Shown here piece after piece: positions 1 through 64,000 of a stretch of 64,000 nt of DNA. The DNA comes from Chromobacterium piscinae (GTDB taxonomy: Bacteria; Pseudomonadota; Gammaproteobacteria; Burkholderiales; Chromobacteriaceae), in the NCBI RefSeq assembly GCF_021129175.1, contig NZ_JAJOHV010000025.1, positions 1 to 64,000 on the forward strand, given 5' to 3'. Numbering within the stretch: position 1 is the stretch's first letter; the number at the start of each line of letters is the position of its first letter. The notes under the pieces were generated by a model. It did not search any database and had not been told where the DNA came from. It saw only the letters and a program-made list of their open reading frames with translations. A program made the position numbers and the translations under genes.

Positions 1-1893
1 TTTATTTATAGAAATTACAGCCGGATCGAATTTTTCGGTATGCTCGCAAGCCTTGTTTTCCGCGTAGCCACTGCAGGACCAGAACTTGCCGTAGCGCCCG
101 TTGATCGCACGCATAACGCGGCCGCATTTCGGACAATCCTTGGTCGGGCTATCAGCTGGATCCTCTATGCCGGCTGGGCGGGGGACGGTGACGAAGCCTT
201 GTTCTTCTTCGGAAAGGATATTCCACGATTCGCGCATCAGTGCGACGTGGTTGAGCTCGCCTTTGGCAATGCTATCCAGCGCCGCTTCCATGTCTCGCGT
301 GTAACTGAGGAAGCTGTATGAGAAGTTTGGGTAAATCACTTGGTAGATCAGCTCGCAAATTTGGCTGGGTACCAGATACCCTCCTTCCTTCTTCGAGTAG
401 CCGCGGCGGGAGAGCGTGCTGAAAATGGTGGCATACGTCGCTGGTCGACCGATGCCAAGCTTCTCGAGCTTACGCATCAGACTGGCCACGGTGTAACGCC
501 GCGGCGGCTGCGTCTTGTGTCGGCTCATCGTGCTGTCGTCCACGGCGACCAGATCACCGGCATTCAGCGCTGGGAGTGTCGGCAAGGGAGTGTCTTCGTC
601 TGATTCCTCGTCCGGGTTATCGGATTGGCCAGCTCCGGAAATTCGTGCAAACCGCAGATAACCCGGATCCACCAGTTGCCGACCGCTGGCCTTGTATTGG
701 AACTGCCCCGCCTCGTCTTCCAGCAGCAGCTCCTGCACGTCGTAATGGGCTGGAGCCAACTGGCTTTGCAGCGCGCGCAGGCGTATCAGGCGATAGAGAT
801 TGCGCTCCTGCTCGGTTTCGCCAACGTCTTCCAGCTCCATATTGGCTGGACGAATCGCCTCGTGTGCCTCCTGCGCCCCGGGCGGGGTTGGCCATTTGTT
901 CGGTTTATCTGGAAATGGTAAGCCCAGTTTGGCGGCTAGTTGGTGGATGGCCAGGATCGCTTCTTCGGCCAGGTTAGGTACGTCGGTGCGATGGTAGGTG
1001 ATATGGCCCGAATCGTAGAGCGACTGCGCTGCGGTCATCGTGACGTCGGGATCGTAACCCCAGCGCATTGATGCCTGCTGCTGCATGGTCGAGGTGATCA
1101 GCGGCGGTGGCGGCATGCGAGTCGATTGTTCCCGAGTGTAGTCCAGCACGCGAACGGAGGATACGGACACCGCAGCCTGGGCGATTGCTTTGTCCAGGCA
1201 GATCGGTTTGGGCTGCTCGTAATTGGTTTGTGCGTTGCCTTGCAGTTCGACCTGCGCGCGTACTGACTCGGGGATCATCCAGCGCGCCGACCATTGGCGT
1301 TCATCATTATGGAACTGCAGCTCCACGGTGTAGTGTTCACGGCTGACGTGGGTGCGGATAAGCGCCTCCTGTTCGACCAATAGCGCCTGGGCAGCGAATT
1401 GGACACGGCCCGTGGATAGGCCTTTGTGGCTGAGCTTCGTCGACAGCGGCCGGCTGAGGCGGTAGCCAATCATGCGGTCGATTCCACGGCGCGCTTGCTG
1501 GGCGTTCACCAAGTGATAGTTGATTTTTTCACTGGTGAAAATGGCCTTCTCCAGGGCGGCCTTGGTGATCTCGTTGAAGCGGATCCGTTTCGGAGACTTG
1601 AGTCCGAGCATGGTCGCCAGGTGCCAGGCGATCGCCTCGCCCTCGCGATCCAAGTCGGTACCCAGGATCACCTGGCTGCATTTCTTCATTGCGGCTTTGA
1701 TGGTGACGAACTTCAACCGGCCTTTTTCGGTGAACTCATACTTGAGCTGGAAGGTGTCGGTATCGATCCCGAGCTCGTGTTCCGGCAAATCCCGGAAATG
1801 GCCGTAACTGGCCATCACCACGAAATCCTCACCTAGGAGCTTCTGGATGGTTTTGGCCTTCTTGGGGGACTCAACAATCAGCAGGGTAGTCAT
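1..1893 (-). CDS. topA: Type IA DNA topoisomerase, partial at left edge
   Basis: Relaxes negatively supercoiled DNA through a transient 5'-phosphotyrosine link. The frame is open from ATG 1891-1893 to base 1, so the C-terminus is missing. The N-terminal TOPRIM domain shows LLIVESPKKAKTI, then DLDREGEAIAW near residue 80 (the metal-binding DxDxE pattern). The active-site tyrosine is in ITYHRTD near residue 298. A C4 zinc ribbon (CPKCGRVMRAINGRYGKFW, then SCSG) begins near residue 600. The zinc ribbon favours a TopA-like enzyme over a TopB/TraE-like one. P-type plasmids often carry such an enzyme. One copy of the plasmid-wide palindrome lies inside the gene (1526-1541). Family assignment is firm. 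Confidence 0.93.
   Translation of the reverse strand, partial: MTTLLIVESPKKAKTIQKLLGEDFVVMASYGHFRDLPEHELGIDTDTFQLKYEFTEKGRLKFVTIKAAMKKCSQVILGTDLDREGEAIAWHLATMLGLKSPKRIRFNEITKAALEKAIFTSEKINYHLVNAQQARRGIDRMIGYRLSRPLSTKLSHKGLSTGRVQFAAQALLVEQEALIRTHVSREHYTVELQFHNDERQWSARWMIPESVRAQVELQGNAQTNYEQPKPICLDKAIAQAAVSVSSVRVLDYTREQSTRMPPPPLITSTMQQQASMRWGYDPDVTMTAAQSLYDSGHITYHRTDVPNLAEEAILAIHQLAAKLGLPFPDKPNKWPTPPGAQEAHEAIRPANMELEDVGETEQERNLYRLIRLRALQSQLAPAHYDVQELLLEDEAGQFQYKASGRQLVDPGYLRFARISGAGQSDNPDEESDEDTPLPTLPALNAGDLVAVDDSTMSRHKTQPPRRYTVASLMRKLEKLGIGRPATYATIFSTLSRRGYSKKEGGYLVPSQICELIYQVIYPNFSYSFLSYTRDMEAALDSIAKGELNHVALMRESWNILSEEEQGFVTVPRPAGIEDPADSPTKDCPKCGRVMRAINGRYGKFWSCSGYAENKACEHTEKFDPAVISINK
1526..1541. 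promoter_or_regulatory. TTTTCACYRGTGAAAA palindrome, copy 1 (inside topA)
   Basis: TTTTCACTGGTGAAAA, a perfect 16-bp palindrome. It is the only copy found well inside a clear reading frame, which suits a site for a spreading or DNA-organising protein better than a simple promoter operator. Confidence 0.6.
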
Positions 1894-2024
1894 GTGGTTG
1901 CCTTTTGCAATATATGATGCATTGGCCATTCTACCCGCGAGGCGCGATGTTTTCACAAAATAATGAATAATCATGCAATATATATTTAATGCTTCGTTAT
2001 GCAGTGTTATGCTTACCGTATTGA

Positions 2025-2978
2025 ATGCAGGCGGAGTTAGGACGAGGAGGGGAAGGATTGGAAACTGGCCGAACGGATATCGTAGGAATCGATGAATTGG
2101 GCGTGTTGATGTATCTGCAAGACTTGCTGGAGCGGCTGACAGCTTTCAGCGATGAAATGCTGATTAGGGATGCAATCACACTGGTTGAGTCGACGCATTC
2201 GGCTGATCTGGCGACACCCCAGGCTTTGAAAGGCCTTATCGATCAGATCTGGGGGCGGATTAGCCGCGTGCTCGATTGCAGCCAACACGGGGTTCTTCCC
2301 GACAGTGATTTGTTCCAACTGGAATCGGAACTAGCCGATCAGAGCGGGCAATTGCAACAGGTCATCATTAGCCGGGCTGCAGCCGACCAGTGGGCTCTGC
2401 TGCAAATGTTGGCAGAAGAAGGGATTTTGGTTTCAGGCATGGATAAGCTGCTCGCTCTGCTGGAGACCCAGATGGGGGCCAATTGGCGGCGCACCTTCAT
2501 GCTGTGCGTGGCTGAGAGCCGCGGCGTCCAGTTCAGGCGGCAGTTATTCGGTCGGGACGAGCAGGCCATTAGCCGTGGTTTGTTAGACGCGGGCTTCGAT
2601 AACAATGATGTCAAAATGTTTCTCTGCACGGTTCGGCCAACCATGAGGGCGCAAATTTCTGTTTGGCTGGCTCAGCCAAAGGTATCTGTTGGGTTGAAGG
2701 TACTGGGGTTTGGCTGGGAGATTGCATGCAGCGCTAAGGCTCTTGCGTTGTTCGTCGTTATGGTCCTGCGTTGGTTTGCTATTCCGTATCCTTCTCTTAA
2801 CCAGCTTTTGCCTATGACGCGTTGTTTGCCGGGCTGGTCGGTTTGGGAACTATTGGCGGGCGTAGTTATTTTTGCCTTGATGTGCGAGCTGCCGGCCTGG
2901 CTTACCGCAGTAGCTCGACAACTACTGGCGAGCCGCCCCAATACGGGGTATAGCCCGAGCAAAGCTAAACTCCGTTAA
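2025..2978 (+). CDS. Hypothetical protein with C-terminal membrane segments
   Basis: Not recognised. 317 residues: a soluble, mostly helical N-terminal part of about 220 residues rich in Leu, Gln and Glu, then two hydrophobic stretches (about 225-250 and 275-295) that would anchor the C-terminus in the inner membrane. The start codon has no strong Shine-Dalgarno sequence, and an internal GTG or ATG near 2100 is possible. It is transcribed divergently from topA. The intergenic DNA is AT-rich and carries two copies of a TGCAATATAT string (near 1904 and 1973), which could be promoter or regulator sites. Confidence 0.6.
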   Translation: MQAELGRGGEGLETGRTDIVGIDELGVLMYLQDLLERLTAFSDEMLIRDAITLVESTHSADLATPQALKGLIDQIWGRISRVLDCSQHGVLPDSDLFQLESELADQSGQLQQVIISRAAADQWALLQMLAEEGILVSGMDKLLALLETQMGANWRRTFMLCVAESRGVQFRRQLFGRDEQAISRGLLDAGFDNNDVKMFLCTVRPTMRAQISVWLAQPKVSVGLKVLGFGWEIACSAKALALFVVMVLRWFAIPYPSLNQLLPMTRCLPGWSVWELLAGVVIFALMCELPAWLTAVARQLLASRPNTGYSPSKAKLR

Positions 2979-3038
2979 GCGCGCAGTGCCGTTTGCAGAG
3001 GTTAAGCAATAGGTGTTAATCAATTCAAGGAAAGTGCC

Positions 3039-3545
3039 ATGTCTCATAAAGTTGAAAATTTTGCCTCCACGCTCTCGCTTGCCGAATTGAAGAAGAAGAG
3101 ACTGCAGTTGCGCAATATCCGGATGGCGGTTGCCAAATCACTCCGTGGAAGCATGGGGCCGCGCTTCGAACGGGCTTCAATTGGCAGCGTTGCGGCAGCG
3201 GCCGCATTGCTGGGGATTGGCAAACTGCTCGAAGCGACAGGCGTTCATGTTGTGTGGTCTGCCCTGTGGTGGAGCGCATTCATACTTGGGCTGGTCATTC
3301 ATCTGTGGGTCAATATCAAGTCCAAGTTTCCAAGACTCTGGATTGACCTCATCGATGCCAAGCTGTCTGAATACGAGCCGGTCGACAAGGAGGCATTCCG
3401 ACACTTGCAGCACCATACTCGCGAAGCTGGATACCTTGAACTCGCTTACGTCCGCGAGTGGATCTCCACTGAAAGCTACGCCCTGGATATCGCCGGCGGC
3501 CGGTTCACCCCGAAGCGCAATTTGTTCCTCGACAAACAGATGTAA
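3039..3545 (+). CDS. Hypothetical two-segment membrane protein
   Basis: Not recognised. 168 residues. It has a basic, coiled N-terminal part (AELKKKRLQLRNIR), two hydrophobic segments (about 47-66 and 72-90), then a polar C-terminal domain. The ATG follows AAGGAAAG. It sits between another membrane protein and rdgC on the same strand and may be part of the same unit. No catalytic motif is visible. Confidence 0.6.
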   Translation: MSHKVENFASTLSLAELKKKRLQLRNIRMAVAKSLRGSMGPRFERASIGSVAAAAALLGIGKLLEATGVHVVWSALWWSAFILGLVIHLWVNIKSKFPRLWIDLIDAKLSEYEPVDKEAFRHLQHHTREAGYLELAYVREWISTESYALDIAGGRFTPKRNLFLDKQM

Positions 3546-3608
3546 GTGATTATGGGTTGCCTTTGGCAGCCTTGGCTTCTAGGTGATTTGGGATAAGGAG
3601 TAGCTGCT

Positions 3609-4517
3609 GTGTTGATAAAAAACATGCGGACCTACCTGCTTGGCGATACCTCGGATTTCGGGGTAGAGCGCCTCCAGGATACGCTGAAGAGCAAACCGTT
3701 TGTTGAATGTGGCAATCAGGATTGGTCCTCCAAAGGGTGGATCCCGCCTCTGGAGAGTACGCCGGATCTCTATGTGCTCGCCGCCGAGGATCTGCTCCAG
3801 ATTGCGCTACAGGTCGAGGAGAAGGTGCTGCCAGCAAAAGTCCTCGCGAAGGAGCTGAAGAAACGTGTAGCGGTGATCGAGCAAAAAGAGAACCGCAAGA
3901 TGGGCCGGAAGGAGAAGACCGCCCTGAAAGAACAGCTGACCGACGAGCTGCTGCCTAGGGCGTTTACAATCTGGAGTGTCACCCGGGCTTATCTTGATAT
4001 TCGGCGCAGCCTGCTGATGGTCGATACTAGTTCGGCCGCGGCCGCAGAAGAAGTGATCGCGGCGTTGCATGACGCCATGCCTGCGTTTAGCGCCGCGCTG
4101 CCACGCACGGTGCAGATGCCGTATACCTGTCTGACCAACTGGCTGGTCTCGGCGGAATTGCCCGAAGGCTTTGAGTTTGGCGAAGAGTGCGAACTCGAGG
4201 TCGCGGGAGAGGGCGGTGCGCTGATCAAGGCGAAAAACCATGACCTCCAGTCGGAAGAGATTCGCCAGCACCTGCAGGGAGGCAAGCAATGTTTCAAGTT
4301 GGGTTTGATCTGGGCTGAGCGGATGTCCTTCATCGTGACGCATGAGCTTGTGTTGCAAAGGGTTGCTTTCCTTGATGTGCTGCAGGAAGAGATCAATCAG
4401 CAAGGAGAGGATATCGAATCCTTGGCCAAGGCGGAAATGCTGATCACAGTGAAGGAGGCCGGCACGGTGTTTGAGGCGCTGCTGGCTTCCTTTGGCGGCC
4501 TGGCTCATGCGGAATAA
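3609..4517 (+). CDS. rdgC: Recombination-associated protein RdgC
   Basis: RdgC forms a ring-shaped dimer that binds double-stranded DNA without sequence preference and limits RecA filament formation. The 302 residues follow the family from end to end: MLIKNMRTYL start, GWIPP near residue 44, EEKVLPAKV, LLPRAF near residue 116, a central LIMVDTSSA-type strand, ALIKAKNHDLQSEEI, and a C-terminal AVFEALLASFGG-like helix. The start is GTG with AAGGAG just upstream. The stop overlaps the start of traX, so the two are translationally coupled. Plasmid copies of rdgC are known; this one probably modulates recombination around transfer. Confidence 0.93.
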   Translation: MLIKNMRTYLLGDTSDFGVERLQDTLKSKPFVECGNQDWSSKGWIPPLESTPDLYVLAAEDLLQIALQVEEKVLPAKVLAKELKKRVAVIEQKENRKMGRKEKTALKEQLTDELLPRAFTIWSVTRAYLDIRRSLLMVDTSSAAAAEEVIAALHDAMPAFSAALPRTVQMPYTCLTNWLVSAELPEGFEFGEECELEVAGEGGALIKAKNHDLQSEEIRQHLQGGKQCFKLGLIWAERMSFIVTHELVLQRVAFLDVLQEEINQQGEDIESLAKAEMLITVKEAGTVFEALLASFGGLAHAE

Positions 4518-5244
4518 ATTTCGAGCATTGTGGGTCCGGGGCGCGGCCATCTCCGCACCCGCGTTCACCCCTGGTCAGTTAGACCACCTCAAGCTGCTGG
4601 CCTTCATCTCGATGCTGGCCGACCACGTCAACAAGGGTCTACTGCATGGTGCGTACCCATGGATGACGTCGTTTGGGCGGCTGGCCTTTCCTCTGTTTGC
4701 CGTCGTGTTTGCGTTCAACCTGGTGCACCACTTTTCACAACCGCGCCGGTTCGTAATGCTCAGCCTTGCCTTCGGCCTGCTGGCACAGTGGCCGTTCCAT
4801 TATGTGATCGCCATCCATGGAAAAAATCAGCAGTGCTTGAATATCTTGTTCACGTTCCTAATTGCCTGGGGCGTCAATCGGTTGTGGGGAAGAGGTAATG
4901 GCGGAGTTGTTGCGGCCTCCCTGCTGTTTACTTTTGGCGGGGTCGCACTTTCCCCTGCTTCGTATTCGTGGCACGGGCTTGGATTCATCCTGGCCCTGGT
5001 CGGTTGGTTCCGTTACGGAGGCGTGGCGTTTCCGCTGTTGGCAATGGCCGTTTTGGGCCTTGTTGTGTACGGATTTCCCTGGATGTACCTGACCATCCTG
5101 TTTACCATCTGGATCGTGGCTGGCCCCTGGAAGGTGGAAGCGCGCCGCGTCCGTTTTTTACCGCGGCTGGCGCTTTACATTGGCTATGCCCTGCACTTGT
5201 GGGTGATTTATGGGTTGAGTCTGCAGATGGTGGCCAGGGGATAG
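4507..5244 (+). CDS. traX: TraX family membrane protein
   Basis: About 245 residues with many hydrophobic segments. The opening LDHLKLLAFISMLADHVNK is the signature of the TraX family. F-plasmid TraX N-acetylates the pilin TraA. ATG 4507 overlaps the end of rdgC and gives the family-like N-terminus, so it is preferred over the upstream ATG at 4471. A P-type pilus is not known to need TraX, so the substrate here is unclear and the family name is surer than the function. Confidence 0.85.
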   Translation: MRNKFRALWVRGAAISAPAFTPGQLDHLKLLAFISMLADHVNKGLLHGAYPWMTSFGRLAFPLFAVVFAFNLVHHFSQPRRFVMLSLAFGLLAQWPFHYVIAIHGKNQQCLNILFTFLIAWGVNRLWGRGNGGVVAASLLFTFGGVALSPASYSWHGLGFILALVGWFRYGGVAFPLLAMAVLGLVVYGFPWMYLTILFTIWIVAGPWKVEARRVRFLPRLALYIGYALHLWVIYGLSLQMVARG

Positions 5245-5285
5245 GCTGCCGCGCGCTGGAGGGGTAGGGGATATGCTCGGTAGGG

Positions 5286-5301
5286 TTTTCACCAGTGAAA
5301 A
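5286..5301. promoter_or_regulatory. TTTTCACYRGTGAAAA palindrome, copy 2
   Basis: TTTTCACCAGTGAAAA, between the 3' ends of convergent traX and the secreted HExxH gene. It is not at a promoter, which again suggests a role other than simple repression. Confidence 0.6.
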
Positions 5302-5323
5302 TGACATGCCCCACACAAACGTA

Positions 5324-6013
5324 CTAACGGATCCTGGCATTCAGAAATCGAAGAACTTCCTCTTGATGGTCAATCCGGTCGATTTTGCAGTTGGCAAGGG
5401 CCTTCCAGCCCTGCGTCGCCATTGACTCAATTATGCTTTTGATCACCAAATTCTGCTGCAGTTGGGAATACCGGTTAGGCAGCACAAGTCTGTAATTGCG
5501 CAAGTAAGCGTTCATTAGCGTCAGGTGCCCCATGAGAGGGGCGATTTGTCTTACAGCATCCTGAGGTGCATGTTTACATACAAACCCTACCGTCGAGCTA
5601 TAAGCGTTAATCTCATCCAGAACATTGCCGAGAGTGTTGTTGGGTGTTCGTTTCACATATCCCTCCCAAACGGCCGCTAGTTGACCCTGCTCGTCAGCTG
5701 TCGGCTGGATCTGTCGATTTTTGAGGCCAACCCAGTAGGCAGGTTCATAGCCGGCCAGAATCTGTCCGTTGCTCCAATAGCCGACATTGGCTGCGCTAGC
5801 TATGTGAATCAGTTCATGCGACACGATTGCCAGTTTTTCGTAAGGATGCTGGAAGTCTTGCTGCTCTGCGTACTTGGTCAAGGCTGGCACCTGCTGCTTG
5901 TAGATTTGATGAAGAGCTGCGATCGAAGCATTAAAGTTATGTAAGTCCGACAATGGCATTGGGCCTGCAGCAGCTAAGCAGGGTAAAAGTAGTATGGGGA
6001 GAAGACGCTTCAT
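5324..6013 (-). CDS. Secreted HExxH protein, putative metallopeptidase
   Basis: 229 residues with a clear Sec signal peptide (MKRLLPILLLPCLAAAG). A zinc-protease motif, HELIH in VSHELIHIASAANVGYW, lies near residue 66. A third metal ligand cannot be assigned by eye; candidates include the conserved-looking DEINAYSSTVGF region near residue 133, whose Glu could serve as in gluzincins. The gene is divergent from the shufflon gene, sharing about 85 bp of intergenic DNA. A role in trimming surface or periplasmic proteins, possibly the pilus-associated protein next door, is an inference. Confidence 0.6.
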   Translation of the reverse strand: MKRLLPILLLPCLAAAGPMPLSDLHNFNASIAALHQIYKQQVPALTKYAEQQDFQHPYEKLAIVSHELIHIASAANVGYWSNGQILAGYEPAYWVGLKNRQIQPTADEQGQLAAVWEGYVKRTPNNTLGNVLDEINAYSSTVGFVCKHAPQDAVRQIAPLMGHLTLMNAYLRNYRLVLPNRYSQLQQNLVIKSIIESMATQGWKALANCKIDRIDHQEEVLRFLNARIR

Positions 6014-6097
6014 GGAGCAACCTTATGAAAATTTGGACAATTATAAGAATTGGAATGTAAAATAACACAATAATTATTGCACAAATGAGGTTTAACT

Positions 6098-6856
6098 ATG
6101 CGCAAGATAGCTCTGCTTGCTGCGGTGCTTGCAGTACCGAGTGTGGCCTCAGCAGCGAATGTGAAGTGGTGGCACCAGATCACCGCAAACACAGCAAAGA
6201 ATAATGGGAGCATCAGCCTGCGAGATGCGAATGGCAATGCGGTGAACATCATTGCTAATCCGACAGCTGCTCAGGTCAAAGCGAACCAAGCAACAAACAC
6301 TCAGCCACCAACGGTGGTGGTACAAGCTACCACGGGTAGCTGGAAGGATCCTGTTGCAGACTGGGCAACGCTGGTTGCTTTGCCGGCGGCGAACAACGGG
6401 GTTGGAGATGTTCGCCTCATCAGGAATCTTAACCGAGCTTTCGCATGGGATGGGGCGAACTGGAAGCCGTTGGCTGCGGATCAAAACGGAAAGCTGCAAA
6501 CTGGTCGTATCCACTTGACGGATATTGTGACTGAAAACACATCGTGTGTAGATCCTTCTTTACCGAACAATGGAAATGGTCAAGTTGCAGTTGATGCAAG
6601 CGGATTGCAACTTTCTTGCCAATCCGGTAGCTGGGCAAAACAATCAGGAGGACAGCCAGTAATTAGCTACAGTCCAGTCATCGGATCTGGACAAATATAT
6701 CTTGGTCATCAAGATTATTGTAGTCTCTCTATTTATAGCCAAGATTACGGCAACTTCAGAAAGTGTCAGATTTTTAATTCTGGCTCTGATTGGTACTTGT
6801 CTGCTAGTTCAAACTCCTCTTGGGTGAACTGCCAAGCTGTTTGTTTTCATATGTGA
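6098..6856 (+). CDS. Sec-secreted protein with shufflon-switched C-terminus
   Basis: The currently expressed form has 252 residues. Signal peptide MRKIALLAAVLAVPSVASA, then a constant domain to about residue 175. It ends in GRIHLTDIV, then LQLSCQSGSW, where LSCQSG is encoded across the first sfx site. The variable end is CQSGSWAKQSGG through to residue 252. In R64 and ColIb the same junction sits in PilV, whose N-terminus is a prepilin leader; here the leader is an ordinary Sec signal and no prepilin motif is present. The constant domain resembles the region of PilV just before its switch point. It is most likely an adhesin that works with the thin pilus encoded at 41.7-52.8 kb, by analogy with secreted proteins carried by type IVb pili (CofJ on CofB). 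Confidence 0.75.
   Translation: MRKIALLAAVLAVPSVASAANVKWWHQITANTAKNNGSISLRDANGNAVNIIANPTAAQVKANQATNTQPPTVVVQATTGSWKDPVADWATLVALPAANNGVGDVRLIRNLNRAFAWDGANWKPLAADQNGKLQTGRIHLTDIVTENTSCVDPSLPNNGNGQVAVDASGLQLSCQSGSWAKQSGGQPVISYSPVIGSGQIYLGHQDYCSLSIYSQDYGNFRKCQIFNSGSDWYLSASSNSSWVNCQAVCFHM
6616..6634 (+). repeat. Shufflon sfx-type site S1
   Basis: TTGCCAATCCGGTAGCTGG. It matches the R64 sfx consensus GTGCCAATCCGGTNNCTGG except at the first base. It lies in the expressed reading frame and encodes the constant CQSGSW junction. Confidence 0.9.
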
Positions 6857-6861
6857 TTCAC

Positions 6862-6880
6862 TTGCCAATCCGGTCGCTGG
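6862..6880 (+). repeat. Shufflon sfx-type site S2
   Basis: TTGCCAATCCGGTCGCTGG, same orientation as S1 and just after the stop of the current C-terminus. S1 and S2 flank segment A; being in direct orientation they do not invert with each other. Confidence 0.9.
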
Positions 6881-7123
6881 AAAGGCAGCTCCCAATCTGG
6901 TCCTGTGATTGGAACAGGAGTTGGCCAGATGTGGATGACATTCGGTTGCGATGCGTCACCAGCAAACCCAAGCACTCCACCATCAACGTGTGGGCGATAT
7001 TGGTATGGCAATAATGCTTTAGGTTATGGAAGCTGGACACCAGTAGGGCCAAGCCTATATACAGGCCAAACAATGGGGGGTAACTTAAATCTGTACTGGC
7101 AGTTCTGGTATAGAACGAACTAG
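6862..7123 (+). other. Silent shufflon C-terminus B
   Basis: An open frame running out of S2 encodes CQSGRWKGSSQSG, then about 75 residues rich in Gly, Trp, Tyr and Asn, ending YWQFWYRTN and a stop at 7121-7123. It has no start codon of its own and is expressed only when inversion joins it to the constant domain. Confidence 0.8.
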
Positions 7124-7138
7124 CAAAGCGCTGTCATT

Positions 7139-7167
7139 AAAAAAGCCCGCATGAGCGGGCTTTTTTC
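7139..7167. terminator. Bidirectional rho-independent terminator between silent cassettes B and C
   Basis: AAAAAAGCCCGC, loop ATGA, GCGGGCTTTTTT. The stem has A and T tracts on both sides, so it can stop transcripts from either direction. It ends the message of whichever of the two flanking C-termini is in use. Confidence 0.85.
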
Positions 7168-7169
7168 TA

Positions 7170-7341
7170 CTATTTACAACATAGCATGTCTCTAGACCAG
7201 GAACCGGTTGACGAGAAGCCTGCTGTAAAATATCCGCTGCTACAAGACTGTGCCCCACTACGAATATCCCAATTTCCTGCCCAGTAACACTGTGCCCATT
7301 GACCGCTGCTTGAGCCCCCTTTCCAGCGACCGGATTGGCAA
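7170..7341 (-). other. Silent shufflon C-terminus C
   Basis: Reading from S3 on the minus strand gives CQSGRWKGGSSSGQWAQCYW, continuing to RDMLCCK and a stop at 7170-7172, about 56 residues. It has six or more Cys after the junction, unlike the other versions. Inversion between S1 or S2 and S3 would bring it into frame. Confidence 0.8.
7323..7341 (-). repeat. Shufflon sfx-type site S3
   Basis: Reverse complement reads TTGCCAATCCGGTCGCTGG, identical to S2 and inverted relative to S1 and S2. It is an inversion partner for either. Confidence 0.9.
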
Positions 7342-7343
7342 AA

Positions 7344-7715
7344 TCATTCTACGATGAATGCGTATGCAGAAAAAATACCTGGCCCGCAGCCCCAAGGGTA
7401 AGACTCTATAGAAAATTGGGTTTTTGCTGGAACAAAAAATGAAAGGAATCCAGTTTTTGAATAGTTGTCGTTTGCCGTGCTATTAGTTGCAACTCTTCCA
7501 ATGCCAGCAATATTTGCACCTAAATCATATCGATTTCCGCATTGACCTCCCGATGTACTATTCCCACCGGTAGCAAATACTGCTAAAGCCTTATCTGATG
7601 TATTGAAACTTGTATATGTGCCGACGGTTGATCCGAGGTTTAGATAGTGGCCATTGAAGCCACCAGTGCTGCCTTTCCAGCGACCGGATTGGCAAGCCAG
7701 TTTGGCATATGACAA
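7344..7715 (-). other. Silent shufflon C-terminus D
   Basis: Reading from S4 on the minus strand gives CQSGRWKGSTGGFNGHYLN and about 100 more residues, ending FSAYAFIVE with the stop next to S3. The few codons upstream of S4 (MSYAKLA) are not a real gene start; the segment is a silent cassette. It is the longest of the four versions. Confidence 0.8.
7677..7695 (-). repeat. Shufflon sfx-type site S4
   Basis: Reverse complement reads TTGCCAATCCGGTCGCTGG. It is the outermost site, next to rci, as in R64. S1 by S4 inversion would place C-terminus D behind the constant domain. Confidence 0.9.
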
Positions 7716-7790
7716 ATTGGATATTGCATTGTGCTAGACACGCGGCCATGCTTGGTTTTCAGTTATTTTTTCCGCAACTATATCGACCGA

Positions 7791-9035
7791 TTAAGTCGTA
7801 GCATATCCGCAAGTTTGCAGATTTTTCTCAGCCATTCGTATGGTTGTATTTCCAACTTGTTTCGCAGATAGGTCATCCAAGAATTCTCCTAACGGAGAGA
7901 TCCAGACCCACTGGCTTTTTTTCGATGGCAATTGCAAACTTCCGACCGGGCTTGGCGTTGGTGTGGCGCGTCCGTCAACTAGCAGTCGTACCAAACGTTG
8001 CAGCAGTAATGCCTGGGCCAGTGCCTGTGCTTCATCAATGCGGCTGCTCCGTACTCGCAGATCCTCCAGATCTGGAAACTCCACAATCACTTGGCGGCTG
8101 TAGATAGTAAGGATAGCTGGGTAGGAAGGTAGTTGATCGCGTAATATCGAACGTTCGGCCTTCCTCCGGCGTGGAGGGTTGAGCTTGGGCACGATCTGGC
8201 TAGCAACTAGGTGAGCGTAACGCTTGAGCATAGCGAGTGACTTGTGACCGCTGATAGTCGACACTTCCATCGTATTCAAGCCCAATTCAAACAGCCGGCT
8301 GATGGCCTCGTGACGCAGATCATGGAAATGGAGATTCTCGATACGAAGCCCTTGGACCAGCATCCTCCAGCTACTTTTGAACCCCGCGGCACTGTACCCG
8401 AAAATCTTGCCGTCCGGCTGTGGAGAGAGGTATTCGCGAAGGATGGACTGTGCTCTTTCGCTCAGAGGAACCTCACGGACCTCGCCGTTCTTGGTCTGTG
8501 GAAGCAACACGGTTCGTTTTTTCCATGACACGTTTTCCCACGTCATCGCCAACAACTCCCCTTGACGACAGGCCGTTTCTAATGCCAGCACGATGATGGC
8601 GTACATTTCTGGGTTGGAATGCCTACGGGCCGCAGGCAACAGTTTTCTTTCTTCTGCGCGCGTCAAGCGGCGCACACGCCCAGGTGGGGATTTTGGTTTG
8701 CGTAGTTTCTCGATTGGATTCGATAAGTCCTCCATCCCCCACTCGGATATCGCCATGGTGAAAACGTGGCTGAGCAACATGAGCTCTAATTTCACCGTCG
8801 CAGGGCCCAGCGTGCAGCCAGGCTTGCGGGGGTGTGGCGACGCAAGACGCAGATCCCGGTAGGCAACGCAGTGACCGCGCTCGATCTCTGGTAATGTCAA
8901 ATCACCGAGGTGTTCCTGGAGTGGCCTGATCCGGTAGATCTCGGTCTGGTAGCTTTTTTTAGCTACTGATATTGTATTGACGTAGTAGGTAAGCGCTTCA
9001 CGCAGAGGAGTAGTGCAAGTTGGGATATACAGCAT
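7791..9035 (-). CDS. rci: Shufflon-specific tyrosine recombinase Rci
   Basis: Inverts DNA between oppositely oriented sfx sites. The 414 residues show the tyrosine recombinase set: Arg in ETACRQGELLAM, HDLRHE (HxxR), GHKS and the nucleophile Tyr in LKRYAHL. A basic and hydrophobic C-terminal extension of about 130 residues follows the Tyr, as in R64 Rci, where this part helps tell the asymmetric sfx arms apart. The position directly beside the four sfx sites fixes the role. Confidence 0.92.
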   Translation of the reverse strand: MLYIPTCTTPLREALTYYVNTISVAKKSYQTEIYRIRPLQEHLGDLTLPEIERGHCVAYRDLRLASPHPRKPGCTLGPATVKLELMLLSHVFTMAISEWGMEDLSNPIEKLRKPKSPPGRVRRLTRAEERKLLPAARRHSNPEMYAIIVLALETACRQGELLAMTWENVSWKKRTVLLPQTKNGEVREVPLSERAQSILREYLSPQPDGKIFGYSAAGFKSSWRMLVQGLRIENLHFHDLRHEAISRLFELGLNTMEVSTISGHKSLAMLKRYAHLVASQIVPKLNPPRRRKAERSILRDQLPSYPAILTIYSRQVIVEFPDLEDLRVRSSRIDEAQALAQALLLQRLVRLLVDGRATPTPSPVGSLQLPSKKSQWVWISPLGEFLDDLSAKQVGNTTIRMAEKNLQTCGYATT

Positions 9036-9162
9036 TTCCTATCTCACACTCACAAGAAGCATAGTGGGGGGGAAGCTATGGCTTGCCACTATATAGGGCT
9101 GGACGGATGATACCCGTGGGCCTGGAAGGATATAAATGTAACGGTGTCTACTACGGGGGAAT

Positions 9163-9417
9163 TCAGGATGGGTTGTTACGATCATGGTTCTCTCTTATTC
9201 TTGCCTGAATAGCCGTGGCAAGATGCGCTAGTGAAATATCTAGGGCGCTGCAGAGAGCAAGCATGGTGTCTAGAGTCGGCGAACGGTCTCCACACTCCAG
9301 TAAGGAGATGTAATTGCGAGTGAGCTCAGCTTCGAAACCCAGAGCTTCCTGAGAGAGTCCCTTTTGTTTTCGCAAGTCGCGAAGGACTGCCCCGAATGCC
9401 CTGTTGTGATATTCCAT
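9163..9417 (-). CDS. XRE-family HTH regulator
   Basis: 84 residues that are nearly all one helix-turn-helix domain: FGAVLRDLRKQKGLSQEAL, then LTRNYISLLECGDRSPTL for the recognition helix. It lies upstream of rci on the same strand with about 130 bp between them, so it may control rci or the backbone. The ATG at 9415-9417 is preferred over the out-of-frame ORF that overlaps it. Confidence 0.85.
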   Translation of the reverse strand: MEYHNRAFGAVLRDLRKQKGLSQEALGFEAELTRNYISLLECGDRSPTLDTMLALCSALDISLAHLATAIQARIRENHDRNNPS

Positions 9418-9537
9418 CTGGTCTTTTCCTTAAGACCAAGATTTTCAGGGTCGCCGAAGCTAACGTCGTCCAACTATTGTTGGTAAATCGCATCTGAACT
9501 CAAGGCTTGGTGATTTATTACATTAAATGATGTATAA

Positions 9538-9553
9538 TTTTCACTAGTGAAAA
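9538..9553. promoter_or_regulatory. TTTTCACYRGTGAAAA palindrome, copy 3
   Basis: TTTTCACTAGTGAAAA, about 90 bp upstream of the gene at 9641, next to an AT-rich stretch with TGTATAAT that could be a -10 box. It is probably the operator for the 9.6-15 kb unit. Confidence 0.7.
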
Positions 9554-9640
9554 TTGATGAAGGTTGAATTCTATCGCACCTTCAGCGGGGTGATTGATGC
9601 AGGGTGGTTGTAACAATTTTTTAGCGGTAAGGAGCAGAGC

Positions 9641-10084
9641 ATGAAGAAACTGGTTACCAAACCTGTGATAACGGTGATTTCCCATACCCGCAAGGGCGAC
9701 AAGGTCACCACCATTTCTGAAAAAAACCTGGTCTATGGTCTGCTGACTGGCGCGCTGCTGGTCGCGGTGTTCAACATCGTGCCGGACCAATTGAACCGCT
9801 GGGAAAAGCGCGAGAAGGTCGAGGCGCTGCAGCCGGCGATGCAACGACTGGCGAGCGCGGGCCGTCCGGAAGCCAAGCTGTGGCTGACGCTGCATGCTGA
9901 CCAGATCAACCGTCCGCAGCTCGCGGCGCTGGCCGCGCAGGGACTGCCAGAGGCGATGTATGCGCACGGCTGGTTGCTGCGCCATGACGGCAAGCCGGAT
10001 GGGGCGGGCTGGATCGCCCGCGCGGCCGCCGCCGGCTGGGTGCCGGCGCTCGAGGACCTGGATCGCCACGCCAAGGGCGCGTGA
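9641..10084 (+). CDS. Hypothetical membrane-anchored protein with Sel1-like repeats
   Basis: 147 residues. One hydrophobic segment (LVYGLLTGALLVAVFNIV, about 31-48) is followed by two short helical repeats of Sel1 type (LAALAAQGLPEAMYAHGWLL and GAGWIARAAAAGWVPAL). Such repeats usually mediate protein contacts. The ATG has GGAGCAG upstream. It is the first gene of a run on the plus strand to 15.1 kb. Function unknown. Confidence 0.65.
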   Translation: MKKLVTKPVITVISHTRKGDKVTTISEKNLVYGLLTGALLVAVFNIVPDQLNRWEKREKVEALQPAMQRLASAGRPEAKLWLTLHADQINRPQLAALAAQGLPEAMYAHGWLLRHDGKPDGAGWIARAAAAGWVPALEDLDRHAKGA

Positions 10085-10099
10085 GCGTAAGGAGAGACC

Positions 10100-10777
10100 A
10101 TGATCTCGCTGATTTTCCCGGCCGACAGTCCGCTGACGCGCTGGCAGCAGTTTTGCCACCAGGCCGCCCTGCGCAAGCTGTTGCGCGACGATTCGTTCTA
10201 TATCAACGAGCTGAAGGCGCTCAAGCAACGGCTGGGCGGTGCGGAGCCCGATCCGGCGCTGCAGTCCGAGCTGGAGGCGCTGCACTGCATGCGCTACCGC
10301 GACATCCCGGCCGACCTGCAGGCGCAGCTGGTCGACAAGGTTGGCCAGTACCTGGGACTGCCGATCCGCGGCTGGCCGGGGACGCTGTGCCGCCGGCGTT
10401 ACTTGCTGCCGGCGCTGGCCGGTTTGGTCGGGATCGGGCTCGGCCTGGTGCTGGCGCTCGAAGGGACGGCGCTGTTGCGCGCGGATCAGCAGCCCGTGCC
10501 GGCCCGACTGTCAAACGCGCCGGCGTCGCCGGCGGGGCCGTTCCCCGTCGCGCAACCGTTGGGGCTGCCGGCGCGCGACGACACGACGTCGGTGTTCGAG
10601 CTCGAGCGCGACAGCGCCGAGCCGGGGCGCGCGTTGGCCGCGCTCGGCCGCCAGCTGCAGCGCGAGCTGCCGGCAGCAGCGGCGCAGCAACCGTATCGCT
10701 TGAGTGTGCGCGTCGAGGCGGCGTCGCCGGCGGACGATGGCAGCAGCAGCGAACCCGTTGCGACTGCTGTGCAATAG
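10100..10777 (+). CDS. Hypothetical single-pass membrane protein
   Basis: 225 residues. A cytoplasmic helical part is followed by one membrane segment (YLLPALAGLVGIGLGLVLAL, near residue 97) and a Pro/Ala-rich tail. It follows the previous gene by 15 bp with AAGGAGAG before the ATG. High GC makes long antisense frames here, which are not real. Not recognised. Confidence 0.6.
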   Translation: MISLIFPADSPLTRWQQFCHQAALRKLLRDDSFYINELKALKQRLGGAEPDPALQSELEALHCMRYRDIPADLQAQLVDKVGQYLGLPIRGWPGTLCRRRYLLPALAGLVGIGLGLVLALEGTALLRADQQPVPARLSNAPASPAGPFPVAQPLGLPARDDTTSVFELERDSAEPGRALAALGRQLQRELPAAAAQQPYRLSVRVEAASPADDGSSSEPVATAVQ

Positions 10778-10886
10778 TTATTGCAATATGTGTCGATGTC
10801 GCGATAACTGCCACTGTCGTGACCGGGCGAATCTTTCATCCGCTGGCGGCCCACTGGCCGCGAACTTTCAAACTGGAGAACATCTT

Positions 10887-11705
10887 ATGTCCCAAACTAT
10901 CTTCCCCCGCGTGACGGCGCTGGCGCTTTTGCACACCGCTGTGGCAAACCTGCAGGCGGCCGGTGGTGGCGTCGTGGTCGTAGTCGGCGCGAGCGGCGTC
11001 GGCAAGTCAGAACTGCTGCGGCAGTTCGGTGAGCAAGTCGATGTCCTGGCAGTCACTGTGCATGCCGTGGCGGACCACGACCCGCTATCGCCGGCACTGC
11101 CGGTGCTCACCGGCCTGACGGTGATCGACGATGGCTATCGCTTTGCCAATACCGTCGAGCGGATCAAGGCGCACGTTGCCCAGCAGCAGGTGGCCATCGT
11201 GGCGCTGCAGTGGCTGGAGGACCTCCCAGAACTGGTGGAGTCGGGCCCCAGCCAGATCGTGCGGGTCAGTCACTGGCACACCGAGTATTTGGCTCCGGGC
11301 CGCGACGCGCCGCTGGCCGGTTTGGCCTGCATTCCGCAGGCGACAGTTGGCACGCTGGAAGAAGTGGACTACCGCTGGTCGATCTATGCCGGCGTCAGCC
11401 ATCCGGACACCCCCGAAGAGGAAGCCCAGCAGGCGGCGGATCGCCAGCGCTATCCGGACTGGCTGAAGTGGAATGAGGCTGGTTGTCCCGTGGTCAGTTC
11501 GGAACGCAAGGCGCGCTTCATGGCCGCGATCAGCGGCTTGCCGTTCGCCTACTGCCTGACCTGGGATTACTTCGACTGGATCGACCTGGTGGCCTCCGAG
11601 CTGCTCGATGGCGACCCGGAGGTCTTGCTGCAGGAGGCGTACACCGAGACCTTGCGACTGACCCAGACGGCCGAGCACGAGGCCGGCGTGGCATATTACC
11701 ACTAA
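10887..11705 (+). CDS. Hypothetical P-loop protein
   Basis: About 272 residues starting MSQTIFPRVTALALL, with AACTGGAGAAC upstream. The frame extends further upstream, but that part is low-complexity Arg/Cys-rich and overlaps the previous gene. A Walker A motif, VVVGASGVGKSELL, lies near residue 35, and LTVIDDGYRF could be a Walker B strand. The C-terminal half is unrecognised. It may be a small ATPase of plasmid maintenance. Confidence 0.65.
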   Translation: MSQTIFPRVTALALLHTAVANLQAAGGGVVVVVGASGVGKSELLRQFGEQVDVLAVTVHAVADHDPLSPALPVLTGLTVIDDGYRFANTVERIKAHVAQQQVAIVALQWLEDLPELVESGPSQIVRVSHWHTEYLAPGRDAPLAGLACIPQATVGTLEEVDYRWSIYAGVSHPDTPEEEAQQAADRQRYPDWLKWNEAGCPVVSSERKARFMAAISGLPFAYCLTWDYFDWIDLVASELLDGDPEVLLQEAYTETLRLTQTAEHEAGVAYYH

Positions 11706-11725
11706 CCCCGCAAACAGGAGTCATC

Positions 11726-12442
11726 ATGACGACAAGACCTCTTTCGACCGCTTGCTATGCGGCGCTGGCCGCCCTGAAGGCGCAAGCGCAAGCCGTGACT
11801 GCCACGCTGATCCCGGATGCACCACGCGTAGGGATGGGGACCGGCCTGTTCCCGCTCGGGCAGGCTCAGCAGGCGATGGCCGCCAACGAGCCGTGGACCA
11901 GCCGCATTACCCGCGCACTAATGGCCAACATGGACGGCATCACCATCGACACCGCCGATAACGCCTGGCTGGAGCGCGTGTTTGTCGGATATGACGAAAG
12001 TGCACCGTTTTCCCAGTTGGCGCAGGTCTTAGGCCTTGCAGATGAGCGCCATCGCCTGGAGCAGCTGGATACGTCGCGCCCGCTGACTCTGGAGGCTCGC
12101 CGTAACAGCGGCTTTATGTCGGATCTGGTCGAGGGCCTGCATGTTCCGCTGCTGGTGAGCGGGGCGGAAGCGCAATCCTTTCTGGCCTGGGCTGGCAGTG
12201 CCGGCTGGCGGCGTCAGTTCGAGCGCGACCTGCAGTGCGTTGCACAAGACGAAGAGGGCCAGCCGTTTTTGACCACCTGGATGTCGCTGGACACCTTCCG
12301 TGAACAATTCTGCCGGCAAGGCCTTGACCAGCCGGACCACTCAATCCAGGTGCTGATGCAGCGCCTGTTGGACGCCACCGCAAGCTGGGCGGCAGCCGGA
12401 GCCAATGAGGTGGACCTCAGCGGCTACTGGACCAAACCGTAA
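11726..12442 (+). CDS. Hypothetical protein, conserved leader MTTRPLSTACYAALAALKA
   Basis: 238 residues, no recognised domain and no membrane segment. The ATG has CAGGAG upstream. Its first 20 codons are closely matched by the start of the SGNH hydrolase gene at 14559, at both DNA and protein level, which points to a duplicated 5' end. It lies in a run of five co-directional genes of similar high GC. Confidence 0.6.
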   Translation: MTTRPLSTACYAALAALKAQAQAVTATLIPDAPRVGMGTGLFPLGQAQQAMAANEPWTSRITRALMANMDGITIDTADNAWLERVFVGYDESAPFSQLAQVLGLADERHRLEQLDTSRPLTLEARRNSGFMSDLVEGLHVPLLVSGAEAQSFLAWAGSAGWRRQFERDLQCVAQDEEGQPFLTTWMSLDTFREQFCRQGLDQPDHSIQVLMQRLLDATASWAAAGANEVDLSGYWTKP

Positions 12443-12475
12443 ACAATGACCACGGCATTTCAGTTGGAGTAGCAG

Positions 12476-13246
12476 ATGAACCATCACAACGAAGCCTCCG
12501 CCGAGATCCTGAAGCAGGCGCTGACGATGGCGTTTTCGCTCGGGGCCCATGCCCGTGAAACCGACACAGGTTGTTTGCCGGTAGGGGCGGATGTCGTCAC
12601 CCTCAAACGCTATACCGACGAGGCCCTGGCCGCACTGACAGCCCAGCGTGTGGCGGCAGGTACGACGGTCGATCAACAACAAACCGGCGTCTACGGCAAG
12701 TTCACCGTTTGCCGGGTGGATGGCCGTGATGCTCCCGGTGGCGACCGCTACGGAGCCGATTACTTCGTGCTGGATGTGACGCATGACCGTTTTGCCAAGC
12801 CGGCCCTGGCGGCCTATGCGCAGGCCTGCTCCGGCGGCTATGCACTGCTTGGGCAGGATTTGGTTATGCGCTATGACCTGGGCGACTTTAGCGAAATGAC
12901 CCAGCCGGAAGCGACGCTGTGCGAGCTGCCTCCGTGCGGTGTGCCAGACACCCCGCCCGCCGTGCGTGAGTGGGTCGAGTTGGCCAGCGCCATCGTGCGT
13001 CAGCAGCTGACCGGTGCCATCACCGCCTCGCTGTGGGCCTACCGCCTGGGCAGCACCGAATACCTGAGCTGCGACCTGACCGACGAAGCTGGGGCCGCTT
13101 GGCCGCTGACGATTGTCGCGGCAGGCACCCCGAAGGTGAGCGGGCCGGTCGATGAGCCGCACACCACCGATCTGGCTGAAGCGCTGCATCTGGCCGCGCT
13201 GCTGGTCAAGGCGCTCGGCGCGACCGCAACGTTCGGGCGCGAGTAA
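12476..13246 (+). CDS. Hypothetical protein
   Basis: Not recognised. 256 residues, soluble, acidic and mixed alpha/beta in appearance. TTGGAG lies just upstream of the ATG. The spacing to its neighbours (about 30 and 20 bp) suggests one operon. The stretch YGADYFVLDVTHDRFAKPAL looks like a folded core, but no catalytic pattern can be assigned. Confidence 0.6.
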   Translation: MNHHNEASAEILKQALTMAFSLGAHARETDTGCLPVGADVVTLKRYTDEALAALTAQRVAAGTTVDQQQTGVYGKFTVCRVDGRDAPGGDRYGADYFVLDVTHDRFAKPALAAYAQACSGGYALLGQDLVMRYDLGDFSEMTQPEATLCELPPCGVPDTPPAVREWVELASAIVRQQLTGAITASLWAYRLGSTEYLSCDLTDEAGAAWPLTIVAAGTPKVSGPVDEPHTTDLAEALHLAALLVKALGATATFGRE

Positions 13247-13266
13247 TCAATCCTGGGAGCATCAAA

Positions 13267-13893
13267 ATGCTATTACATTTGGTACCGCGACTGTATCTGG
13301 CCCACGTAGCACGCGATCTGGCTGTCGATCTGGTGGACCTTACTATCGAGCCGTTCGGCATGGTGTTGCAGGGTGGGCGCGACCTAGTGGTGCGCAAACC
13401 CTATCCGAACAAGAACTACCTGGCGGGTTGCCGGAAGGCAGGACAGAAGGCGATCAATGGGGTGCTGGTGGAATTGCCGCAGCCCGTTACTACGCTCAGC
13501 ACAATTACGCGCTGGTCTGTTGATGCTGAGGTCGTGCTGACACACCATGTCGAGCGTCAGATTCTGGATGCCGATTTTGATCTGATCAGCGATCACATGC
13601 TGTTATGGTATGGCGCGTGTGAGAGCCTGGGGGGGTGGTCATCTCGTTGGCCGAAGCAGCCAGCGGATCGTCGAGACATGGCCCCGGTCGATCTGCAACC
13701 GCGTATGGATTTGTGGGCACCCGAAATGGGCGGTTTGCCCCAACAGGCATGGCGGCGTGACCGCATCGAAAAAGGGATGATTCTGGAACGGGCGGAATCC
13801 ATTGCGATGCCGACGTTGGAGTCGGGCCGGTTGTTCGGTCCTCGTGCCAAGGTTGATCGCTATCCGGAGAGGACAGATGCATTCCATATCTAA
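13267..13893 (+). CDS. Hypothetical protein
   Basis: Not recognised. 208 residues. The start codon follows TGGGAGCATCAAA. The N-terminal half is hydrophobic and basic, and the C-terminal half is rich in Pro, Arg and Trp. Codon use and GC are slightly lower than in its neighbours. The downstream gene starts about 28 bp later. Confidence 0.5.
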   Translation: MLLHLVPRLYLAHVARDLAVDLVDLTIEPFGMVLQGGRDLVVRKPYPNKNYLAGCRKAGQKAINGVLVELPQPVTTLSTITRWSVDAEVVLTHHVERQILDADFDLISDHMLLWYGACESLGGWSSRWPKQPADRRDMAPVDLQPRMDLWAPEMGGLPQQAWRRDRIEKGMILERAESIAMPTLESGRLFGPRAKVDRYPERTDAFHI

Positions 13894-13920
13894 CCAGCTT
13901 CCATTCTGAGGGGGCTCACC

Positions 13921-14547
13921 ATGCATAACGAACTGTGCCAGCTGGCGGTGAAGTGGCTGCAACGGCCGCAAAGCCAAGGCGGGCCCGGCTGCACCGTAGC
14001 GGTGAGTGAGGTCCGTACCGGTTGGAACGGGGAGGTGCCGGATGCCATCGGTTTCCGGGCCTCGGGTGATTTCAGCGACGGTTCAGTGGTGGTGGAGGTG
14101 AAGGTGTCGCGTGCCGACTTCCTGGTCGACGCCAAGAAACCGCACCGCCAGGCTGGGGGCATCGGCACCTGGCGCTACTACCTGTGCCCGGAGGGGTTGA
14201 TCCAGCCGGACGAGCTGCCGGCCGGCTGGGGGCTGTTGTGGGTGAACCGTCGCGGCCACATCAAGCCGATGGCGGGGCCGGCGCTGTACGCCAAGGGTCA
14301 CTACCAGATTTACCACGACACATTGGCGGCGTGGTGCCAGCCGGTGGAGGCGGCGCGGGAGCGGTTCCTGCTGGTCAAGCTGTTCCACCGCATCGGTGAC
14401 GCGGAAATGCTGAACCAGACCCTGAAAAGCGCTTACGCGGAACAGGCTCGGCTGGTCAATAAGGTGAATATCATGCAGGCCGAGCGGGACGAACTCCGGC
14501 GTGAGCTGAACCGCCAGCGGCTTGAGCTGCGGCAATCTACCAACTGA
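13921..14547 (+). CDS. PD-(D/E)xK nuclease-like protein
   Basis: 208 residues. The pattern VPDAIGFRA, then SVVVEVKVSRADFLVDAKK fits the core PD and ExK strands of this fold (Asp near 41, Glu-x-Lys near 60). The C-terminal 50 residues form a coiled coil (NIMQAERDELRRELNRQR). A shorter relative lies at 31439, sharing EVKVSRADFL / EAKTSRADFL, the Lys-rich turn and DELPA-WGLL. The relatives are widespread but poorly characterised; substrate unknown. GGGGCTC precedes the ATG. Confidence 0.65.
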   Translation: MHNELCQLAVKWLQRPQSQGGPGCTVAVSEVRTGWNGEVPDAIGFRASGDFSDGSVVVEVKVSRADFLVDAKKPHRQAGGIGTWRYYLCPEGLIQPDELPAGWGLLWVNRRGHIKPMAGPALYAKGHYQIYHDTLAAWCQPVEAARERFLLVKLFHRIGDAEMLNQTLKSAYAEQARLVNKVNIMQAERDELRRELNRQRLELRQSTN

Positions 14548-14558
14548 TCGGAACTCCC

Positions 14559-15092
14559 ATGACGAAAAGACCTCTCCTGCCGACCTGCTACGCGGCGCTG
14601 GCGGCCTTGAATACGCTAGAGCAATCTGTGGTCAAGGCGATGGTTGTTACTAGCTTGCTCTTGATGACTGTATTTGATGCAAAAGCATCAGATTGCCTTG
14701 TCCTAGGAGACAGCATCGCGGTTGGAATTGGCCAAGGGCTTTCAGGGTGCGCCGTGCAGGCCAAAGAGGGTCGCACAACACGCCAAATCATTGGCCATGT
14801 TCCCAAGAATCACTACTACGTCGCAATTATCAGCGCTGGTAGTAATGATGGGGAGCGCGCTTCGCTGGTAAGCCTGCGGATGCTACGTAGCTACATCCAA
14901 GCGCAAGAGGTTGTTTGGGTTATTCCATCTTCAAAATTCAAGGCAGCATTATTCGTGCAGTACATTGCCCAGGAGTTTGGCGACCGAACGATATCGTTAG
15001 ATCGTGTGCTTAGTAATGACTACACTCACCCGACTAACACCGGCTATCGATTGTTGTCTTCTACGTTGGCTCAGTTTTATCAACTTAAGTAA
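14559..15092 (+). CDS. SGNH-family hydrolase with borrowed N-terminus
   Basis: 177 residues. Block I is LVLGDSIAVGIGQ (GDS Ser nucleophile, near residue 50), the Asn block is ISAGSNDG, and the catalytic Asp-His block is DYTHPTNTGY. A Sec-type signal (MVVTSLLLMTVFDAKAS) starts only at residue 28. The preceding residues MTKRPLLPTCYAALAALN copy the start of the gene at 11726. The gene therefore looks like a fusion of a duplicated leader with a secreted esterase. Translation may really start at 14641, which would expose the signal. GC is lower than in its neighbours, a sign of transfer. Confidence 0.75.
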   Translation: MTKRPLLPTCYAALAALNTLEQSVVKAMVVTSLLLMTVFDAKASDCLVLGDSIAVGIGQGLSGCAVQAKEGRTTRQIIGHVPKNHYYVAIISAGSNDGERASLVSLRMLRSYIQAQEVVWVIPSSKFKAALFVQYIAQEFGDRTISLDRVLSNDYTHPTNTGYRLLSSTLAQFYQLK

Positions 15093-15180
15093 TTCCCACA
15101 ACGTAAGAATTCTTTGTGGGCTGCGATCGAGGAATACGCAGGAAAATACCCACAACTTTCATCCACGTCGCCAGCGTCCA

Positions 15181-16182
15181 CTACGGTGCCGGCGGCGTCA
15201 TGCCGGCCGGTATCCGCTCCAGCAACTGGGTCATCAGCTGCTCGGTTTGCGCCAGACGTGCGATCAATCCGGCATTGTCTTGGCGCAAGGCGGCCAACTC
15301 GCCGTCGCGCTGCTGCTGGGTGGCCTGAGCGGCCGCCGCGGCATCAACGTGCTGCTGCAGCTGGACCTGTAGTTTTCCCTTGCCATCCTGGACATGCTGC
15401 AGCTCGGTTTTCAGCACCGTCAGTTCGTTTTGTCGGCCGGCAGCCAGCTGGCGGGCGTGATCCAGGTCCTGGCGCAGCGTTTGCTCGGTTTTTTGCTGCC
15501 GCGCTTGCAGCGCTTCGATAGCGCGCGCGTGGCGCTCACGCTCGGTCAGTAGCTCATCATTGAGCAGCGAGTACTGGTTGGCCGCGCGTTGCTGCGCCTC
15601 GGCGGCGGCGGCTAGCTCGCCGGCATGCTGCTGCTCCAGATCCTGCCGGGCCTCGGCTGCGGCCGCGCGCTCGGTCTGCAGCAGCTGATGCAGCCGGCCC
15701 TGTTCCTCGCGCAGCGCCGCGGCTTCCTGTTCGCGGGCGGCCAGCAACTCGCGGCGGTGACTCAAGTCGTCGCTCAGCTGCTGCAGCTGCTCATTGCGAT
15801 CCAGCAGCAATTCCTCCATTTCCGCCAATCGGCCACGCAGCGTGGTCAGCACCTGATCGCGCTCGGCCAGCAGCGGGGCGAACTCGGCCTGCGCCGCGCG
15901 GTAGGCGTCGGCCCACAGCGTGGCCAGCATCGGCGCGGCCAGCTGGGCGACAGCCGTCGGCAAGCCGGGAAAGGCCTGGGCGGCTTCGTTCTCTTTGCGC
16001 CAGGCCGCTTCGCTGGCTTCGGCCTGCTGCTGGATCGTCGCATTGGATCCGCTGCCGATCTCGTCGCGGATCACGTTGGCGTTCGGGCGCCGGCCGGAGG
16101 CGGCCAGCTCGCGGCGGACGATGGCGTCGACCTGGGCGCGGACGGAGCCGGGCTTGAGGGCGGGTTTGTCGTGGTTTTCCAT
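15181..16182 (-). CDS. kfrA: KfrA-like DNA-binding coiled-coil protein
   Basis: 333 residues. The N-terminal 90 residues are a KfrA-type DNA-binding domain (VRAQVDAIVRRELAASGRRP, NANVIRDEIGSGSNATI). The rest, to about residue 315, is an almost unbroken Gln/Glu/Ala-rich coiled coil. In RK2-like plasmids KfrA represses its own promoter and supports stable inheritance as a filament-forming protein. Palindromes in the upstream DNA at 16215-16242 fit autoregulation. Confidence 0.9.
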   Translation of the reverse strand: MENHDKPALKPGSVRAQVDAIVRRELAASGRRPNANVIRDEIGSGSNATIQQQAEASEAAWRKENEAAQAFPGLPTAVAQLAAPMLATLWADAYRAAQAEFAPLLAERDQVLTTLRGRLAEMEELLLDRNEQLQQLSDDLSHRRELLAAREQEAAALREEQGRLHQLLQTERAAAAEARQDLEQQHAGELAAAAEAQQRAANQYSLLNDELLTERERHARAIEALQARQQKTEQTLRQDLDHARQLAAGRQNELTVLKTELQHVQDGKGKLQVQLQQHVDAAAAAQATQQQRDGELAALRQDNAGLIARLAQTEQLMTQLLERIPAGMTPPAP

Positions 16183-16214
16183 GGGGAGGGTGGTTTCGCG
16201 TCGAGTTTTGATAG

Positions 16215-16242
16215 GTAATAAATTACATAATTACCGTAATTA
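16215..16242. promoter_or_regulatory. Probable KfrA operator pair
   Basis: Two adjacent palindromes, GTAATAAATTAC (16215-16226) and TAATTACCGTAATTA (16228-16242), share GTAAT/ATTAC arms. They lie about 35 bp upstream of kfrA and between it and the divergent recombinase gene. They are likely bound by KfrA itself. Confidence 0.65.
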
Positions 16243-16366
16243 CATCAAGATAAATCTAGGCTTTACGTTATTATTCCTCTAATCACGTTGGTAGATTTGC
16301 TACACTTCCGGCAGGGTCGACGACACCTGGCCAGCCTGGCTGGACGCGGCCCGCAAGGGGATGGGG

Positions 16367-17548
16367 ATGAGCACTCACGACGCGATTGAGCTGGTCGCGG
16401 TGCTGGCCAGCGAAGTGGCCGCGGTCGACGCGCCGCCGGCGTTGCCGGCCGGCGACCTGCAGGCGGTGGCCGACTGGCTGGCCGAGATTGAGCTGAACCG
16501 CTCGCTTGCGACCTGGCGCAACTACCGCAAGGAGGTGCAACGCCTGCTGTTGTGGCTGCAGCTGCAGCAGCTGACGCTGGCCACGGTGACGCGGCGCGAT
16601 CTGGGCGATTTCCAGCGCCTGCTGCAGACGCCGCCGGCCAGCTGGCTGAGCGCGCGGCGCTGCCCGCTGGGGCATGCTGGCTGGCGGCCGCTGAGCAAGC
16701 CGCTGGCGCCGGCCAGCGTCCGGCAAGCCTTGGTGATCTTGCACGGTCTGTTCGACTGGCTGCTGCACCAGGACCGCGCCGGCGTTAGGCGCAATCCGCT
16801 GCATCGCTGGCCGATGCCGGCGGTGCCGCCGGCGGCCAAACACGAACGCGTGCTGTCGCGCGCGGCGCAGGCCTGGCTGCAGCAGTCTGTAGCCGCGCTG
16901 CCGCGCACGCGGCTGCACGAATACCACACCTATTACCGCGCGCGGTGGCTACTGGCGCTGCTGCTGATCGGCGGGCTGCGCCGCGAGGAAGTGGTCAACG
17001 CGCGGATGGGTGACTTCAAGCGCTATGCGGATCTGGACGTGTGGGTGCTGCAGGTGCTGGGCAAAGGCGGGAAACCACGCGAAGTGTCGGTGACCGCGCA
17101 GTGGCTGGCCGAGCTGCGCTACTACCGCGAGCAAGCGCTGGGTCTCGCGGCGCTGCCGACACCGGACGAGACCACGCCGCTGCTGATGGCGCTGAACGGC
17201 AAGGCGTGGCTCGATCCGCGGCCGGTGACGGCGGGCCATCTGTACCAGCTGGTGAAGACCTTGCTCAAACACGCGGCGGCAGCCGCCACCGACGCGGGCC
17301 AGCCGCACCTGGCGACCGAGCTCGCGCGCGCCTCGACCCATTGGTTCCGCCACAGCGCACTGACCGCGAAACTGGAAGCCGGCGTGCCGCTAGAGGACGT
17401 GTCGGCCGAAGCCGGCCACAGCGACCCGAAAACGACGCTGGGCTATGCACACAAGTCGCCGGCGGCGCGGGCGCGACGCCAAGTGGACCTGCAGCTGATG
17501 GAGGGGGAGCCGCCGCCAGCCTGGGCCGGCTTTGGTGAGGACGAATAA
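16367..17548 (+). CDS. Tyrosine recombinase (integrase/resolvase)
   Basis: 393 residues with an N-terminal SAM-like core-binding domain (WLAEIELNRSLATWRNYRKE) and a full catalytic domain: Arg in LLIGGLRREEVV, HWFRHS (HxxR), AGHSDPKTTLGYAHKS with GH and the nucleophile Tyr. ATG 16367 is preferred because GGGG at 16357-16366 then has normal spacing. It may resolve plasmid multimers or integrate an element. It is unrelated in detail to Rci. Confidence 0.85.
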   Translation: MSTHDAIELVAVLASEVAAVDAPPALPAGDLQAVADWLAEIELNRSLATWRNYRKEVQRLLLWLQLQQLTLATVTRRDLGDFQRLLQTPPASWLSARRCPLGHAGWRPLSKPLAPASVRQALVILHGLFDWLLHQDRAGVRRNPLHRWPMPAVPPAAKHERVLSRAAQAWLQQSVAALPRTRLHEYHTYYRARWLLALLLIGGLRREEVVNARMGDFKRYADLDVWVLQVLGKGGKPREVSVTAQWLAELRYYREQALGLAALPTPDETTPLLMALNGKAWLDPRPVTAGHLYQLVKTLLKHAAAAATDAGQPHLATELARASTHWFRHSALTAKLEAGVPLEDVSAEAGHSDPKTTLGYAHKSPAARARRQVDLQLMEGEPPPAWAGFGEDE

Positions 17549-17604
17549 CGGGCTAGGCCGGGAAGCCGCCTCGCGGCGACGGCGGGGCGGTTGATGTCTC
17601 GACG

Positions 17605-18093
17605 TCAGCCGCCCAGCAACGCGGTGACGCCCGCGCCTACCAGGGTGGAGACCAGCGGGTGGCCGAGGAACTGCTTCAGCAGCGACTTGGCTTCTTCTTT
17701 TTGGGCCGGTGACGCGTTCGAGTTGTCGATGTTCTTGATCAAGGCCTCGAAGGCGTTGGCAATATTTTGGGTGTTGTTATCGCCAATTTGCACGGCTTGG
17801 GCGGTGTGAATATTGATTTGCGGCGGGCTTTTAGTGTGCATAGTCTTGGTGAATTCAATTTGATAGTGGGACCCAATAACACCATTGCCCCCTGGGTAAA
17901 AATTGACCTTGGTGACATAGTGCTTGTCATCATTGCCATTGGGCAATTTGCGGATGACCGTGTCGCCTTCCGCGATATTCACCGCGTCATCCTCGATCAG
18001 GATCGTGCCACCGGTGAATGTGGCTGGAACAGGGCCAAACACTGGGCCATCCGGTTTTTGAATAAAGGCATCGGTTTTAGGGAAGTGCGGCAT
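17605..18093 (-). CDS. Protein with C-terminal RHIM-like amyloid motif
   Basis: 162 residues. An N-terminal beta-rich domain of about 90 residues is followed by AVQIGDNNTQNI near residue 105. The core VQIGDNN matches the (I/V)Q(I/V/L)Gxx(N/Q) pattern of RHIM and of bacterial amyloid signalling motifs. A helical tail ends in VSTLVGAGVTALLGG, a hydrophobic segment. The start is MPHFPKTD with AAGGAAA upstream. Such motifs nucleate assembly between a sensor and an effector in cell-death or defence systems. No obvious sensor lies alongside. Motif by inspection only. Confidence 0.6.
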   Translation of the reverse strand: MPHFPKTDAFIQKPDGPVFGPVPATFTGGTILIEDDAVNIAEGDTVIRKLPNGNDDKHYVTKVNFYPGGNGVIGSHYQIEFTKTMHTKSPPQINIHTAQAVQIGDNNTQNIANAFEALIKNIDNSNASPAQKEEAKSLLKQFLGHPLVSTLVGAGVTALLGG

Positions 18094-18104
18094 AGGGTTT
18101 CCTT

Positions 18105-18476
18105 TTAAGTTTGACTGGATTCGACGGTAGTGAAGTGGTGACCTGCCCACTGATTCGCACGATGCGCGGCGACATCGCTGCGGCTGCGGTCCAGCGCCTG
18201 GCGCAGCGGCGTGCCGGCAGCCGGCTCCGGCAGCACGGTGTAGTGCCCGCCATGTCCCTGAAAGCCCTCAAACAACGCGGTGAGCCAGTCCGGCGCGCCG
18301 GCGCGGGCATCGACGACGATCATCTGCTCGTCGAAGCGCGGGCGCTGCTCCAGGATCTGGCGCAGTTGGTCCTGCAACGTCGCCGGCATCTCGGGCTGCA
18401 CCTCGACGATGCTGTAGCGACCTTCTTCCCTGTTGTCGTTGGCGGGGTGGGTAAAGCGTTGAATCTTGAATTCCAT
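18105..18476 (-). CDS. Hypothetical protein upstream of the RHIM-like gene
   Basis: Not recognised. 123 residues (MEFKIQRFTHPANDNREEG start). The centre, PRFDEQMIVVDARAGAPDW, looks like an alpha/beta fold. It lies 11 bp upstream of the RHIM-like gene on the same strand, so the two are almost certainly one operon. It may be that protein's partner. Confidence 0.6.
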   Translation of the reverse strand: MEFKIQRFTHPANDNREEGRYSIVEVQPEMPATLQDQLRQILEQRPRFDEQMIVVDARAGAPDWLTALFEGFQGHGGHYTVLPEPAAGTPLRQALDRSRSDVAAHRANQWAGHHFTTVESSQT

Positions 18477-18543
18477 AGCTGTAGCCGTTGTCTGTGGTGA
18501 ATGCCGACATGCTATACGAGCTCGCGGCCGGCGGCGACCGTAT

Positions 18544-18598
18544 TGCTGAACCGATAGCAAGTAATTATAATTTGCAATGACGATTTATTATTACTTGC
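18544..18598 (+). promoter_or_regulatory. Promoter and inverted repeat of the toxin-antitoxin operon
   Basis: TTGCTG (18544-18549), 17 bp, TATAAT (18567-18572). Inverted arms GCAAGTAAT (18557-18565) and ATTACTTGC (18590-18598) flank the -10 box and start point. The arrangement fits binding by the antitoxin, alone or with the toxin. Confidence 0.7.
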
Positions 18599-18611
18599 AG
18601 AGGAGGCCGAT

Positions 18612-19073
18612 ATGGCGACTTTGGAAACTATCGATCACACCACCCTGTCGCACCTGATCGATGCCGGTAGCGTGCGCAACGCCCAGGCTGTCGGCCAGAC
18701 CGGCGGCTGGTCGGTTGTGGTGAAATACGGCGCGTCCCAGCATGCGCTGGCGACATCGCGCAGCAAAAAGGTGAGGCTGTTCAAAAAATTGGAGACCCTG
18801 GTCGCGTATCTAGCCGGCGTCGGCATCACCCATTTCGATGTCGATGCTGCGCAATTCAACCCCGCCAGTACTCAGCGGGTGCAGCGGCCCGACCGCAGCG
18901 CCGCGTTGCGCCGCGCGCACCAGGCCGCCGCCTATGACGCCTATGTCCGCGCGGCGGTGCAGGTCGCACTGGATGATCCTACGCCTGGCGTGCCACATGA
19001 GGAAGCCAAAGCGATGTTCGCGGCCAAACGCGCGGCGTTGAGGCAACGTAGTCTGAAGGCGAAGGAATGCTGA
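18612..19073 (+). CDS. Antitoxin / plasmid stability determinant
   Basis: 153 residues. The N-terminal half (VRNAQAVGQTGGWSVVVKYG, then KKVRLFKKLETLVAYLAGVG, then FDVDAAQF) and the C-terminal part (RPDRSAALRRAHQAAAYDAY, then PTPGVPHEEAKAMFAAKR) match plasmid stability determinants that pair with ParE/RelE toxins. The C-terminal half probably wraps the toxin. AGAGGAGG precedes the ATG. Its end overlaps the toxin start by 7 bp. Confidence 0.8.
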   Translation: MATLETIDHTTLSHLIDAGSVRNAQAVGQTGGWSVVVKYGASQHALATSRSKKVRLFKKLETLVAYLAGVGITHFDVDAAQFNPASTQRVQRPDRSAALRRAHQAAAYDAYVRAAVQVALDDPTPGVPHEEAKAMFAAKRAALRQRSLKAKEC

Positions 19074-19342
19074 TCTGGAAAGCTCAGGCGCTGGCTGATC
19101 GCGACACAATCCTCGACTACATCGCACAGGACAACCTTGCCGCTGCGGAGGCGCTGGACGAACGCATCGAACAACGCGCCGAGCAGCTGCTCGACAAGCC
19201 GAGTCTGGGTCGCCGCGGCCGCGTCGACGGCACGCGCGAGTTGGTCGCGCATCCATCCTATCTGCTGGTTTACCGGGTCGACGACGCCGGCGACATTGTT
19301 GTGTTGCGAGTCTTGCATACCGCGCAGCACTGGCCCATCTGA
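19067..19342 (+). CDS. parE: RelE/ParE-family toxin
   Basis: 91 residues with the family layout: LIWKAQALADRDTILDYIA, then AAAEALDERIEQRAEQL, LGRRGRVDGTRELVAHPSYLLVYRV and VVLRVLHTAQHWP. The RELV...YLLVYRV strand and the ending VLRVLHxxQxWP fit ParE rather than ribosome-cutting RelE. A gyrase target is likely by family. The ATG overlaps the antitoxin, giving coupled translation. Confidence 0.88.
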   Translation: MLIWKAQALADRDTILDYIAQDNLAAAEALDERIEQRAEQLLDKPSLGRRGRVDGTRELVAHPSYLLVYRVDDAGDIVVLRVLHTAQHWPI

Positions 19343-19881
19343 TGGCAAAATTTCGCTATGCGGACTTCATCAACCAGCTGCGTCCGCTGCTGGCACAAAT
19401 TGACGCCTTGCAGGGCGAGCGCGAGGGTCATCAGGCGCATGCCTTCCGGCAATGGCGACACGCGCTCAACGATCTGCTATTACGGGTCGGTGAGCAGGGG
19501 TATCGGCCTCATTGCCACGTCGGCGGACGACGATTCGGCGCGGGGCGCTGGATGGACCGACAGGCGCCACTGCGCAATTATGTGTCCGACCTGCGCGAGA
19601 CGCAGATCGAGCTGAGCACCATCATCGCCAATTTCGACCGCGATGGCACGCCGCCGACGCCGCCACGCTCCGCCGACAGCCTAGCCGTGCCGGACACGAT
19701 TACGCCGGCTTGGTTGTGGCGCCATTTGTCGGTGACCGCCATTGCGGCCCTGCTGAGCGGAGCGGTTGGGATTTTCATGGCGGGTGTATATGTCGGCCAG
19801 TCGAAACTGTACGCGGATCTCATGCATACATCGTCTCCGGTTGACAGCACTCAACCCGCAGCTAAAACGCCGAGGCCTTGA
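19342..19881 (+). CDS. Hypothetical membrane protein after the toxin-antitoxin pair
   Basis: 179 residues. A soluble N-terminal part with basic residues (HALNDLLLRVGEQGYRPHCH) is followed by a single membrane segment (VTAIAALLSGAVGIFMAGVY, near 131-150) and a Pro/Thr tail. Its ATG overlaps the toxin stop, so it is co-translated with the toxin. A third gene in such an operon is unusual and may modify or report the toxin system. Function unknown. Confidence 0.6.
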   Translation: MAKFRYADFINQLRPLLAQIDALQGEREGHQAHAFRQWRHALNDLLLRVGEQGYRPHCHVGGRRFGAGRWMDRQAPLRNYVSDLRETQIELSTIIANFDRDGTPPTPPRSADSLAVPDTITPAWLWRHLSVTAIAALLSGAVGIFMAGVYVGQSKLYADLMHTSSPVDSTQPAAKTPRP

Positions 19882-19928
19882 CCGACTTAGCACCAGGAGG
19901 TGCCCATGAAGACGCGGAGCGGGCCGGG

Positions 19929-20075
19929 CTATGTCAGCCAGGCGCGCAGGCACCATGTGCCGAACAGCTGCAGCAACAGAAGCGCAAGCGCCCATTTCCT
20001 TCTTCCCACTACCGCTAATCCGGCCAGACCCAGCGCCAGAACGAACCATATACCCTCTATCAGGTGCAACCCCAT
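19929..20075 (-). CDS. Small membrane protein
   Basis: 48 residues starting MGLHLIEGIWFVLALGLAGL, with two hydrophobic segments joined by GRRK. AAGGAG lies 8 bp before the ATG, which is strong support for so short a frame. It is convergent with the toxin-antitoxin operon. Confidence 0.6.
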   Translation of the reverse strand: MGLHLIEGIWFVLALGLAGLAVVGRRKWALALLLLQLFGTWCLRAWLT

Positions 20076-20246
20076 GTCACAACTCCTTGCGTGAACCCAG
20101 GCTCGGACGGAATGCACTGGCCTGGTTCAGCGTATAGCGCGAATTTGATGCGGCTCACGGGTGGGCAGGGAGAAATTTTCCAACGTCAGAAATTCTTATG
20201 TCGCGTGGTCAATGATAGGCAGTTGATTTTTCGAGGACGGTAACAA

Positions 20247-20692
20247 TTGCTGCTGACCCACTGCTCCGGCTTGCGTTGTACCGAAACAGCTAGGCTGATC
20301 TTTCTGACCAACCCTAAGCTGCGACAGGCTCTTGAAAGCTATCTGGAGTACCGACTGCAAAACAGGCTTGACTGCGCCTTAGCTGCTACAGACCATCGTG
20401 GTTTTTAGCGCAGACGAAGCTGCTTCTGACTCATCGTCTGCCTGATGGCCGTCAGGCGGAGTATTGGGCCGCTGACGCACTGGAAGCGCGCTTCAGGGTG
20501 TTGAACCGCGCAGCCGGCATTAAGACTAGCTCGCATGCTGGCAGGAGGTCGTTTTCGAGTCGTTTACTCAAGTCTGGCGTGTCGCTGGAGCAGCTGGCCA
20601 TCCTTTTGGGCCACCAGGACACTGAGGTGACGTCTGCCTATATCCAAGTAGAAAGAAAAACGCTTCGATCCATGTACGAACATGCGCTATGA
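20247..20692 (+). pseudogene. Tyrosine recombinase remnant, N-truncated and frameshifted
   Basis: The first piece reads LLLTHCSGLRCTETARL (catalytic Arg region) and runs to a stop near 20408. The second piece continues in another frame: LTHRLPDGRQAEYW, then TSSHAGRRSFSSRLLKSGVS, LGHQD and TSAYIQV, giving HxxR, GH and Tyr. The N-terminal binding domain is absent. The remnant marks the left border of the small-gene region and may be the relic of its insertion. Confidence 0.75.
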
Positions 20693-20695
20693 TTG

Positions 20696-20712
20696 GGTGC
20701 GATTAACGCACC
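20696..20712. promoter_or_regulatory. Operator of the first relay regulator, upstream copy
   Basis: GGTGCGATTAACGCACC, a near-perfect palindrome directly before the ribosome-binding site of the regulator gene. A TATGAT at 20688-20693 could be the -10 box, which would put the palindrome over the transcription start. It matches the operator at the gene's 3' end. Confidence 0.7.
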
Positions 20713-20726
20713 TCTTTAGGAGTGGA

Positions 20727-21014
20727 ATGAAACAGCCCCCGAAATACCCAAAGGGTGATCTTCGCCGCATGCTTATGGTTCTGGCTGCATTGCAGCCAAC
20801 AGAAGGCGCAACGCTGGTGACTATTGCCGAAAAAACAGGACTAGATAAGAAAACTGTTTCTAATCTTTTGGCTCAAGCAAAGGATCAAGCTGGAGTCGAA
20901 TGGGAAAAGATTGGCGCAGTGTATCACCTTCGCAACATCGGGCCAGTATTCAAAATGGAAGGAGTGAAAATGGCCTTGCGCGGTGCGTTAAACGCACCCA
21001 TAATAGAGCCATAG
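20727..21014 (+). CDS. Winged-helix-like relay regulator 1
   Basis: 95 residues, MKQPPKYPKGDLRRMLMVLA start with AGGAG upstream. LVTIAEKTGLDKKTVSNLLAQ looks like a DNA-binding helix-turn-helix. GAVYHLRNIGPVF forms a wing-like strand. It resembles the regulator at 24671 (both have YPKGD-RR, the helix-turn-helix and a VF-LR-G motif near the end). It is flanked by two copies of the same palindrome: one before its start and one overlapping its last codons. Confidence 0.75.
   Translation: MKQPPKYPKGDLRRMLMVLAALQPTEGATLVTIAEKTGLDKKTVSNLLAQAKDQAGVEWEKIGAVYHLRNIGPVFKMEGVKMALRGALNAPIIEP
20976..21004 (+). promoter_or_regulatory. Promoter P1 with operator as spacer
   Basis: TTGCGC (20976-20981), spacer GGTGCGTTAAACGCACC (20982-20998), CATAAT (20999-21004). 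The 17-bp spacer is exactly the palindrome. Bound regulator 1 would occlude the promoter. The promoter lies inside the 3' end of the regulator gene and drives block 1. Confidence 0.75.
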
Positions 21015-21041
21015 TCGAACAACCAAGCCAGGAGTGAAGCC

Positions 21042-21407
21042 ATGGAGCGGTATATCAGGGTGGAAAACGAAGACGGTGAAACTGTTTCAATTCCGGCAAA
21101 AGTCGGTCTTTGTTCCTGCTGCGAAGGGTATGGGAAAGTAGAAAACTCAGCGTTTTCTAATGGCTTTACATCTAGCGAATGGGCTGAGCTGGATGATGAG
21201 TCTAAAGAAAACTACATGGCCGGCGATTACGACGTGCAATGCAAAGCCTGCGAAGGAACAGGACGGGTGTTGGTGCCAAATTTGGAACGCATGACGTTCA
21301 CCCATAAACGCATCTTGGTAAACGTGCGTAGGGAACAACGTGAAGTGGCCGCTGCGGCACGTGCCGTTGACGCAGAGATGGCGGCTGAGCGTGCGTTTGG
21401 CTGTTAA
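21042..21407 (+). CDS. Small zinc-binding protein with two CxxCxGxG-type motifs
   Basis: 121 residues. CSCCEGYGKV (near 25) and CKACEGTGRV (near 66) resemble the paired cysteine motifs of the DnaJ zinc centre. The helical tail is rich in Arg, Ala and Glu. It is the first gene after promoter P1. AGGAG lies upstream. Function unknown. Confidence 0.65.
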   Translation: MERYIRVENEDGETVSIPAKVGLCSCCEGYGKVENSAFSNGFTSSEWAELDDESKENYMAGDYDVQCKACEGTGRVLVPNLERMTFTHKRILVNVRREQREVAAAARAVDAEMAAERAFGC

Positions 21408-21431
21408 TTCGGAAAACTGGAAGACTAGATC

Positions 21432-21782
21432 ATGCCCTATACCCTGACCCGTGCCGACCTCGGCTCTATCACCGACCCCGAGATGGCATTCAGCACTGAA
21501 AGGCTGTTGCCAGCGTGGGAGGACATCCCCGAAACGTTCAAGAACGATCGAGGCAACATCTACGTCGAGTTGGTGAGTGCGTTGTTCTACGGTGGCGAGC
21601 TGCCCAACTGCGACATGGAGTTCCTGCCCGATTTCGACGACGAGCAGGCGTCTGCTGATCTGAATAAGTGCGTGCGCGCCCACCTCCAGTCGTTTGCGCC
21701 GAAGCATGAGCACAAGATGGCAGGTGTTGCATACATGGTGTCATGCGTGTGTACGCTGCACCCTGCGGCGCAACCCGTCTGA
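21432..21782 (+). CDS. Hypothetical acidic protein
   Basis: Not recognised. 116 residues, acidic (NCDMEFLPDFDDEQASADLN), no membrane segment. It is preceded by a CGGAAAA leader. Small acidic proteins are common among DNA-mimic and anti-defence proteins, but nothing specific supports that here. Confidence 0.55.
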   Translation: MPYTLTRADLGSITDPEMAFSTERLLPAWEDIPETFKNDRGNIYVELVSALFYGGELPNCDMEFLPDFDDEQASADLNKCVRAHLQSFAPKHEHKMAGVAYMVSCVCTLHPAAQPV

Positions 21783-21848
21783 GCCACCGGAAAACACTGC
21801 ACCTGTGGGTGCCCGCTCCAGGCCGGCAGCCTGGCAAGGAACCAAACA

Positions 21849-22277
21849 ATGCAAAACGGACTGCAATACAGGACTGACGCGGCCAGTGTGGGCGAAGCTC
21901 TTGCTGCTCTGCAGGAGAAGTTGAAAGGAGTCAAAGCCAGTGATTTGCAGGCAATCAATGACGCCACCTGGCATACCTGCGCGCAGTTCGACGTAAGCCA
22001 AGACGCGCTGGAAAACGCACTGGCGTCGGCTGAAACCGTGTTCGACGCGATGGCGGACGAAAAAATATCTGCGACAAAGCTCGCACGAAAGTACGGCACG
22101 ACCACAGCCGCAGTGCAGTTGGAGCTGGTTCGTTTAGGGTACATCGAAGTTCGTAATGGCCTGCACTTCATCACGCCCCTTGGCCGATCCGAGGGCGGCG
22201 AGTGGCGGCAAAGTCCGGGGGGCACCTGCCAGGACGGACACATGGTCTGGCCTACCAACCTTCAACTGTCGTTTTGA
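21849..22277 (+). CDS. Winged-helix-like protein
   Basis: 142 residues. ISATKLARKYGTTTAAVQLE looks like a helix-turn-helix near residue 75. It is followed by a wing (GYIEVRNGLHFITPLGRSEG) and the tail GEWRQSPGG...DGHMVWP. A degraded relative of the tail lies at 24242-24413. The gene is preceded by a family B hairpin leader (21799-21842), not by a plain CGGAAAA. Confidence 0.55.
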   Translation: MQNGLQYRTDAASVGEALAALQEKLKGVKASDLQAINDATWHTCAQFDVSQDALENALASAETVFDAMADEKISATKLARKYGTTTAAVQLELVRLGYIEVRNGLHFITPLGRSEGGEWRQSPGGTCQDGHMVWPTNLQLSF

Positions 22278-22294
22278 CCATCGGAAAAAACATC

Positions 22295-22579
22295 ATGGCA
22301 TCTGTAATTGAACGAGTCTTCAACGAAACCGGGTCGCAGTGGGCTGATTGCCCCAGCACTTACGAAATTGCCGATGGTATTGCTGGCCGACGCCTGGATC
22401 GGCGTTGCAGCTACGCCATCATCAAAGGCGATGTCTGCGAGCTTGTTCGCTTCTCCATGTCTTGCAGTGGCTGCAATGAGGGTATGGGCGAAAAAGGAGC
22501 CGGCTGCAATGAGTGCGGTTACACCGGTCGATCCCGCGTAAGTCAATGGGTTCCCATGAGTCCGGCAACCCATCAATAA
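22295..22579 (+). CDS. Small cysteine-rich protein
   Basis: 94 residues with a zinc-ribbon-like cluster: MSCSGCNEGMGEKGAGCNEC then GYTGRSR. ATG 22295 follows the CGGAAAA leader at 22282; the longer frame upstream overlaps the previous gene. Function unknown. Confidence 0.55.
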   Translation: MASVIERVFNETGSQWADCPSTYEIADGIAGRRLDRRCSYAIIKGDVCELVRFSMSCSGCNEGMGEKGAGCNECGYTGRSRVSQWVPMSPATHQ

Positions 22580-22597
22580 ATCGGACGGAAAAGAATA

Positions 22598-23512
22598 ATG
22601 AGAGCAGTTGACCTATTTGCCGGCGGCGGGGGATTCAGCACCGGAGCCAAAGCCGCCGGCATCGAAGTGGTATGGGCAGGTAACCACAACCCTGTGGCCG
22701 TTCAGTACCACGCGAATAATCACCCGGAAGCCATCCACGTTTGCCAGGATCTGCATCAAGCAGACTGGACGACTCTACCGGCCCACGATGTGATGTTGGC
22801 GTCGCCCTGTTGCCAGGGGCACACCCCGGCACGCGGAAAGGATCGCCCGTACCACGACAAGCAACGCAGCACAGCGTGGGCGGTGGTGAGCTGCGCCGAA
22901 TATCACCGTCAGGACGTAGTGGTCGTAGAGAACGTCCCTGAATTTACCAAATGGGCGCTCTATCCGGCGTGGTTGCAAGCCATGGATGCACTCGGTTATG
23001 CCGTATCCCCGCACTTAATCGACGCGGCGGATCATGGGGTGCCACAGAATCGCGAGCGGCTGTTTCTGGTCTGCACACAATCGAAACACCCGCTGGAGCT
23101 GAATCTGCCACAGCGCGAGCATGTCGGCATTGGCCAGGTGATCGAGTGGGGCAAGCATCGCTGGTCACCGATCAACAAGCCTGGCCGGAGCGAAGCCACG
23201 CTGAAGCGCGTGGCCGCTGGCCGCGCTCGCCACGGCGATCGATTTGTTGCACCGTACTACGGCAGCGGTAGCGGCACCACTGGGCGCAGCATTGACCGCC
23301 CAATTGGCACCATCACGACGCTGGATCGCTGGGCCGTTATTAATGGCGACCAGATGCGCATGCTGCAACCACCTGAAGTGCGCGCGGCGATGGGATTCCC
23401 TGCCGATTATCAGCTTCCGCCGACCCGACGCGAGGCCATTCACCTGCTGGGCAATGCAGTCTGTCCGCCGGTCGTGACCGACATTCTCAACGAGATCAGG
23501 GCCGCAGCCTAA
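22598..23512 (+). CDS. C5-cytosine DNA methyltransferase
   Basis: 304 residues. Motif I is DLFAGGGGFS (residue 4 on), motif IV SPCCQGH with the catalytic Cys, motif VI ENVPEF, motif VIII QNRERLF, and motif X GNAVCPPVV at the end. The target-recognition region between motifs VIII and IX is short. No cognate restriction enzyme is seen nearby, so it is an orphan enzyme, probably protecting the incoming plasmid from host restriction. It has a CGGAAAA leader and AT-rich Shine-Dalgarno like its neighbours. Confidence 0.9.
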   Translation: MRAVDLFAGGGGFSTGAKAAGIEVVWAGNHNPVAVQYHANNHPEAIHVCQDLHQADWTTLPAHDVMLASPCCQGHTPARGKDRPYHDKQRSTAWAVVSCAEYHRQDVVVVENVPEFTKWALYPAWLQAMDALGYAVSPHLIDAADHGVPQNRERLFLVCTQSKHPLELNLPQREHVGIGQVIEWGKHRWSPINKPGRSEATLKRVAAGRARHGDRFVAPYYGSGSGTTGRSIDRPIGTITTLDRWAVINGDQMRMLQPPEVRAAMGFPADYQLPPTRREAIHLLGNAVCPPVVTDILNEIRAAA

Positions 23513-23530
23513 AACCCCGGAAAAATCAGC

Positions 23531-23875
23531 ATGACTATAACCCTGTCTACCCTCCAATACCTGGCTAAACGACTCGCGTTGATCGACGGCGAGGAGATCG
23601 CAGCAGCCTCTGTGTTGGTGCGCAAGGCGGAAGCCTCGTTGAGTGTTTTCGAGCGGAGTTCTCAAGCCGCACACGCCCTCTATCACACGCTTTGGGACCA
23701 TGTCTCTCGTGCGCTGGATCACAGCGATTTCTCGCCCGAGCATGCTGATGCTGTAGAGGCGTTGGAGGCCGAGTTGGCCGGGCGAACCTTGTTCATCCGG
23801 CTTGCGCTGGGATGGATCTCGCGTAGCGAATCCGGGCCGGCGGAATTCCCGGCTCTTACAGAATTCATGAACTGA
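23531..23875 (+). CDS. Hypothetical helical protein
   Basis: Not recognised. 114 residues, mostly helical, with no Cys and no membrane segment. The ATG lies 7 bp after the CGGAAAA leader at 23518. It follows the methyltransferase directly and may be co-expressed with it. Confidence 0.5.
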   Translation: MTITLSTLQYLAKRLALIDGEEIAAASVLVRKAEASLSVFERSSQAAHALYHTLWDHVSRALDHSDFSPEHADAVEALEAELAGRTLFIRLALGWISRSESGPAEFPALTEFMN

Positions 23876-23905
23876 CGGTAGGTCGGAAAAAGTTTGGAGA
23901 GGAAA

Positions 23906-24202
23906 ATGCAAGACCGTAAAAGAAAATTTAGCGTTCAGCCTGTGCCTGTCGAGCAGAAAATGAGTGACCTGCCCGCAGGTCAGCAAGCTGAAGTCCAGTC
24001 TTGGCTAACACTTCTGGTTGGCCAGTCTAATGAGCCGAAGTCTGTTATGGATGACATGACGCAGGTCGAGTGCGAAGCATTCAATCAATGGGTGTCCGAG
24101 CAGACTGGAGACCCCGAACATGGCGGGGCAATTGATTGCATGAAATGGCCCGGTTGGGGGGCTGTTGTTGTGCGTCGTGCCAAAGAACGCGTTGCCAAAT
24201 AG
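23906..24202 (+). CDS. Hypothetical protein
   Basis: Not recognised. 98 residues. MQDRKRKFSVQPVPVEQKM start with GAGAGGA upstream, so ATG 23906 is preferred over the TTG at 23894. The tail is basic (VVVRRAKERVAK). A CGGAAAA leader lies at 23884. Confidence 0.5.
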   Translation: MQDRKRKFSVQPVPVEQKMSDLPAGQQAEVQSWLTLLVGQSNEPKSVMDDMTQVECEAFNQWVSEQTGDPEHGGAIDCMKWPGWGAVVVRRAKERVAK

Positions 24203-24241
24203 CCATCGGATAAGACCATGACAACTAGGAATTGGCGCATG

Positions 24242-24413
24242 ACTGAAGAAAAATTGGGAGCGAGGTGGATTACATTTCTTCACCGATTTGGGCAAAAGTC
24301 TCGGTGGAGAATGGCGGAAGGTATCAGATCCAAACAACGGCTATGACGGGCATATGGTTTGGCCTGCTGATCTTCTGCTGGGAACACAGCCGTCAGCCGA
24401 GAAGGGAGCTGTA
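24242..24413 (+). pseudogene. Remnant of a winged-helix gene tail
   Basis: An open frame without a proper start reads GLHFFTDLGKSLGGEW, then RKVSDPNNGYDGHMVWP. It matches GLHFITPLGRSEGGEW and DGHMVWP at the end of the gene at 21849. It runs in frame into the next small gene. Only the 3' part of a paralogue is left. Confidence 0.6.
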
Positions 24414-24566
24414 ATGCAATTCAATAAGCACAACGCGGAAGCGCTCGAAACTCTCAGGAAGGCCCGGCCTTTTGGTGTGAAACCCACGCTGTTTGGCTTT
24501 GACCAGAAAACGCTCGTAGCGGCGGCATTGGCGGTCCTGATCGCAGTGCTGCTGCTGGCGCACTGA
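24414..24566 (+). CDS. Small single-pass membrane protein
   Basis: 50 residues, MQFNKHNAEALETLRKARPF start, with one C-terminal hydrophobic segment (TLVAAALAVLIAVLLLAH). GGGAGC lies 7 bp before the ATG. The frame is open upstream into the paralogue remnant, so a longer fused product is possible. Confidence 0.5.
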   Translation: MQFNKHNAEALETLRKARPFGVKPTLFGFDQKTLVAAALAVLIAVLLLAH

Positions 24567-24588
24567 CCACCTGGGAAAAGCTTTGTCC

Positions 24589-24663
24589 ATGCCGGCGACC
24601 GGGCCGGCATCCGCAAGACCTTTCACCAGGCCGTCCGTCGTGGACGGCCCATTTTGCACTAGG
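24589..24663 (+). repeat. Leader family C: double-hairpin leader (type copy)
   Basis: Hairpin I is ATGCCGGC, loop, GCCGGCAT (24589-24610). TTTCACCAGG links it to hairpin II, GGCCGTCC, loop, GGACGGCC (24629-24649), then TTTTGCACTAGGAGG and the start of regulator 2. Related copies lie at 34100-34170 and 36348-36418, both before a ribbon-helix-helix regulator gene with the same TTCACCAGGC link and GCAC(C/T)AGGAG end. Hairpin I alone recurs at 25207-25225, 25714-25731 and 30235 on, and degenerate near 33243. Arms differ in sequence but keep pairing (GCCAGC/GCTGGC at 36348), which is evidence that an RNA structure is conserved. Confidence 0.7.
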
Positions 24664-24670
24664 AGGCAGG

Positions 24671-24952
24671 ATGCAGCAGTTCCCGTGCAACGAACACGGT
24701 GTACCTCAATATCCGAAAGGCGATGCCCGGCGCTTGTTTGTGCTGCTGGCCGCCATCGACAAGCTGCCCAGGCCGACGCTGACCACGTTGTCAGCCTTTA
24801 CTGGCCACAACAAAGGCACTATCGACGCGGACGTGGCGAAATTGGCCGAGCAATACGGGGTAGAAATTGGGCGCGACGGTCCTGTATTTGTGCTGCGGTC
24901 GTGGGGTGATGTGTTGAAGCAACAAGGGGTAAGAAAGAGCTTGAAAGGTTAG
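24671..24952 (+). CDS. Winged-helix-like relay regulator 2
   Basis: 93 residues. YPKGDARRLFVLLAAIDK, then the helix-turn-helix LTTLSAFTGHNKGTIDADVA and the strand DGPVFVLRSWGDV. It is related to regulator 1. AGGAGG lies just before the ATG at the end of a family C leader. It is the last gene of block 1. Its last codons overlap promoter P2. A 3' fragment of the same gene, with the promoter, is copied at 29909. Confidence 0.72.
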   Translation: MQQFPCNEHGVPQYPKGDARRLFVLLAAIDKLPRPTLTTLSAFTGHNKGTIDADVAKLAEQYGVEIGRDGPVFVLRSWGDVLKQQGVRKSLKG

Positions 24953-24969
24953 ATAAACTAACCTAAGAT
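24941..24969 (+). promoter_or_regulatory. Promoter P2 with operator as spacer
   Basis: TTGAAA (24941-24946), spacer GGTTAGATAAACTAACC (24947-24963), TAAGAT (24964-24969). The spacer is again exactly 17 bp and palindromic (arms GGTTAG/CTAACC). It overlaps the end of the regulator 2 gene and drives block 2. Confidence 0.75.
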
Positions 24970-24987
24970 TGAGCCATCAACAACGTG

Positions 24988-25188
24988 ATGGACAAGCTCA
25001 TGAGACTCTATGTAGAAGGTCACGCTGCCCGCTATGGTTATGCAATTTCGAAGACTTGGAGCGACCACGAATGCAGTACGCTCCCTCCTGCGACCGACGA
25101 GGAGTTAAAGCCTGTGCGCTGGGTGACATGCAGAAGAAAGGCTTTTGCCCTGGTTGAACGATGGAACCGGCGATTTGCAACGCACTAG
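24988..25188 (+). CDS. Small basic protein, duplicated (copy 1)
   Basis: 66 residues, MDKLMRLYVEGHAARYGYAI start, Trp- and Arg-rich at the end (RRKAFALVERWNRRF). It is the first gene after promoter P2. It is nearly identical to the gene at 30011 after P3. The high protein identity of the two copies suggests a recent duplication. No known domain. Confidence 0.6.
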   Translation: MDKLMRLYVEGHAARYGYAISKTWSDHECSTLPPATDEELKPVRWVTCRRKAFALVERWNRRFATH

Positions 25189-25265
25189 TTAATAGTCGTT
25201 TTGTCTATGCCGCTTATGGCGGCATCAGCAAAATGATTTACAGACCAAAACTCGGGAAACACCAT

Positions 25266-25682
25266 ATGAACCACACCGGTAATGCCGCCTACGAACTTGG
25301 CTATAGACAGGCGATCAAGGATGCTGCGGCCAAGTTGGCCCTCGGGAATGGAAGCCCCAGTAAAGCAGCTCTAAAGGTGCTTGAAATGCTGCCAGACCAC
25401 GGCATGGAGTCTGATGGCATCTCAGCCGAACATCTGAGGACCTGGCTGGTTACTCATCTCATCGACGACATCCACAATTCCCGTTGGTACCGAACAGCCC
25501 CGGCAGCAGAAGCCAAGAACATGACGATCGAGCTTTTGGGCATCGAGAAGCGCACCTTCCACAGCATGCTGGGAGGTAGCAGCGAGCGTGAGTGCCTTGT
25601 GATCGAGTGCGAAATTGCGGGTGACAGGCAGCAGTACATCACACTGCTTGACCAACTCATTGCTCAGCAGTCTGAACTCTGA
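25266..25682 (+). CDS. Hypothetical protein
   Basis: Not recognised. 138 residues, MNHTGNAAYELGYRQAIKDA start. Helical, acidic toward the end. An upstream TTG/ATG start near 25161 would overlap the previous gene and hairpin, so ATG 25266 is preferred. It is preceded by a family C hairpin at 25207-25225. Confidence 0.55.
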   Translation: MNHTGNAAYELGYRQAIKDAAAKLALGNGSPSKAALKVLEMLPDHGMESDGISAEHLRTWLVTHLIDDIHNSRWYRTAPAAEAKNMTIELLGIEKRTFHSMLGGSSERECLVIECEIAGDRQQYITLLDQLIAQQSEL

Positions 25683-25814
25683 TTGCTGACAAACGGAAAA
25701 GTCTGCTGGCCGCTGCCGGCGCTCGCCGGCAACCACGAGCAGACTTTCGCAAGCACAAACGTTGCGGCCTGATGGTCGCCCGCCTCCGGCCGGAAGCCGG
25801 GATCTGGACTGAAA

Positions 25815-26243
25815 ATGAAACAGCTTACCCTCAAGGAATTTGTCAGCGAGGCATCGCCGGATGATTGCCGCATCTTTCATGTCGGCCATGGTCAGTGGGA
25901 AGTGCGCTGCCAGGCGGGCGTTCTTGTTCAACCCAATGGCAAGACTCGATTCAATGACCTGACCTACCTTCTCTCAGTCTTGGCCAGCGTAGGTATCCGC
26001 TGCACCGTTATTGAGTGGGATGGATTGCCTGCTGCTGGGCAGCAGGAAGCCGCGAACACGGCAGATGTGCCGCCATCTTGGGCGTGGCTACGCGATCACC
26101 TTGCGATCTGGCTATCAGCAGTTTGTAGCCGTCAGCAGGGCGAGAAGGACGCTGACTTTTGGGAGGGCGAGTTGGATCGAAGTGCTGCTGGGCCAAAAAT
26201 TCACCCTGTCGCGCAAATCCGCACCATGACCGCAAAACAATAG
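25815..26243 (+). CDS. Hypothetical protein
   Basis: Not recognised. 142 residues. The first 75 residues look like a compact alpha/beta domain (DDCRIFHVGHGQWEVRCQAG, LTYLLSVLASVGIRCTVIEW). It follows a leader made of CGGAAAA (25694), a family C hairpin (25714-25731) and a family B element (25761-25806), the longest leader in the region. Confidence 0.55.
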   Translation: MKQLTLKEFVSEASPDDCRIFHVGHGQWEVRCQAGVLVQPNGKTRFNDLTYLLSVLASVGIRCTVIEWDGLPAAGQQEAANTADVPPSWAWLRDHLAIWLSAVCSRQQGEKDADFWEGELDRSAAGPKIHPVAQIRTMTAKQ

Positions 26244-26258
26244 CGCTCGGAAAATACC

Positions 26259-26453
26259 ATGCCGAAAAAGCCGCTTGCCGACCGAGTTCTTGACGCCGAA
26301 GTGCGGGCCTCGCAGTGGCGGGCCGATGCCAACCAGGCCCGCGAGTGCGGGGACGAAAAGCGCGCGGCCGAGTGCGATGCGAAGTCACAATTCTGGCTGG
26401 ATCGATACAACCATCTGTCGGGCCGGGGCGAGCGCCCAGCACCGCAGAAATAA
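26259..26453 (+). CDS. Small helical protein
   Basis: Not recognised. 64 residues, very rich in Ala, Arg, Asp and Glu (ADRVLDAEVRASQWRADANQ), probably two helices. The ATG follows CGGAAAA by 4 bp. Confidence 0.5.
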   Translation: MPKKPLADRVLDAEVRASQWRADANQARECGDEKRAAECDAKSQFWLDRYNHLSGRGERPAPQK

Positions 26454-26466
26454 CCAGGAGCAGAGC

Positions 26467-26706
26467 ATGCGCCGCAAACCAACTGCCACGGCTGTATCGC
26501 AGGACAACCAAGCAACCGTTTGGCGGGTGCAGTGGCCCAGTTCTGGCATTCGCGGGGGCAAGACCTACTACGCCACGACCTATGCTGGCTGCGATGAGCT
26601 GCTGATCTAGACCGGTGCAAAGCGCCAAGTCGCGGCAGAGGGCGTTGCGAAGAAACTGGAGCCGACTATTCGTCAGGCAATTGCAACGGCCAAGGCATCG
26701 GCCTAA
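26467..26706 (+). pseudogene. Small gene with an in-frame amber stop
   Basis: MRRKPTATAVSQDNQATVWR reads 47 codons to TAG at 26608-26610. It then continues in the same frame for 31 codons (TGAKRQVAAEGVAKKL...TAKASA) to TAA at 26704-26706. The simplest reading is a CAG-to-TAG change in an 80-codon gene. The 47-residue product may still be made, or the stop may be read through. GGAGCAG lies before the ATG. Confidence 0.6.
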
Positions 26707-26723
26707 CCCCGTCACGGAAAATA

Positions 26724-26770
26724 TTGCGCCCAGGAAGGGCGCCCGACGCCGGCCGGCCGCCGGGACTGGA
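26724..26770 (+). repeat. Leader family B: G/C-rich hairpin leader (type copy)
   Basis: GCGCCC, loop, GGGCGCC, then GACGCCGGCCGGCCGCCGGG, then a short A-rich link to the ATG. Related copies begin near 21799, 25761, 27997, 29371, 31082, 33304 (degenerate) and 35932, each ending just before a gene start; broken copies lie near 30352 and 35356. The shared core is GCCCGCnnCCGGCCGGnAGCC. Most follow a CGGAAAA. Confidence 0.7.
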
Positions 26771-26778
26771 GCAATATC

Positions 26779-26973
26779 ATGCATCACGACGCACTGAAGA
26801 TGGACCGGATCATCAGCGGCCACGGCATCGCCAAGACGAATTCGGATGATGCCGACTGGCTCCGCGCGGTCCAAGAAGAACTGGCGCAGCTCCGGAAAGA
26901 AGTTAATGCCTGGCGCGAGCGTTTCCCCGACATCAAATATCGCCCGCAGGATGACTGCGTAGCACCCAAGTAA
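26779..26973 (+). CDS. Small coiled-coil protein
   Basis: Not recognised. 64 residues. WLRAVQEELAQLRKEVNAWR is a clear short coiled coil. It follows a family B leader with ACTGGAG as a ribosome-binding site. Confidence 0.5.
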   Translation: MHHDALKMDRIISGHGIAKTNSDDADWLRAVQEELAQLRKEVNAWRERFPDIKYRPQDDCVAPK

Positions 26974-26990
26974 ACGCCACGGAAACGACC

Positions 26991-27257
26991 ATGCCAGATT
27001 TGAACGAACTGGGCAGGGCAGCATTGTCTGCCGCGATGCGTGGCGGCACTGCCGGATGGGGGCAAATAGGCTCGGCTTCGGACAATATCCGGTATGCAGA
27101 GCCACAGGAGCCGCAGCGTCGCAAGAAATGTTATTGCGGCTGCGGCAAGAGGGCGACGTACAGAGGCATGGCCAATGGGGTTTGCCTGATGGTTGGGTGC
27201 GAGCTGTACGTGAGGCGCTGGGTGCGCGATGGCGTGGCTAAACCCATAACCAAATAA
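26991..27257 (+). CDS. Small cysteine-containing protein
   Basis: 88 residues. KCYCGCGKRATYRGMANGVC with a further Cys eight residues on may bind zinc. The leader is the variant CGGAAAC at 26980. Function unknown. Confidence 0.5.
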   Translation: MPDLNELGRAALSAAMRGGTAGWGQIGSASDNIRYAEPQEPQRRKKCYCGCGKRATYRGMANGVCLMVGCELYVRRWVRDGVAKPITK

Positions 27258-27337
27258 TTCGGAAAATGGACTGGCTATGGCAGCGTTAACAACGCTCGGT
27301 TTCCTTGGACAAGCTCACTAGATAGAGAAAGGCAGTC

Positions 27338-27652
27338 ATGAAGACCTACCCGATTTACGTGGCGAGAAACCACTACCGTGGATCTGACCCGAAGAAGAAA
27401 GCCAAAGCTGCCGCTGAAAATCGGGATGCGGCCACTTTGGAAAATTATGTGAACCAGCTTCTGCTGGACCAGAAAGCACCTATTTCTGTTTATGGCTGGA
27501 TGGAGATTTCACGTGGATGTGGGTTGCCATATGAGACGGTAGCTCGTCTTGGATACTCAATTGACGGCGGGAGCAATGGCTTTACCGCTTGGCGACATGA
27601 CATGAGTTATGAGGCCGCCATGGAAGCTCACACGAACGGTTCAAATAGCTAA
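27338..27652 (+). CDS. Hypothetical protein
   Basis: Not recognised. 104 residues. Lys/Ala-rich start (DPKKKAKAAAENRDA). ISRGCGLPYETVARLGYSID in the middle resembles a helix-turn-helix. The start has GAAAGGCAG upstream and lies 78 bp after a CGGAAAA; the DNA between shows nothing clear. Confidence 0.5.
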   Translation: MKTYPIYVARNHYRGSDPKKKAKAAAENRDAATLENYVNQLLLDQKAPISVYGWMEISRGCGLPYETVARLGYSIDGGSNGFTAWRHDMSYEAAMEAHTNGSNS

Positions 27653-27678
27653 CCTCTCCACGATCAACAGAAATTGAT

Positions 27679-27828
27679 ATGACACAAAATATTCTAATGG
27701 CTCTTTTGATTGGGGCTGTCTGCGGAATTGGTTACGTTTTATCCAAAATTTATGGCGAGCTTCAATATGCCAATGACCTCAAGTCTTTTGAACTGAAGGC
27801 AAAAGGTGTTGAGCTGCCAGAGCAATAA
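27679..27828 (+). CDS. Small single-pass membrane protein
   Basis: 49 residues, MTQNILMALLIGAVCGIGYV start, one N-terminal membrane segment and a charged tail. Only weak ribosome-binding sequence. Gene order and tight spacing support it. Confidence 0.45.
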   Translation: MTQNILMALLIGAVCGIGYVLSKIYGELQYANDLKSFELKAKGVELPEQ

Positions 27829-27845
27829 CCACCTCGGAAAATACA

Positions 27846-27986
27846 ATGCTCGAAATTCTGAAATTCATCTTCACTGACTTCTGGCATTGGGCCGGAACTG
27901 TCGTTCTCCTCGCCCTTGTTGTTGGTGGGTTGGTGGGCAGCATCCAGGGGCTGGTTCGTATCAACATTCACCGTCACAAAGACTGA
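27846..27986 (+). CDS. Small single-pass membrane protein
   Basis: 46 residues, MLEILKFIFTDFWHWAGTVV start, one membrane segment (VVLLALVVGGLVGSIQGLV) and a basic tail. The ATG follows CGGAAAA (27835) by 4 bp. Confidence 0.5.
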   Translation: MLEILKFIFTDFWHWAGTVVLLALVVGGLVGSIQGLVRINIHRHKD

Positions 27987-28043
27987 TCGGAAACTATGCG
28001 GCAGCGCCGCCCGCGTCGGCCGGTAGCCGTCAAGGAAACCATT

Positions 28044-28427
28044 ATGAACCTCATAAAAAAGACGTTGAATTTTTTCACTTTGCTGATGCTAACGAGCGGA
28101 GCCTTTGCGGCTACAACAACGGCTGCATCACCGACCGCCCAGCAGTTCATTGCTGCCGGCGAGAAGACGTGCAAAAGCGACACAAAATGTTGGCGTGAAT
28201 TTGCTCTACTCCAAAGAAGTCAAGCGCAAACACAGGCCGGACTGTACTGGATGAAGGTCGAACAGCGCCATAAGAATGGACAAGGAAAAGCAGAGGCAAA
28301 GGCAACCGCTCCGTGTAAGGAAAACGACCTGGCGTGCTGGAAAAACTTTGCAGAAGTTGCAAGCACTACAAATGCGGCCCTTACCGCGCTGTATAAAATT
28401 GATGATCCCGAAGGTGTAGGTCACTGA
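28044..28427 (+). CDS. Small secreted cysteine protein
   Basis: 127 residues. Sec signal peptide ending LTSGAFAA. Two CK..D..CW repeats, CKSDTKCWREFA and CKENDLACWKNFA, suggest two similar disulfide-bonded helical hairpins. AAGGAAACC lies before the ATG at the end of a family B leader. Probably periplasmic; role unknown. Confidence 0.6.
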   Translation: MNLIKKTLNFFTLLMLTSGAFAATTTAASPTAQQFIAAGEKTCKSDTKCWREFALLQRSQAQTQAGLYWMKVEQRHKNGQGKAEAKATAPCKENDLACWKNFAEVASTTNAALTALYKIDDPEGVGH

Positions 28428-28443
28428 TTCACGGAAAATATTT

Positions 28444-28791
28444 ATGTGTAGCTACCACGAGTTGGTGAACCTCGTTTTGATTCTGGCACTTTTCTCGATA
28501 TGGAATGTGGCACATAGCCGGATCGTTCCGGGCCGAGGTGCTGCGCGGTGGATCGGCTGGAGCGGGTCGATTGCGCTACTGCTTGGCATCATGATGGGGT
28601 ATGACGAAATTCATAACCGCTGGTGGAACGTCTGCTTTCTGGCCTCTTTCATCCATAAGCAACTTGATTTCGATCCGTGGTGGGTGCCGCTTAGTACCTT
28701 TGGAAAGGCAGCTATTGCATGCCTTATTACTGGATTACTGTTGATGTATGTCGCCAGAAAACTTGAGCGCAAGCATCACGCTGCAAAATAA
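28444..28791 (+). CDS. Small three-segment membrane protein
   Basis: 115 residues with three hydrophobic segments and the loop MGYDEIHNRWWNV. A decayed relative lies at 38601-38803, with matching CSYHELVN/SNYHEMVS start and MMGYDEIHN region. CGGAAAA lies just upstream. Function unknown. Confidence 0.55.
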   Translation: MCSYHELVNLVLILALFSIWNVAHSRIVPGRGAARWIGWSGSIALLLGIMMGYDEIHNRWWNVCFLASFIHKQLDFDPWWVPLSTFGKAAIACLITGLLLMYVARKLERKHHAAK

Positions 28792-28813
28792 CCGGAAAAT
28801 CTGAAAGAGAAAA

Positions 28814-29095
28814 ATGGCAAATAGCTACATGCTTGATTTGCGCAGGAAAGAACTGCTGGCACACTTTGAGCAACGGTTTGCTGAGGAACTGAAAAAAGCT
28901 CGTGCAGATTGCGATTCCGTAGAAGTATACCCTTCTATCAAAGAACGAAGAGATGGGAAACTTGTTGCAACAGTCACGTTGACATGGGTGCGAGATGGAA
29001 GATCTGGAGAGGTCTCTGCACTATACGAATTTCGTGAGCGTTCTCCATCGCGGAAAGTGGCTGGTTGGCTTTGCTCTCATGATTGGCACGATTAA
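28814..29095 (+). CDS. Hypothetical protein
   Basis: Not recognised. 93 residues, basic, with a helical start (RRKELLAHFEQRFAEELKKA) and strands after residue 45. It follows CGGAAAA (28793) and GAAAGAG. Confidence 0.5.
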   Translation: MANSYMLDLRRKELLAHFEQRFAEELKKARADCDSVEVYPSIKERRDGKLVATVTLTWVRDGRSGEVSALYEFRERSPSRKVAGWLCSHDWHD

Positions 29096-29119
29096 AAGTG
29101 GATAGGCTGGAAAATCCCG

Positions 29120-29359
29120 ATGACACGGCAGATCAACTTCAATCAATCAGAACTGTTGGCCAGAGGCTGGACACGGAAGCGAATTGAGATTTTCTTGGGT
29201 AAGCCAGACTTCATGGTTCAAGGCCGTGCATCACACTTTCGCAACTCGGCCACGCCAAAAAATGAGAAGTGCTGGCGTGCCGCACGGGTAATGGAAGCGG
29301 AGGAAAACGGGGCGCTGACCAAGCCCCTTCCGAAGATCAACAGAACGCCTCTGGCGTGA
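29120..29359 (+). CDS. Small basic HTH-like protein
   Basis: 79 residues. SELLARGWTRKRIEIFLGKP is close to a helix-turn-helix of the kind found in small adaptor proteins. The leader is the variant TGGAAAA at 29108. Function unknown. Confidence 0.5.
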   Translation: MTRQINFNQSELLARGWTRKRIEIFLGKPDFMVQGRASHFRNSATPKNEKCWRAARVMEAEENGALTKPLPKINRTPLA

Positions 29360-29414
29360 CTGAAAATCCTACGCCCTGATGGGCGCCCGCCGCCGGCCGG
29401 AAGCCTGGATAGGA

Positions 29415-29573
29415 ATGAACATGCTGACCAAGATTTTCTTCTTTGTGGCTAGTGTTGCCGCCCTAATCATGTATGCGACGAACGGCGCACCTACGACCTC
29501 TCAGGGCATCACTACCCTGATTTTTGGTGTGGTGGGCCTGCTGTATAACGGCGTGGTTTTGCTTCGTAAGTAA
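29415..29573 (+). CDS. Small two-segment membrane protein
   Basis: 52 residues, MNMLTKIFFFVASVAALIMY start, two hydrophobic segments. A family B leader lies at 29371-29412, and GGATAGGA is the ribosome-binding region. ATG 29421 is an alternative start. Confidence 0.5.
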   Translation: MNMLTKIFFFVASVAALIMYATNGAPTTSQGITTLIFGVVGLLYNGVVLLRK

Positions 29574-29588
29574 GGCTCGGAAAACCAT

Positions 29589-29837
29589 ATGGAAAATCTT
29601 GCATACCTTATCCCGAGCGCTGTGATATTTGTGCTTTGCTGGCTATTTATTGATCCAACAGAAAAAGGCGTAAAGGGTTTTAGAACAATCTTCTTTGCCG
29701 ATATTGTGATGCGTTTAGTGCAGTGGATCACAGCAAGGCCGGAGCTGGTTGTTATTTGCACTATCCTTGATGTCGCAGGCCCTCTTTACATCGGGTTTTT
29801 CGTTGTCCAATCCCGGCAAACTTCACGGCCCAAGTAA
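29589..29837 (+). CDS. Small membrane protein
   Basis: 82 residues with two or three hydrophobic segments (LIPSAVIFVLCWLFI, LVVICTILDVAGPLYIGFFV). CGGAAAA lies 5 bp before the ATG. Lower GC than the upstream genes. Confidence 0.5.
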   Translation: MENLAYLIPSAVIFVLCWLFIDPTEKGVKGFRTIFFADIVMRLVQWITARPELVVICTILDVAGPLYIGFFVVQSRQTSRPK

Positions 29838-29850
29838 TTCTCGGAAAATT

Positions 29851-29940
29851 ATGATGACCCACATTCTTTTGGCTGCACTGGTAGGGACAGGCTTAGGGAT
29901 TGCATTCGTTTTGTGCTGCGGTCGTGGGGTGATGTGTTGA
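29851..29940 (+). pseudogene. Membrane-protein gene truncated by the 360-bp repeat
   Basis: MMTHILLAALVGTGLGIAF is a normal start with a CGGAAAA leader at 29842. The frame then runs into the copied 3' end of regulator 2 at about 29909 and stops after 29 codons. The original C-terminus is lost. Confidence 0.65.
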
Positions 29941-29963
29941 AGCAACAAGGGGTAAGAAAGAGC

Positions 29964-29992
29964 TTGAAAGGTTAAATAAACTAACCTATTAT
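29964..29992 (+). promoter_or_regulatory. Promoter P3 with operator as spacer
   Basis: TTGAAA (29964-29969), spacer GGTTAAATAAACTAACC (29970-29986), TATTAT (29987-29992). It differs from P2 by one base in the operator centre and has a better -10 box. It has no full regulator gene of its own and is presumably controlled in trans by regulator 2. Confidence 0.75.
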
Positions 29993-30010
29993 TAATCCAT
30001 CAACAACGCG

Positions 30011-30211
30011 ATGGACAGGCACTTGAGACTCTATGTAGAAGGTCACACTCCCCGCTATGGTTATGCAATTTCGAAGACTTGGAGCGACCACGAATGCAGT
30101 ACGCTCCCTCCTGCGACCGACGAGGAGTTAAAGCCTGTGCGCTGGGTGACATGCTTAAGAAAGGCTTTTGCTTTGGTTGAACGATGGAACCGGCGATTTG
30201 CAACGCACTAG
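30011..30211 (+). CDS. Small basic protein, duplicated (copy 2)
   Basis: 66 residues, MDRHLRLYVEGHTPRYGYAI start. Differs from the copy at 24988 at about five residues, with the rest identical. First gene of block 3. Confidence 0.6.
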   Translation: MDRHLRLYVEGHTPRYGYAISKTWSDHECSTLPPATDEELKPVRWVTCLRKAFALVERWNRRFATH

Positions 30212-30382
30212 TAAATAGTCGTTTTGCCTATGCCGCTTTTGGCGGCATCAGCAAAATGATTAACAGAAAGGTGAGCGAAATGTATCGACCATTGCGCTCA
30301 CATCCTAAATAGGTTCATCTGGGTCAATTACCTGACACCACGAAAAATAATGCCCAGTCGGGCGGCATGAAAGATCAAGAAG

Positions 30383-30631
30383 ATGAGAACTACTATCACT
30401 GCTGTTTTACTTCTGGTTGTGGGTGCGGCTGCTGTAGCTGGGAGCCAAGCCGACGCCGACTTCCTTCAAGAGAAAGTTAACGGCTGGTTTGCTGAGGCTA
30501 AGCCTGCGGCTAAAGGCGTTTGGCTGACAGATGCAAAAGGTTGCTTGGTATCAGCCTTTGATGATGGCACTGGTATTAAGCTCGTGAAGATGCTGGATGC
30601 TCGTAGCAAGCAGCCGATCTGCCGCAAGTAA
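30383..30631 (+). CDS. Small secreted protein
   Basis: 82 residues with a Sec signal (ITAVLLLVVGAAAVAGS) and two Cys (GCLVS, PICRK) that could pair. The 110 bp upstream hold a B-like GCCC/GGGC hairpin near 30353 but no gene. Function unknown. Confidence 0.55.
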   Translation: MRTTITAVLLLVVGAAAVAGSQADADFLQEKVNGWFAEAKPAAKGVWLTDAKGCLVSAFDDGTGIKLVKMLDARSKQPICRK

Positions 30632-30645
30632 AACCGGAAAAAATC

Positions 30646-31020
30646 ATGTTGAGTGGACCGGAAGCCCATTTCAAATTGCGTAAGCCTTGCGACAACTGCC
30701 CTTTTCTAAAAGAGGGTGGTATCAGGCTGGAGCCAGGCCGCCTGAAGGGCATCATCGATGACCTTGTAAAGAATGATCATGCGCCTTTTCAGTGCCACAA
30801 GACAGTCCATAACTGCCGGACTGGTGGCTCCTGGGATGATGATGGCAAATATAGTGCTAGTGGTCATGAGGCCTGGTGTGCCGGCGCAATGATTTATCTG
30901 GAGAAGCTGGGCCGCCCAAATGTGGGGATGAGGTTAGGACGAATGTTCGGTCTGTATGATCCTGACTGCTTGCAGTCCAGCTTTGACGATGTGATTGACC
31001 CAACCGAACGGCGCGACTGA
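30646..31020 (+). CDS. Conserved cysteine/histidine protein
   Basis: 124 residues. Cys and His residues are spread in a pattern that suggests metal binding: CDNCPFLKEGGIRL, then FQCHKTVHNC, EAWCAGA, and YDPDCLQSS. It resembles a phage- and plasmid-borne family of unknown function. CGGAAAA lies 5 bp before the ATG. Confidence 0.6.
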   Translation: MLSGPEAHFKLRKPCDNCPFLKEGGIRLEPGRLKGIIDDLVKNDHAPFQCHKTVHNCRTGGSWDDDGKYSASGHEAWCAGAMIYLEKLGRPNVGMRLGRMFGLYDPDCLQSSFDDVIDPTERRD

Positions 31021-31130
31021 CGCCACGGAAAATACGATTGACGATAAATCGTCTTGGGCTACACAGCGCCTAATTTCATCGCGTCCAGGTGACGCCCGCG
31101 CCGGCCGGTAGCCGAAAGTGGATATAACTA

Positions 31131-31421
31131 ATGACCCCCCATTTTATTGAAGTCACTATCAGTTCCGACTCCAACGATCCTCTTGCAGCCCCACGCAAAG
31201 GAATAATTCGCCATGATCAGATCACATCTATTGTGGACATTTCCAGTGGTGAATATGTGAATCACACTTTAACTCAGATCACTTTGGTAGAAGAGTATGA
31301 CTACCAAAATGATGCTGATGATATTGGTGGGGTTATTCGTGGTCGCCGCACACTTTGCGTTCAGGAAGATTACGAGACAGTAAAGACTAGGTTAGTCAAT
31401 GCTTGCCAGGCAGCCTGCTGA
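31131..31421 (+). CDS. Hypothetical beta-rich protein
   Basis: Not recognised. 96 residues: FIEVTISSDSND start, then alternating hydrophobic strands (IIRHDQITSIVDI). Acidic. It follows a family B leader at 31082-31120. Confidence 0.5.
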   Translation: MTPHFIEVTISSDSNDPLAAPRKGIIRHDQITSIVDISSGEYVNHTLTQITLVEEYDYQNDADDIGGVIRGRRTLCVQEDYETVKTRLVNACQAAC

Positions 31422-31438
31422 TCTGATCGGAAAAGCTC

Positions 31439-31915
31439 ATGCCAAGCCCGGAACACGACAATCTGACCCGCCTCGGCGCGAGGTGGCTCAAGAAGCAAGG
31501 CTTCGCTGTGGTGGCCACCGAGATAAGCGCCGTTGGAAGCCGTGAGCAACCCGATGTAGTAGGTTTTCGCTCAACCTGCTCAGCAATCATCGAGGCCAAG
31601 ACAAGCCGGGCTGATTTTCTGGCGGATGCGAAGAAGCCGGAACGCAAAGCAGATGGCGCGGGACTCGGGATTTACAGGTTCTATATCTGTCCGCATGGTC
31701 TGATCGCGGTCGATGAATTGCCGGCGAAGTGGGGCCTCCTCTATGTCCGGGGAGCAGCGGTAGAGGACGTTCGCCGCCCCCTGGGGAATATCTGGCCGGG
31801 TCTTGGGCAGTCGGTCGAAGGCTGGAACGAATTTCAACATGAGCCGGATTTGGCCAAGGAAAGAGCCGTCTTGTTTTCGATAGCAAGACGCTTAGCCAAC
31901 GGCCAGCCGGTTTGA
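31439..31915 (+). CDS. PD-(D/E)xK nuclease-like protein, short form
   Basis: 158 residues. EQPDVVGFRSTCSAIIEAKT gives the PD and ExK strands, followed by SRADFLADAKKPERK. The C-terminal part has IYRFYICPHGLIAVDELPAK. It is a divergent relative of the protein at 13921 and lacks its coiled-coil tail. CGGAAAA lies 5 bp before the ATG. Confidence 0.65.
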   Translation: MPSPEHDNLTRLGARWLKKQGFAVVATEISAVGSREQPDVVGFRSTCSAIIEAKTSRADFLADAKKPERKADGAGLGIYRFYICPHGLIAVDELPAKWGLLYVRGAAVEDVRRPLGNIWPGLGQSVEGWNEFQHEPDLAKERAVLFSIARRLANGQPV

Positions 31916-31966
31916 CTCGGAAAATACACGCCGGCCGAAGGGTGACGTGAGAGAGGAAACGAAAAC

Positions 31967-32725
31967 ATGACGCAAAATATTTCGACCCGGCGAGCATTCG
32001 CTGGCATCTATGTCGACGGGCCTCAAATCAGCGTCAGCGTGAACCCGCTTGCCAACGGTCAATTGAGCGTCACGGTGACGGCTCACCCTGACCTGACCGG
32101 GTTCTCGCAGTCTTGTCGTTTGACAAACCTTGAGGCTGTTCACGAGTTTTCTCTGAGCGACATCACGCTCGCGGGTGAAACTCTTCTGTGCATGGCTCCC
32201 TACGAAAGCGCCCCGATCTATCGAGAGGGCTTTACCATCCAGCTCGATTCCGGAATGGCCCAGGCTCTCCAGCCTTTGCTGCCAAAGCTGGCCAACGTTG
32301 CGAGAACGGCCGAATCGATCGAGGGGCGCGTTGCTTCGTTAATGGCACCAGACCACATCAGTCATATGGAATCGTTCATCACCCAGGTTGTTGCGAGGGT
32401 CATTCTCGATAAGTATTCACCCAAAGATGCGATTACAGCCGAAGCGATAGAACACTTCGCTGGCAAGAACGCAAAGTTTCTGGAGGCGTTCAATGATGAC
32501 CAGGTGCAAGTCCATCTAGCTAACGCTCAACATGTGGCAACTCTTGAAAGTTTGCCCAGTGGTATCAGTGTGCAGTTAGCCGCAGAACAAGAGCATTCCA
32601 AGCGGCTGGCTGATGCGCTGAGGGCCATGCTCGAATGGCACGACGACATAGCCAAGCCGGCGAGCCAACCACTGCTTAATGCTGGCTATGAGGCCCTGGA
32701 CGTCTACGATATATCGCATCGCTAA
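31967..32725 (+). CDS. Hypothetical protein
   Basis: Not recognised. 252 residues, the longest gene of block 3. The first 80 residues are beta-rich (QISVSVNPLANGQLSVTVTA). The rest is helical, with a possible coiled coil near the end (LAAEQEHSKRLADALRAMLE). AGAGAGGA lies upstream. Confidence 0.55.
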   Translation: MTQNISTRRAFAGIYVDGPQISVSVNPLANGQLSVTVTAHPDLTGFSQSCRLTNLEAVHEFSLSDITLAGETLLCMAPYESAPIYREGFTIQLDSGMAQALQPLLPKLANVARTAESIEGRVASLMAPDHISHMESFITQVVARVILDKYSPKDAITAEAIEHFAGKNAKFLEAFNDDQVQVHLANAQHVATLESLPSGISVQLAAEQEHSKRLADALRAMLEWHDDIAKPASQPLLNAGYEALDVYDISHR

Positions 32726-32744
32726 CTGGCACGGGAAAATGATC

Positions 32745-32972
32745 ATGAAGCCACTTCAGGCAGGTGAACTTAGCAAGCTGGTCAGCATCGGAGTGATCCG
32801 CATGGTAGCGCTGAAAGAAACGCCGGACGGTTGGACGATACAGTTTAACGATGGCGCATATGCCTCTGCACTTGATGATGGTAGAGCACGGTTTTTTGCA
32901 AGTACCGACAGCGCGTTGAAATTCCTCAAAGGGCGAGGGATTTTCAATGTATCGGTTCACATGACAAAGTGA
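32745..32972 (+). CDS. Small plasmid stability-like protein
   Basis: 75 residues. ALKETPDGWTIQFNDG and FFASTDSALKFLKGRGIFNV resemble the N-terminal half of the stability determinant at 18612 (GGWSVVVKYG, LFKKLETLVAYLAGVG). No toxin gene follows, so it is probably an orphan DNA-binding or antitoxin-like protein. ATG 32739 is an alternative start. Confidence 0.55.
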   Translation: MKPLQAGELSKLVSIGVIRMVALKETPDGWTIQFNDGAYASALDDGRARFFASTDSALKFLKGRGIFNVSVHMTK

Positions 32973-33047
32973 CTGAAATGAAGGAGTTTCAATTTGTCGA
33001 TTTCAATCCACAGCGTGGGTGATGAGACTTCGGGCGGAAAATACTAT

Positions 33048-33221
33048 ATGACTGAGGGTGAATGGAAGGCAGCATTTATTACTGCCATGGAAGCTCATGG
33101 AGGCTCTGCATTCAACATGGCAGAAGAGGAAGCTGACTACCAGTGGATGAACGCTCCAAACGTAGAGGAGATTGATCCTATTGCGTTGGCAAATAAAATC
33201 GCACCGGCATACCTCCGTTAA
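33048..33221 (+). CDS. Small acidic protein
   Basis: 57 residues from MTEGEWKAAFITAMEAHGGS. The CGGAAAA at 33035 ends 6 bp before this ATG, the same layout as its neighbours, so this start is preferred. A TTG at 32994 with AAGGAG upstream would add 18 residues. Function unknown. Confidence 0.5.
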   Translation: MTEGEWKAAFITAMEAHGGSAFNMAEEEADYQWMNAPNVEEIDPIALANKIAPAYLR

Positions 33222-33350
33222 GCCATCAGAGAAGCCTCCTGGCTGCTGCAGGACGAGTCCCGGCAACCACAAGCAGACTCAACCGCGTTCCGTATGCGAA
33301 ACATTGCGGCTAGTTGGCCCCCGTACCGGTCTGTAGTCGGAGGAAGTGAA

Positions 33351-33743
33351 ATGGAGTTTGCTATGAGACGAGAGAAGAATCGCGGATCGTACGCAGAGCG
33401 CGTTGAGCTGTCTGCTATAGGAAGTGCATCCGCTTATGCAGTTGCACTCGTCATAGTTTTTTGGTTGATATATTATTCCCATCAAGAACTTGACAAAAGC
33501 ATTCAGGACTACAGAATTAAAAGGATTTCATCTGTAGAATCAGTAATTGACATGAAGGATAGTAAGCAACGATTTATATCTTACGCTTTTAATTCCTGCT
33601 TAGATAGAAAAGGAACAAGTGTTTTAGAGTGCAAGAATGACACGCTAAATTTAGCTACATATGCTTTCGGTAAAGATTATAAAATGACAGCAAATTTCCT
33701 TCTTGAGAGAATGTTTAGTAATCTAACTATAACAAATGACTGA
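33351..33743 (+). CDS. AT-rich single-pass membrane protein
   Basis: 130 residues with one membrane segment (YAVALVIVFWLIYYS) and a Lys/Ser-rich domain with two Cys. Base composition is clearly more AT-rich than the neighbours, a sign of a different origin. A degenerate family B leader and GGAGGAAG lie upstream. Confidence 0.55.
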   Translation: MEFAMRREKNRGSYAERVELSAIGSASAYAVALVIVFWLIYYSHQELDKSIQDYRIKRISSVESVIDMKDSKQRFISYAFNSCLDRKGTSVLECKNDTLNLATYAFGKDYKMTANFLLERMFSNLTITND

Positions 33744-33886
33744 AATCAAAATAAGAAGCCGCATAGAAGTAAAAATCATAGTCGACAACGAAATGGATAT
33801 AACACTATCCGCCCAACCGGTATTAGGCCACAGCTAAGCCTTATTGATTGATCACCAAAAATATTTTTCAACGAAAGGAGATGTGA

Positions 33887-34081
33887 GTGGATAACCACTG
33901 GAATGAAGCAGCCAATTCTCTGGCTAAGGCCGTGCTCACGAAGGTTTCCCATATGGAGCATGGAGAACTGCACAATCTGCTGCCTGAACTATTTGAACAA
34001 GGTGGCGCACTTGCAAACGCTGGCGACAATGAGCTATGTGCTCTACAAGCGCTGATCGCTCAAGGCCAAGTCGGCTTCTAG
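33887..34081 (+). CDS. Small helical protein
   Basis: Not recognised. 64 residues, GTG start with AAAGGAG upstream. Acidic and helical. The 143 bp before it are AT-rich and hold nothing clear. Confidence 0.5.
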   Translation: MDNHWNEAANSLAKAVLTKVSHMEHGELHNLLPELFEQGGALANAGDNELCALQALIAQGQVGF

Positions 34082-34174
34082 GTACTGGTCGTTTTCCCCA
34101 TGCCGGCACGCCGGCATTAGAGAATTCGATTCACCAGGCTGCCGACGCGGCCTATGTTGCACCAGGAGCACGGG

Positions 34175-34426
34175 TTGGACGAGAAGAAGAGAGGCCGGGG
34201 ACGCCCGGCAGGCTTGACCCAGGAGGCACGCAAAGAGCAGCTTCGTCTGGGTAAAGCTGCACAGAGAGAGCGCGAGACAGAGGCCGGAAGGACACGAATC
34301 GATGCGGCTGTATCCGTCGAAGCGAAAGCCAATCTGGAAGCCTATCGAGATGCGAATGGATTTAAGAGTCTTGGTGTTGCATTGGATGCAATTCTACTTA
34401 AAATTTATGTTGACCGGTCAACATAA
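34175..34426 (+). CDS. Ribbon-helix-helix-like relay regulator 3a
   Basis: 83 residues, TTG start with CCAGGAG upstream at the end of a family C leader. Basic N-terminus (DEKKRGRGRPAGLTQEARKE) as in AT-hook or RHH proteins, then VSVEAKANLEAYRDANGFKS, then a short helix ending VDRST. The codons for VDRST are the operator. It is about 93% identical in DNA to the gene at 36427. Confidence 0.7.
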   Translation: MDEKKRGRGRPAGLTQEARKEQLRLGKAAQRERETEAGRTRIDAAVSVEAKANLEAYRDANGFKSLGVALDAILLKIYVDRST

Positions 34427-34438
34427 TTATCCTAGAAT
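34409..34438 (+). promoter_or_regulatory. Promoter P4 with operator over the -35 box
   Basis: Operator GTTGACCGGTCAAC (34409-34422) contains the -35 box TTGACC (34410-34415). A 17-bp spacer separates it from TAGAAT (34433-34438). A very good sigma70-like promoter, occluded when the operator is bound. It lies in the end of the regulator gene and drives block 4. Confidence 0.8.
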
Positions 34439-34460
34439 TAAACCATCAAAACCAGACTTG

Positions 34461-34817
34461 ATGAAGCCTGTTATGAAGACCGTAGATATCTTGTTTGGCG
34501 TGGATTTGAGCGCCTACGTTTCCACCGAAGTGCAAATTCCGGCTGACGTCGATCTGAAAACCTGGCTACTGGAGTACGGCCCGTCAATCGTCGAGGATCT
34601 GGTATTTGATGAGAACTGGGGTACGCAAGACGCCTTGCGTGTTGTGGAGGTTAAGCACAGCGGGAACACTGTGCTGTCAGATCTTCCCTTGGCTCCCAGC
34701 CCATATGATCGGGGCTTGCTGGCAGAGACCTTCATCAAGAAGCATTGGGACGAGCTGGTGACTTTGAGTATCCCGCAGAATATTCTGGCCGATTTTCAGA
34801 CGGTGCTTAATACCTGA
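34461..34817 (+). CDS. Hypothetical acidic protein
   Basis: Not recognised. 118 residues from MKPVMKTVDILFGVDLSAYV. Acidic, mixed fold. It is the first gene after P4; transcription would start about 15 bp before the ATG. ATG 34473 is an alternative start. Confidence 0.55.
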   Translation: MKPVMKTVDILFGVDLSAYVSTEVQIPADVDLKTWLLEYGPSIVEDLVFDENWGTQDALRVVEVKHSGNTVLSDLPLAPSPYDRGLLAETFIKKHWDELVTLSIPQNILADFQTVLNT

Positions 34818-34838
34818 TATCTTTCCCGGCCAGCTGCT

Positions 34839-35063
34839 GTGAGTCGACTACTCATCAAAATGGGGAGGGTCCAACGAGTCTCCCTGGTAAAGGATAGACT
34901 GGTAATCCCTGCGGATGGGCTGGAGCAATCGTGCCGACTCGACATCGCAAAGACATCGGCAAGGCTGGGCTACACCGGACACGTTGTATTCGCCGCGCCG
35001 CAGTATGGCGTGCATGACCGGTTCTGTATCGAGGACGTGCTGTCGCACAGCCGGCCTAACTAA
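34839..35063 (+). CDS. Hypothetical protein
   Basis: Not recognised. 74 residues, GTG start. Beta-rich, basic (LLIKMGRVQRVSLVKDRLVI). It follows the previous gene by 21 bp. Confidence 0.45.
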   Translation: MSRLLIKMGRVQRVSLVKDRLVIPADGLEQSCRLDIAKTSARLGYTGHVVFAAPQYGVHDRFCIEDVLSHSRPN

Positions 35064-35076
35064 CTCGGAAATTGCC

Positions 35077-35349
35077 ATGAAAAAATATCAGATGGCCGCC
35101 CGCCTGCTACTTGCCTTGGCTATGCCCTGGCTGATTGTGATTGGCTTCAATCTTGGTTGTCGCCTTGTGTCTTTCTCGACGGGCTCACCACTCCCTCCCT
35201 GGCGGTTGTACGCCGACACTACCTGGCTTGTAACCAGATATTTGGCAATGTACTGTGCAGCCTCTTTGATGCTGGCTTACGTTTCAAGTTGGTTTCGGCC
35301 CAACGCTGAACTGAGTGCTTCGGACAATAACCAGACCATAAAGTCGTAA
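35077..35349 (+). CDS. Small two-segment membrane protein
   Basis: 90 residues with membrane segments at about 8-28 (LLLALAMPWLIVIGFNLGC) and 52-70 (LAMYCAASLMLAYVSSWF). The ATG follows the variant leader CGGAAAT (35066). Confidence 0.5.
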   Translation: MKKYQMAARLLLALAMPWLIVIGFNLGCRLVSFSTGSPLPPWRLYADTTWLVTRYLAMYCAASLMLAYVSSWFRPNAELSASDNNQTIKS

Positions 35350-35390
35350 CGGGAAGTTATCGCGGCCATGTGGCCTGGGAGAAACAAAGG

Positions 35391-35575
35391 CGGCAAGCAT
35401 CACCATCAAAATTGAAGACCGCGCTGACGGGGGTATGAACGTTCAGTTTCAGGCGGACAATCTGAAAACAGCGGCAACAAAGCAAACATGGCTTTTTGGG
35501 TTTGCTTGCGCCGATAGGAATGCCACATTACGGAAAATGTTTTTATCTAAGGGTATGAGGAATCAGTATGTCTAA
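35391..35575 (+). pseudogene. Small gene that has lost its start codon
   Basis: An open frame reads AASITIKIEDRADGGMNVQF and on to MRNQYV and a stop at 35573-35575. A normal-looking ribosome-binding stretch (TGGGAGAAACA) is followed by AAG where an ATG would be expected. ATG 35436 could give a 46-residue product. A broken family B element precedes it. Confidence 0.4.
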
Positions 35576-35891
35576 TGACGTAGTTCTAGAAACACTGACC
35601 GAGAAAATTCAGCGGCAAGATCGCTACATCGTGGAGTTGCAAGCTAAACTTCTACAGGCGCGGCAAGCCGCGGTTGGCAACATGCTCGGGCAGCTTCGCT
35701 TGCGAGAGGCAGTATTGCTGTATGTTGGGCAGAATGCTGACAACTTCGAGCGGGAGATTGCAGAGAACTTCGGTAGAGAAGTGGCGCAGGAGGTGTCAGT
35801 CAGCCTGTTCGTGCTCGACAACGCACCTGTTTCGCCCGAAGTACGTGAGACGTTCCGTAAAGCGACCAACCACGGAATGAACCGATGGTAA
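35568..35891 (+). CDS. Hypothetical helical protein
   Basis: 107 residues, helical, starting with a coiled coil (EKIQRQDRYIVELQAKLLQA). A CGGAAAA lies at 35531 and GAGGAATC before the ATG. Overlaps the end of the previous frame by 8 bp. Function unknown. Confidence 0.55.
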   Translation: MSNDVVLETLTEKIQRQDRYIVELQAKLLQARQAAVGNMLGQLRLREAVLLYVGQNADNFEREIAENFGREVAQEVSVSLFVLDNAPVSPEVRETFRKATNHGMNRW

Positions 35892-35990
35892 GTGACATTC
35901 GCGGCGCAACCTTACCAAGTTTCGCGAAACATCGCGGCCAGGTGCCGCCCGTTGCCGGCCGGCCGCCGGAAATGTCTTTATGGAATAGAT

Positions 35991-36323
35991 ATGCGAGTCG
36001 AAATTAAACCTAATACTTGGCTAAATATTTCTGCCGTTGCTTTAGCGGAGAAGCAGGTTTTAACCGGAACTTGGGGGGATGATGCAAAGGATTACAAGAG
36101 AATACAAGGAGAGCCATTTCATATTGTGCAGCTTCGATTGATTGTTCCTGGGCTTGAACCAATTTGGCTGGAATGGGAGGCAGAGTTGGAGAATGGCAAA
36201 GTTACCGAAGAAGGCATCGCCGCAGTTGAAAAAAAATGTCAAACAATAATTAACCTGCTACCCCCTTTGGGGGCCTGCGTAACAGGTGCATCTAAACTCC
36301 ACGCCCAGGTTGAATCTGTCTAA
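35991..36323 (+). CDS. Hypothetical protein
   Basis: Not recognised. 110 residues from MRVEIKPNTWLNISAVALAE. Beta-rich at first, then helical. It follows a family B leader (35932-35972). AT-rich compared with the leader. Confidence 0.5.
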   Translation: MRVEIKPNTWLNISAVALAEKQVLTGTWGDDAKDYKRIQGEPFHIVQLRLIVPGLEPIWLEWEAELENGKVTEEGIAAVEKKCQTIINLLPPLGACVTGASKLHAQVESV

Positions 36324-36426
36324 CTCTCTGAAACGTTTGTTGATCGCTGCCAGCGTCGCTGGCATCAACGAGCAGATTCACCAGGCCGCCCAGGATAGGG
36401 CGGCTTTGTCGCACTAGGAGCACGGA

Positions 36427-36678
36427 TTGGACGAGAAGAAGAGAGGCCGGGGACGCCCGGCAGGCTTGACCCAGGAGGCACGCAAAGAGCAGCTTCGTCT
36501 GGGTAAAGCTGCGCAGAGAGAGCGAGAGACAGAGGCCGGAAGGGCACGAATCGATGCGGCTGTATCCGTCGAAGCGAAGGCCAATCTTGAAGCCTATCGA
36601 GATGCGAATGGATTCAAGAGTTTGGGTGTGGCGTTAGACGAAATTCTGCTTCAATTAAATGTTGACCGGTCAACATAA
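36427..36678 (+). CDS. Ribbon-helix-helix-like relay regulator 3b
   Basis: 83 residues, TTG start with CTAGGAG upstream. Near-copy of 3a; differences cluster in the last 20 codons (EILLQLN for AILLKIY). The VDRST ending and its operator are kept exactly. Both copies probably bind the same site, so P4 and P5 would be controlled together. Confidence 0.7.
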   Translation: MDEKKRGRGRPAGLTQEARKEQLRLGKAAQRERETEAGRARIDAAVSVEAKANLEAYRDANGFKSLGVALDEILLQLNVDRST

Positions 36679-36690
36679 AGAGGCTAGAAT
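36661..36690 (+). promoter_or_regulatory. Promoter P5 with operator over the -35 box
   Basis: Operator GTTGACCGGTCAAC (36661-36674), -35 TTGACC (36662-36667), 17-bp spacer, TAGAAT (36685-36690). Same boxes and spacing as P4, although the spacer beyond the operator differs. It drives block 5. Confidence 0.8.
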
Positions 36691-36708
36691 TTTACCATCT
36701 GCAGACGA

Positions 36709-36996
36709 ATGGAAGTAGCTATGACTCAGCCTGAAATTGGTGGCACAAAGGTTTATTCTAGTGGCGCTACGGAGCTTGCGCGCTCAATGGGTGTGCATCC
36801 TGCTGATTTGGATGTATTCGGTCTGACGTGTTTCCAAGCTTGGAGGACGTTGGAACTGGATATAGATTCGGTGTTGGCGAAGTCGCGTTGGCGAACAATT
36901 GCATTTGCTGTTGCTGGGAGCCTATCAACATGGGCGTATGCCAGCCTGGTTTTTCCAGACGGTGTAAGCCGTCTACTAGCTACCATTTATCACTAA
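36709..36996 (+). CDS. Small membrane protein
   Basis: 95 residues with one clear membrane segment (IAFAVAGSLSTWAYASLVF). First gene after P5. ATG 36721 (MTQPEIGG) is an alternative start. Function unknown. Confidence 0.55.
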   Translation: MEVAMTQPEIGGTKVYSSGATELARSMGVHPADLDVFGLTCFQAWRTLELDIDSVLAKSRWRTIAFAVAGSLSTWAYASLVFPDGVSRLLATIYH

Positions 36997-37011
36997 GCCA
37001 AGGTGACTGAA

Positions 37012-37296
37012 ATGCTGTACGTGATCTGGTCAATTGCTTTGATGATAGCCGGCCTCGTCCTGATATATCGGAGCAATGAAAATGTTATCCATATGCTTAC
37101 AGGTATGGGATTGCAAATTTTTTCTGTCGTTCTAGTAGCCAACTACACGATCATCCCGGCCTATCACTGGATTAGCAAGATGCTGCCGAACCAGGGCGAG
37201 GTCATAAACCACCTAACAGCCGGGGTAGTTGTGCTTGCTGTGATTGTTGCAGTTCTGGTCTTTGGAAATGCCAAGCTGAGTGAATTGGGCAAGTAA
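37012..37296 (+). CDS. Small three-segment membrane protein
   Basis: 94 residues, MLYVIWSIALMIAGLVLIYR start, three hydrophobic segments. AAGGTGAC lies upstream. GTG 37003 is an alternative start. Function unknown. Confidence 0.55.
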   Translation: MLYVIWSIALMIAGLVLIYRSNENVIHMLTGMGLQIFSVVLVANYTIIPAYHWISKMLPNQGEVINHLTAGVVVLAVIVAVLVFGNAKLSELGK

Positions 37297-37406
37297 CAAG
37301 CCCTTACCAGTTGGTAGTTTTCCGGCGAGCTCCGGCATTGCTATCCTATAAGGGATTTTTGAAAGACGCTTATCAAACGGTATCAACAAGATTCGAGGGG
37401 TCTGAC

Positions 37407-37718
37407 ATGTACGATATGTTTACAAAGTACTCATCGAGCGACGATGGGATGGGCAAGCCAGTCGGCTATCTGGGGCGAAACCGCCCATGGATTGTTCCAC
37501 TATGCGGAGCATCCATATTCTTGGCCTCCCTTGTGTTGCTGGCTATGTTGGGCATAGTTGTCCCCGCATGGGTGTTCTTGGCTGGGGTTATCGTCAGCTT
37601 GATCGCCTTGTATTTGGGGCTGTTCCGAGTGGACACTTTTTCCGCGGTGCTGCTCAAATGCGGCATAACCGGTATTGGTCTCGCAAAGCTGTTCTTGATA
37701 GTGATCGGGAAGCTATGA
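37407..37718 (+). CDS. Small membrane protein
   Basis: 103 residues with three hydrophobic segments after residue 28. GAGGGG lies 8 bp before the ATG, which favours this start over an upstream TTG. The 110 bp before it hold a CCGGCGAGCTCCGG palindrome at 37321-37334, perhaps a worn family C hairpin. Confidence 0.55.
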   Translation: MYDMFTKYSSSDDGMGKPVGYLGRNRPWIVPLCGASIFLASLVLLAMLGIVVPAWVFLAGVIVSLIALYLGLFRVDTFSAVLLKCGITGIGLAKLFLIVIGKL

Positions 37719-37813
37719 AAATCGCGTACGCTGTAATAGTACTCCGTGGCCAACGACACGTTCGTTTCAGCCTAAAAGTGGATCTGCAAGATTCTCCCGA
37801 GCTGCCGGCGTGA
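37715..37813 (+). CDS. Short frame overlapping the previous stop
   Basis: 32 residues, MKIAYAVIVLRGQRHVRFSL start, ATGA overlap with the gene before. Could be a true small protein or a truncated one. Weak support. Confidence 0.3.
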   Translation: MKIAYAVIVLRGQRHVRFSLKVDLQDSPELPA

Positions 37814-37892
37814 TTCTGCGAGTTTTGAGCTGCCACAGTTCTGGCGCGGCTTTGGATTAGAAAACTATGGGGATACCATAGGACGGCTATGA

Positions 37893-37908
37893 TTTTCACT
37901 GGTGAAAA
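37893..37908. promoter_or_regulatory. TTTTCACYRGTGAAAA palindrome, copy 4
   Basis: TTTTCACTGGTGAAAA in a 246-bp stretch without a gene (37814-38059). The nearest downstream gene starts at 38060. Nothing else clear is seen in the stretch. Confidence 0.6.
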
Positions 37909-38059
37909 CGCGTAAATCGAGAAGGCTTTCGATAGCCCAAGGCCTCCGTACCCAGGGGTATAAAGTTGTCCGCAATGCTCATGCTGCAAGATTAAGTGAT
38001 GGACGCCGTGCTGGTAACACAGCATCCATCTAACCAAGTGATCTATTAAGGAGATCAAG

Positions 38060-38272
38060 ATGGCTATTTCAATCGTACCCAAAAAAATTGCTTACCGGGC
38101 TGCTATCGGAGATTATTTCGGCTTCATGCCTGCTCACCGGAGAGCACGGGCACTCGGTATGTGGTTCATCTGTATGCACAAACCTAGCAATAGCTTCGAG
38201 TTTGCACGGGCGGACAGCCAGGAGCCATTTTTTCAACGCATCCCGGTTTGCATGCAGCGAACCTATCACTAA
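38060..38272 (+). CDS. Small hypothetical protein
   Basis: Not recognised. 70 residues, basic, His/Arg/Phe-rich. AAGGAG lies 7 bp before the ATG, a strong site. Confidence 0.5.
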   Translation: MAISIVPKKIAYRAAIGDYFGFMPAHRRARALGMWFICMHKPSNSFEFARADSQEPFFQRIPVCMQRTYH

Positions 38273-38354
38273 AATCATGTCAATGTGACAGTGGCAGAAA
38301 TCAATAGTATGGTACAGGGTTTGATGTCACGAAAATTATGAAAAGGAAATGATC

Positions 38355-38564
38355 ATGTTCAGGTCCAAAAGCAAGAAATTCCATTATTCAGAGAATATAA
38401 AGGCAGCGATATTGCTCGTAGTCTTAAGCTTCCTGTTCTGTGGGCTGGGTGTAAAAGGTATGATGCAAGGGGCCTTGTGGAGTGACTTGATTATCGGGCT
38501 AGGAGGCGGCTTTGGCTTTTCGGCCGGGATTGTTGCATCACTGCGTGGACGTCGTTTGGATTAA
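38355..38564 (+). CDS. Small two-segment membrane protein
   Basis: 69 residues with two hydrophobic segments (AAILLVVLSFLFCGLGV and a Gly-rich LIIGLGGGFGFSAGIVA). AAAAGGAA lies upstream. ATG 38349 is an alternative start. Confidence 0.5.
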   Translation: MFRSKSKKFHYSENIKAAILLVVLSFLFCGLGVKGMMQGALWSDLIIGLGGGFGFSAGIVASLRGRRLD

Positions 38565-38600
38565 ACGCACCGCGTAAAAATAGCCATGAAGCAAGATAGA

Positions 38601-38803
38601 ATGTCTAACTACCACGAAATGGTAAGCATCCTATTAATTATATTGATGTCCTCGTTGTGCAACAGAGGTACATCATCGGGCTGTTTCTAGAAGAGGATCC
38701 AGCTCTCAGGGTTGGTTGGGTTGGGTGAATAGCAGTATTATTTGGTATGATCATGGGGTTTGTCGAGATCCACGGCCCAAGAGTATTCTTTGTAAAAGGG
38801 TAG
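38601..38803 (+). pseudogene. Decayed relative of the membrane gene at 28444
   Basis: Starts SNYHEMVSILLIIL, matching CSYHELVNLVLILA at 28444, then stops after about 29 codons. Further matches continue in other frames, for example GGTATGATCATGGGGTTTG against the MMGYDE coding region. Frameshifts and stops make it non-functional. Confidence 0.55.
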
Positions 38804-38807
38804 ATAT

Positions 38808-39278
38808 ATGACACGCGATGAGTTCGCAAAACTTACAGAAGTTCAGCAAAGTGCTATCTACAACTACCAAAGCACAGTTTCCTACGTTTGGCACAGAGCT
38901 ATAGAGTACGGGGGCGGCCTGGTTATGTTGGTTTCTGCACCCATATTGTTTCATTTCATAATTGGACCCAGTAAATCAACCCAGTCATCCTCCGATCAAA
39001 ATTTAGTTTCTTTTGTGACAGTTGTAGTTGATTTCTTCTCGCGTCCCATCGTCATAGGGTCCATGCTAGCTTTTGTGTTTGGACTTGGCTGTTTGATTAT
39101 GTATGTGTGCGCAGTTAAGGTCCGTCAACAGCGACGAGAACTACTGAATGTTGGTCTAACTCCAAAGGATATAAAGGGACTCCGTGACGAAGATGTTTTT
39201 GAGCTATTCCTGATCCCTCAGCTCAAAAAACAAGGCGTGCCTGTGCTTGAAGATGAACCTTATGGACATGCCAATTAA
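38808..39278 (+). CDS. Hypothetical two-segment membrane protein
   Basis: 156 residues. Membrane segments at about 34-52 and 80-103, then a basic cytoplasmic tail (KVRQQRRELLNVGLTPKDIK). Moderately AT-rich. Function unknown. Confidence 0.55.
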   Translation: MTRDEFAKLTEVQQSAIYNYQSTVSYVWHRAIEYGGGLVMLVSAPILFHFIIGPSKSTQSSSDQNLVSFVTVVVDFFSRPIVIGSMLAFVFGLGCLIMYVCAVKVRQQRRELLNVGLTPKDIKGLRDEDVFELFLIPQLKKQGVPVLEDEPYGHAN

Positions 39279-39286
39279 GGAGAGAC

Positions 39287-39514
39287 ATGCTGGAGAACGA
39301 ATTAGAAAACTGCGCAAGCTATCCCCCTCCTTGCACTGTTGTGCTGTACAAAAGTATGGACGCGGCGATATCCGAATGGGGCCAGCTGATTGAGGCGCGT
39401 GCCGACTTGGAACGGAAGTCGTCCAGGCGAACTCAACGTGACCTGAAGATAGCGCTAGGTTTTTTTACATTTGCCATGCTGAATATTTTGTCTCTCCTGG
39501 TTGTTCTGTCGTAG
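39287..39514 (+). CDS. Small tail-anchored membrane protein
   Basis: 75 residues with a C-terminal membrane segment (IALGFFTFAMLNILSLLVVL). AAGGAGAG lies before the ATG, 8 bp after the previous stop, so the two are co-transcribed. Last gene of the small-gene region. Confidence 0.55.
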   Translation: MLENELENCASYPPPCTVVLYKSMDAAISEWGQLIEARADLERKSSRRTQRDLKIALGFFTFAMLNILSLLVVLS

Positions 39515-39572
39515 TCGTAACTTCAGCCAGACGTGTTACCGACTTTAGTGAACTTGGTCGGAGTGGTAATCC

Positions 39573-40487
39573 TTAGCGGCTTTTCTTGAGGGATCCCCCG
39601 GAAGCGATCTTGGCCGTCACGTTCCCGTTGGTGTAGGTAAGCCGCATCGTAGGATCACCGGCTACCAATTGGTGAGGCTTGACCACGGCCAGGTCATGTT
39701 CAATTACGACTTGCCTGCCGGCATCCTGGAACGCCAGGTGGTGGCCGAGCAATAACAGTCCTCCAGCGTAGTCGCCGGCGCTGAGTCGTGCCGTGGCTGG
39801 CGTATCGTAGCCGGGATGCAGGCCGGTGAACCGCGCACGGTCCTCCCCGCGCTCCTGGAGCGGGACCAACAGGGCATTTTCGACCCAGGCCTCGAGCTGA
39901 TCATTCCGCTCGATCACCTCTGGGCCCTGCAGGGCAAGTTGGAAGCGATGGCCCTGCAGCGCGATAGAGTTGTCGAAGACCAGCGTTTGGTGTGCCAATT
40001 CGGTTGCCAGCGGCAGTAGCGAGAGTACGCGATGGTAGCGTTCTCTGACCTTGTCTTGTGGCACATCGTGGCCGCCGTCTTGAACGCGATTTTGTACCCG
40101 GCGCACGTTCAGGTCAGGCGTGGCCAGGCATACGAAGATCAGGGTGACGTCGTAGCCAAGCTGGCGAGCATCCTGCATGATCCCCAGCTTGGAGCTGTGG
40201 GAGCCGACCGTTTCGAACGCGAACGGCTCTCGAGCGCGCATCCACGCGCGCCGCTGATCGTCGGCCAGGCGCTGCGCCGTGCGGTTACGTTCGTCTTCGC
40301 TACCGGGTAGAGTTTTGGCGATTTCGTCGGGGTTGACGTAGTTGGCCGGGATCTGCAACCGGCCTTGGTGGCGTAGCCAATCGGTCAAGGTGGTTTTACC
40401 GCTGCCGTTGGGGCCGGCGATCACTACCAATGAAACGGGCGACTCTTGGTCGCCCGGGGTGTTCGATTCAGTGTGGGTTTGCGTCAT
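39573..40487 (-). CDS. Zeta-toxin-like kinase
   Basis: 304 residues. Walker A AGPNGSGKTTL near residue 24, then NPDEIAKTLPGSE, RAREPFAFETVGSHSSKL near 78-95 and TLIFVCLATPDLNVRRVQNR, the set seen in zeta-type and related P-loop kinases. Zeta toxins phosphorylate UDP-N-acetylglucosamine and block wall synthesis. The C-terminal 100 residues (beyond VLFDNS) are extra and include a beta-rich tail. MTQTHTES is the preferred start; the long upstream extension overlaps the partner gene. Confidence 0.75.
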   Translation of the reverse strand: MTQTHTESNTPGDQESPVSLVVIAGPNGSGKTTLTDWLRHQGRLQIPANYVNPDEIAKTLPGSEDERNRTAQRLADDQRRAWMRAREPFAFETVGSHSSKLGIMQDARQLGYDVTLIFVCLATPDLNVRRVQNRVQDGGHDVPQDKVRERYHRVLSLLPLATELAHQTLVFDNSIALQGHRFQLALQGPEVIERNDQLEAWVENALLVPLQERGEDRARFTGLHPGYDTPATARLSAGDYAGGLLLLGHHLAFQDAGRQVVIEHDLAVVKPHQLVAGDPTMRLTYTNGNVTAKIASGGSLKKSR

Positions 40488-40494
40488 GACGGTG

Positions 40495-40770
40495 TCAGGC
40501 GGCGGCCTTCTTTTTGTGCCCGAGTCGGATTGCGGCGGTACGAATGGCTTTGGATTTGCCCAGTGCACTACGTATCCGCAAAGCTGTTTTGCTGAGTGAT
40601 TTCTTTGCAGCCGCCGGCGGTGCGACCTTCTTGACCTGCACGATCTTGCCGCGCGCGTCGAGACCGGAAACGGGCAGCCCTTTCTCCAGTCGCTGTTTGA
40701 TCGCATTTTCGCCGGCGCGGCGGGCCTCGTCGACGACTTCCGAGAGAGGCACTCCTAGAAAGGTCTTCAT
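40495..40770 (-). CDS. Partner (putative antitoxin) of the zeta-like kinase
   Basis: 91 residues, MKTFLGVPLSEVVDEARRAG start, with a very basic C-terminus (SLSKTALRIRSALGKSKAIR...GHKKKAAA). GGAGGACA lies upstream. It ends 7 bp before the kinase gene, so the pair is one operon. The role is inferred from position; the protein is not a typical epsilon. Confidence 0.65.
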   Translation of the reverse strand: MKTFLGVPLSEVVDEARRAGENAIKQRLEKGLPVSGLDARGKIVQVKKVAPPAAAKKSLSKTALRIRSALGKSKAIRTAAIRLGHKKKAAA

Positions 40771-40904
40771 CGTGATGTCCTCCTTTTCGCTTCCAGTATC
40801 GCATAAACCTAGCAATTTAGGCCACCCAGACCAGATTGGCTGGGTGAAAAACATCATTCATATGTGCTATTGTATCCGCCTTATGATCCAGCATTAGGAA
40901 TAGC

Positions 40905-41213
40905 ATGATGATCGACGTGCAGTCATTGTCTTTCCCTGACCTCCTCAAGCTGCGTAAGCAGCTGGATGCCCAAATCGCGGTACGCAAGGAACAAGAGCAG
41001 GCTGAAGCTAAGAAGCGCATTCGCGAGCTGTTGAAAGTGCACGGGCTGACATTAGCTGATTTCGGTGAGGAGCGGCCGAGGCGCACTATGGAGGCAAAGT
41101 ACCAGGATCCGGCCTCTGGTAAGACCTGGTCTGGCCAGGGACGTAAACCGTCGTGGGTCGAGCGGGCGTTGGTAGAAGGCAAGGTGCTGGATGATCTTCG
41201 AATTCGGAAGTAA
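40905..41213 (+). CDS. H-NS-like nucleoid protein
   Basis: 102 residues. N-terminal oligomerisation helix (LLKLRKQLDAQIAVRKEQEQ) and a C-terminal DNA-binding tail (MEAKYQDPASGKTWSGQGRK followed by PSWV), the pattern of H-NS/BpH3 proteins. Plasmid copies reduce the cost of AT-rich cargo. An in-frame ATG at 40908 is an alternative start. Confidence 0.88.
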   Translation: MMIDVQSLSFPDLLKLRKQLDAQIAVRKEQEQAEAKKRIRELLKVHGLTLADFGEERPRRTMEAKYQDPASGKTWSGQGRKPSWVERALVEGKVLDDLRIRK

Positions 41214-41255
41214 GCCGGCCATGTAACGCGCCGGCGTCTCGCCGCGCGGTTCCCA

Positions 41256-41271
41256 TTTTCACCGGTGAAAG
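41256..41271. promoter_or_regulatory. TTTTCACYRGTGAAAA palindrome, copy 5 (one mismatch)
   Basis: TTTTCACCGGTGAAAG, about 50 bp upstream of the lipoprotein gene. The last base breaks the symmetry. Confidence 0.6.
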
Positions 41272-41321
41272 TCTCACAGGGGAGTTAGAGGCTTTCGGCG
41301 GAAATCATAAAGGCTCAATCT

Positions 41322-41660
41322 ATGAAAAAAATCCTGGTAATGTCGGTAGCGTTGCTCTTGGCCGCCTGTGGCGGCGGGCAGGGGAGTGAATATCTGGGGA
41401 AATGGCAGAACAGCAAGAATGCCAAGTCGTCGCTTGAAATCGTGAGGAATGGCGATAGTTTCCTGGTGAACGAGACCAAGCCGGACTTCTTCAGCAAGGG
41501 GGAGCTCAAGACCAGCAAGTTTCCCGCGGTGTTGAAGGACGGCGTGCTGCAGATCCAGGCAGGGATGGGGGCAGTGAACATTGGCCACGTGAAAGAAACG
41601 GATACGCTGACGGTGCCTGGAGGCATGGGAGGGACGATCGAATACGCGCGGATCAAGTAA
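41322..41660 (+). CDS. Small lipoprotein
   Basis: 112 residues. Signal with lipobox LLAAC at residues 12-16, then GGGQGSEYLGKWQNSKN and a beta-rich domain. The Gly after the Cys suggests outer-membrane targeting. It is convergent with the pilus operon and ends at a shared terminator. Entry exclusion or pilus-associated roles are possible; function unknown. Confidence 0.7.
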   Translation: MKKILVMSVALLLAACGGGQGSEYLGKWQNSKNAKSSLEIVRNGDSFLVNETKPDFFSKGELKTSKFPAVLKDGVLQIQAGMGAVNIGHVKETDTLTVPGGMGGTIEYARIK

Positions 41661-41689
41661 ACGCTGCTGTCTCAACAAGAAGAAGAACA

Positions 41690-41711
41690 AAGCCGGCATA
41701 AGCCGGCTTTT
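41690..41711. terminator. Terminator between the lipoprotein gene and the pilus operon
   Basis: AAAGCCGGC, loop ATAA, GCCGGCTTTT. Works for the lipoprotein gene, and on the other strand for the pilus operon, whose last stop lies at 41713-41715. Confidence 0.8.
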
Positions 41712-41712
41712 G

Positions 41713-42297
41713 TTATTTGTTCATCGTCAACTGGATTCGTCGTTTTCCCCTGGGTTCGGCGATGAGGACGGAGGTTTCGCTGACGACGGTTAGGACAGGG
41801 GCGATTTCGGCCTTTCCCGGGCCGGACGGATAGGCGAACTGCTCGATCGGGTGGCCGAGGGCTATGTACTTGCCGTTGATGAACGCGCCTAGGCCAGGGG
41901 CGGTCGCATCAAGTTTCATCAGCTGGTTTGTCTGCAGCAGGGCAAAGTAGTCCGGTGCCGCCGGCTCGGTTGCGGCTGCTGAGGCCTCGCTCTTGGCCGC
42001 GCGGATCTCGAAAATCTGGTCCATGTTGGTCGCGCCAGGCGGCGCGGCCAGCGTACTCCCAGGCACGTCGGGCTGAAGAATGCGAGGATCTTTCGCCGGC
42101 GCGGTAGCCATCAGCGGATAGAGTTGCTTGAGCTTATCCTCATGCGTGGCGTTAATCGGGGGCATCCCGCCGACGATCAGCAGCGACTGATCCAACGTCA
42201 CCCGTAGCTGTTGATCCCCGTAATAGACTCCCGCCGCGGCTGCGAGTCCTAAGATCAGCAGGATGTTGCGGGAACTGGTCTCAATTTTGGTTTTCAT
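41713..42297 (-). CDS. PilP-like pilus assembly protein
   Basis: 194 residues. One N-terminal membrane segment (ILLILGLAAAAGVYYG), a Pro/Ala-rich linker, and a small C-terminal beta domain (GLGAFINGKYIALGHPIEQF, then LIAEPRGKRRIQL) resembling the GspC/PilP fold that docks on the secretin. MKTKIETS is the preferred start. Last gene of the pil operon. Confidence 0.6.
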   Translation of the reverse strand: MKTKIETSSRNILLILGLAAAAGVYYGDQQLRVTLDQSLLIVGGMPPINATHEDKLKQLYPLMATAPAKDPRILQPDVPGSTLAAPPGATNMDQIFEIRAAKSEASAAATEPAAPDYFALLQTNQLMKLDATAPGLGAFINGKYIALGHPIEQFAYPSGPGKAEIAPVLTVVSETSVLIAEPRGKRRIQLTMNK

Positions 42298-42305
42298 GGC
42301 ATTTC

Positions 42306-42839
42306 TCAGCTGCGGACGAGCAGGCAAGCGTTATAGACCACCATCGTTGGTGCGGTTCCGGCTTGCACGGTCAGTTTGTCGAGTCTCAGATCCTGGCGTT
42401 GAGCGAGTTGTTTCGCCGCGGCGAGGAGGGTTTGGTAGTCCTGGGCAACGAAATTCAGTTGATTGCCGCCGGTGTTGCCGATGCAAACCTTGTAGAGTCC
42501 CAGTTTTTGGCCGTTGAACTCGATGGGCTTGATGTCGTTGACTGTGAAGCTGTCCATCGGCATCTGCAGGCCGTACTGCTGGATATTCAGCAGTTGAATC
42601 AGGCGGTACTGGTCCTTCACGTCGTCGGCGGGGGCGAAGGTGTTCTTCCAACGAACTTGGGAAGGCGCGAGCTCCTTGTACTGAGCCTGCCACTGAGCGA
42701 GTCGCTGGGTTGCGGCTTGCTGTCCGTCAGCCTTGCGCGCGAGCGCCTGGTGCGTCAGGTCGCCGCCGTTATACAGGGCTGCCGCAAGCAGCGCAGCCAT
42801 CGCCATTGCAAGCATTCGATTATCTTGGCGACTTTCCAT
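42306..42839 (-). CDS. Pilus accessory protein with N-terminal membrane anchor
   Basis: 177 residues. MESRQDNRMLAMAMAALLAA start, one membrane segment, a coiled region, then a ferredoxin-like C-terminal half with two Cys. Layout matches the PilO/GspM-type bitopic alignment proteins. It sits 10 bp after PilO. The exact R64 equivalent is unclear. Confidence 0.55.
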   Translation of the reverse strand: MESRQDNRMLAMAMAALLAAALYNGGDLTHQALARKADGQQAATQRLAQWQAQYKELAPSQVRWKNTFAPADDVKDQYRLIQLLNIQQYGLQMPMDSFTVNDIKPIEFNGQKLGLYKVCIGNTGGNQLNFVAQDYQTLLAAAKQLAQRQDLRLDKLTVQAGTAPTMVVYNACLLVRS

Positions 42840-42849
42840 TGCATGGTCC

Positions 42850-44178
42850 TTATAGTTTGGCGGTCGGAGACTCACCACTGCCCGATTTGATGGTCAACGA
42901 CAACCAGGTCTGATTGCCCTCGTGTGCTTCCTGCCAGCCTTGCGGGACGAGCCGCAACGTGATGCCGGTCGAACTGGCCAACTCGGCCAGGATCGGCTGC
43001 GCTTGGTCAAGGGGAGCGACATCGGGTTGGCGCTGGACGCGCAGTTTGAACTGGATCACTTTTACGGCCTGTTTTGCGGCCTGTTCGGTATTTGGTCCTT
43101 CCATCTGATCAGACTCGCCCAGGGTGAGCTCCGTGATGCGCCAATCCGGGTGGCTACCGACGGCGATCAGCAGCTTATCCAGGTTGGGCAGTTGTTGCTG
43201 GAGCGGATTGCCCGATTTCATCCACTGATCCCTGGCGCGCAGGAGGTCCAGCGATTCGATACTGGTCGGACCTGCGGCCGCGAGTCGCTGATAGTCGTGT
43301 TTGACTGCATTGAAGCGAGCCACGTCGGAGGCCACGGTGGCGGCATAGCCGACTAGCGCAACGATCGCCAGGCCGGCAGGTAAGGCCATCTGGCGGAGTC
43401 CATGATGGGCCGTGTGACGGGTAAGGCGCGTGCTGGTGGCCTTTGCGAATGGCGTGTCTTTGGCCAGGATCAACCCCGGGTAGTCGACCGGCAACAGGGG
43501 ATTGGTCCAGATCAGCCGGGTGTCCGGGTGACTATGCTGGTCCAGCAATTGCCGAACCTCTGTGTCGTAACGGAAGTTGTCGGCGGAGACGAGGATCTTC
43601 TCGCTGATCTTGACCAGTTCTCCCTTGTCGAAGGTATAGAGGCTGATATAGGTCTCATCCACGGAGTGGGAACCGTTGATGATGATGCAGCGTCCTTTTT
43701 GCTTGCGGCCGTAGCGAAGGATACTGTCGACGGCAAGAGAGAAGCGGACACGTTTTTCAACATTTAGCAATGTTTCATGTATCTGAACGTACATGTGCCG
43801 CTGCTTGCCGATGCGTAGGATCTTGCCGAGCGATCGAGGCGGCTGCGGCAGAAAGCCTTTCCGGATCGGGGACTTCTCAAGCGAGGCGAAGACCAGCTCG
43901 CCCAGCAGGATGATGGGTTTCTTTGATGGCTGTAGCTGTGCGACGCCGGCGGCATCGCCGAGGTAGTCGTTTTGCATGACCAGCTGCTCAAACCGGCTCT
44001 TGCCTTGGGCAGCTGGAATACCTATGCCTGTGGGATTCGGAAGATCCGTCGATGCGAGAGGAGGAAGCTTGGCGGCCGGCTTGTCGGCCAAGGGTTGTGC
44101 ATTGGCTTCCGCGCGTGGGGTGGACCTGCCAATCTTTCGCAGCGTGGTTAGTGCGTTTAGCAAAGGATTATTCTTCAT
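42850..44178 (-). CDS. pilO: Thin pilus protein PilO
   Basis: 442 residues, close to the length of R64 PilO. A cytoplasmic half of about 270 residues (ILRYGRKQKGRCIIINGSHS, then a YTFDKGELVKISEK-type strand) is followed by one membrane segment (LPAGLAIVALVGYAATVASD) and a periplasmic domain. It belongs to the inner-membrane platform that links the ATPase to the secretin. Confidence 0.75.
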   Translation of the reverse strand: MKNNPLLNALTTLRKIGRSTPRAEANAQPLADKPAAKLPPLASTDLPNPTGIGIPAAQGKSRFEQLVMQNDYLGDAAGVAQLQPSKKPIILLGELVFASLEKSPIRKGFLPQPPRSLGKILRIGKQRHMYVQIHETLLNVEKRVRFSLAVDSILRYGRKQKGRCIIINGSHSVDETYISLYTFDKGELVKISEKILVSADNFRYDTEVRQLLDQHSHPDTRLIWTNPLLPVDYPGLILAKDTPFAKATSTRLTRHTAHHGLRQMALPAGLAIVALVGYAATVASDVARFNAVKHDYQRLAAAGPTSIESLDLLRARDQWMKSGNPLQQQLPNLDKLLIAVGSHPDWRITELTLGESDQMEGPNTEQAAKQAVKVIQFKLRVQRQPDVAPLDQAQPILAELASSTGITLRLVPQGWQEAHEGNQTWLSLTIKSGSGESPTAKL

Positions 44179-44211
44179 TGTGGATGGCTACCTTATGAAT
44201 AATCGTTAAGT

Positions 44212-45258
44212 TCATTGTCCGACGACTTTAGCAGATTCTGCCATTTGTATAAAATACATCAACATTGGTGTTACACCAACGACAGCCGCCACCATAATTG
44301 CCACCAGTCTGCTGATGTCGACGAATCTCTCGATGATCTCCATACCGATGTTGATCAATGGCTGGCTGGCCTTCTGGAAATGCTTATCCGAATCACCCGT
44401 GGAATCGGTTAGCCGAAACGCATTGACAACGAAGACGGGGAGGTGTTGGCGTGGATCGTGTTCTGGAAGGCGGTCGAGGTCGACTGCTTCCGATAACCCA
44501 CGCGGTGCGTTCTCGGCGATTGCCATCACGCTGGGCACCATATAAGAGAGCAGTAAGTTGTTTGAGCAGCGAATCGCATCAATGGGGGCGATCCCGCAGC
44601 CGGTCATGACACCAATGTACTTAGACCACAGACCATAATAAAGTGCTCTGATGGCCATCCCGAGGCCAGGAACATAATCGAGCTTGGCCAGCAATGCTTG
44701 GCGAACCTCACTTTGTTTGAGCAGGTGGTTGCCGAGTCCTATGATTGCCACCAGCCCGCCCAGCATTAGCAGAGAATGGTCGTGAATCAAGAATTGGATT
44801 CCCTCTGTGAGTCTGACGATGAAGGATTTCTCCCCTTGGGTTCTGGGCAAACCTTTGATCAAGGTCGGGATCACACCGATCAGGAAGAAAAGGCATACCC
44901 CAAAGCCGCTCAGGATATATCCCGCAGGGATGATGAGCAGACCTAACTTCTTGCGGATTTGCAATTGCAAAGAGATAGTCTCTTCAACCTGTTTGAAGAT
45001 TTCTGGAAGCTTACCTGTGAGTTCGCCGATTTCCACGGGGGCTGTGGTGGTGGATGGCCAGTGCTGTTTCAAATACGAGGAAAGCGGATAGCCATTGCGG
45101 CAGTGGATGCTGGCAGCCAGCCAAAATTCCTTGTGTGGCTTCTGTAATTTGGACATCTCAACCAGAGCTTGGTCGATTGGAATACCGCTGTCGAGCAGGT
45201 TGTGCATGAAAGAGGCCGCCATTTTGAGGTCGACCAGGCGAAAGCTTTGTTTGCTCAT
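44212..45258 (-). CDS. pilR: Inner-membrane platform protein PilR (GspF family)
   Basis: 348 residues. Two GspF domains: LVDLKMAASFMHNLLDSGIP at the start, FWLAASIHCRNGYPLSSYLK, and in the second half YIGVMTGCGIAPIDAIRCSN. Three membrane segments, the last at the C-terminus (IMVAAVVGVTPMLMYFI). It turns ATPase movement into pilin insertion. The start lies directly after palindrome copy 6, whose TGGTGA may serve as the ribosome-binding site. Confidence 0.88.
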   Translation of the reverse strand: MSKQSFRLVDLKMAASFMHNLLDSGIPIDQALVEMSKLQKPHKEFWLAASIHCRNGYPLSSYLKQHWPSTTTAPVEIGELTGKLPEIFKQVEETISLQLQIRKKLGLLIIPAGYILSGFGVCLFFLIGVIPTLIKGLPRTQGEKSFIVRLTEGIQFLIHDHSLLMLGGLVAIIGLGNHLLKQSEVRQALLAKLDYVPGLGMAIRALYYGLWSKYIGVMTGCGIAPIDAIRCSNNLLLSYMVPSVMAIAENAPRGLSEAVDLDRLPEHDPRQHLPVFVVNAFRLTDSTGDSDKHFQKASQPLINIGMEIIERFVDISRLVAIMVAAVVGVTPMLMYFIQMAESAKVVGQ

Positions 45259-45260
45259 AT

Positions 45261-45276
45261 TTTTCACCAGTGAAAA
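45261..45276. promoter_or_regulatory. TTTTCACYRGTGAAAA palindrome, copy 6
   Basis: TTTTCACCAGTGAAAA in the narrow gap between pilQ and pilR, inside the pilus operon. It ends 2 bp before the pilR start on the minus strand. Confidence 0.7.
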
Positions 45277-47199
45277 TCAAATCAGAGCATCTTGCAGCGC
45301 AACTTCGCCGATTAGGACGCGCTGCAGTGCCGCTTCGAACAGTGTCTGATCTCGAAACCCTGCCAATGCGCTGGGCTTGAAACTTTTGCGTTCGGCCATG
45401 TCGTGCAGCAGGTCTTTCAGTTCACGGGTGAACGTCAGCGTTTCATTGATCGGAAGCTCGCCGACGAAACCGGTATGGTCGCAATATGAGCAGCCGTCGG
45501 GAGAGGCCGCCTTGCTCTTACGCAGCTGCGCAATCTGGGCGTCTGTAAGCGAGGTGTGTCCATGCTGTCGGCAATAATCTTTGGCTAGGCCTGCGACGTT
45601 ATCGAATTTCTGACTGTTGATCGGTGCGGAGCATTTGGGGCACAAGTGTGGTAGTAGCCGTTGCGAGATGATCTGGTTGAGCGATTCGATCAGGTCATTT
45701 TCGGTGACGATCGCAGCATTGGCATTGTCGACATGCGTGTTGGCGATATAGGCCATCACGGCCCGGTAGGCGAGGATCGTGTTATTGGCGTGCACGGTCG
45801 AGACCACAACGTGGCCAGTGCCAGCGGCGCGCGCGCAAGTGGCGGCAGAAGCGCGATCGCGTAGCTCGCCCACGAAGATCAGGTCAGGATCCTGGCGCAA
45901 GTGCGCGGCCATCAGCACGTCAAAGGTGTTTCGAGCATCGATCTGGTGCTGAATGATCCCTGGAATTAGGCGTTCAATCGGGTCCTCGGCGCTCAGCCGG
46001 TTCATCGTATCGCCGTACATGTCATAGTGCAGGCTGAGCATGCCGGCGATTGTAGTCGACTTGCCCGATCCCGTTGGACCTGCCAACAAGATCAGGCCTT
46101 GCGACTGGCTCAGGGCAGTCGTCATGAGATTGATGGTGGCCGGTTTGATCTTCTGCTTTTTCAAGTCAACCCTGGAGGTGTCCCGCGGGAGCAACCGGAT
46201 GGATACCAACTCCGAAGGGTGAGATAGGCCCGCAGCGTTCGGAGACGTGAAGCTCAGGCGCAGGTTGACCTCGTGATCTTGCGATTTATAGACAAACTGG
46301 CCATCGGCCGGGGCGATAAGCCGGCCTTCGACCAGTTTTTTGCCGGCGGTGTAGGTCGCATTGCTGATGCGATGCAGGAACTGGTTGATCTCTTGAGCCT
46401 GCTCGGGGCTGATCCGTGGGCAGACGGGAATATCGCGCATTTTGCCCGACTGGCGGTAACGGACCTGGACGATGCCGTCGGGTTGGGGGGCGAGTTGGAT
46501 ATTGCTGGACTTTTTGCCGGCGGCAAAGTCAAGGATCCGCACCACCAGTTTTTGAGACTCTGTCGTGGCCTGGTCCGGGGTGAAGTATTTGGTCTGCGCA
46601 TCCTGTTGCAGGGCGTTCACCGCACCCCGGTCGTTGCTCATCAACCGGTAGATTTCCGTCCGATTGCCGACCGCCAGCAGCGGAGATTTTTCCAGTAGCT
46701 GGTAGATCGGATCATTGGCACGCTCGTCGCGTCCCATCTGGCGGTAATCCTTCAGGCGCGAGAATTCGGTGAAGACCAGGCAGGCAAAGCCGAGTGGCGT
46801 AGTAATGAGCGCGGCTTCATATTCGTTGCAGGCCTTCAAGATGTGTGGCTGCTGCAAGGCGCTGTGTGGCGCGTCGGGGAGCACCATGTAGTAGGGGAGG
46901 CCTTGCGTGAGCGCGAGAATCTTTTGGATGTGGGGGCGCAGGTTGTCGATCTGGCTGGTCAGGTGCTCAAGTGTCGGTACATTCCGCGGCTTATCGGCCA
47001 GCACACTCTCCACCTTGTCGCGGGTGGCATAGCCGAGCTCGATCACCACATCGCCGGCGCGCAGCGTTTCGAAGCGAAGGCTTTGTTCCGCCATGGCTTT
47101 CAGGTCGTCGCCGGCCGATTCGAGGCTGTACCCCCACTCGCCCAGTCGATGCAGAATGTTGACCGGGGGCGCTGCGGTGGGTGTCGTAATAGCGTTCAT
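45277..47199 (-). CDS. pilQ: Thin pilus assembly ATPase PilQ
   Basis: 640 residues from MNAITTPTAA. N-terminal domain of about 220 residues, then a GspE/PilB core: Walker A GPTGSGKSTT, Walker B LIFVGELRD, and a His box THVV-like STVHANNT. A zinc-binding loop follows: CPKCSAPI and CSYCDHTGF. It drives pilin polymerisation from the cytoplasm. Upstream in-frame ORF sequence overlaps the previous gene and is not used. Confidence 0.92.
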   Translation of the reverse strand: MNAITTPTAAPPVNILHRLGEWGYSLESAGDDLKAMAEQSLRFETLRAGDVVIELGYATRDKVESVLADKPRNVPTLEHLTSQIDNLRPHIQKILALTQGLPYYMVLPDAPHSALQQPHILKACNEYEAALITTPLGFACLVFTEFSRLKDYRQMGRDERANDPIYQLLEKSPLLAVGNRTEIYRLMSNDRGAVNALQQDAQTKYFTPDQATTESQKLVVRILDFAAGKKSSNIQLAPQPDGIVQVRYRQSGKMRDIPVCPRISPEQAQEINQFLHRISNATYTAGKKLVEGRLIAPADGQFVYKSQDHEVNLRLSFTSPNAAGLSHPSELVSIRLLPRDTSRVDLKKQKIKPATINLMTTALSQSQGLILLAGPTGSGKSTTIAGMLSLHYDMYGDTMNRLSAEDPIERLIPGIIQHQIDARNTFDVLMAAHLRQDPDLIFVGELRDRASAATCARAAGTGHVVVSTVHANNTILAYRAVMAYIANTHVDNANAAIVTENDLIESLNQIISQRLLPHLCPKCSAPINSQKFDNVAGLAKDYCRQHGHTSLTDAQIAQLRKSKAASPDGCSYCDHTGFVGELPINETLTFTRELKDLLHDMAERKSFKPSALAGFRDQTLFEAALQRVLIGEVALQDALI

Positions 47200-47210
47200 A
47201 TAACTATTCC

Positions 47211-48026
47211 TTAGTTGAATACGCGGGTCGTCGCGTCGAGCTGTGAAGAGATCTGAACAGCCGCGCCGGCCGCGTTTGTGAAGGGGGCTGTCGCCAGGAT
47301 CGCGATGTAGTCCTCGTTGAGATAGTTGTACACGCGAGGGGTCCCCCATGCCGAATACAGGTCGCTGCAGTCGAGCGGGATGCCTTGCCACTGGTACTGG
47401 CCTGTGCAGGAGGTTGCGGTTTTGGAATATCCGGCAAGCAGGTCGGTCAATCTGACGGACGATCCGCCCGGGTTTGGAAAGACCTGCTTGTTGTTGGCTA
47501 CCATCGCGTAATAGCTGGCGAATTTCTGGAGCAAGCGACGCTGTGCCGTTTTTTCGGCGTTGATTTGGCGCGCGTACTCGTCTTTGAGATCGAAACGCCA
47601 CCAATAGGAAGTCTTGCTACCGCACCAGGTCGCGACATTGTCGAAGGCGGTGGTGCCACAGGCGTTGTGAGAGGAGTCCAGGTACTGCGACGAGGCCACC
47701 GCGCTGGCCGCCGGCTGCGAGAACATCGCTACACGCTGGTATTGCCAATTACCGTCAGTCAGCAGGCTACTGACAGCGTAGCCCTGCCATGGTGTATTGA
47801 TCACCAGCCGCTGATGTTCATACCCCGGCATTGCTGAGAAAGCGTTCAGGTCGGTTGGTACTGTGCCAGTTTCGCGGATCTGCTGGTAGATGTCGGCGGC
47901 CAGCCCGCGCACTTGAAGTGCGCGCTGCTGGTTACCATACCACTCAATCAGCGCGTCCTGGTTGGCAGCCACTCCGGCAAGAATGGCAAGGAACCACGTA
48001 GCAAAAAGAATGACGACGAGTGGCAT
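47211..48026 (-). CDS. PilM-like membrane-anchored pilus protein
   Basis: 271 residues. N-terminal membrane segment (MPLVVILFATWFLAILAGVA) without a prepilin cleavage site, then LIEWYGNQQRALQVRGLAAD, and a C-terminal domain with six or so Cys that probably form disulfides. The start resembles R64 PilM but the protein is nearly twice as long. It lies between the pilin and ATPase genes. Confidence 0.5.
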   Translation of the reverse strand: MPLVVILFATWFLAILAGVAANQDALIEWYGNQQRALQVRGLAADIYQQIRETGTVPTDLNAFSAMPGYEHQRLVINTPWQGYAVSSLLTDGNWQYQRVAMFSQPAASAVASSQYLDSSHNACGTTAFDNVATWCGSKTSYWWRFDLKDEYARQINAEKTAQRRLLQKFASYYAMVANNKQVFPNPGGSSVRLTDLLAGYSKTATSCTGQYQWQGIPLDCSDLYSAWGTPRVYNYLNEDYIAILATAPFTNAAGAAVQISSQLDATTRVFN

Positions 48027-48035
48027 GGTATGCGG

Positions 48036-48701
48036 TTATCGAATGATGGTGAGAGTTCGGGAACCGTTGGTTGCCGCCGAGAATTGAATCTGAGGATCGC
48101 TGGCGTCCGATGCCGGTAGGGCGGTTGCGGTGCGAGCCCCCGCCACCGAACTGTACTTTTGGAACAGCTGCAGGACGAGTTGGTCAGCTACGTTAGTGAA
48201 ACTGGTTTGAACGCGCGGCTGCCCGTTGATCGTCACCGATTGAATGCTGATAACCGATTCTCCTACGGTGTAGCCGTTGGAGGCGTCCCCTTGAATCTGT
48301 GTGCGCGCCGGCTGAATATTGCTGGAGTTGTAGCAGGCCTGATATTGCGGATTCAGGCCCGTTCCATCAACCAGGAACTGCAGATGCGCCGCAGTCGTGA
48401 CAGTGGTCGTGATCGGGCTGGTGCCGATGATCTTGGATGTGCCGCAGCTTTCGTTAGCAGTTCGCCAGTTTGTCGTGAGCCGATCCGCGGCTGTGAAGTA
48501 GTTCATCGCTTTGGCGCTATCACTGGTCCCAAAGACACGTGGCGCGACGATCATGATGAGGAAGCCGATAATGGCAATGACAACCAGGACCTCTATCAAA
48601 GTAAAACCGGTGTTTTTTTTGGGTTGGACGGGGCGATTACTATGCGCTTTGCGCATGGCCTGATCGGTGACAGCGTTAGAGGGCGAGAAAATGCGTTTCA
48701 T
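48036..48701 (-). CDS. pilS: Type IVb major pilin PilS
   Basis: 221 residues. A long leader of about 30 residues, then GFTLIEVLVVIAIIGFLIMI, the class III prepilin motif with Glu5. The globular domain has Cys pairs (ESCGTSKI, QACYNSS). The long leader is typical of type IVb pilins. The prepilin peptidase is not in the window. Confidence 0.85.
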   Translation of the reverse strand: MKRIFSPSNAVTDQAMRKAHSNRPVQPKKNTGFTLIEVLVVIAIIGFLIMIVAPRVFGTSDSAKAMNYFTAADRLTTNWRTANESCGTSKIIGTSPITTTVTTAAHLQFLVDGTGLNPQYQACYNSSNIQPARTQIQGDASNGYTVGESVISIQSVTINGQPRVQTSFTNVADQLVLQLFQKYSSVAGARTATALPASDASDPQIQFSAATNGSRTLTIIR

Positions 48702-48723
48702 TTGTTTTCCTTGGACGATGTGA

Positions 48724-49749
48724 TTAAAAGGTAAGAACTACGTTATTGCCGGCGATGGCACCGTCTGGTGCTTGGCCAAGCGAGACTTGCGAGTGGATTC
48801 GAATGGCGGCGTAATGCGGAATTTTGTTTGCTCCGGAAACGGTTGGGTCATAGTCACGGCAATATTGGATAGCTCCTCCCCATGCAGTTTTGCTGAACTC
48901 GTCCTGCCCCAGCCCAACTTGGGCAAGGACGTTTACGTTAGCGGCAGATAGGTCATACCAGCCGTCGTAACAACTTTGGTTGGTGGCAGGGTTGCCGCCA
49001 GAAAGGTTGGGGGCACCGGGCCCGGTTGGAGCCGGGTAATAGTTGGTCGTATCGTCGGCCGCTGCGAGCTGGCGTTTCTCTCGGAAGTAGTTCAGCAACG
49101 AATCGCGTAGCTTATCCATCCGATCAACGCTGGTCTGCAGCATGCTTTTTTGCAAAGGCAGCGTGCTGAAAATCTGAGTACCAAAGTCTGGCGCCGTCGG
49201 CGTCCACGTGGTGGCGTTGGAGTTGGTCATCTGTGCGCTTGCGCCAGGTACGCCGGTCGCGGAAGGGTTACAACCCGATCCGGTCAAGGCACAAGTCGTG
49301 TTGTATATCGCCCCGACCTGGTAGGTCAGCTGGACCAGCGCGCCGCTGCGGGTGTAGAGCGGGACCTGCTGGGTAAGGCCGGTAACCCGCTGATACACGC
49401 GAACGCGTTGACTGCCGAAACCATCGTCGTTGATCTCGTTCGTGGACAACCCGGCTTGCTGGAATGAGCTACCTAGAGTTGCATTGCTGGGGTCAAAGAC
49501 AGTACTGGTGTAACCATTCCCTGTAAACGGAGCCGGCAGTGTGCCAAGTGGGGACTGAGTGCGAGCCGAATCGAGCAGTACCGAGGCGATGAGCTGGTTG
49601 TTCAGGGACTGTCGGTTCTGATAGGCACGTTGATTCATTCCCAGGGCCGCGCCAATCTGGTCGCTGAAGATAGACAGGAGGATACCCATGATTGCCGTGG
49701 TAACCAGCATTTCGTAGAGCGTAAACCCAGTTTGGTGCCGCTTGTTCAC
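48724..49749 (-). CDS. Type IVb minor pilin
   Basis: 341 residues. Short leader MNKRHQT and GFTLYEMLVTTAIMGILLSI. The large globular domain has several Cys. It is the size and position of a tip minor pilin (PilV- or CofB/TcpB-like). It ends in GNNVVLTF without a shufflon, so the switchable part that PilV carries in R64 is missing here and found instead in the secreted protein at 6098. Confidence 0.78.
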   Translation of the reverse strand: MNKRHQTGFTLYEMLVTTAIMGILLSIFSDQIGAALGMNQRAYQNRQSLNNQLIASVLLDSARTQSPLGTLPAPFTGNGYTSTVFDPSNATLGSSFQQAGLSTNEINDDGFGSQRVRVYQRVTGLTQQVPLYTRSGALVQLTYQVGAIYNTTCALTGSGCNPSATGVPGASAQMTNSNATTWTPTAPDFGTQIFSTLPLQKSMLQTSVDRMDKLRDSLLNYFREKRQLAAADDTTNYYPAPTGPGAPNLSGGNPATNQSCYDGWYDLSAANVNVLAQVGLGQDEFSKTAWGGAIQYCRDYDPTVSGANKIPHYAAIRIHSQVSLGQAPDGAIAGNNVVLTF

Positions 49750-49750
49750 G

Positions 49751-51619
49751 TCAGCCCCCGCGCTTGGTGATGCTTACTTTGAGGACAAAGTAAGTGGTTG
49801 TTTTGGTTTTACTGCGACTGACCTTGCCGAAGAAACCGCCTAGGGCGGCAATATCCTTCAAACCGGTAATCCCACTGCTGGTATCGCTGTTGGAGTAGGA
49901 CGAAAGCCCACCCAACACGATCAGGTCGCCGTCTTTCAGTACCGCCTCACCGGTATTGACCTGGTCCTTGATCAGGGGAATCTGCCCTGGGATTTGCTGA
50001 ATTTTGTCGCCGGCGGTGACCACTTGAACGGTATCCACGGATCCCTGCAGGATTTTCTGTTGCAGGGATACTTGCGCGCGGATAATGCCGCTCGACACGT
50101 CGTAGCGCGGATTAATGCGCAAGACGGAGCCGATTTGGTAAGGCACTTCCACGTTCTTCGTGGCGACGATCGAGCTGGTTGTGGCCGAGCCTCCGGAGAC
50201 CTCTTGGTCGTACTTGATGCGAACGCTAGTCGTCATTTGGCCGAACTCGACCGGCGTGCCGCTAGTGGTGGACACGAGCGGCTTGTCGGTGGTTTCGACA
50301 TTCTGTTGCGTAGTCAGATAGGCGTTGAAGATCTGCAAGCCGTCGAGCGGAGAGGAAATACCGAACAGACTGCTGCTGCCAGGTAGCGCACTATTCCCGA
50401 TAGTAACACTCGGAATATTCGAGCCTGCCGTCGGGAGACTAATGGTGGCTCCGCCCAAAATGTTGTTGCTGAGCACCGCTCCATAGCGGCCGGCCGCAAA
50501 TTTGCCGAGTCCAGCAATGTCGAAACCCTCTGATTGGTCTTCTCGACTGGTGACTGAAATGATGCGGCCCTCGAACGTGATCTGGGTGTTGTACATGGAC
50601 TGCACGTCATCAAGGTAACGGGCCAAGCCTTTCATCAGCCAGCGCGGTGCTTGAACGGTGACTGCGCCGGTTTCGGGGTTTACTTGGTAGCGGCCGACCT
50701 TTTGGGTCACGAAAAGGTCGGAACCGCCTTCCGCATCGGCCATACCAGCTCCGCCCATCGCGGTACCAGGCATGCCTCGCTGCATGCTGGAGTTGAACCC
50801 TGGTACTTGCGTGGCTCCTCCTGCAGCCGGTGTCGGTGCGGAGGAGGCGGCTTTATTGGCCGGAACCAAAATGGACAGCCGGCCGGCAAGTTCCGTTTTC
50901 AGGCTGCCCCAGAAGTTGTCGTTACTTGAGATGGTGTTGCCGTTCGAACCGGCATTGCTGCCGGAGCTGCCGGAGCTGCCTTGTTGAGCGCCGATCCCGT
51001 AGCCGCTCGGCGTCATGCTCGATGGAGCAGCGGTCGCAGAAGAGCTGGAGGAGGACGTAGTCGAACTCGTGCTGTTACCGCTCGGATCAAGCGTTGCCGT
51101 ATTGAACGACGTGGTGCGGTTACCAATGTTGATGCTCCAGGTTTGCGATTTCATCGGGATGATCTCAACGACATGACTGTTGTCGTCGACTTCGTAATCC
51201 AGCCCCATTGCACCCAGGAGGACCTGCAAGGCGATTTCGCCGTTGACACTGCGCACGCCATGGCCGCCGTACATATAACTATCCAGAGGAAGGCTACTCG
51301 TAACATTGATGCCATGATCACGAAAAACCTTGAGGATCTCGAAGGCGGAAACCGGATATTTGGGGACATAGGTCAGCTGCATACGGCGCAGCCAGGCCCG
51401 CTGCTTGGCCTCCTGAGCCTCATCAGACAATTTCTCGAAAGAGAGAGGCTGTTCACCGCGGAGGACGATCAACGGCTCTTCACTTTTTGAGGCTGCCTTG
51501 GCTTTCTCGTAGTCCTCGGTGGCGTTCTTATGCAAGTCGCCGGCCTGCTGACGATAATTGGTGGAGCAGCCGGTTGCCAGCAGGCTTGCCATCAGCGGGG
51601 CAATGATGATGCGTTTCAT
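49751..51619 (-). CDS. pilN: Thin pilus secretin PilN
   Basis: 622 residues. Lipoprotein signal with LLATGC at residues 13-18. Periplasmic N domains, a long Ser/Thr/Gly-rich linker (about 180-235), then the secretin core (SVTIGNSALPGSSSLFGISS, IRAQVSLQQKILQGSVDTVQ, LIKDQVNTGEAVLKDGDLIV, LGGLSSYSNSD) . It forms the outer-membrane pore for the pilus and is a lipoprotein, as in R64 PilN and BfpB. Confidence 0.9.
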   Translation of the reverse strand: MKRIIIAPLMASLLATGCSTNYRQQAGDLHKNATEDYEKAKAASKSEEPLIVLRGEQPLSFEKLSDEAQEAKQRAWLRRMQLTYVPKYPVSAFEILKVFRDHGINVTSSLPLDSYMYGGHGVRSVNGEIALQVLLGAMGLDYEVDDNSHVVEIIPMKSQTWSINIGNRTTSFNTATLDPSGNSTSSTTSSSSSSATAAPSSMTPSGYGIGAQQGSSGSSGSNAGSNGNTISSNDNFWGSLKTELAGRLSILVPANKAASSAPTPAAGGATQVPGFNSSMQRGMPGTAMGGAGMADAEGGSDLFVTQKVGRYQVNPETGAVTVQAPRWLMKGLARYLDDVQSMYNTQITFEGRIISVTSREDQSEGFDIAGLGKFAAGRYGAVLSNNILGGATISLPTAGSNIPSVTIGNSALPGSSSLFGISSPLDGLQIFNAYLTTQQNVETTDKPLVSTTSGTPVEFGQMTTSVRIKYDQEVSGGSATTSSIVATKNVEVPYQIGSVLRINPRYDVSSGIIRAQVSLQQKILQGSVDTVQVVTAGDKIQQIPGQIPLIKDQVNTGEAVLKDGDLIVLGGLSSYSNSDTSSGITGLKDIAALGGFFGKVSRSKTKTTTYFVLKVSITKRGG

Positions 51620-51650
51620 GTTCGTTCGAACCCTTCAACAAAGTGTGTTG

Positions 51651-52763
51651 TTAGCGGTCCGTCACTCGGATTTCCGGTGTCGGCTGTTCGTCGGGGAGGA
51701 TTTCGATCTTGATCAGCTTGCCCGCGCTGGCATTGATGATTTTCATCACGTCGAGAAAGTCCTTCTCGTAAGTGCGTGCGGTGTTGACCTTGATGTAGTT
51801 GGACGCCTTCCAGTTCAGGCGGTAACCAGCGTCTTTGGCCCAAACCTCCAGGTTGTCCTTGAGTGTCTTGGTCGGGTCCAGCACCCACTTGGGTTTCGGC
51901 GCGGTTTCCGGCGGAGCGGAGAAATCTGACGCTACGGTTACGACTGTGGCCGGCAGCGCTGCCGCGCTGATGATTTCTGCAGCGGCAGGCGGCGCTGCTG
52001 GAGCCACTGCGGCGGGCTTTGGCAACTGTGCTAGCGCCTCTTGCACAGCTGCCGGCGCGGCAGGAGGTGGTAAGGGAGTGCTGGCCCCAGCTTCGATGTT
52101 AGGCGGAGATGGCTGCGTGCTGGCTACCGGTTGGGTGAACTCCTTCATAATGGTGATCGCCGTTTGCGGGTCGATCTTGCCGTTGGCATTAATGTCTAGG
52201 AGTTTGTTGACGATCAAGAGGCGTACATCGCTGTTGGCCAGCCCCGCCTGTGCGCCGCTGCCAGGCGCTGCTGGTGATCGGGGAACTGTCGGAACTGCCA
52301 TGTTGGTGGTGGGGCTGGATCTTGCAACCGGGGTACCGGCGGAAGACGGAAAAATTTGTATGAGGCTCAGGTAGACGCCGGCCTTGGCGCTGTTTTCGCT
52401 GGCGTCGTTCTGAATGCGGATCCTGGGCGCACTGATCCCGCGCTGCAATAAAAGACTGCGGATGGTATTTGCACGTTGATTTGCGAGTGCAGTGTTGTAA
52501 CGGGCGTCTGGCCGACCGGTGATGATGATTTGGTCTGATGAGGAAATGACTTGCAAGGTTTCTTGTATGGCCTTACGCCCCAGCGGGCCAAGACGGGCGC
52601 TACCGCTAGCGAATGGTACGGCATGGTTGTTGACGGAGTCCCCACGGCGGACTCCCGCAGCCGGGGGCTCATCGTCAACCACGCTGTACGAGGCCTGGGC
52701 CTGTCCGATCGCGCCCAAGAGGCAAGCGGCAATCGTGAGGCGTTTGAACGTCCATGCTGGCAT
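51651..52763 (-). CDS. pilL: Thin pilus protein PilL with TcpQ domain
   Basis: 370 residues. Sec signal (LLGAIGQAQAS). OmpA-like region (VPFASGSARLGPLGRKAIQE, then IIITGRPDA). Pro/Ala-rich linker. C-terminal TcpQ-type domain (TKTLKDNLEVWAKDAGYRLN) that helps place or stabilise the secretin. The presence of an OmpA-like domain suggests peptidoglycan binding. First gene of the pil operon. Confidence 0.82.
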   Translation of the reverse strand: MPAWTFKRLTIAACLLGAIGQAQASYSVVDDEPPAAGVRRGDSVNNHAVPFASGSARLGPLGRKAIQETLQVISSSDQIIITGRPDARYNTALANQRANTIRSLLLQRGISAPRIRIQNDASENSAKAGVYLSLIQIFPSSAGTPVARSSPTTNMAVPTVPRSPAAPGSGAQAGLANSDVRLLIVNKLLDINANGKIDPQTAITIMKEFTQPVASTQPSPPNIEAGASTPLPPPAAPAAVQEALAQLPKPAAVAPAAPPAAAEIISAAALPATVVTVASDFSAPPETAPKPKWVLDPTKTLKDNLEVWAKDAGYRLNWKASNYIKVNTARTYEKDFLDVMKIINASAGKLIKIEILPDEQPTPEIRVTDR

Positions 52764-52907
52764 TCGTACCTCCCTATGATCTGGTTTGTAAATAGTTCAT
52801 TGATATATGCGCAGATTATGCAGCGGCTCTTGCTAAAGTTCAACATAAGTTGCACAATTATCACAGAATGTTTTACCGTGGTATCGATCAAAGGGAGAAC
52901 CTCTCCG

Positions 52908-52923
52908 TTTTCACTGGTGAAAA
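52908..52923. promoter_or_regulatory. TTTTCACYRGTGAAAA palindrome, copy 7
   Basis: TTTTCACTGGTGAAAA in the 230-bp gap between the divergent pil and trb operons. A single regulator here could control both thin pilus and mating apparatus. Confidence 0.75.
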
Positions 52924-52996
52924 CAAGGGGCGATCAGTTGGGAGTTTTCAGCGCCGATGTGCAATTTCGTAAATCTGACTTCTATGGCAGGTCGCC

Positions 52997-53221
52997 ATGA
53001 ACAAAATATCTGTTGACGATTTTATAAAATCTACGCCCATCGCAGGCAAAGGGCGGCGCTCGAGATTGATGCCCTTCCTCGAAGACATTAAGACCTTGCG
53101 TGAGAAGGAGTACTCGCTCAGTCAAATCTGTGCTTTTTTGCAGGCGAACAACGTCCAGACGACTGTTGCAACGGTGAGTAGCTTTATCCGACGCCACATT
53201 TCCAAGGAGCAAGAAGAATGA
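52997..53221 (+). CDS. Small HTH-like protein at the head of the trb operon
   Basis: 74 residues. LREKEYSLSQICAFLQANNV followed by VSSFIRRH is a helix-turn-helix pattern common in small plasmid transfer and mobilisation proteins. It overlaps trbB by 4 bp (ATGA). It may regulate the operon or bind transfer DNA; not a known Trb protein. Confidence 0.65.
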   Translation: MNKISVDDFIKSTPIAGKGRRSRLMPFLEDIKTLREKEYSLSQICAFLQANNVQTTVATVSSFIRRHISKEQEE

Positions 53222-54222
53222 GCGCAGACCAAGATTTTTCCGGTTTGTCCGCGGCTGAGCGGGTCAACCAAGAACGTTTGCTCGATGCAATTCGCTATGC
53301 TTTCGGGCCAGACATCATGGAGGCGATGCTGGATCCGAAGGTTGTTGAGGTGATGCTAAACGACGACAGTATTGTCTGGGTCGACCGCCTGGGGGAGGGG
53401 ATGGCTCCTTTATGTGATAGAGATGGTGAAGTCATTAAGATGCTCCCATCGCAAGCGGCTTCTCTGATCAATAACGTGGCCACCATGCTTTCCGACACCG
53501 TCACCGTCGAGAATCCCATTCTCGAGGGTGAGTTGCCGTTGGATGGTTCCCGCTTCGAAGCTCTCATCCCCCCAGTAGTGGAGCGGCCGATCTTTGCTAT
53601 CCGTAAAAAGGCCTCGCTGATCTTCACGCTGAACGATTATGTGAAGCAGGGTGTTATGACACTTGCCCAGGCGGACTACATCCGTGACGCGGTGAGAAAA
53701 CGTCAAAATATCCTGGTGGTCGGCGGGACGGGATCGGGTAAGACTACGCTCGTCAATGCGGTTCTGCACGCAATTGCCGAGCTTACACCTGATGATCGCA
53801 TGCTGATCATCGAAGATACCCGCGAGTTGCAGTGCTCCATTTCGAATAAGGTGCTGCTGCGGGCAACGGACACCGTGCCGATGCAAATGCTATTGAAGGC
53901 CACGATGCGCTTGAGGCCAGACCGAATCTGCGTCGGCGAAGTGCGTGACGGCGCAGCTTTAACGCTGTTAAAAGCATGGAATACCGGACACCCGGGTGGA
54001 TGCGCGACAGTCCATGCGAACGGAGGTGAAGCCGGCTTGCTCCGGATCGACCAGCTCATCCAGGAAGTTTCCAATCTACCGCAGCGAGCGCTCATCGCAG
54101 AAGCGGTGAACGTGATCCTCTATATCGAGAGGACCCCAACCGGCCGCAAGCTGCGTGAGATGATCGAGGTCAACGGGTACGACGAAGTTACACGCAAGTT
54201 CCAATTCACCATTCGTTATTAA
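53218..54222 (+). CDS. trbB: TrbB conjugation ATPase (VirB11 family)
   Basis: 334 residues. Walker A VGGTGSGKTTLVNA near residue 165, Asp box LIIEDTRELQ, Walker B RICVGEVRDGAA, His box GCATVHANG. N-terminal domain of the VirB11 type. It forms a hexamer at the inner membrane and powers pilus assembly and transfer. Confidence 0.95.
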   Translation: MSADQDFSGLSAAERVNQERLLDAIRYAFGPDIMEAMLDPKVVEVMLNDDSIVWVDRLGEGMAPLCDRDGEVIKMLPSQAASLINNVATMLSDTVTVENPILEGELPLDGSRFEALIPPVVERPIFAIRKKASLIFTLNDYVKQGVMTLAQADYIRDAVRKRQNILVVGGTGSGKTTLVNAVLHAIAELTPDDRMLIIEDTRELQCSISNKVLLRATDTVPMQMLLKATMRLRPDRICVGEVRDGAALTLLKAWNTGHPGGCATVHANGGEAGLLRIDQLIQEVSNLPQRALIAEAVNVILYIERTPTGRKLREMIEVNGYDEVTRKFQFTIRY

Positions 54223-54234
54223 GGAAACATAAAT

Positions 54235-54399
54235 ATGGAACAGTTCATATGTCGCCCAGAGGTTGTCTATCACATCGGTAATGAATTCCTGATTTCCGGG
54301 GCTGCGGCCATCGGCTTCATGATTCTCTTCCTGACCAATCTGAATGGTCTGCGTGACCGTGTGAAGGCGAGGAAAGCAAAGGAGGGCGCGACCACCTAA
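54235..54399 (+). CDS. Small membrane protein between trbB and trbC
   Basis: 54 residues, MEQFICRPEVVYHIGNEFLI start, one membrane segment (ISGAAAIGFMILFL) and a basic tail. AAGGAAAC lies before the ATG and 12 bp after trbB. Not a standard Trb protein. Confidence 0.6.
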   Translation: MEQFICRPEVVYHIGNEFLISGAAAIGFMILFLTNLNGLRDRVKARKAKEGATT

Positions 54400-54489
54400 A
54401 AGTGTCCAGACAGCTTCGCCCCCCAGCTCGCTAAAATTCACCTTTAGTTTATGCATTAAACAGTGTTATTTGATGGAGATCATTTCGAA

Positions 54490-54798
54490 ATGAAGACCAA
54501 TATGAACAGCATCGCCAAAGCTCAGATGGCCATTCTGCTGTGCCTCTATGCCTCCGCGGCGTTTGCCGGCTCGATGCCATGGGATGGCCCGTTGTGCACC
54601 ATCGCGAATGCTCTCACTGGGAAGGCTGCATTTGCGATCGCGATTGCCGCCTTCTTCGGTGCTGGGGCCAAGATGGTATGGGGCGAGGAGCTGACCGGCA
54701 TGACCAAAACGCTGCTCTCAGTCGTGATGGCAATTTCCATTCTGATTGGCGGCGCGGCGATCGTCCGCATGATTAACCCCAGTGCAGTGAGCTGCTGA
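54490..54798 (+). CDS. trbC: TrbC conjugative pilin (VirB2 family)
   Basis: 102 residues. Signal ending ASAAFAG, then two long hydrophobic segments (AAFAIAIAAFFGAGAKMVWG and LLSVVMAISILIGGAAIVRM) joined by a short polar loop. Major subunit of the mating pilus, in RP4 cyclised by TraF. ATG 54490 gives a normal signal and lies after GGAGATC. Confidence 0.85.
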   Translation: MKTNMNSIAKAQMAILLCLYASAAFAGSMPWDGPLCTIANALTGKAAFAIAIAAFFGAGAKMVWGEELTGMTKTLLSVVMAISILIGGAAIVRMINPSAVSC

Positions 54799-55118
54799 TG
54801 GATGGCTTGCCCATCCGACCGATCCACCGGTCGCTGCTGCGTCGTCAGACCATCATGGGAGGCGAGCGCGAGTTAATCCTGAGCTCCTTCCTAATCGGGG
54901 TCGGGGTCGGTTTTGCCTGCACGGGGGGCTTCGGTCCCTTGTACGGCATTCCTGTCGGCTTAGCGATAACCGTGGCGCTGCTGTTCGTCGTGAAACGGAT
55001 GGGTGAAACCGACCCACAGCTGTCGCGGATCTTGCAGCGTCATTTCCGGTACCGGGCATACTACCCTGCTCGTGGGCGGATCCGGTCGATCATTCCTCAG
55101 GTGAGGGATTTCCGTTAA
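54798..55118 (+). CDS. trbD: TrbD (VirB3 family)
   Basis: 106 residues. IRPIHRSLLRRQTIMGGERE then two membrane segments (LILSSFLIGVGVGFACTG, GIPVGLAITVALLFVVKRM), as in TrbD. ATG overlaps the trbC stop. Inner-membrane partner of TrbE. Confidence 0.87.
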   Translation: MDGLPIRPIHRSLLRRQTIMGGERELILSSFLIGVGVGFACTGGFGPLYGIPVGLAITVALLFVVKRMGETDPQLSRILQRHFRYRAYYPARGRIRSIIPQVRDFR

Positions 55119-55142
55119 CACCTGGCCGGCAGTTGCCGGCTA

Positions 55143-55158
55143 TTTTCACTGGTGAGAA
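55143..55158. promoter_or_regulatory. TTTTCACYRGTGAAAA palindrome, copy 8 (degenerate)
   Basis: TTTTCACTGGTGAGAA, with one base changed in the right arm. It lies inside the operon just before trbE, with GGTGAG at ribosome-binding distance from ATG 55161. Confidence 0.55.
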
Positions 55159-55160
55159 AA

Positions 55161-57695
55161 ATGCTGTTCACCAAAGAGTTTCAGGACACGCTAAACGGAT
55201 ACGCTGATCTGCTGCGATTCTGCGCCATCATCGATAAGGGCGTGGTCATCGGCAAAGGCGGCGAGTTGATGATGTCCTTCCAATTTCGGGGGAAGGACAA
55301 CGAGTCCAGTTCGTTTGAGGAAATGGAGGCAGTATCGCAGCGGCTGAATTCGGCTCTGCAACGCTTGGGCGCGGGCTGGATGATCCATTGCAATGCGTTC
55401 CGGTTGGAAAGCTCCGGGTATGCCGACCCTGGGCACTTTCCCGACCCAGTGACACGCCTCCTCGATGAAGAGAGACGTCGGCAGTACCATCAAGAGGGGC
55501 GTCACTTCGAGGGACAATGCGTCTTTACGTTTACTTATCTCCCGCCATTGCTTTTGGAAGCCAAGGCAAAGAATTACCTGTTCGAGCAAAGTGAGGATCT
55601 CAAAAGCCGAGCGGGGCCAGTGGCGATGCAGCAACTGGAGTATTTCAAGCGTACTGTGGACGATATCGTCGCCGAGCTGAAAATAGAAATGGAGTCGATG
55701 GTCCGGCTTGAGCCGGTGTTGATGCACAATTTGCCGACCAATAGTCAAGTCATGCTTGATCCGCAAGTCGGCTTCATGCACTGGTGTGCCACCGGGATCC
55801 GTCAGCCGGTAATCGTGCCGAAGCACCGCGCCCCATTCGGGCTGGACAGCATCATTGGTAGCCAAGATTTCTACGGCGGCGTTATGCCGCGGGTGGGTAA
55901 GAAGTTCATCAAGGTGATCAGTCTTGAAGGCCTGCCGGAAGGGACCCACTCGGGGATCCTTCATATCATGAACACCATCCCTGTCGAGTACCGCTGGAGC
56001 ACGCGCTTTATTTATGTGGACAAGCAAGAAGCCTTGTCCATCATGGACAAGCAGCGCAAGAAATGGCGACAGGCGGTGCGTGGTTTCATGGACCAATTCA
56101 CCAATAAGACCACGGGAGCGGTTAACCAGGACGCAGCCGCGATGTCGGCCGATGCAGAAATGGCCATGGCCGAATGTAACAGCGACCTAGTGAAGTTTGG
56201 CTACTACACTTCCTGCGTCGTACTTTACCATGAGGATCCTGAGTTCCTTGAAGCCGCTGGTGACATGGTTGTAAAGGCCTTGCGCCAGAAAAGCTTCGTG
56301 GTGCGTGAAGAAGACATCAACGCGGTTGAGGCCTTTCTCGGTTCCTTACCCGGGCATGGTTACGAAAACCTACGCCGCCCTTTGTTGCACACTCTCAATC
56401 TGGCCGATCTGTTCCCAACCACTGCAGTCTGGCAGGGTTTGGAAGAGAACCCGTGCTCATTCATCCGTGACATGTACCCGCGGGCAGATGTTAAGGTTCC
56501 CCCGCTGTTCTATGCGGCCAGTACGGGCAGTACGCCGTTTCGGGGTTCTCTTCATGTCGGAGATGTTGGTCACACGTTGATCCTGGGTCCGACGGGCACC
56601 GGCAAAAGCGCGCTACTGGCATTCCTGATGGCTCAGCATTTCCGTTACCCACGTGCTCGAGTGGTCGCATTCGACAAGGGCTATTCTGCGTTCGTGCTCA
56701 ACCAAGCCTGCGGCGGCAAGCACTATGACATCCTTGGCGAGAACAGCAAGTTAGGGTTCTGCCCGCTGGCCAATGTCGACAAACTGAGCGAGCGCGCGTG
56801 GGCAGAGTCCTATCTGATGACGATGCTCGTTCTGCAGAAGGTCACAATTACCCAAACGATTCGCCAAGAACTACGGCGCGCCCTGCAAGTGCTGGCTAAG
56901 CAACCGAAGAAATACCGCACGCTGACCCATTTCGTTGGTCAGGTCCAGGTGAAAGAAGTGCGCCAGGCGCTGGAGTTTTATACGTTCGGCGGTGGCGCTG
57001 GCGGTATTCTGAATGCCGACGAGGATACGTTGAGCAGGTCCCATTTCACCGTGTTCGAAATGGAGGAACTGATGGAGCAGGGCGACGAGCACATCGTACC
57101 CGTGCTGATGTATCTATTCCGCTGCATCGAGCGGCAACTTGATGGCTCGCCGGTCATGGTGGTGCTTGACGAGGCCTGGCTGATGCTCGAGCACCCGATG
57201 TTCCAGGAGAAACTGCGCGAGTGGCTGAAGGTGTTGCGCAAGGCAAACGCACATGTGGTGTTTGCGACGCAGGAAATTTCGGACGTCCACAATTCGCCAA
57301 TCAGAGATACGATTTACTCGGCGTGCATGACGAAAATCTTGCTGCCCAACAAAGAAGCCGCAGGCGAGAACTTCATCGATCTTTACCGGAACCTTGGCCT
57401 CAATAAGCGGCAGATTCAACTGCTAGCGATGGCCGTTCCCAAGCGGCAGTATTACTACATGTCAGCCTATGGTCGCCGCTTGTTCGACTTAGGACTTGGT
57501 CCTGTCGCATTGTCTTTGGTTGCCACCGCCGGCATTGAAAACACGGAGCAGGCCAGGGCTCTGATCAAAGAACATGGCAAGGGCTGGATCCGTGTCTGGA
57601 TGAAGGAGCATGGGGTCAGTGAGGAGATGCTTCGCGTTTTTGACGGTTTTGCTGCTAATCAGACGACGTATAATGCTGAACTGCTAGTGGCGTGA
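55161..57695 (+). CDS. trbE: TrbE conjugation ATPase (VirB4 family)
   Basis: 844 residues. N-terminal TrbE/VirB4 domain, then Walker A ILGPTGTGKSALL near residue 475 and Walker B VMVVLDEAWLML near residue 665. FATQEISDVHNSPI near the end fits the conserved arginine/Gln region. ATG 55161 follows GGTGAG; GTG 55152 is an alternative. Energises assembly of the transfer channel. Confidence 0.93.
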   Translation: MLFTKEFQDTLNGYADLLRFCAIIDKGVVIGKGGELMMSFQFRGKDNESSSFEEMEAVSQRLNSALQRLGAGWMIHCNAFRLESSGYADPGHFPDPVTRLLDEERRRQYHQEGRHFEGQCVFTFTYLPPLLLEAKAKNYLFEQSEDLKSRAGPVAMQQLEYFKRTVDDIVAELKIEMESMVRLEPVLMHNLPTNSQVMLDPQVGFMHWCATGIRQPVIVPKHRAPFGLDSIIGSQDFYGGVMPRVGKKFIKVISLEGLPEGTHSGILHIMNTIPVEYRWSTRFIYVDKQEALSIMDKQRKKWRQAVRGFMDQFTNKTTGAVNQDAAAMSADAEMAMAECNSDLVKFGYYTSCVVLYHEDPEFLEAAGDMVVKALRQKSFVVREEDINAVEAFLGSLPGHGYENLRRPLLHTLNLADLFPTTAVWQGLEENPCSFIRDMYPRADVKVPPLFYAASTGSTPFRGSLHVGDVGHTLILGPTGTGKSALLAFLMAQHFRYPRARVVAFDKGYSAFVLNQACGGKHYDILGENSKLGFCPLANVDKLSERAWAESYLMTMLVLQKVTITQTIRQELRRALQVLAKQPKKYRTLTHFVGQVQVKEVRQALEFYTFGGGAGGILNADEDTLSRSHFTVFEMEELMEQGDEHIVPVLMYLFRCIERQLDGSPVMVVLDEAWLMLEHPMFQEKLREWLKVLRKANAHVVFATQEISDVHNSPIRDTIYSACMTKILLPNKEAAGENFIDLYRNLGLNKRQIQLLAMAVPKRQYYYMSAYGRRLFDLGLGPVALSLVATAGIENTEQARALIKEHGKGWIRVWMKEHGVSEEMLRVFDGFAANQTTYNAELLVA

Positions 57696-57699
57696 GACT

Positions 57700-57715
57700 T
57701 TTTCACTGGTGAAAA
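57700..57715. promoter_or_regulatory. TTTTCACYRGTGAAAA palindrome, copy 9
   Basis: TTTTCACTGGTGAAAA, 5 bp after the trbE stop and 65 bp before the next gene. A TGTTATGATATTAGT stretch downstream could hold a -10 box, so this may be a second promoter of the trb cluster. Confidence 0.7.
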
Positions 57716-57779
57716 TAGTGCTTGCCTCCATTGTGCATAGTGTTATGATATTAGTATCACCGCACAAAGGGAGGCAATC

Positions 57780-57944
57780 ATGGTATTCGCTGCTATTTTC
57801 GCGTTGCTCTTCATGTTTGGAAAACTGCTTGGGCCCATGCTTAGCTTTGCTCTGAAGATTGCCTTCACGGGCATTGGTTTGTTTGTGGGTACACTGTTTT
57901 ATGTAGGTCGGGCATGCGCCAAAGAGTTATGGAATGAAAAATAA
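57780..57944 (+). CDS. Small two-segment membrane protein
   Basis: 54 residues, MVFAAIFALLFMFGKLLGPM start, almost all hydrophobic. AAAGGGAGG lies 6 bp before the ATG, a very strong site. Not a standard Trb protein; possibly an accessory subunit of the channel. Confidence 0.65.
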   Translation: MVFAAIFALLFMFGKLLGPMLSFALKIAFTGIGLFVGTLFYVGRACAKELWNEK

Positions 57945-57989
57945 CATACGTTATGCAATAATTGGCGCACACCTGTTATTACTGTAGGA

Positions 57990-58571
57990 GTGAAAATGAA
58001 ACGTATATTGATGTTTTTCTTCATGCTATCCGTTGGACAGGTGGTCAGCGCGGCTGGGCGCCTGGCGTGTTCACCGGATTTCCGGCCCGTGATCCAGGAT
58101 GCCGTTGCAGTGAATGAACCTGGTCAGCCGGGTCTGGTGTTCGTCGGCATGCATAGTCCGGATCAGCGCACGGCATACTTCCTGAATCTGCAGGGTGGCT
58201 GGGATGCGTATCAAGGAGGGCTGTATCAGCCGGCCGCACGATACGATGCGGGATTGCCGTCAAGTTATCCGCTGACGCGTTACTTGCCGGGAACACCGTC
58301 GTATACCTCCGCGGCTTTCCAAGGCTGGACTATCTATTTAGGCTACGGCGTGTTGACGCCAAAAGCTCAGGGGATGGTTAAGACGCGACGTGACGCACTC
58401 AACCAACTCCGGCCGGAGCGGGTCGCTCAAGGCAAATGGAACCCCGAATACGATAGCGATGATAGGTTCAAGTTGTCGCTGATCCAGAAAGATCTGATGG
58501 ACAACCAGAAGTACGTCAAATCGATGGTGATTCCGTACCTCGATTGCAGCCCTCCCGATCATGGAAAGTGA
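57990..58571 (+). CDS. Secreted protein inserted between trbE and trbJ
   Basis: 193 residues. Sec signal (MKMKRILMFFFMLSVGQVVS, then A-A), mature part with a few Cys and many Tyr/Pro/Gln (GGWDAYQGGLYQPAARYDAG). TAGGAG lies upstream. Not recognised. Position in the trb operon suggests a periplasmic part of the transfer machine or an exclusion factor. Confidence 0.6.
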   Translation: MKMKRILMFFFMLSVGQVVSAAGRLACSPDFRPVIQDAVAVNEPGQPGLVFVGMHSPDQRTAYFLNLQGGWDAYQGGLYQPAARYDAGLPSSYPLTRYLPGTPSYTSAAFQGWTIYLGYGVLTPKAQGMVKTRRDALNQLRPERVAQGKWNPEYDSDDRFKLSLIQKDLMDNQKYVKSMVIPYLDCSPPDHGK

Positions 58572-58580
58572 GGCTTAATC

Positions 58581-58715
58581 ATGGAAGAAAAATTTACCGC
58601 CGTTGAGGCAAACGACATGGGGGCATTCGTCGAGGACGCGGTGAGTCCCGACGAAGCTGCCCAGGCTGAACCTGTAAACAGAGAGGACTACCAAAATGAA
58701 AAAACTGCACAGTAA
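58581..58715 (+). CDS. Small acidic protein before trbJ
   Basis: 44 residues, MEEKFTAVEANDMGAFVEDA start, strongly acidic. It overlaps the start of trbJ by 20 bp in another frame, so translation is probably coupled. Function unknown. Confidence 0.5.
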   Translation: MEEKFTAVEANDMGAFVEDAVSPDEAAQAEPVNREDYQNEKTAQ

Positions 58716-59388
58716 AGCATCTGTGTTGCTCGTACTGTCTATCGGGCTACCGATTTCCGCACTAGCGGGTTCCGTCGGGGGGACGGGTGGCTCGACTGAA
58801 GTTACCCAAATTCTGAACAACGTTGAGCTGATTACACAGACCTCCCAGCAAGTTAAAATGGTCCAAGTCCAGTTGCAGCAGGCACTGACGAATCCGAACA
58901 CACCATGGTCTCAAACCATGCAGTCTTTGCAAAAGCTGCGCGATGTCGTGCAGAAAGGGCAGGCGATTGGCTACCAGCTTTCTGGAATGGAGCAGCAATT
59001 CAAGAACACCTATAAGGGCTACGCCCGAAGCAATGATATGCTCGGGGACTTCATTCGCTGGAACAACACCACGCGTGACTCCATCCTGGGGGCGCTTGGG
59101 GCTGCAGGACTAACGGTCGACCAGGTGGCCAGCGAGGGTGCAATGATCGACCAGTTGCGCACGATGGGACAATCAGCCCAAGGGCAGATGCAAGCGACCC
59201 AAGTCGGAAATGCCATAGGGGTGGAAATGGTCCAGCAAATGCGCCAGTTGCGGCAGCTACAAGCAGCACAAATGCAGGCCCATAACGCGTATCTCGCCGG
59301 CGAGACCGATCAAAAAGCCGCTACGCGGTCTGCCAACGACACTATTTTCAATCTCCGTAAAACGAAATCGGGGACTCTCACGAAGTAA
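58696..59388 (+). CDS. trbJ: TrbJ (VirB5-like)
   Basis: 230 residues. Sec signal (LLVLSIGLPISALAG), then long Gln-rich helices (QQVKMVQVQLQQALTNP, VEMVQQMRQLRQLQAAQMQA). Family members sit at the pilus tip or periplasm and help in pilus assembly. AGAGGAC lies upstream. Confidence 0.87.
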   Translation: MKKLHSKASVLLVLSIGLPISALAGSVGGTGGSTEVTQILNNVELITQTSQQVKMVQVQLQQALTNPNTPWSQTMQSLQKLRDVVQKGQAIGYQLSGMEQQFKNTYKGYARSNDMLGDFIRWNNTTRDSILGALGAAGLTVDQVASEGAMIDQLRTMGQSAQGQMQATQVGNAIGVEMVQQMRQLRQLQAAQMQAHNAYLAGETDQKAATRSANDTIFNLRKTKSGTLTK

Positions 59389-59397
59389 GGGGGAACT

Positions 59398-59610
59398 ATG
59401 AACAAGGCTCTACTCGTTGCAACACTGCTCTTGACGATTGGCTTGACTGCATGTGAGAAAAAGGAAGTACCCAATGCGGAACCACCGAAAATCCCCCCGG
59501 TGATCAAGTCTGAAGAAGGCGCGAATCCGTGGGGCAAAGCGCTGGGGAAATCCAACACGACCAGCAAGCTTCGGCACAAAGGTGCGGCGGCGGATGGGCA
59601 GGGCCAGTAG
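59398..59610 (+). CDS. trbK: TrbK-like lipoprotein
   Basis: 70 residues with lipobox GLTAC at residues 15-19 and a Lys/Pro-rich short mature part. TrbK of RP4 mediates entry exclusion in the recipient-side inner membrane. Between trbJ and trbL as expected; sequence similarity beyond the lipoprotein signal cannot be judged. Confidence 0.7.
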   Translation: MNKALLVATLLLTIGLTACEKKEVPNAEPPKIPPVIKSEEGANPWGKALGKSNTTSKLRHKGAAADGQGQ

Positions 59611-59628
59611 TAAACCGGGAGTATCTTA

Positions 59629-61263
59629 ATGCGATCACTGACGTTGATTCGCTCTAACACGCGGTTGGCTTGCCTTGACATGCGAAGGGCTGGCACCTCG
59701 CAGACATTGTTGGCCGCGGCGGTGTTACTTGTATTGTTCTTATTCTATGCTCATCCGGCATTGGCCGGCACGCTAGACAACATCAATAACCTTTACAAAC
59801 CCTTCAAGAGTTCTTGGCACACGCAGATCAAGGCTTACGCCGAACGTTTGTTCTGGCTACTCGTATCGGTAGACATGGCATGGCACGGCATCCTCATCGT
59901 TCTGGACAAAGCTGACGAATTTAAGTCAATCACCGTTTCTCTAATCAAGAAAGTATTTAGTATTGGGTTCTTCTATGGGTTGCTGAAATTTTCCGATACC
60001 TGGGTACCGGCAATTATCGACTCACTTTCTCAGATTGGGACGACAGTTGGAGGGTCTTCTGCGACACCCGATGGTATCTTGGTGGATGGCATGGAAACGG
60101 CCATGACTATCTACGGTACGATGAAAGACCTGGGAGTGATGGAGTCAATCTCCGTTGGGTTAGCCATCGTTCCGTGCGCTATTTTGATCTTCTTTTGTTT
60201 CCTCATCGTTGCGGGTCAGCTCTTGATCACCCTGGTCGAGAGTTACCTGGTGATTGGTGCGGGGACAATCATGCTGGGCCTAGGCGGCTCACGCTGGACA
60301 ACAGAATTTACTTCCAAATACCTTCAGTACGCATTCGGGGTAGGCGTCAAGCTCATGATGATCTACCTAATCGTTGGTGTGGGCAAAGGGATAGGTAGCG
60401 GAATTACCATCGACCAAGACAACCTCATCGAATCTTGCTTGACCGCATTGGGGTCTGCATTCATTTATGCCTTCCTTTCCCTGAAAGTAGGATCAATCGC
60501 TAGTGGGATGCTAACTGGTGCATCCGCACTAAGTGGCAATGATGCGTTTGGTACCGCAATGGGCGTTGCTGCTGGTGGGGCCGCTGCGCTGGGGGGGGCA
60601 ATGGCAGCAGGAGGAGCTGCGGTCGGCGCCGGTGCCAGTGGTTTTGGGGCGGCGCGCGCCGTTGGGGCGGGGTTCCAAGTTGCACAAGAGTCTGGCTTGC
60701 GTGGTGCCGCCGCCGGTGCGGCAGCATTCGGCCATGCCGGTGCGGCCATGGCACGCGAAATCGTCAACAGCTTCGGTGGAGGTGTGAAGGAGTCGCTGGG
60801 TGCCAAGGTTGACCAGACATCTGGAGCGAGGGCAGCGCAACAGCTGCTTGGTAGCCTTGGCGGGGGTATGGTGCCTGTCGATCCCACTGCAGGGGCCGCG
60901 GGTGGCAGTGACGCCACTGGTCCTATTGCTGAGGCGGGAGCTTCGACGGGGGCTCCAAATTCAGGTGGCTCCCCGGCTGCTCAAGCATCGAGTGCTAGTG
61001 CTGCGCCGAGTTCCTCTACTGGTTCTACTTTCACACCCTCTTCAGCAGGTATGGGTTCGTCTTCTGCCAAGAGTTCTCCGACCGGTGATGCTAGCTCGGC
61101 GGCTGTGGCACCGAGTTCTTCCCAATCAAATTCAGCAAGCAACGGGACGACGGAACGCCCGTTCCATCAGCGGATGGAGGATCGCTTCCAAAGCGCGAAA
61201 GGCTTTATGCCTGATGATGGCGGAACGGGAAGTGTCAATATTCCAATGAATCATGTTGAATAG
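59629..61263 (+). CDS. trbL: TrbL (VirB6-like)
   Basis: 544 residues. Six or more membrane segments up to about residue 305, then a long Gly/Ala/Ser-rich low-complexity tail (about 310-510) ending in a polar stretch. The order signal, first loops and tail match TrbL. Inner-membrane channel component. Confidence 0.9.
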   Translation: MRSLTLIRSNTRLACLDMRRAGTSQTLLAAAVLLVLFLFYAHPALAGTLDNINNLYKPFKSSWHTQIKAYAERLFWLLVSVDMAWHGILIVLDKADEFKSITVSLIKKVFSIGFFYGLLKFSDTWVPAIIDSLSQIGTTVGGSSATPDGILVDGMETAMTIYGTMKDLGVMESISVGLAIVPCAILIFFCFLIVAGQLLITLVESYLVIGAGTIMLGLGGSRWTTEFTSKYLQYAFGVGVKLMMIYLIVGVGKGIGSGITIDQDNLIESCLTALGSAFIYAFLSLKVGSIASGMLTGASALSGNDAFGTAMGVAAGGAAALGGAMAAGGAAVGAGASGFGAARAVGAGFQVAQESGLRGAAAGAAAFGHAGAAMAREIVNSFGGGVKESLGAKVDQTSGARAAQQLLGSLGGGMVPVDPTAGAAGGSDATGPIAEAGASTGAPNSGGSPAAQASSASAAPSSSTGSTFTPSSAGMGSSSAKSSPTGDASSAAVAPSSSQSNSASNGTTERPFHQRMEDRFQSAKGFMPDDGGTGSVNIPMNHVE

Positions 61264-61325
61264 GTTATTGCCTGATTCTCATATTGGCGATAACATTGTT
61301 ATTCAACATTTCAACATATGATTTA

Positions 61326-61341
61326 TTTTCACCAGTGAAAA
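61326..61341. promoter_or_regulatory. TTTTCACYRGTGAAAA palindrome, copy 10
   Basis: TTTTCACCAGTGAAAA, 10 bp before the trbF start, inside the operon after an AT-rich gap of about 60 bp. Confidence 0.7.
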
Positions 61342-61351
61342 TGGGGTGAGT

Positions 61352-62071
61352 ATGGGATTCTTCAGCAAGAAAGAAAAAAGAACAACCGACGGAGCTGGGG
61401 ATGCTTCCTTGCCCGCGGCCGCAACTCCTTGGGCTGCGGCACAGCAGGCTTGGGATGACAGGATGCTGCGCCTGGCTATGCAGGTTCAGAACTGGCAACG
61501 CGCATTTATGATTATGGCCGGCATTACATGCCTTTCGGTCGTGGGGATTGCCTATATCGGGTCCCAGTCCAAGATCATCCCGTACATTGTGGAAGTCGAT
61601 AAACTCGGGCGTGCCCTTGCGGTACGCGCGGTCGACGGGGAGGAGGCCAAGATCGATCCGCAGCGCGCAATGTACCGTGAAGTGATCGATTTCTTCGAGG
61701 ACGGACGTACCATCATTGGTGACAACGCTGCGATGAAGAAATCGCAAGGTCGCATGTGGGCCAAACTGCCGAATGACTCGGCATGTCGTAAATATATTAT
61801 TGATGAATTTGCGAAAAAAGATCCATTCACCCTCAACCAGAGCATGACTGTCACGGCAACCGTCAAAACAGCGCTCAAGCTTTCCAACAAGTCCTGGCAG
61901 GTGGAATGGGAAGAACAGGCATACACCCTCAAGGGTGAAGCCTGGGGGCCACTGGCACGTTACAAAGCAAATATCGAGACCAAGATGACCCCGCCGGCGG
62001 ATGAAAAGACAATCCGCATTAACCCGTATGGGTTTTATGTCACGACCTGCAGTTGGACCAAGCAGCTCTGA
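61352..62071 (+). CDS. trbF: TrbF (VirB8 family)
   Basis: 239 residues. Cytoplasmic start, one membrane segment (AFMIMAGITCLSVVGIAYIG, near 52-71), then the VirB8 periplasmic fold (KIIPYIVEVDKLGRALAVRA, then WQVEWEEQAYTLKG, and NPYGFYVTTCSW). ATG 61352 follows GGGGTGAG; GTG 61346 is an alternative. Confidence 0.92.
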   Translation: MGFFSKKEKRTTDGAGDASLPAAATPWAAAQQAWDDRMLRLAMQVQNWQRAFMIMAGITCLSVVGIAYIGSQSKIIPYIVEVDKLGRALAVRAVDGEEAKIDPQRAMYREVIDFFEDGRTIIGDNAAMKKSQGRMWAKLPNDSACRKYIIDEFAKKDPFTLNQSMTVTATVKTALKLSNKSWQVEWEEQAYTLKGEAWGPLARYKANIETKMTPPADEKTIRINPYGFYVTTCSWTKQL

Positions 62072-62103
62072 AATTTACGCGATTAGGAATCAGGAGAGGT
62101 GTT

Positions 62104-62994
62104 ATGCGCAAGTTTGTGTTGATCGTCGGTCTTGCGACCAGCTTGCTTAGTAGCTTGGGCGTGGCCGCGACTACGAAAAAATTTCAGACCTTGGACGCTG
62201 CGATTCTGGACCAAGTCAAGCAATGGCAGCAAACCGGGAAAATCAAGCCCATTATGTCCGATGACGGGAAGCTAATTTTCCCGTTTGGCGAATACATGCC
62301 AAAACTCGTTTGCGGCACGTTGCGCGCCTGCGATGTTGAGTTGGAGCCTGGTGAAAAAGTCATGGGGGACGTGCGTGGCGACACCAAGCTCTGGGACATC
62401 GACAAGGGTAAGTCGATGATCGATGAAAATCAGGACAAAGTTGTAACCCATGTAATCTTCAAGCCGAAATTAAACGGCATTAAATCCAACGTCATTATCT
62501 TCACCAACCGACGCACTTACCACATTGAGCTCATCTCTCCTCAAACTGAGGGGGGCGCATATATGAACCGGGTCGGTTTCTACTACCCAAACAAGCTGGT
62601 CGACCGCTGGGAAGAGGAAGAGGTGGTGGCCGCGGCGAAGAAAAAGGAAGATGACGACCGTACCATCGCTGAATTTCCATCAATGACTGTCGATAACTTG
62701 GATTTTGACTACAAGATCACCGGATCCGACCCGCGAATTACTCCCGTGCGCGTGTTCAACGACGGCACCCGAGTCTGGGTTCAGTTCCCGCAGTTGATGA
62801 CAAAGACCGAGGCTCCGAGCCTGTATTTGTTGGACGAAAAGGGGGATATGCAGATGGTTAACTTCCGCCCGGTCAAGGGCGGCTACTTTGTCGTCGACAA
62901 GTTATTTGATCGAGCACAGATCGTCTTGGGTCCGCAGGGTGAGTCTTCCAAGGTTTCCATTGTCTGGAATAAGACCAAAAAGTGGTGGTGGTAA
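62104..62994 (+). CDS. trbG: TrbG (VirB9 family)
   Basis: 296 residues. Sec signal (FVLIVGLATSLLSSLGVAAT), N-terminal strand-rich domain, then the VirB9 C-terminal domain (LDFDYKITGSDPRITPVRVF, VWVQFPQ, YFVVDKLFDRAQIVLG). AGGAGAGG lies before the ATG. Outer-membrane core component. Confidence 0.92.
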   Translation: MRKFVLIVGLATSLLSSLGVAATTKKFQTLDAAILDQVKQWQQTGKIKPIMSDDGKLIFPFGEYMPKLVCGTLRACDVELEPGEKVMGDVRGDTKLWDIDKGKSMIDENQDKVVTHVIFKPKLNGIKSNVIIFTNRRTYHIELISPQTEGGAYMNRVGFYYPNKLVDRWEEEEVVAAAKKKEDDDRTIAEFPSMTVDNLDFDYKITGSDPRITPVRVFNDGTRVWVQFPQLMTKTEAPSLYLLDEKGDMQMVNFRPVKGGYFVVDKLFDRAQIVLGPQGESSKVSIVWNKTKKWWW

Positions 62995-63003
62995 GGATCG
63001 ATT

Positions 63004-64000
63004 ATGAGTGAACAAAATGTACAAACACCGCTAATCGATGCAGCGCCAGCGCAAGGGACCAGTTTCGATGCTGCGCCTCAACGATCGGCAGGTGCTATAT
63101 CAGGTTCCCTGAAAGGGAAGCCCGGTAATTTCAAACAACTCAGTCCCAAGGTCAAAAACGGCGGCATCGCCATTGGCATGCTGATCGTTGGCATCATTGC
63201 GGCCTCCATCATGAATATCGACAACAGCCCACCGGCCCAGGGGCAGCAGCCGAAGCAAGAAAATAATGGGCCTGTTGAGGCCACTACGCCAGAAAAAGTC
63301 GATAAGAACCCGAATGGGGTGCCATCTGCAAGCAACCCAGTGCCAGATGCTTCGGATCCGTTGGGTGACCCGGGAGCGAGAGCCACGGCATCTGCTCCTG
63401 CAGGGCAATCTGTGGCCGGCCAGGGACAAGGACCCGCTGGCGGTGTTCCTGGGATGGGCAACAACCTCACACCTGGCGGAGCGAGCGGTCAAACCGGGCC
63501 GAGCTGGGAAGAACAGCAACGGCAGTTGGCCAAGACACGACGCCTGGATATGTTGCGAGGCGCGATGGAGTCGCCGCTTTCATCTAATCCTGGTGGCGCT
63601 CGCGATGCTGCGGATCCGCGAGGCGATGAGACTCGCGCAGCGGCCGCCGTTGCACCGGTGGCCGGAGGTGGTGCGATGCCAGTCAATCAAGTGCAAGCGG
63701 CTGCCGGCGACGACCAGAATAAGCAGATCCGTAAGGAACAGTTCTTGAAACAAGCCCAGGATGAGGTGATTAGAGGCTATCTGCCAGAGACCGTGCGCAA
63801 GCCCATCTCGGCCTATGAGATTAAAGCGGGTTGGTTGATCCCTGCCATCATGGTGGGCGGTATGAATTCGGATCTGCCCGGGCAGTTGCTAGCTCAAGTG
63901 CGCGAGAATGTATACGACTCGCGGTCCGGCCGCTATTTGCTGATTCCCAGTGGTTCCAAGTTGGTCGGGACCTACGATTCGCAAATCGCTTTTGGCCAGT
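63004..64000 (+). CDS. trbI: TrbI (VirB10 family), partial at right edge
   Basis: The first 332 residues. One membrane segment (GGIAIGMLIVGIIAASIM, near residue 53), a long Pro/Gly/Gln linker, then the start of the beta-barrel domain (YEIKAGWLIPAIMVGGMNSD, QVRENVYDSRSGRYLLIPSG). It follows trbG by 9 bp; no trbH gene lies between. Confidence 0.93.
   Translation, partial: MSEQNVQTPLIDAAPAQGTSFDAAPQRSAGAISGSLKGKPGNFKQLSPKVKNGGIAIGMLIVGIIAASIMNIDNSPPAQGQQPKQENNGPVEATTPEKVDKNPNGVPSASNPVPDASDPLGDPGARATASAPAGQSVAGQGQGPAGGVPGMGNNLTPGGASGQTGPSWEEQQRQLAKTRRLDMLRGAMESPLSSNPGGARDAADPRGDETRAAAAVAPVAGGGAMPVNQVQAAAGDDQNKQIRKEQFLKQAQDEVIRGYLPETVRKPISAYEIKAGWLIPAIMVGGMNSDLPGQLLAQVRENVYDSRSGRYLLIPSGSKLVGTYDSQIAFGQ

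Follow-up and report, generated by a model that had tools for sequence, protein, structure and literature searches.

The window, by which we mean the whole stretch of 64,000 nucleotides analysed, carries several gene blocks in a row. Each begins with a small regulator gene or, in one case, with only the copied end of such a gene (Table 1). The last codons of the regulators double as a promoter and a likely repressor-binding site for the genes that follow.

Regulators, promoters and cargo of the region

The genes under the proposed control are small orphans. Among 23 cargo proteins scanned against Pfam (a subset of the small ORFs), two scored above the cut-off: the C5-cytosine methyltransferase homologue, alone among the block 1 proteins tested, and the nuclease-like protein of block 3. 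No anti-defence family and no Ard family was found in these 23. The integrase fragment at the upstream edge shares 42% identity over 64 aa with the integrase beside a Halomonas regulator; several related plasmids have an integrase of this kind immediately before the regulator. Pairs of stem-loops like that before regB also precede regC1 and regC2. A terminator scan did not call the regB pair; all three may weaken coupling from the preceding block.

Table 1. Features of the regulator region, in window coordinates
Feature	Position	Strand	Description and basis
Tyrosine integrase, C-terminal fragment	20498..20692	+	PF00589, E 2.7e-9
P0	20664-20693	+	Weak promoter-like TTCGAT-18-TATGAT, from sequence; type-A operator next to it
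Operator upstream of regA	20696-20712	+	Type A, GGTGCGATTAACGCACC; operator search; sixth operator, 5' of the first regulator
regA	20727..21014	+	Winged-helix-family regulator, type A (recognition motif GLDKK); PF09339, E 2.5e-5; family alignment
P1	20976-21004	+	TTGCGC-[GGTGCGTTAAACGCACC]-CATAAT; type-A operator 20982-20998; inside regA codons
Block 1 cargo	21042..24566	+	Small orphan genes and a methyltransferase homologue; open reading frames
C5-cytosine methyltransferase homologue	22598-23512	+	Block 1; PF00145, E 4e-42
Stem-loop pair	24585..24660	+	Just upstream of regB; fold z -3.1
regB	24671..24952	+	Winged-helix regulator, type B (recognition motif GHNKG)
P2	24941-24969	+	TTGAAA-[GGTTAGATAAACTAACC]-TAAGAT; type-B operator 24947-24963; inside regB end
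Block 2 cargo	24988..29837	+	Small orphan genes; open reading frames, Pfam scan
Copied last codons of regB	29895..29992	+	Frame 29895-29975, copied DNA from 29910; holds P3
P3	29964-29992	+	TTGAAA-[GGTTAAATAAACTAACC]-TATTAT; type-B operator 29970-29986
Block 3 cargo	30011..34081	+	Small orphan genes; open reading frames, Pfam scan
Nuclease-like (Hjc) protein	31439-31915	+	Block 3; PF01870, 25.5 bits (cut-off 21.1)
regC1	34175..34426	+	Possible ribbon-helix-helix regulator, type C; open reading frame
P4	34410-34438	+	TTGACC-17-TAGAAT; type-C palindrome 34405-34426 over -35; inside regC1
Block 4 cargo	34461..36323	+	Small orphan genes; open reading frames, Pfam scan
regC2	36427..36678	+	Second regC copy, TTG start; comparison with regC1
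P5	36662-36690	+	TTGACC-17-TAGAAT; type-C palindrome 36659-36676 over -35; inside regC2
Block 5 cargo	36709..39514	+	Small orphan genes; open reading frames, Pfam scan

RegA and RegB belong to one winged-helix family, to which RegC is unrelated; the structure model of RegB shows the three helices and two-strand wing of that fold. RegC has no Pfam match, and its model, built on a two-row alignment (pLDDT 75), contains no strand. It is possibly a ribbon-helix-helix regulator. The two regC copies differ by 11 synonymous and five non-synonymous codon changes.

Direct reading bore out the five promoters of the original prediction. Each has its operator and a 17-bp spacer and overlaps a regulator 3' end; the positions given for P1–P3 held, and those for P4 and P5 moved by 1 bp. 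The palindrome is exactly the spacer in P1–P3 (types A, GGTGCG.., and B, GGTTAG..) and lies over the -35 box in P4 and P5 (type C, TGTTGACCGGTCAACA), where it is perfect over 22 bp and 18 bp, respectively. The regB stop codon falls within the P2 operator. The operator upstream of regA had been overlooked, and we propose that it forms with P0 a regA autoregulation site. Also overlooked were two duplications, one carrying P2 and P3 (24887-25244 against 29910-30267, 94.7%) and one carrying P4 and P5 (34101-34447 against 36348-36699, 86.4%).

The -35 and -10 boxes are no proof by themselves, since a bare sigma-70 scan of positions 20400-40000 found 17 promoters against 15.2 expected. Spacer palindromes exceeded chance: promoters with a 17-bp spacer and at least 7/8 palindromic pairs were expected 0.01 times per 64 kb on both strands (100 first-order Markov resamples of the window), and the window has two, P1 and P2. 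P3, with 6/8 pairs, and P4 and P5, which follow another design, fall outside this test.

Conserved gene-end promoters and matched operators

The RegA/B layout recurs well beyond this plasmid. Under a strict test (near the gene end, a promoter scoring at least 7/12 whose 17-bp spacer is palindromic), 24 of 45 RegA/B-family genes passed, where chance would give about 0.004 per gene. In 23 of these 24, the codon that aligns with RegB codon 93 marks the in-phase start of the operator, L023 being out of phase, and the outer five operator pairs are intact in 23/24. Stop codons lie 5 to 308 nt past the operator start. Position 6 after the -10 box is C in 25/30 promoters and position 7 is A in 19/30, a context that looks start-site-like and that played no part in selecting the promoters. 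The 21 genes that failed comprise three near misses at the gene end (L011, degenerate; L036, 16-bp spacer; L049, 18-bp spacer), one that keeps the palindrome without a promoter (L018), one with the promoter-operator past its stop codon (L019), and 16 with no promoter-operator at the gene end, one of them (L034) cut by a contig end. By this comparison, about half of the members studied have kept the 3'-end promoter. A search of other plasmids for a regulator with an embedded promoter, suggested earlier as a check, found the layout in Pseudomonas and Burkholderia plasmids. Three plasmid relatives of RegC were found, two of them nearly identical; all three have TTGACC-17-TAnnnT at the gene end, preceded by the stop codon in two.

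Operator type follows the recognition-helix motif without exception in the 24 passing genes: GHNKG goes with arms GGTTAG/CTAACC (one base changed in L023), G[LI]DKK with GGTGCN/NGCACC, GLSKG with GTTCCN/NGGAAC or GTTCTA/CAGAAC, and GHHKQ with GGTCAG/CTGACC. Across nine cluster representatives, operator similarity tracked the recognition helix (correlation 0.72) no better than the remainder of the protein (0.74), which leaves room for plain co-inheritance. Could the overlap then be a coincidence kept by common descent, with no regulation at all? The family members are homologous, and the position could simply be inherited. We regard this as extremely improbable. Proteins with as little as about 40% identity to RegB retain the position even though the two operator arms change from type to type, and the plasmids also carry matching sites elsewhere. 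A type-blind pattern search of 20 plasmid records (5.0 Mb) returned 21 sites in 14 records, against none for the reversed pattern; 20 of the 21 fit the regulator type of their own plasmid, nine of them away from the regulator. The earlier claim that each operator type is paired with its own regulator is thus supported by comparison, and matched repression is, on these comparative grounds, well supported.

Small winged-helix proteins can be activators or repressors, and spacer-centred palindromes are known from MerR-type activators. The regulators could by the same token be activators or dual regulators that twist DNA or recruit polymerase when bound between or over the boxes. This is improbable, however. 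With 17-bp spacers and 8 to 11 of 12 consensus matches (n=24), the promoters should need no help, and the type-C palindrome lies over the -35 box. Moreover, 22/45 family members also have a same-type operator 5' of the gene, in several cases, by eye, right after a -10-like box, the classical position for a repressor.

Wiring, timing and known regulons

Under repression, the final codons of a repressor gene would constitute a sigma-70 promoter with a palindromic operator bound by that same repressor, and anything downstream of such a cassette would fall under its control. The targets of RegA would be P1 and its own promoter, P0. Expression from P1 would supply RegB, the proposed repressor of P2 and P3; P3 would supply RegC1 and P4 would supply RegC2, both expected to repress P4 and P5. 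A RegA or RegB dimer would cover the spacer between the -35 and -10 boxes, and a RegC dimer the -35 box. Promoters would be kept low in a plasmid-holding cell and would fire in a new host lacking the repressors until these accumulate. As wiring, the predicted relay holds in this region: the last gene of a block would encode the repressor of the following one. That wiring includes the two duplications.

The relay was further read as a zygotic-induction timer, its cassettes tuned to fire on entry and to close in sequence. Repressor-free entry would indeed derepress all five promoters, the cargo includes a methyltransferase homologue, and two known regulons, the p576 Reg establishment regulon and the IncN CUP regulon, offer close analogies. 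The order of closing did not emerge from a toy model, in which P1–P5 all fell below half activity within 0.01-0.21 dilution times (nine settings), and none closed ahead of P4 and P5; P2 and P3 reopened in two of the four settings that gave regA a less sensitive promoter. The label of early-entry genes also lacks support. A nic-like site lies at C25:104209, and if the contig closes on itself, the region would enter about 46 kb after this putative oriT in the presumed direction of transfer. Eight of 20 related plasmid records have a relaxase match; the regulator lies 21-202 kb from it in seven, and in the eighth, at 7 kb, it has no embedded promoter. With no Ard-like protein in the scanned cargo either, we think a tuned timer unlikely; stacked and duplicated cassettes are the best reading of the relay.

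By analogy, the region would work like the CUP/ArdK and Reg(p576) regulons while being a member of neither. In CUP/ArdK (ArdR) of IncN pKM101/R46, ArdK being also in R388, a small HTH repressor acts on several conserved upstream promoter elements including its own promoter, according to the accounts cited (PMC6289460, PMC9723621). Here too, small plasmid-encoded regulators would act on several promoters, for RegA its own included, and homologous promoter elements are repeated before several blocks (the P2/P3 and P4/P5 duplications). But ArdK is a KorA-family protein that uses direct repeats by the -35 box, whereas here two unrelated families are paired with inverted repeats that occupy the spacer or cover the -35 box, and embedding in the repressor's last codons does not feature in the ArdK descriptions cited. 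Assignment of RegA/B to the KorA/ArdK family was rejected (hhalign of an eight-row profile against R46 ArdK, E 0.012, probability 3.6%; against ArdR, 0.2%). The IncN regulon also sits in the leading region by oriT and controls anti-restriction genes; here the nic-like site would be about 46 kb away, given a closed contig, and the 23 scanned cargo proteins include no Ard family.

In Reg(p576)/EGeRS2 of pLS20-family clade II, one autoregulated RHH protein is described as repressing strong promoters of variable establishment operons, with a transient burst after transfer (PMC8708921). The present promoters likewise precede several gene blocks and would be under plasmid repressors, with a burst predicted on entry, and RegC may be an RHH protein. 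That system, as described there, belongs to Bacillus plasmids and has one regulator with a dual TTATCCC operator outside the -35 box, which none of the three operator types here matches, and the account does not describe a next promoter inside reg. Phage anti-CRISPR aca operons, in the same source (PMC8708921), have a downstream repressor gene that closes its own promoter; RegC2, which ends the P4 block, would likewise repress its own block through the type-C operator of P4. In contrast to aca, the repressor 3' end is here itself a promoter, and the block that comes next would be the target of RegA, RegB and RegC1. Genes released upon entry are reported for RP4 zygotic induction (PMC7314908) and for anti-defence leading regions with Frpo promoters (PMC11541004); the present region, unlike these, appears to lie away from the putative oriT, and its proposed promoters are ordinary double-stranded sigma-70 promoters.

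Proposed exchange and stacking of cassettes

Between a like integrase upstream (56-58% identical) and a like leader downstream (47 nt, 89%, L008 against L042), one Burkholderia plasmid has a RegB unit and others have RegC units; whole regulator-promoter units thus look exchangeable. An annotated integrase directly precedes the regulator in 8/21 related records, and in a ninth it lies about 0.9 kb upstream; homology was tested for seven of the eight, the ninth and the fragment in the window. This raises the thought of an integron-like capture platform, on which the integrase inserts small-gene cassettes behind a regulated promoter, with hairpins as recombination sites. The likely cargo ORFs lie, by eye, mostly on one strand, and a double-hairpin element occurs in eight copies between genes. 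That element stands directly before start codons, more like a translational leader, and was found at E<1 in none of 19 related loci searched, several with their own small-gene arrays. Only an integrase fragment is seen here, and we consider such a platform very unlikely.

Instead, this part of a conjugative plasmid is probably built from stacked control cassettes that are self-contained and act through repressor binding. Relatives sampled usually have one regulator with one or more same-type promoters; within the limited flanks available, only this plasmid showed different regulators in a chain. The recurring layout suggests an unrecognised, exchangeable type of control cassette. More tentatively, it may represent a widespread, unnamed class of plasmid cassette in which the repressor's tail codons are the controlled promoter and operator, non-homologous (winged-helix and RegC) versions swap between the same flanks, different specificities stack into orthogonal chains, and the bound repressor could block its own mRNA. 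Such a roadblock is possible because the operator lies inside the 3' end of the repressor gene. Its position precedes the stop codon in types A and D; in type B, no 5' operator was seen, and roadblock feedback would suit this type.

Most of the regulators are annotated as "hypothetical protein" in the plasmid tables. If a short repressor with an embedded operator-promoter does mark the head of a regulated block, regulons in Pseudomonas and Burkholderia plasmids could easily be located and their limits set. Orphan genes could then be grouped by regulator type and their action on entry would become askable, and the type-matched operators would give a natural set of orthogonal repressor-promoter pairs.

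Promoters within the regulator genes of the window

Inspection of the sequence bore out the original prediction of five promoters (P1–P5), each carrying a palindromic operator and overlapping the 3' end of a regulator gene; the predicted positions were exact for P1–P3 and shifted by 1 bp for P4 and P5. A second type-A operator (20696–20712; type A is the form found with RegA) had been missed. It lies directly after a −10-like TATGAT upstream of regA, so that regA looks autoregulated from its sequence. P3 is a copied regB end together with its promoter and first small gene, and P4 and P5 derive from a duplication of the whole regC unit. RegC1 and RegC2 are separated by 11 synonymous and five non-synonymous codon differences, and the last five codons, which lie over the −35 box and operator, are identical between the two genes. 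Neither a bare promoter scan, which was at chance level, nor a terminator scan (30 observed vs. 21.8 expected) carries evidential weight. Rfam gave no match at the gathering cut-off across the window, and none at E up to 1 in 20400–37000.

Features of the window and of its contig, C25 (window coordinates unless prefixed C25)
Feature	Position	Strand	Remarks
regA	20727–21014	+	winged-helix-family regulator
regB	24671–24952	+	winged-helix-family regulator
regC1, regC2	34175–34426, 36427–36678	+	RegC copies
P0–P5	20664, 20976, 24941, 29964, 34410, 36662		predicted promoters at or near regulator genes
Paired stem-loops	24585–24660, 34100–34172, 36340–36420		similar to each other; then GCAC(T/C)AGGAG; directly before regB, regC1 and regC2, respectively
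55-nt double-hairpin element, copies 1–4	21790–21843, 25755–25810, 26717–26773, 27989–28040	+	
55-nt double-hairpin element, copies 5–8	29362–29417, 31077–31122, 33297–33341, 35925–35979	+	
Relaxase domain	C25:103141–103536	−	
nic-like CATCCTGT	C25:104209		upstream of relaxase

The stem-loops before regB, regC1 and regC2 were not called by the terminator scan and could loosen the coupling between the blocks of cargo genes that follow each promoter. A stem is also found upstream of the RegC gene in the plasmid locus L042. All eight double-hairpin copies of the window are inside the regulator region, and each overlaps a start codon or lies within 12 nt of one. The element has no Rfam match. A model built from it recovered one further copy in this genome (E 2e-6) and copies in 4/60 other genomes of the family. 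Its stems covary, with nine cells changed on both sides compared to 2.0 in shuffles (17 copies, in an alignment fitted to the model), and it is perhaps a translational control leader.

Conservation of the embedded layout and its operator types

RegA and RegB are related to each other (41% identity). Megablast of the region against plasmids gave no match, and we therefore searched with proteins: plasmid tblastn returned 41 records with RegB and 35 with RegA, the two sets overlapping, and a search of genome contigs yielded 24 further loci of the family. Eighteen of the plasmid records were fetched, hand-picked for difference; many of those outside the sample are near-identical P. aeruginosa plasmids. 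Together with the two window genes, seven plasmid loci (L008–L014), 12 more plasmid loci and the genome-contig loci gave 45 genes for analysis. RegB was absent from the 100 other genomes nearest the host, and neither protein was found in viral contigs. A PDB sequence search gave weak matches only (the best a MarR-family protein at 0.0012). Next to the Stenotrophomonas regulator is a gene with the annotation ArdR; it was considered as a relative of R46 ArdR and rejected, having no similarity to it.

The original prediction suggested looking in other plasmids for the embedded layout, in which the last codons of a regulator gene double as promoter and operator, and it is found there. We applied a strict test, calling for a promoter with at least 7/12 consensus positions near the gene end and a palindromic 17-bp spacer (at least six of eight pairs, with five of the outer six). 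The test was passed by 24/45 genes, at a chance rate of 0.004 per gene (computed in the fetched loci, true sites included). In 23 of these genes the operator starts in frame at the position equivalent to RegB codon 93; the exception, L023, has its operator out of phase. The stop codon follows 5 to 308 nt past the operator start. Read as codons, the type-A operator gives Gly-Ala-Leu-Asn-Ala-Pro, and the GGTTAG of type B (the RegB form) gives Gly-stop. The last helix in a structure model of RegB spans residues 84–91, which would place the promoter where the fold ends. The 21 genes that failed comprise three near misses, one with a palindrome lacking a promoter (L018), one with a promoter past the stop (L019), and 16 with no promoter there, among them L034, which is cut off.

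Four recognition-helix motifs (G[LI]DKK, GHNKG, GLSKG and GHHKQ) pair with four operator types (A, B, D and E, respectively) with no exception among the 24 strict-test genes. The outer five operator pairs are intact in 23/24, so both arms change together between types, as would be expected for a dimer; in type A the sixth pair is often broken. Operator similarity correlated with the recognition helix at 0.72 and with the rest of the protein at 0.74 (nine representatives). The helix was accordingly rejected as the better predictor, and co-inheritance and co-evolution are inseparable here. Assigned by eye, a same-type operator also occurs 5' of the regulator in 22/45 genes (nine type A, seven type D, six type E), and in none of the five type-B genes.

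We then ran a type-blind operator–promoter pattern on 20 plasmid records (5.03 Mb in all). Of the 21 related records fetched, 20 or 18 entered this run and the relaxase searches below; the record of L060 was left out. The pattern hit 21 sites in 14/20 records, and the reversed pattern hit none in the same 20. Twenty of the 21 fit the regulator type of their own plasmid, nine of these lying away from the regulator. In a Stenotrophomonas plasmid, one such distant site is followed by a 604-aa ORF that lacks an annotation and contains a GSGKT motif. The odd site (pPME5 74729) adjoins no RegA/B-family regulator and is probably due to chance. The three RegC-holding records among the 20 had no site. 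Downstream from the −10 box, position 6 is C in 25/30 promoters and position 7 is A in 19/30; neither was used for selection, and the sequence bias fits start sites.

RegC and possible exchange of units

RegC showed no noticeable similarity to RegA/B, as judged informally. A PDB sequence search gave chance-level names only, and assigning a fold by structure prediction was abandoned, the two-row alignment being too weak to name one. No RegC was found in phages, and a search of 274 genomes of the class, counting that of the window, gave one weak match elsewhere (E 9.8e-4). There are three plasmid relatives, two of them nearly identical. All three have TTGACC-17-TAnnnT with a decayed palindrome at the gene end; in two of them the promoter comes after a stop codon, which means that its overlap with coding sequence is not a conserved feature.

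In a B. ubonensis plasmid, the integrase upstream of a RegB-type gene is 56%–58% identical to the integrases upstream of RegC genes, and the window has an integrase fragment of this kind (20498–20692). The leaders following the promoters also match between RegB-type and RegC units (47 nt, 89%; L008 vs. L042). Like flanks enclose a winged-helix unit in one plasmid and a RegC unit in others. Upstream of the integrase–regulator unit in L008, L043 and L044 are SOS-response peptidase and H-NS family genes, joined in L043 and L044 by imuA and DNA polymerase Y family genes.

Plasmid entry, timing and known regulons

C25 is a 129,462-bp contig of a draft genome, and its first 64 kb make up the window. 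The contig has trb-type transfer genes and a pilus-like operon (type II/IV secretion ATPase and secretin genes). We take the nic-like site to resemble RP4 nic; transfer from it would presumably bring in the rightward-reading strand first. The contig ends did not overlap in an end comparison, a test that lends circularity no support. The palindromes TGTTGAATATTCAACA and TGTTGACTATTCAACA occur in promoter-like settings outside the window (C25:106453, 106735 and 113694; locus L006), 2–10 kb from the nic-like site. Their outer arms resemble the type-C (RegC) operator, and they perhaps form a separate regulon near oriT.

The original prediction cast the cargo as early-entry genes, a view the locations do not favor, as nothing marks a leading region. 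On entry the region would follow the putative oriT by ∼46 kb, the sum of 25 kb up to the end of the contig and a further 20.7 kb, or by a greater distance with other contigs in between. A relaxase match was present in 8/20 related plasmid records (PF03432 in 2/20; PF07514 in 6/18, some weak; PF08751 in 0/18), ∼7, 21, 36, 36, 74, 112, 135 and 202 kb from the regulator, and the embedded promoter is absent in the 7-kb and 202-kb cases. In a Pfam scan of 28 window proteins, 23 of them cargo, the cargo matches above the cut-off were limited to a C5 methyltransferase and an Hjc-like nuclease; four of one set of 20 cargo proteins had names below the cut-off only, which we disregarded. Otherwise different small ORFs at 21849–22277 and 24288–24566 have a common C-terminal motif (GGEWR...DGHMVWP), and a diverged repeat links blocks 2 and 5 (28444–28613 vs. 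38601–38772, 63% identical). An AAA/zeta-toxin-like protein (39573–40706; PF06414 E 1e-6, PF13671 E 4e-8) lies at the region's right edge.

Given near-consensus promoters, 17-bp spacing and palindromes placed where they would block polymerase, the simplest reading is matched repression: RegA would act on P0 and P1, RegB on P2 and P3, and RegC on P4 and P5. Any repressor-controlled plasmid promoter would be expected to give a burst after entry. The promoters had further been proposed to shut off in order. In a toy model of the repressor chain (nine settings, no delays), P1–P5 instead start open and close almost together, reaching half activity at 0.01–0.21 dilution times. A tenfold cut in the sensitivity of the regA promoter keeps P1 closed, lowers RegB and lets P2 and P3 reopen (0.86 and 0.95 of full); RegB binding ten times tighter as well averts the reopening (0.07). 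The model therefore suggests that the chain is not, by itself, an in-order closing timer.

We found no description of the embedded layout in the open-access literature, surveyed by titles and abstract openings. Judged from parts of the published accounts, the region works like the IncN CUP/ArdK regulon (PMC6289460, PMC9723621) but differs in regulator family and operator form, and like the Reg regulon of p576 (PMC8708921) but differs in operator sequence, so that it belongs to neither.
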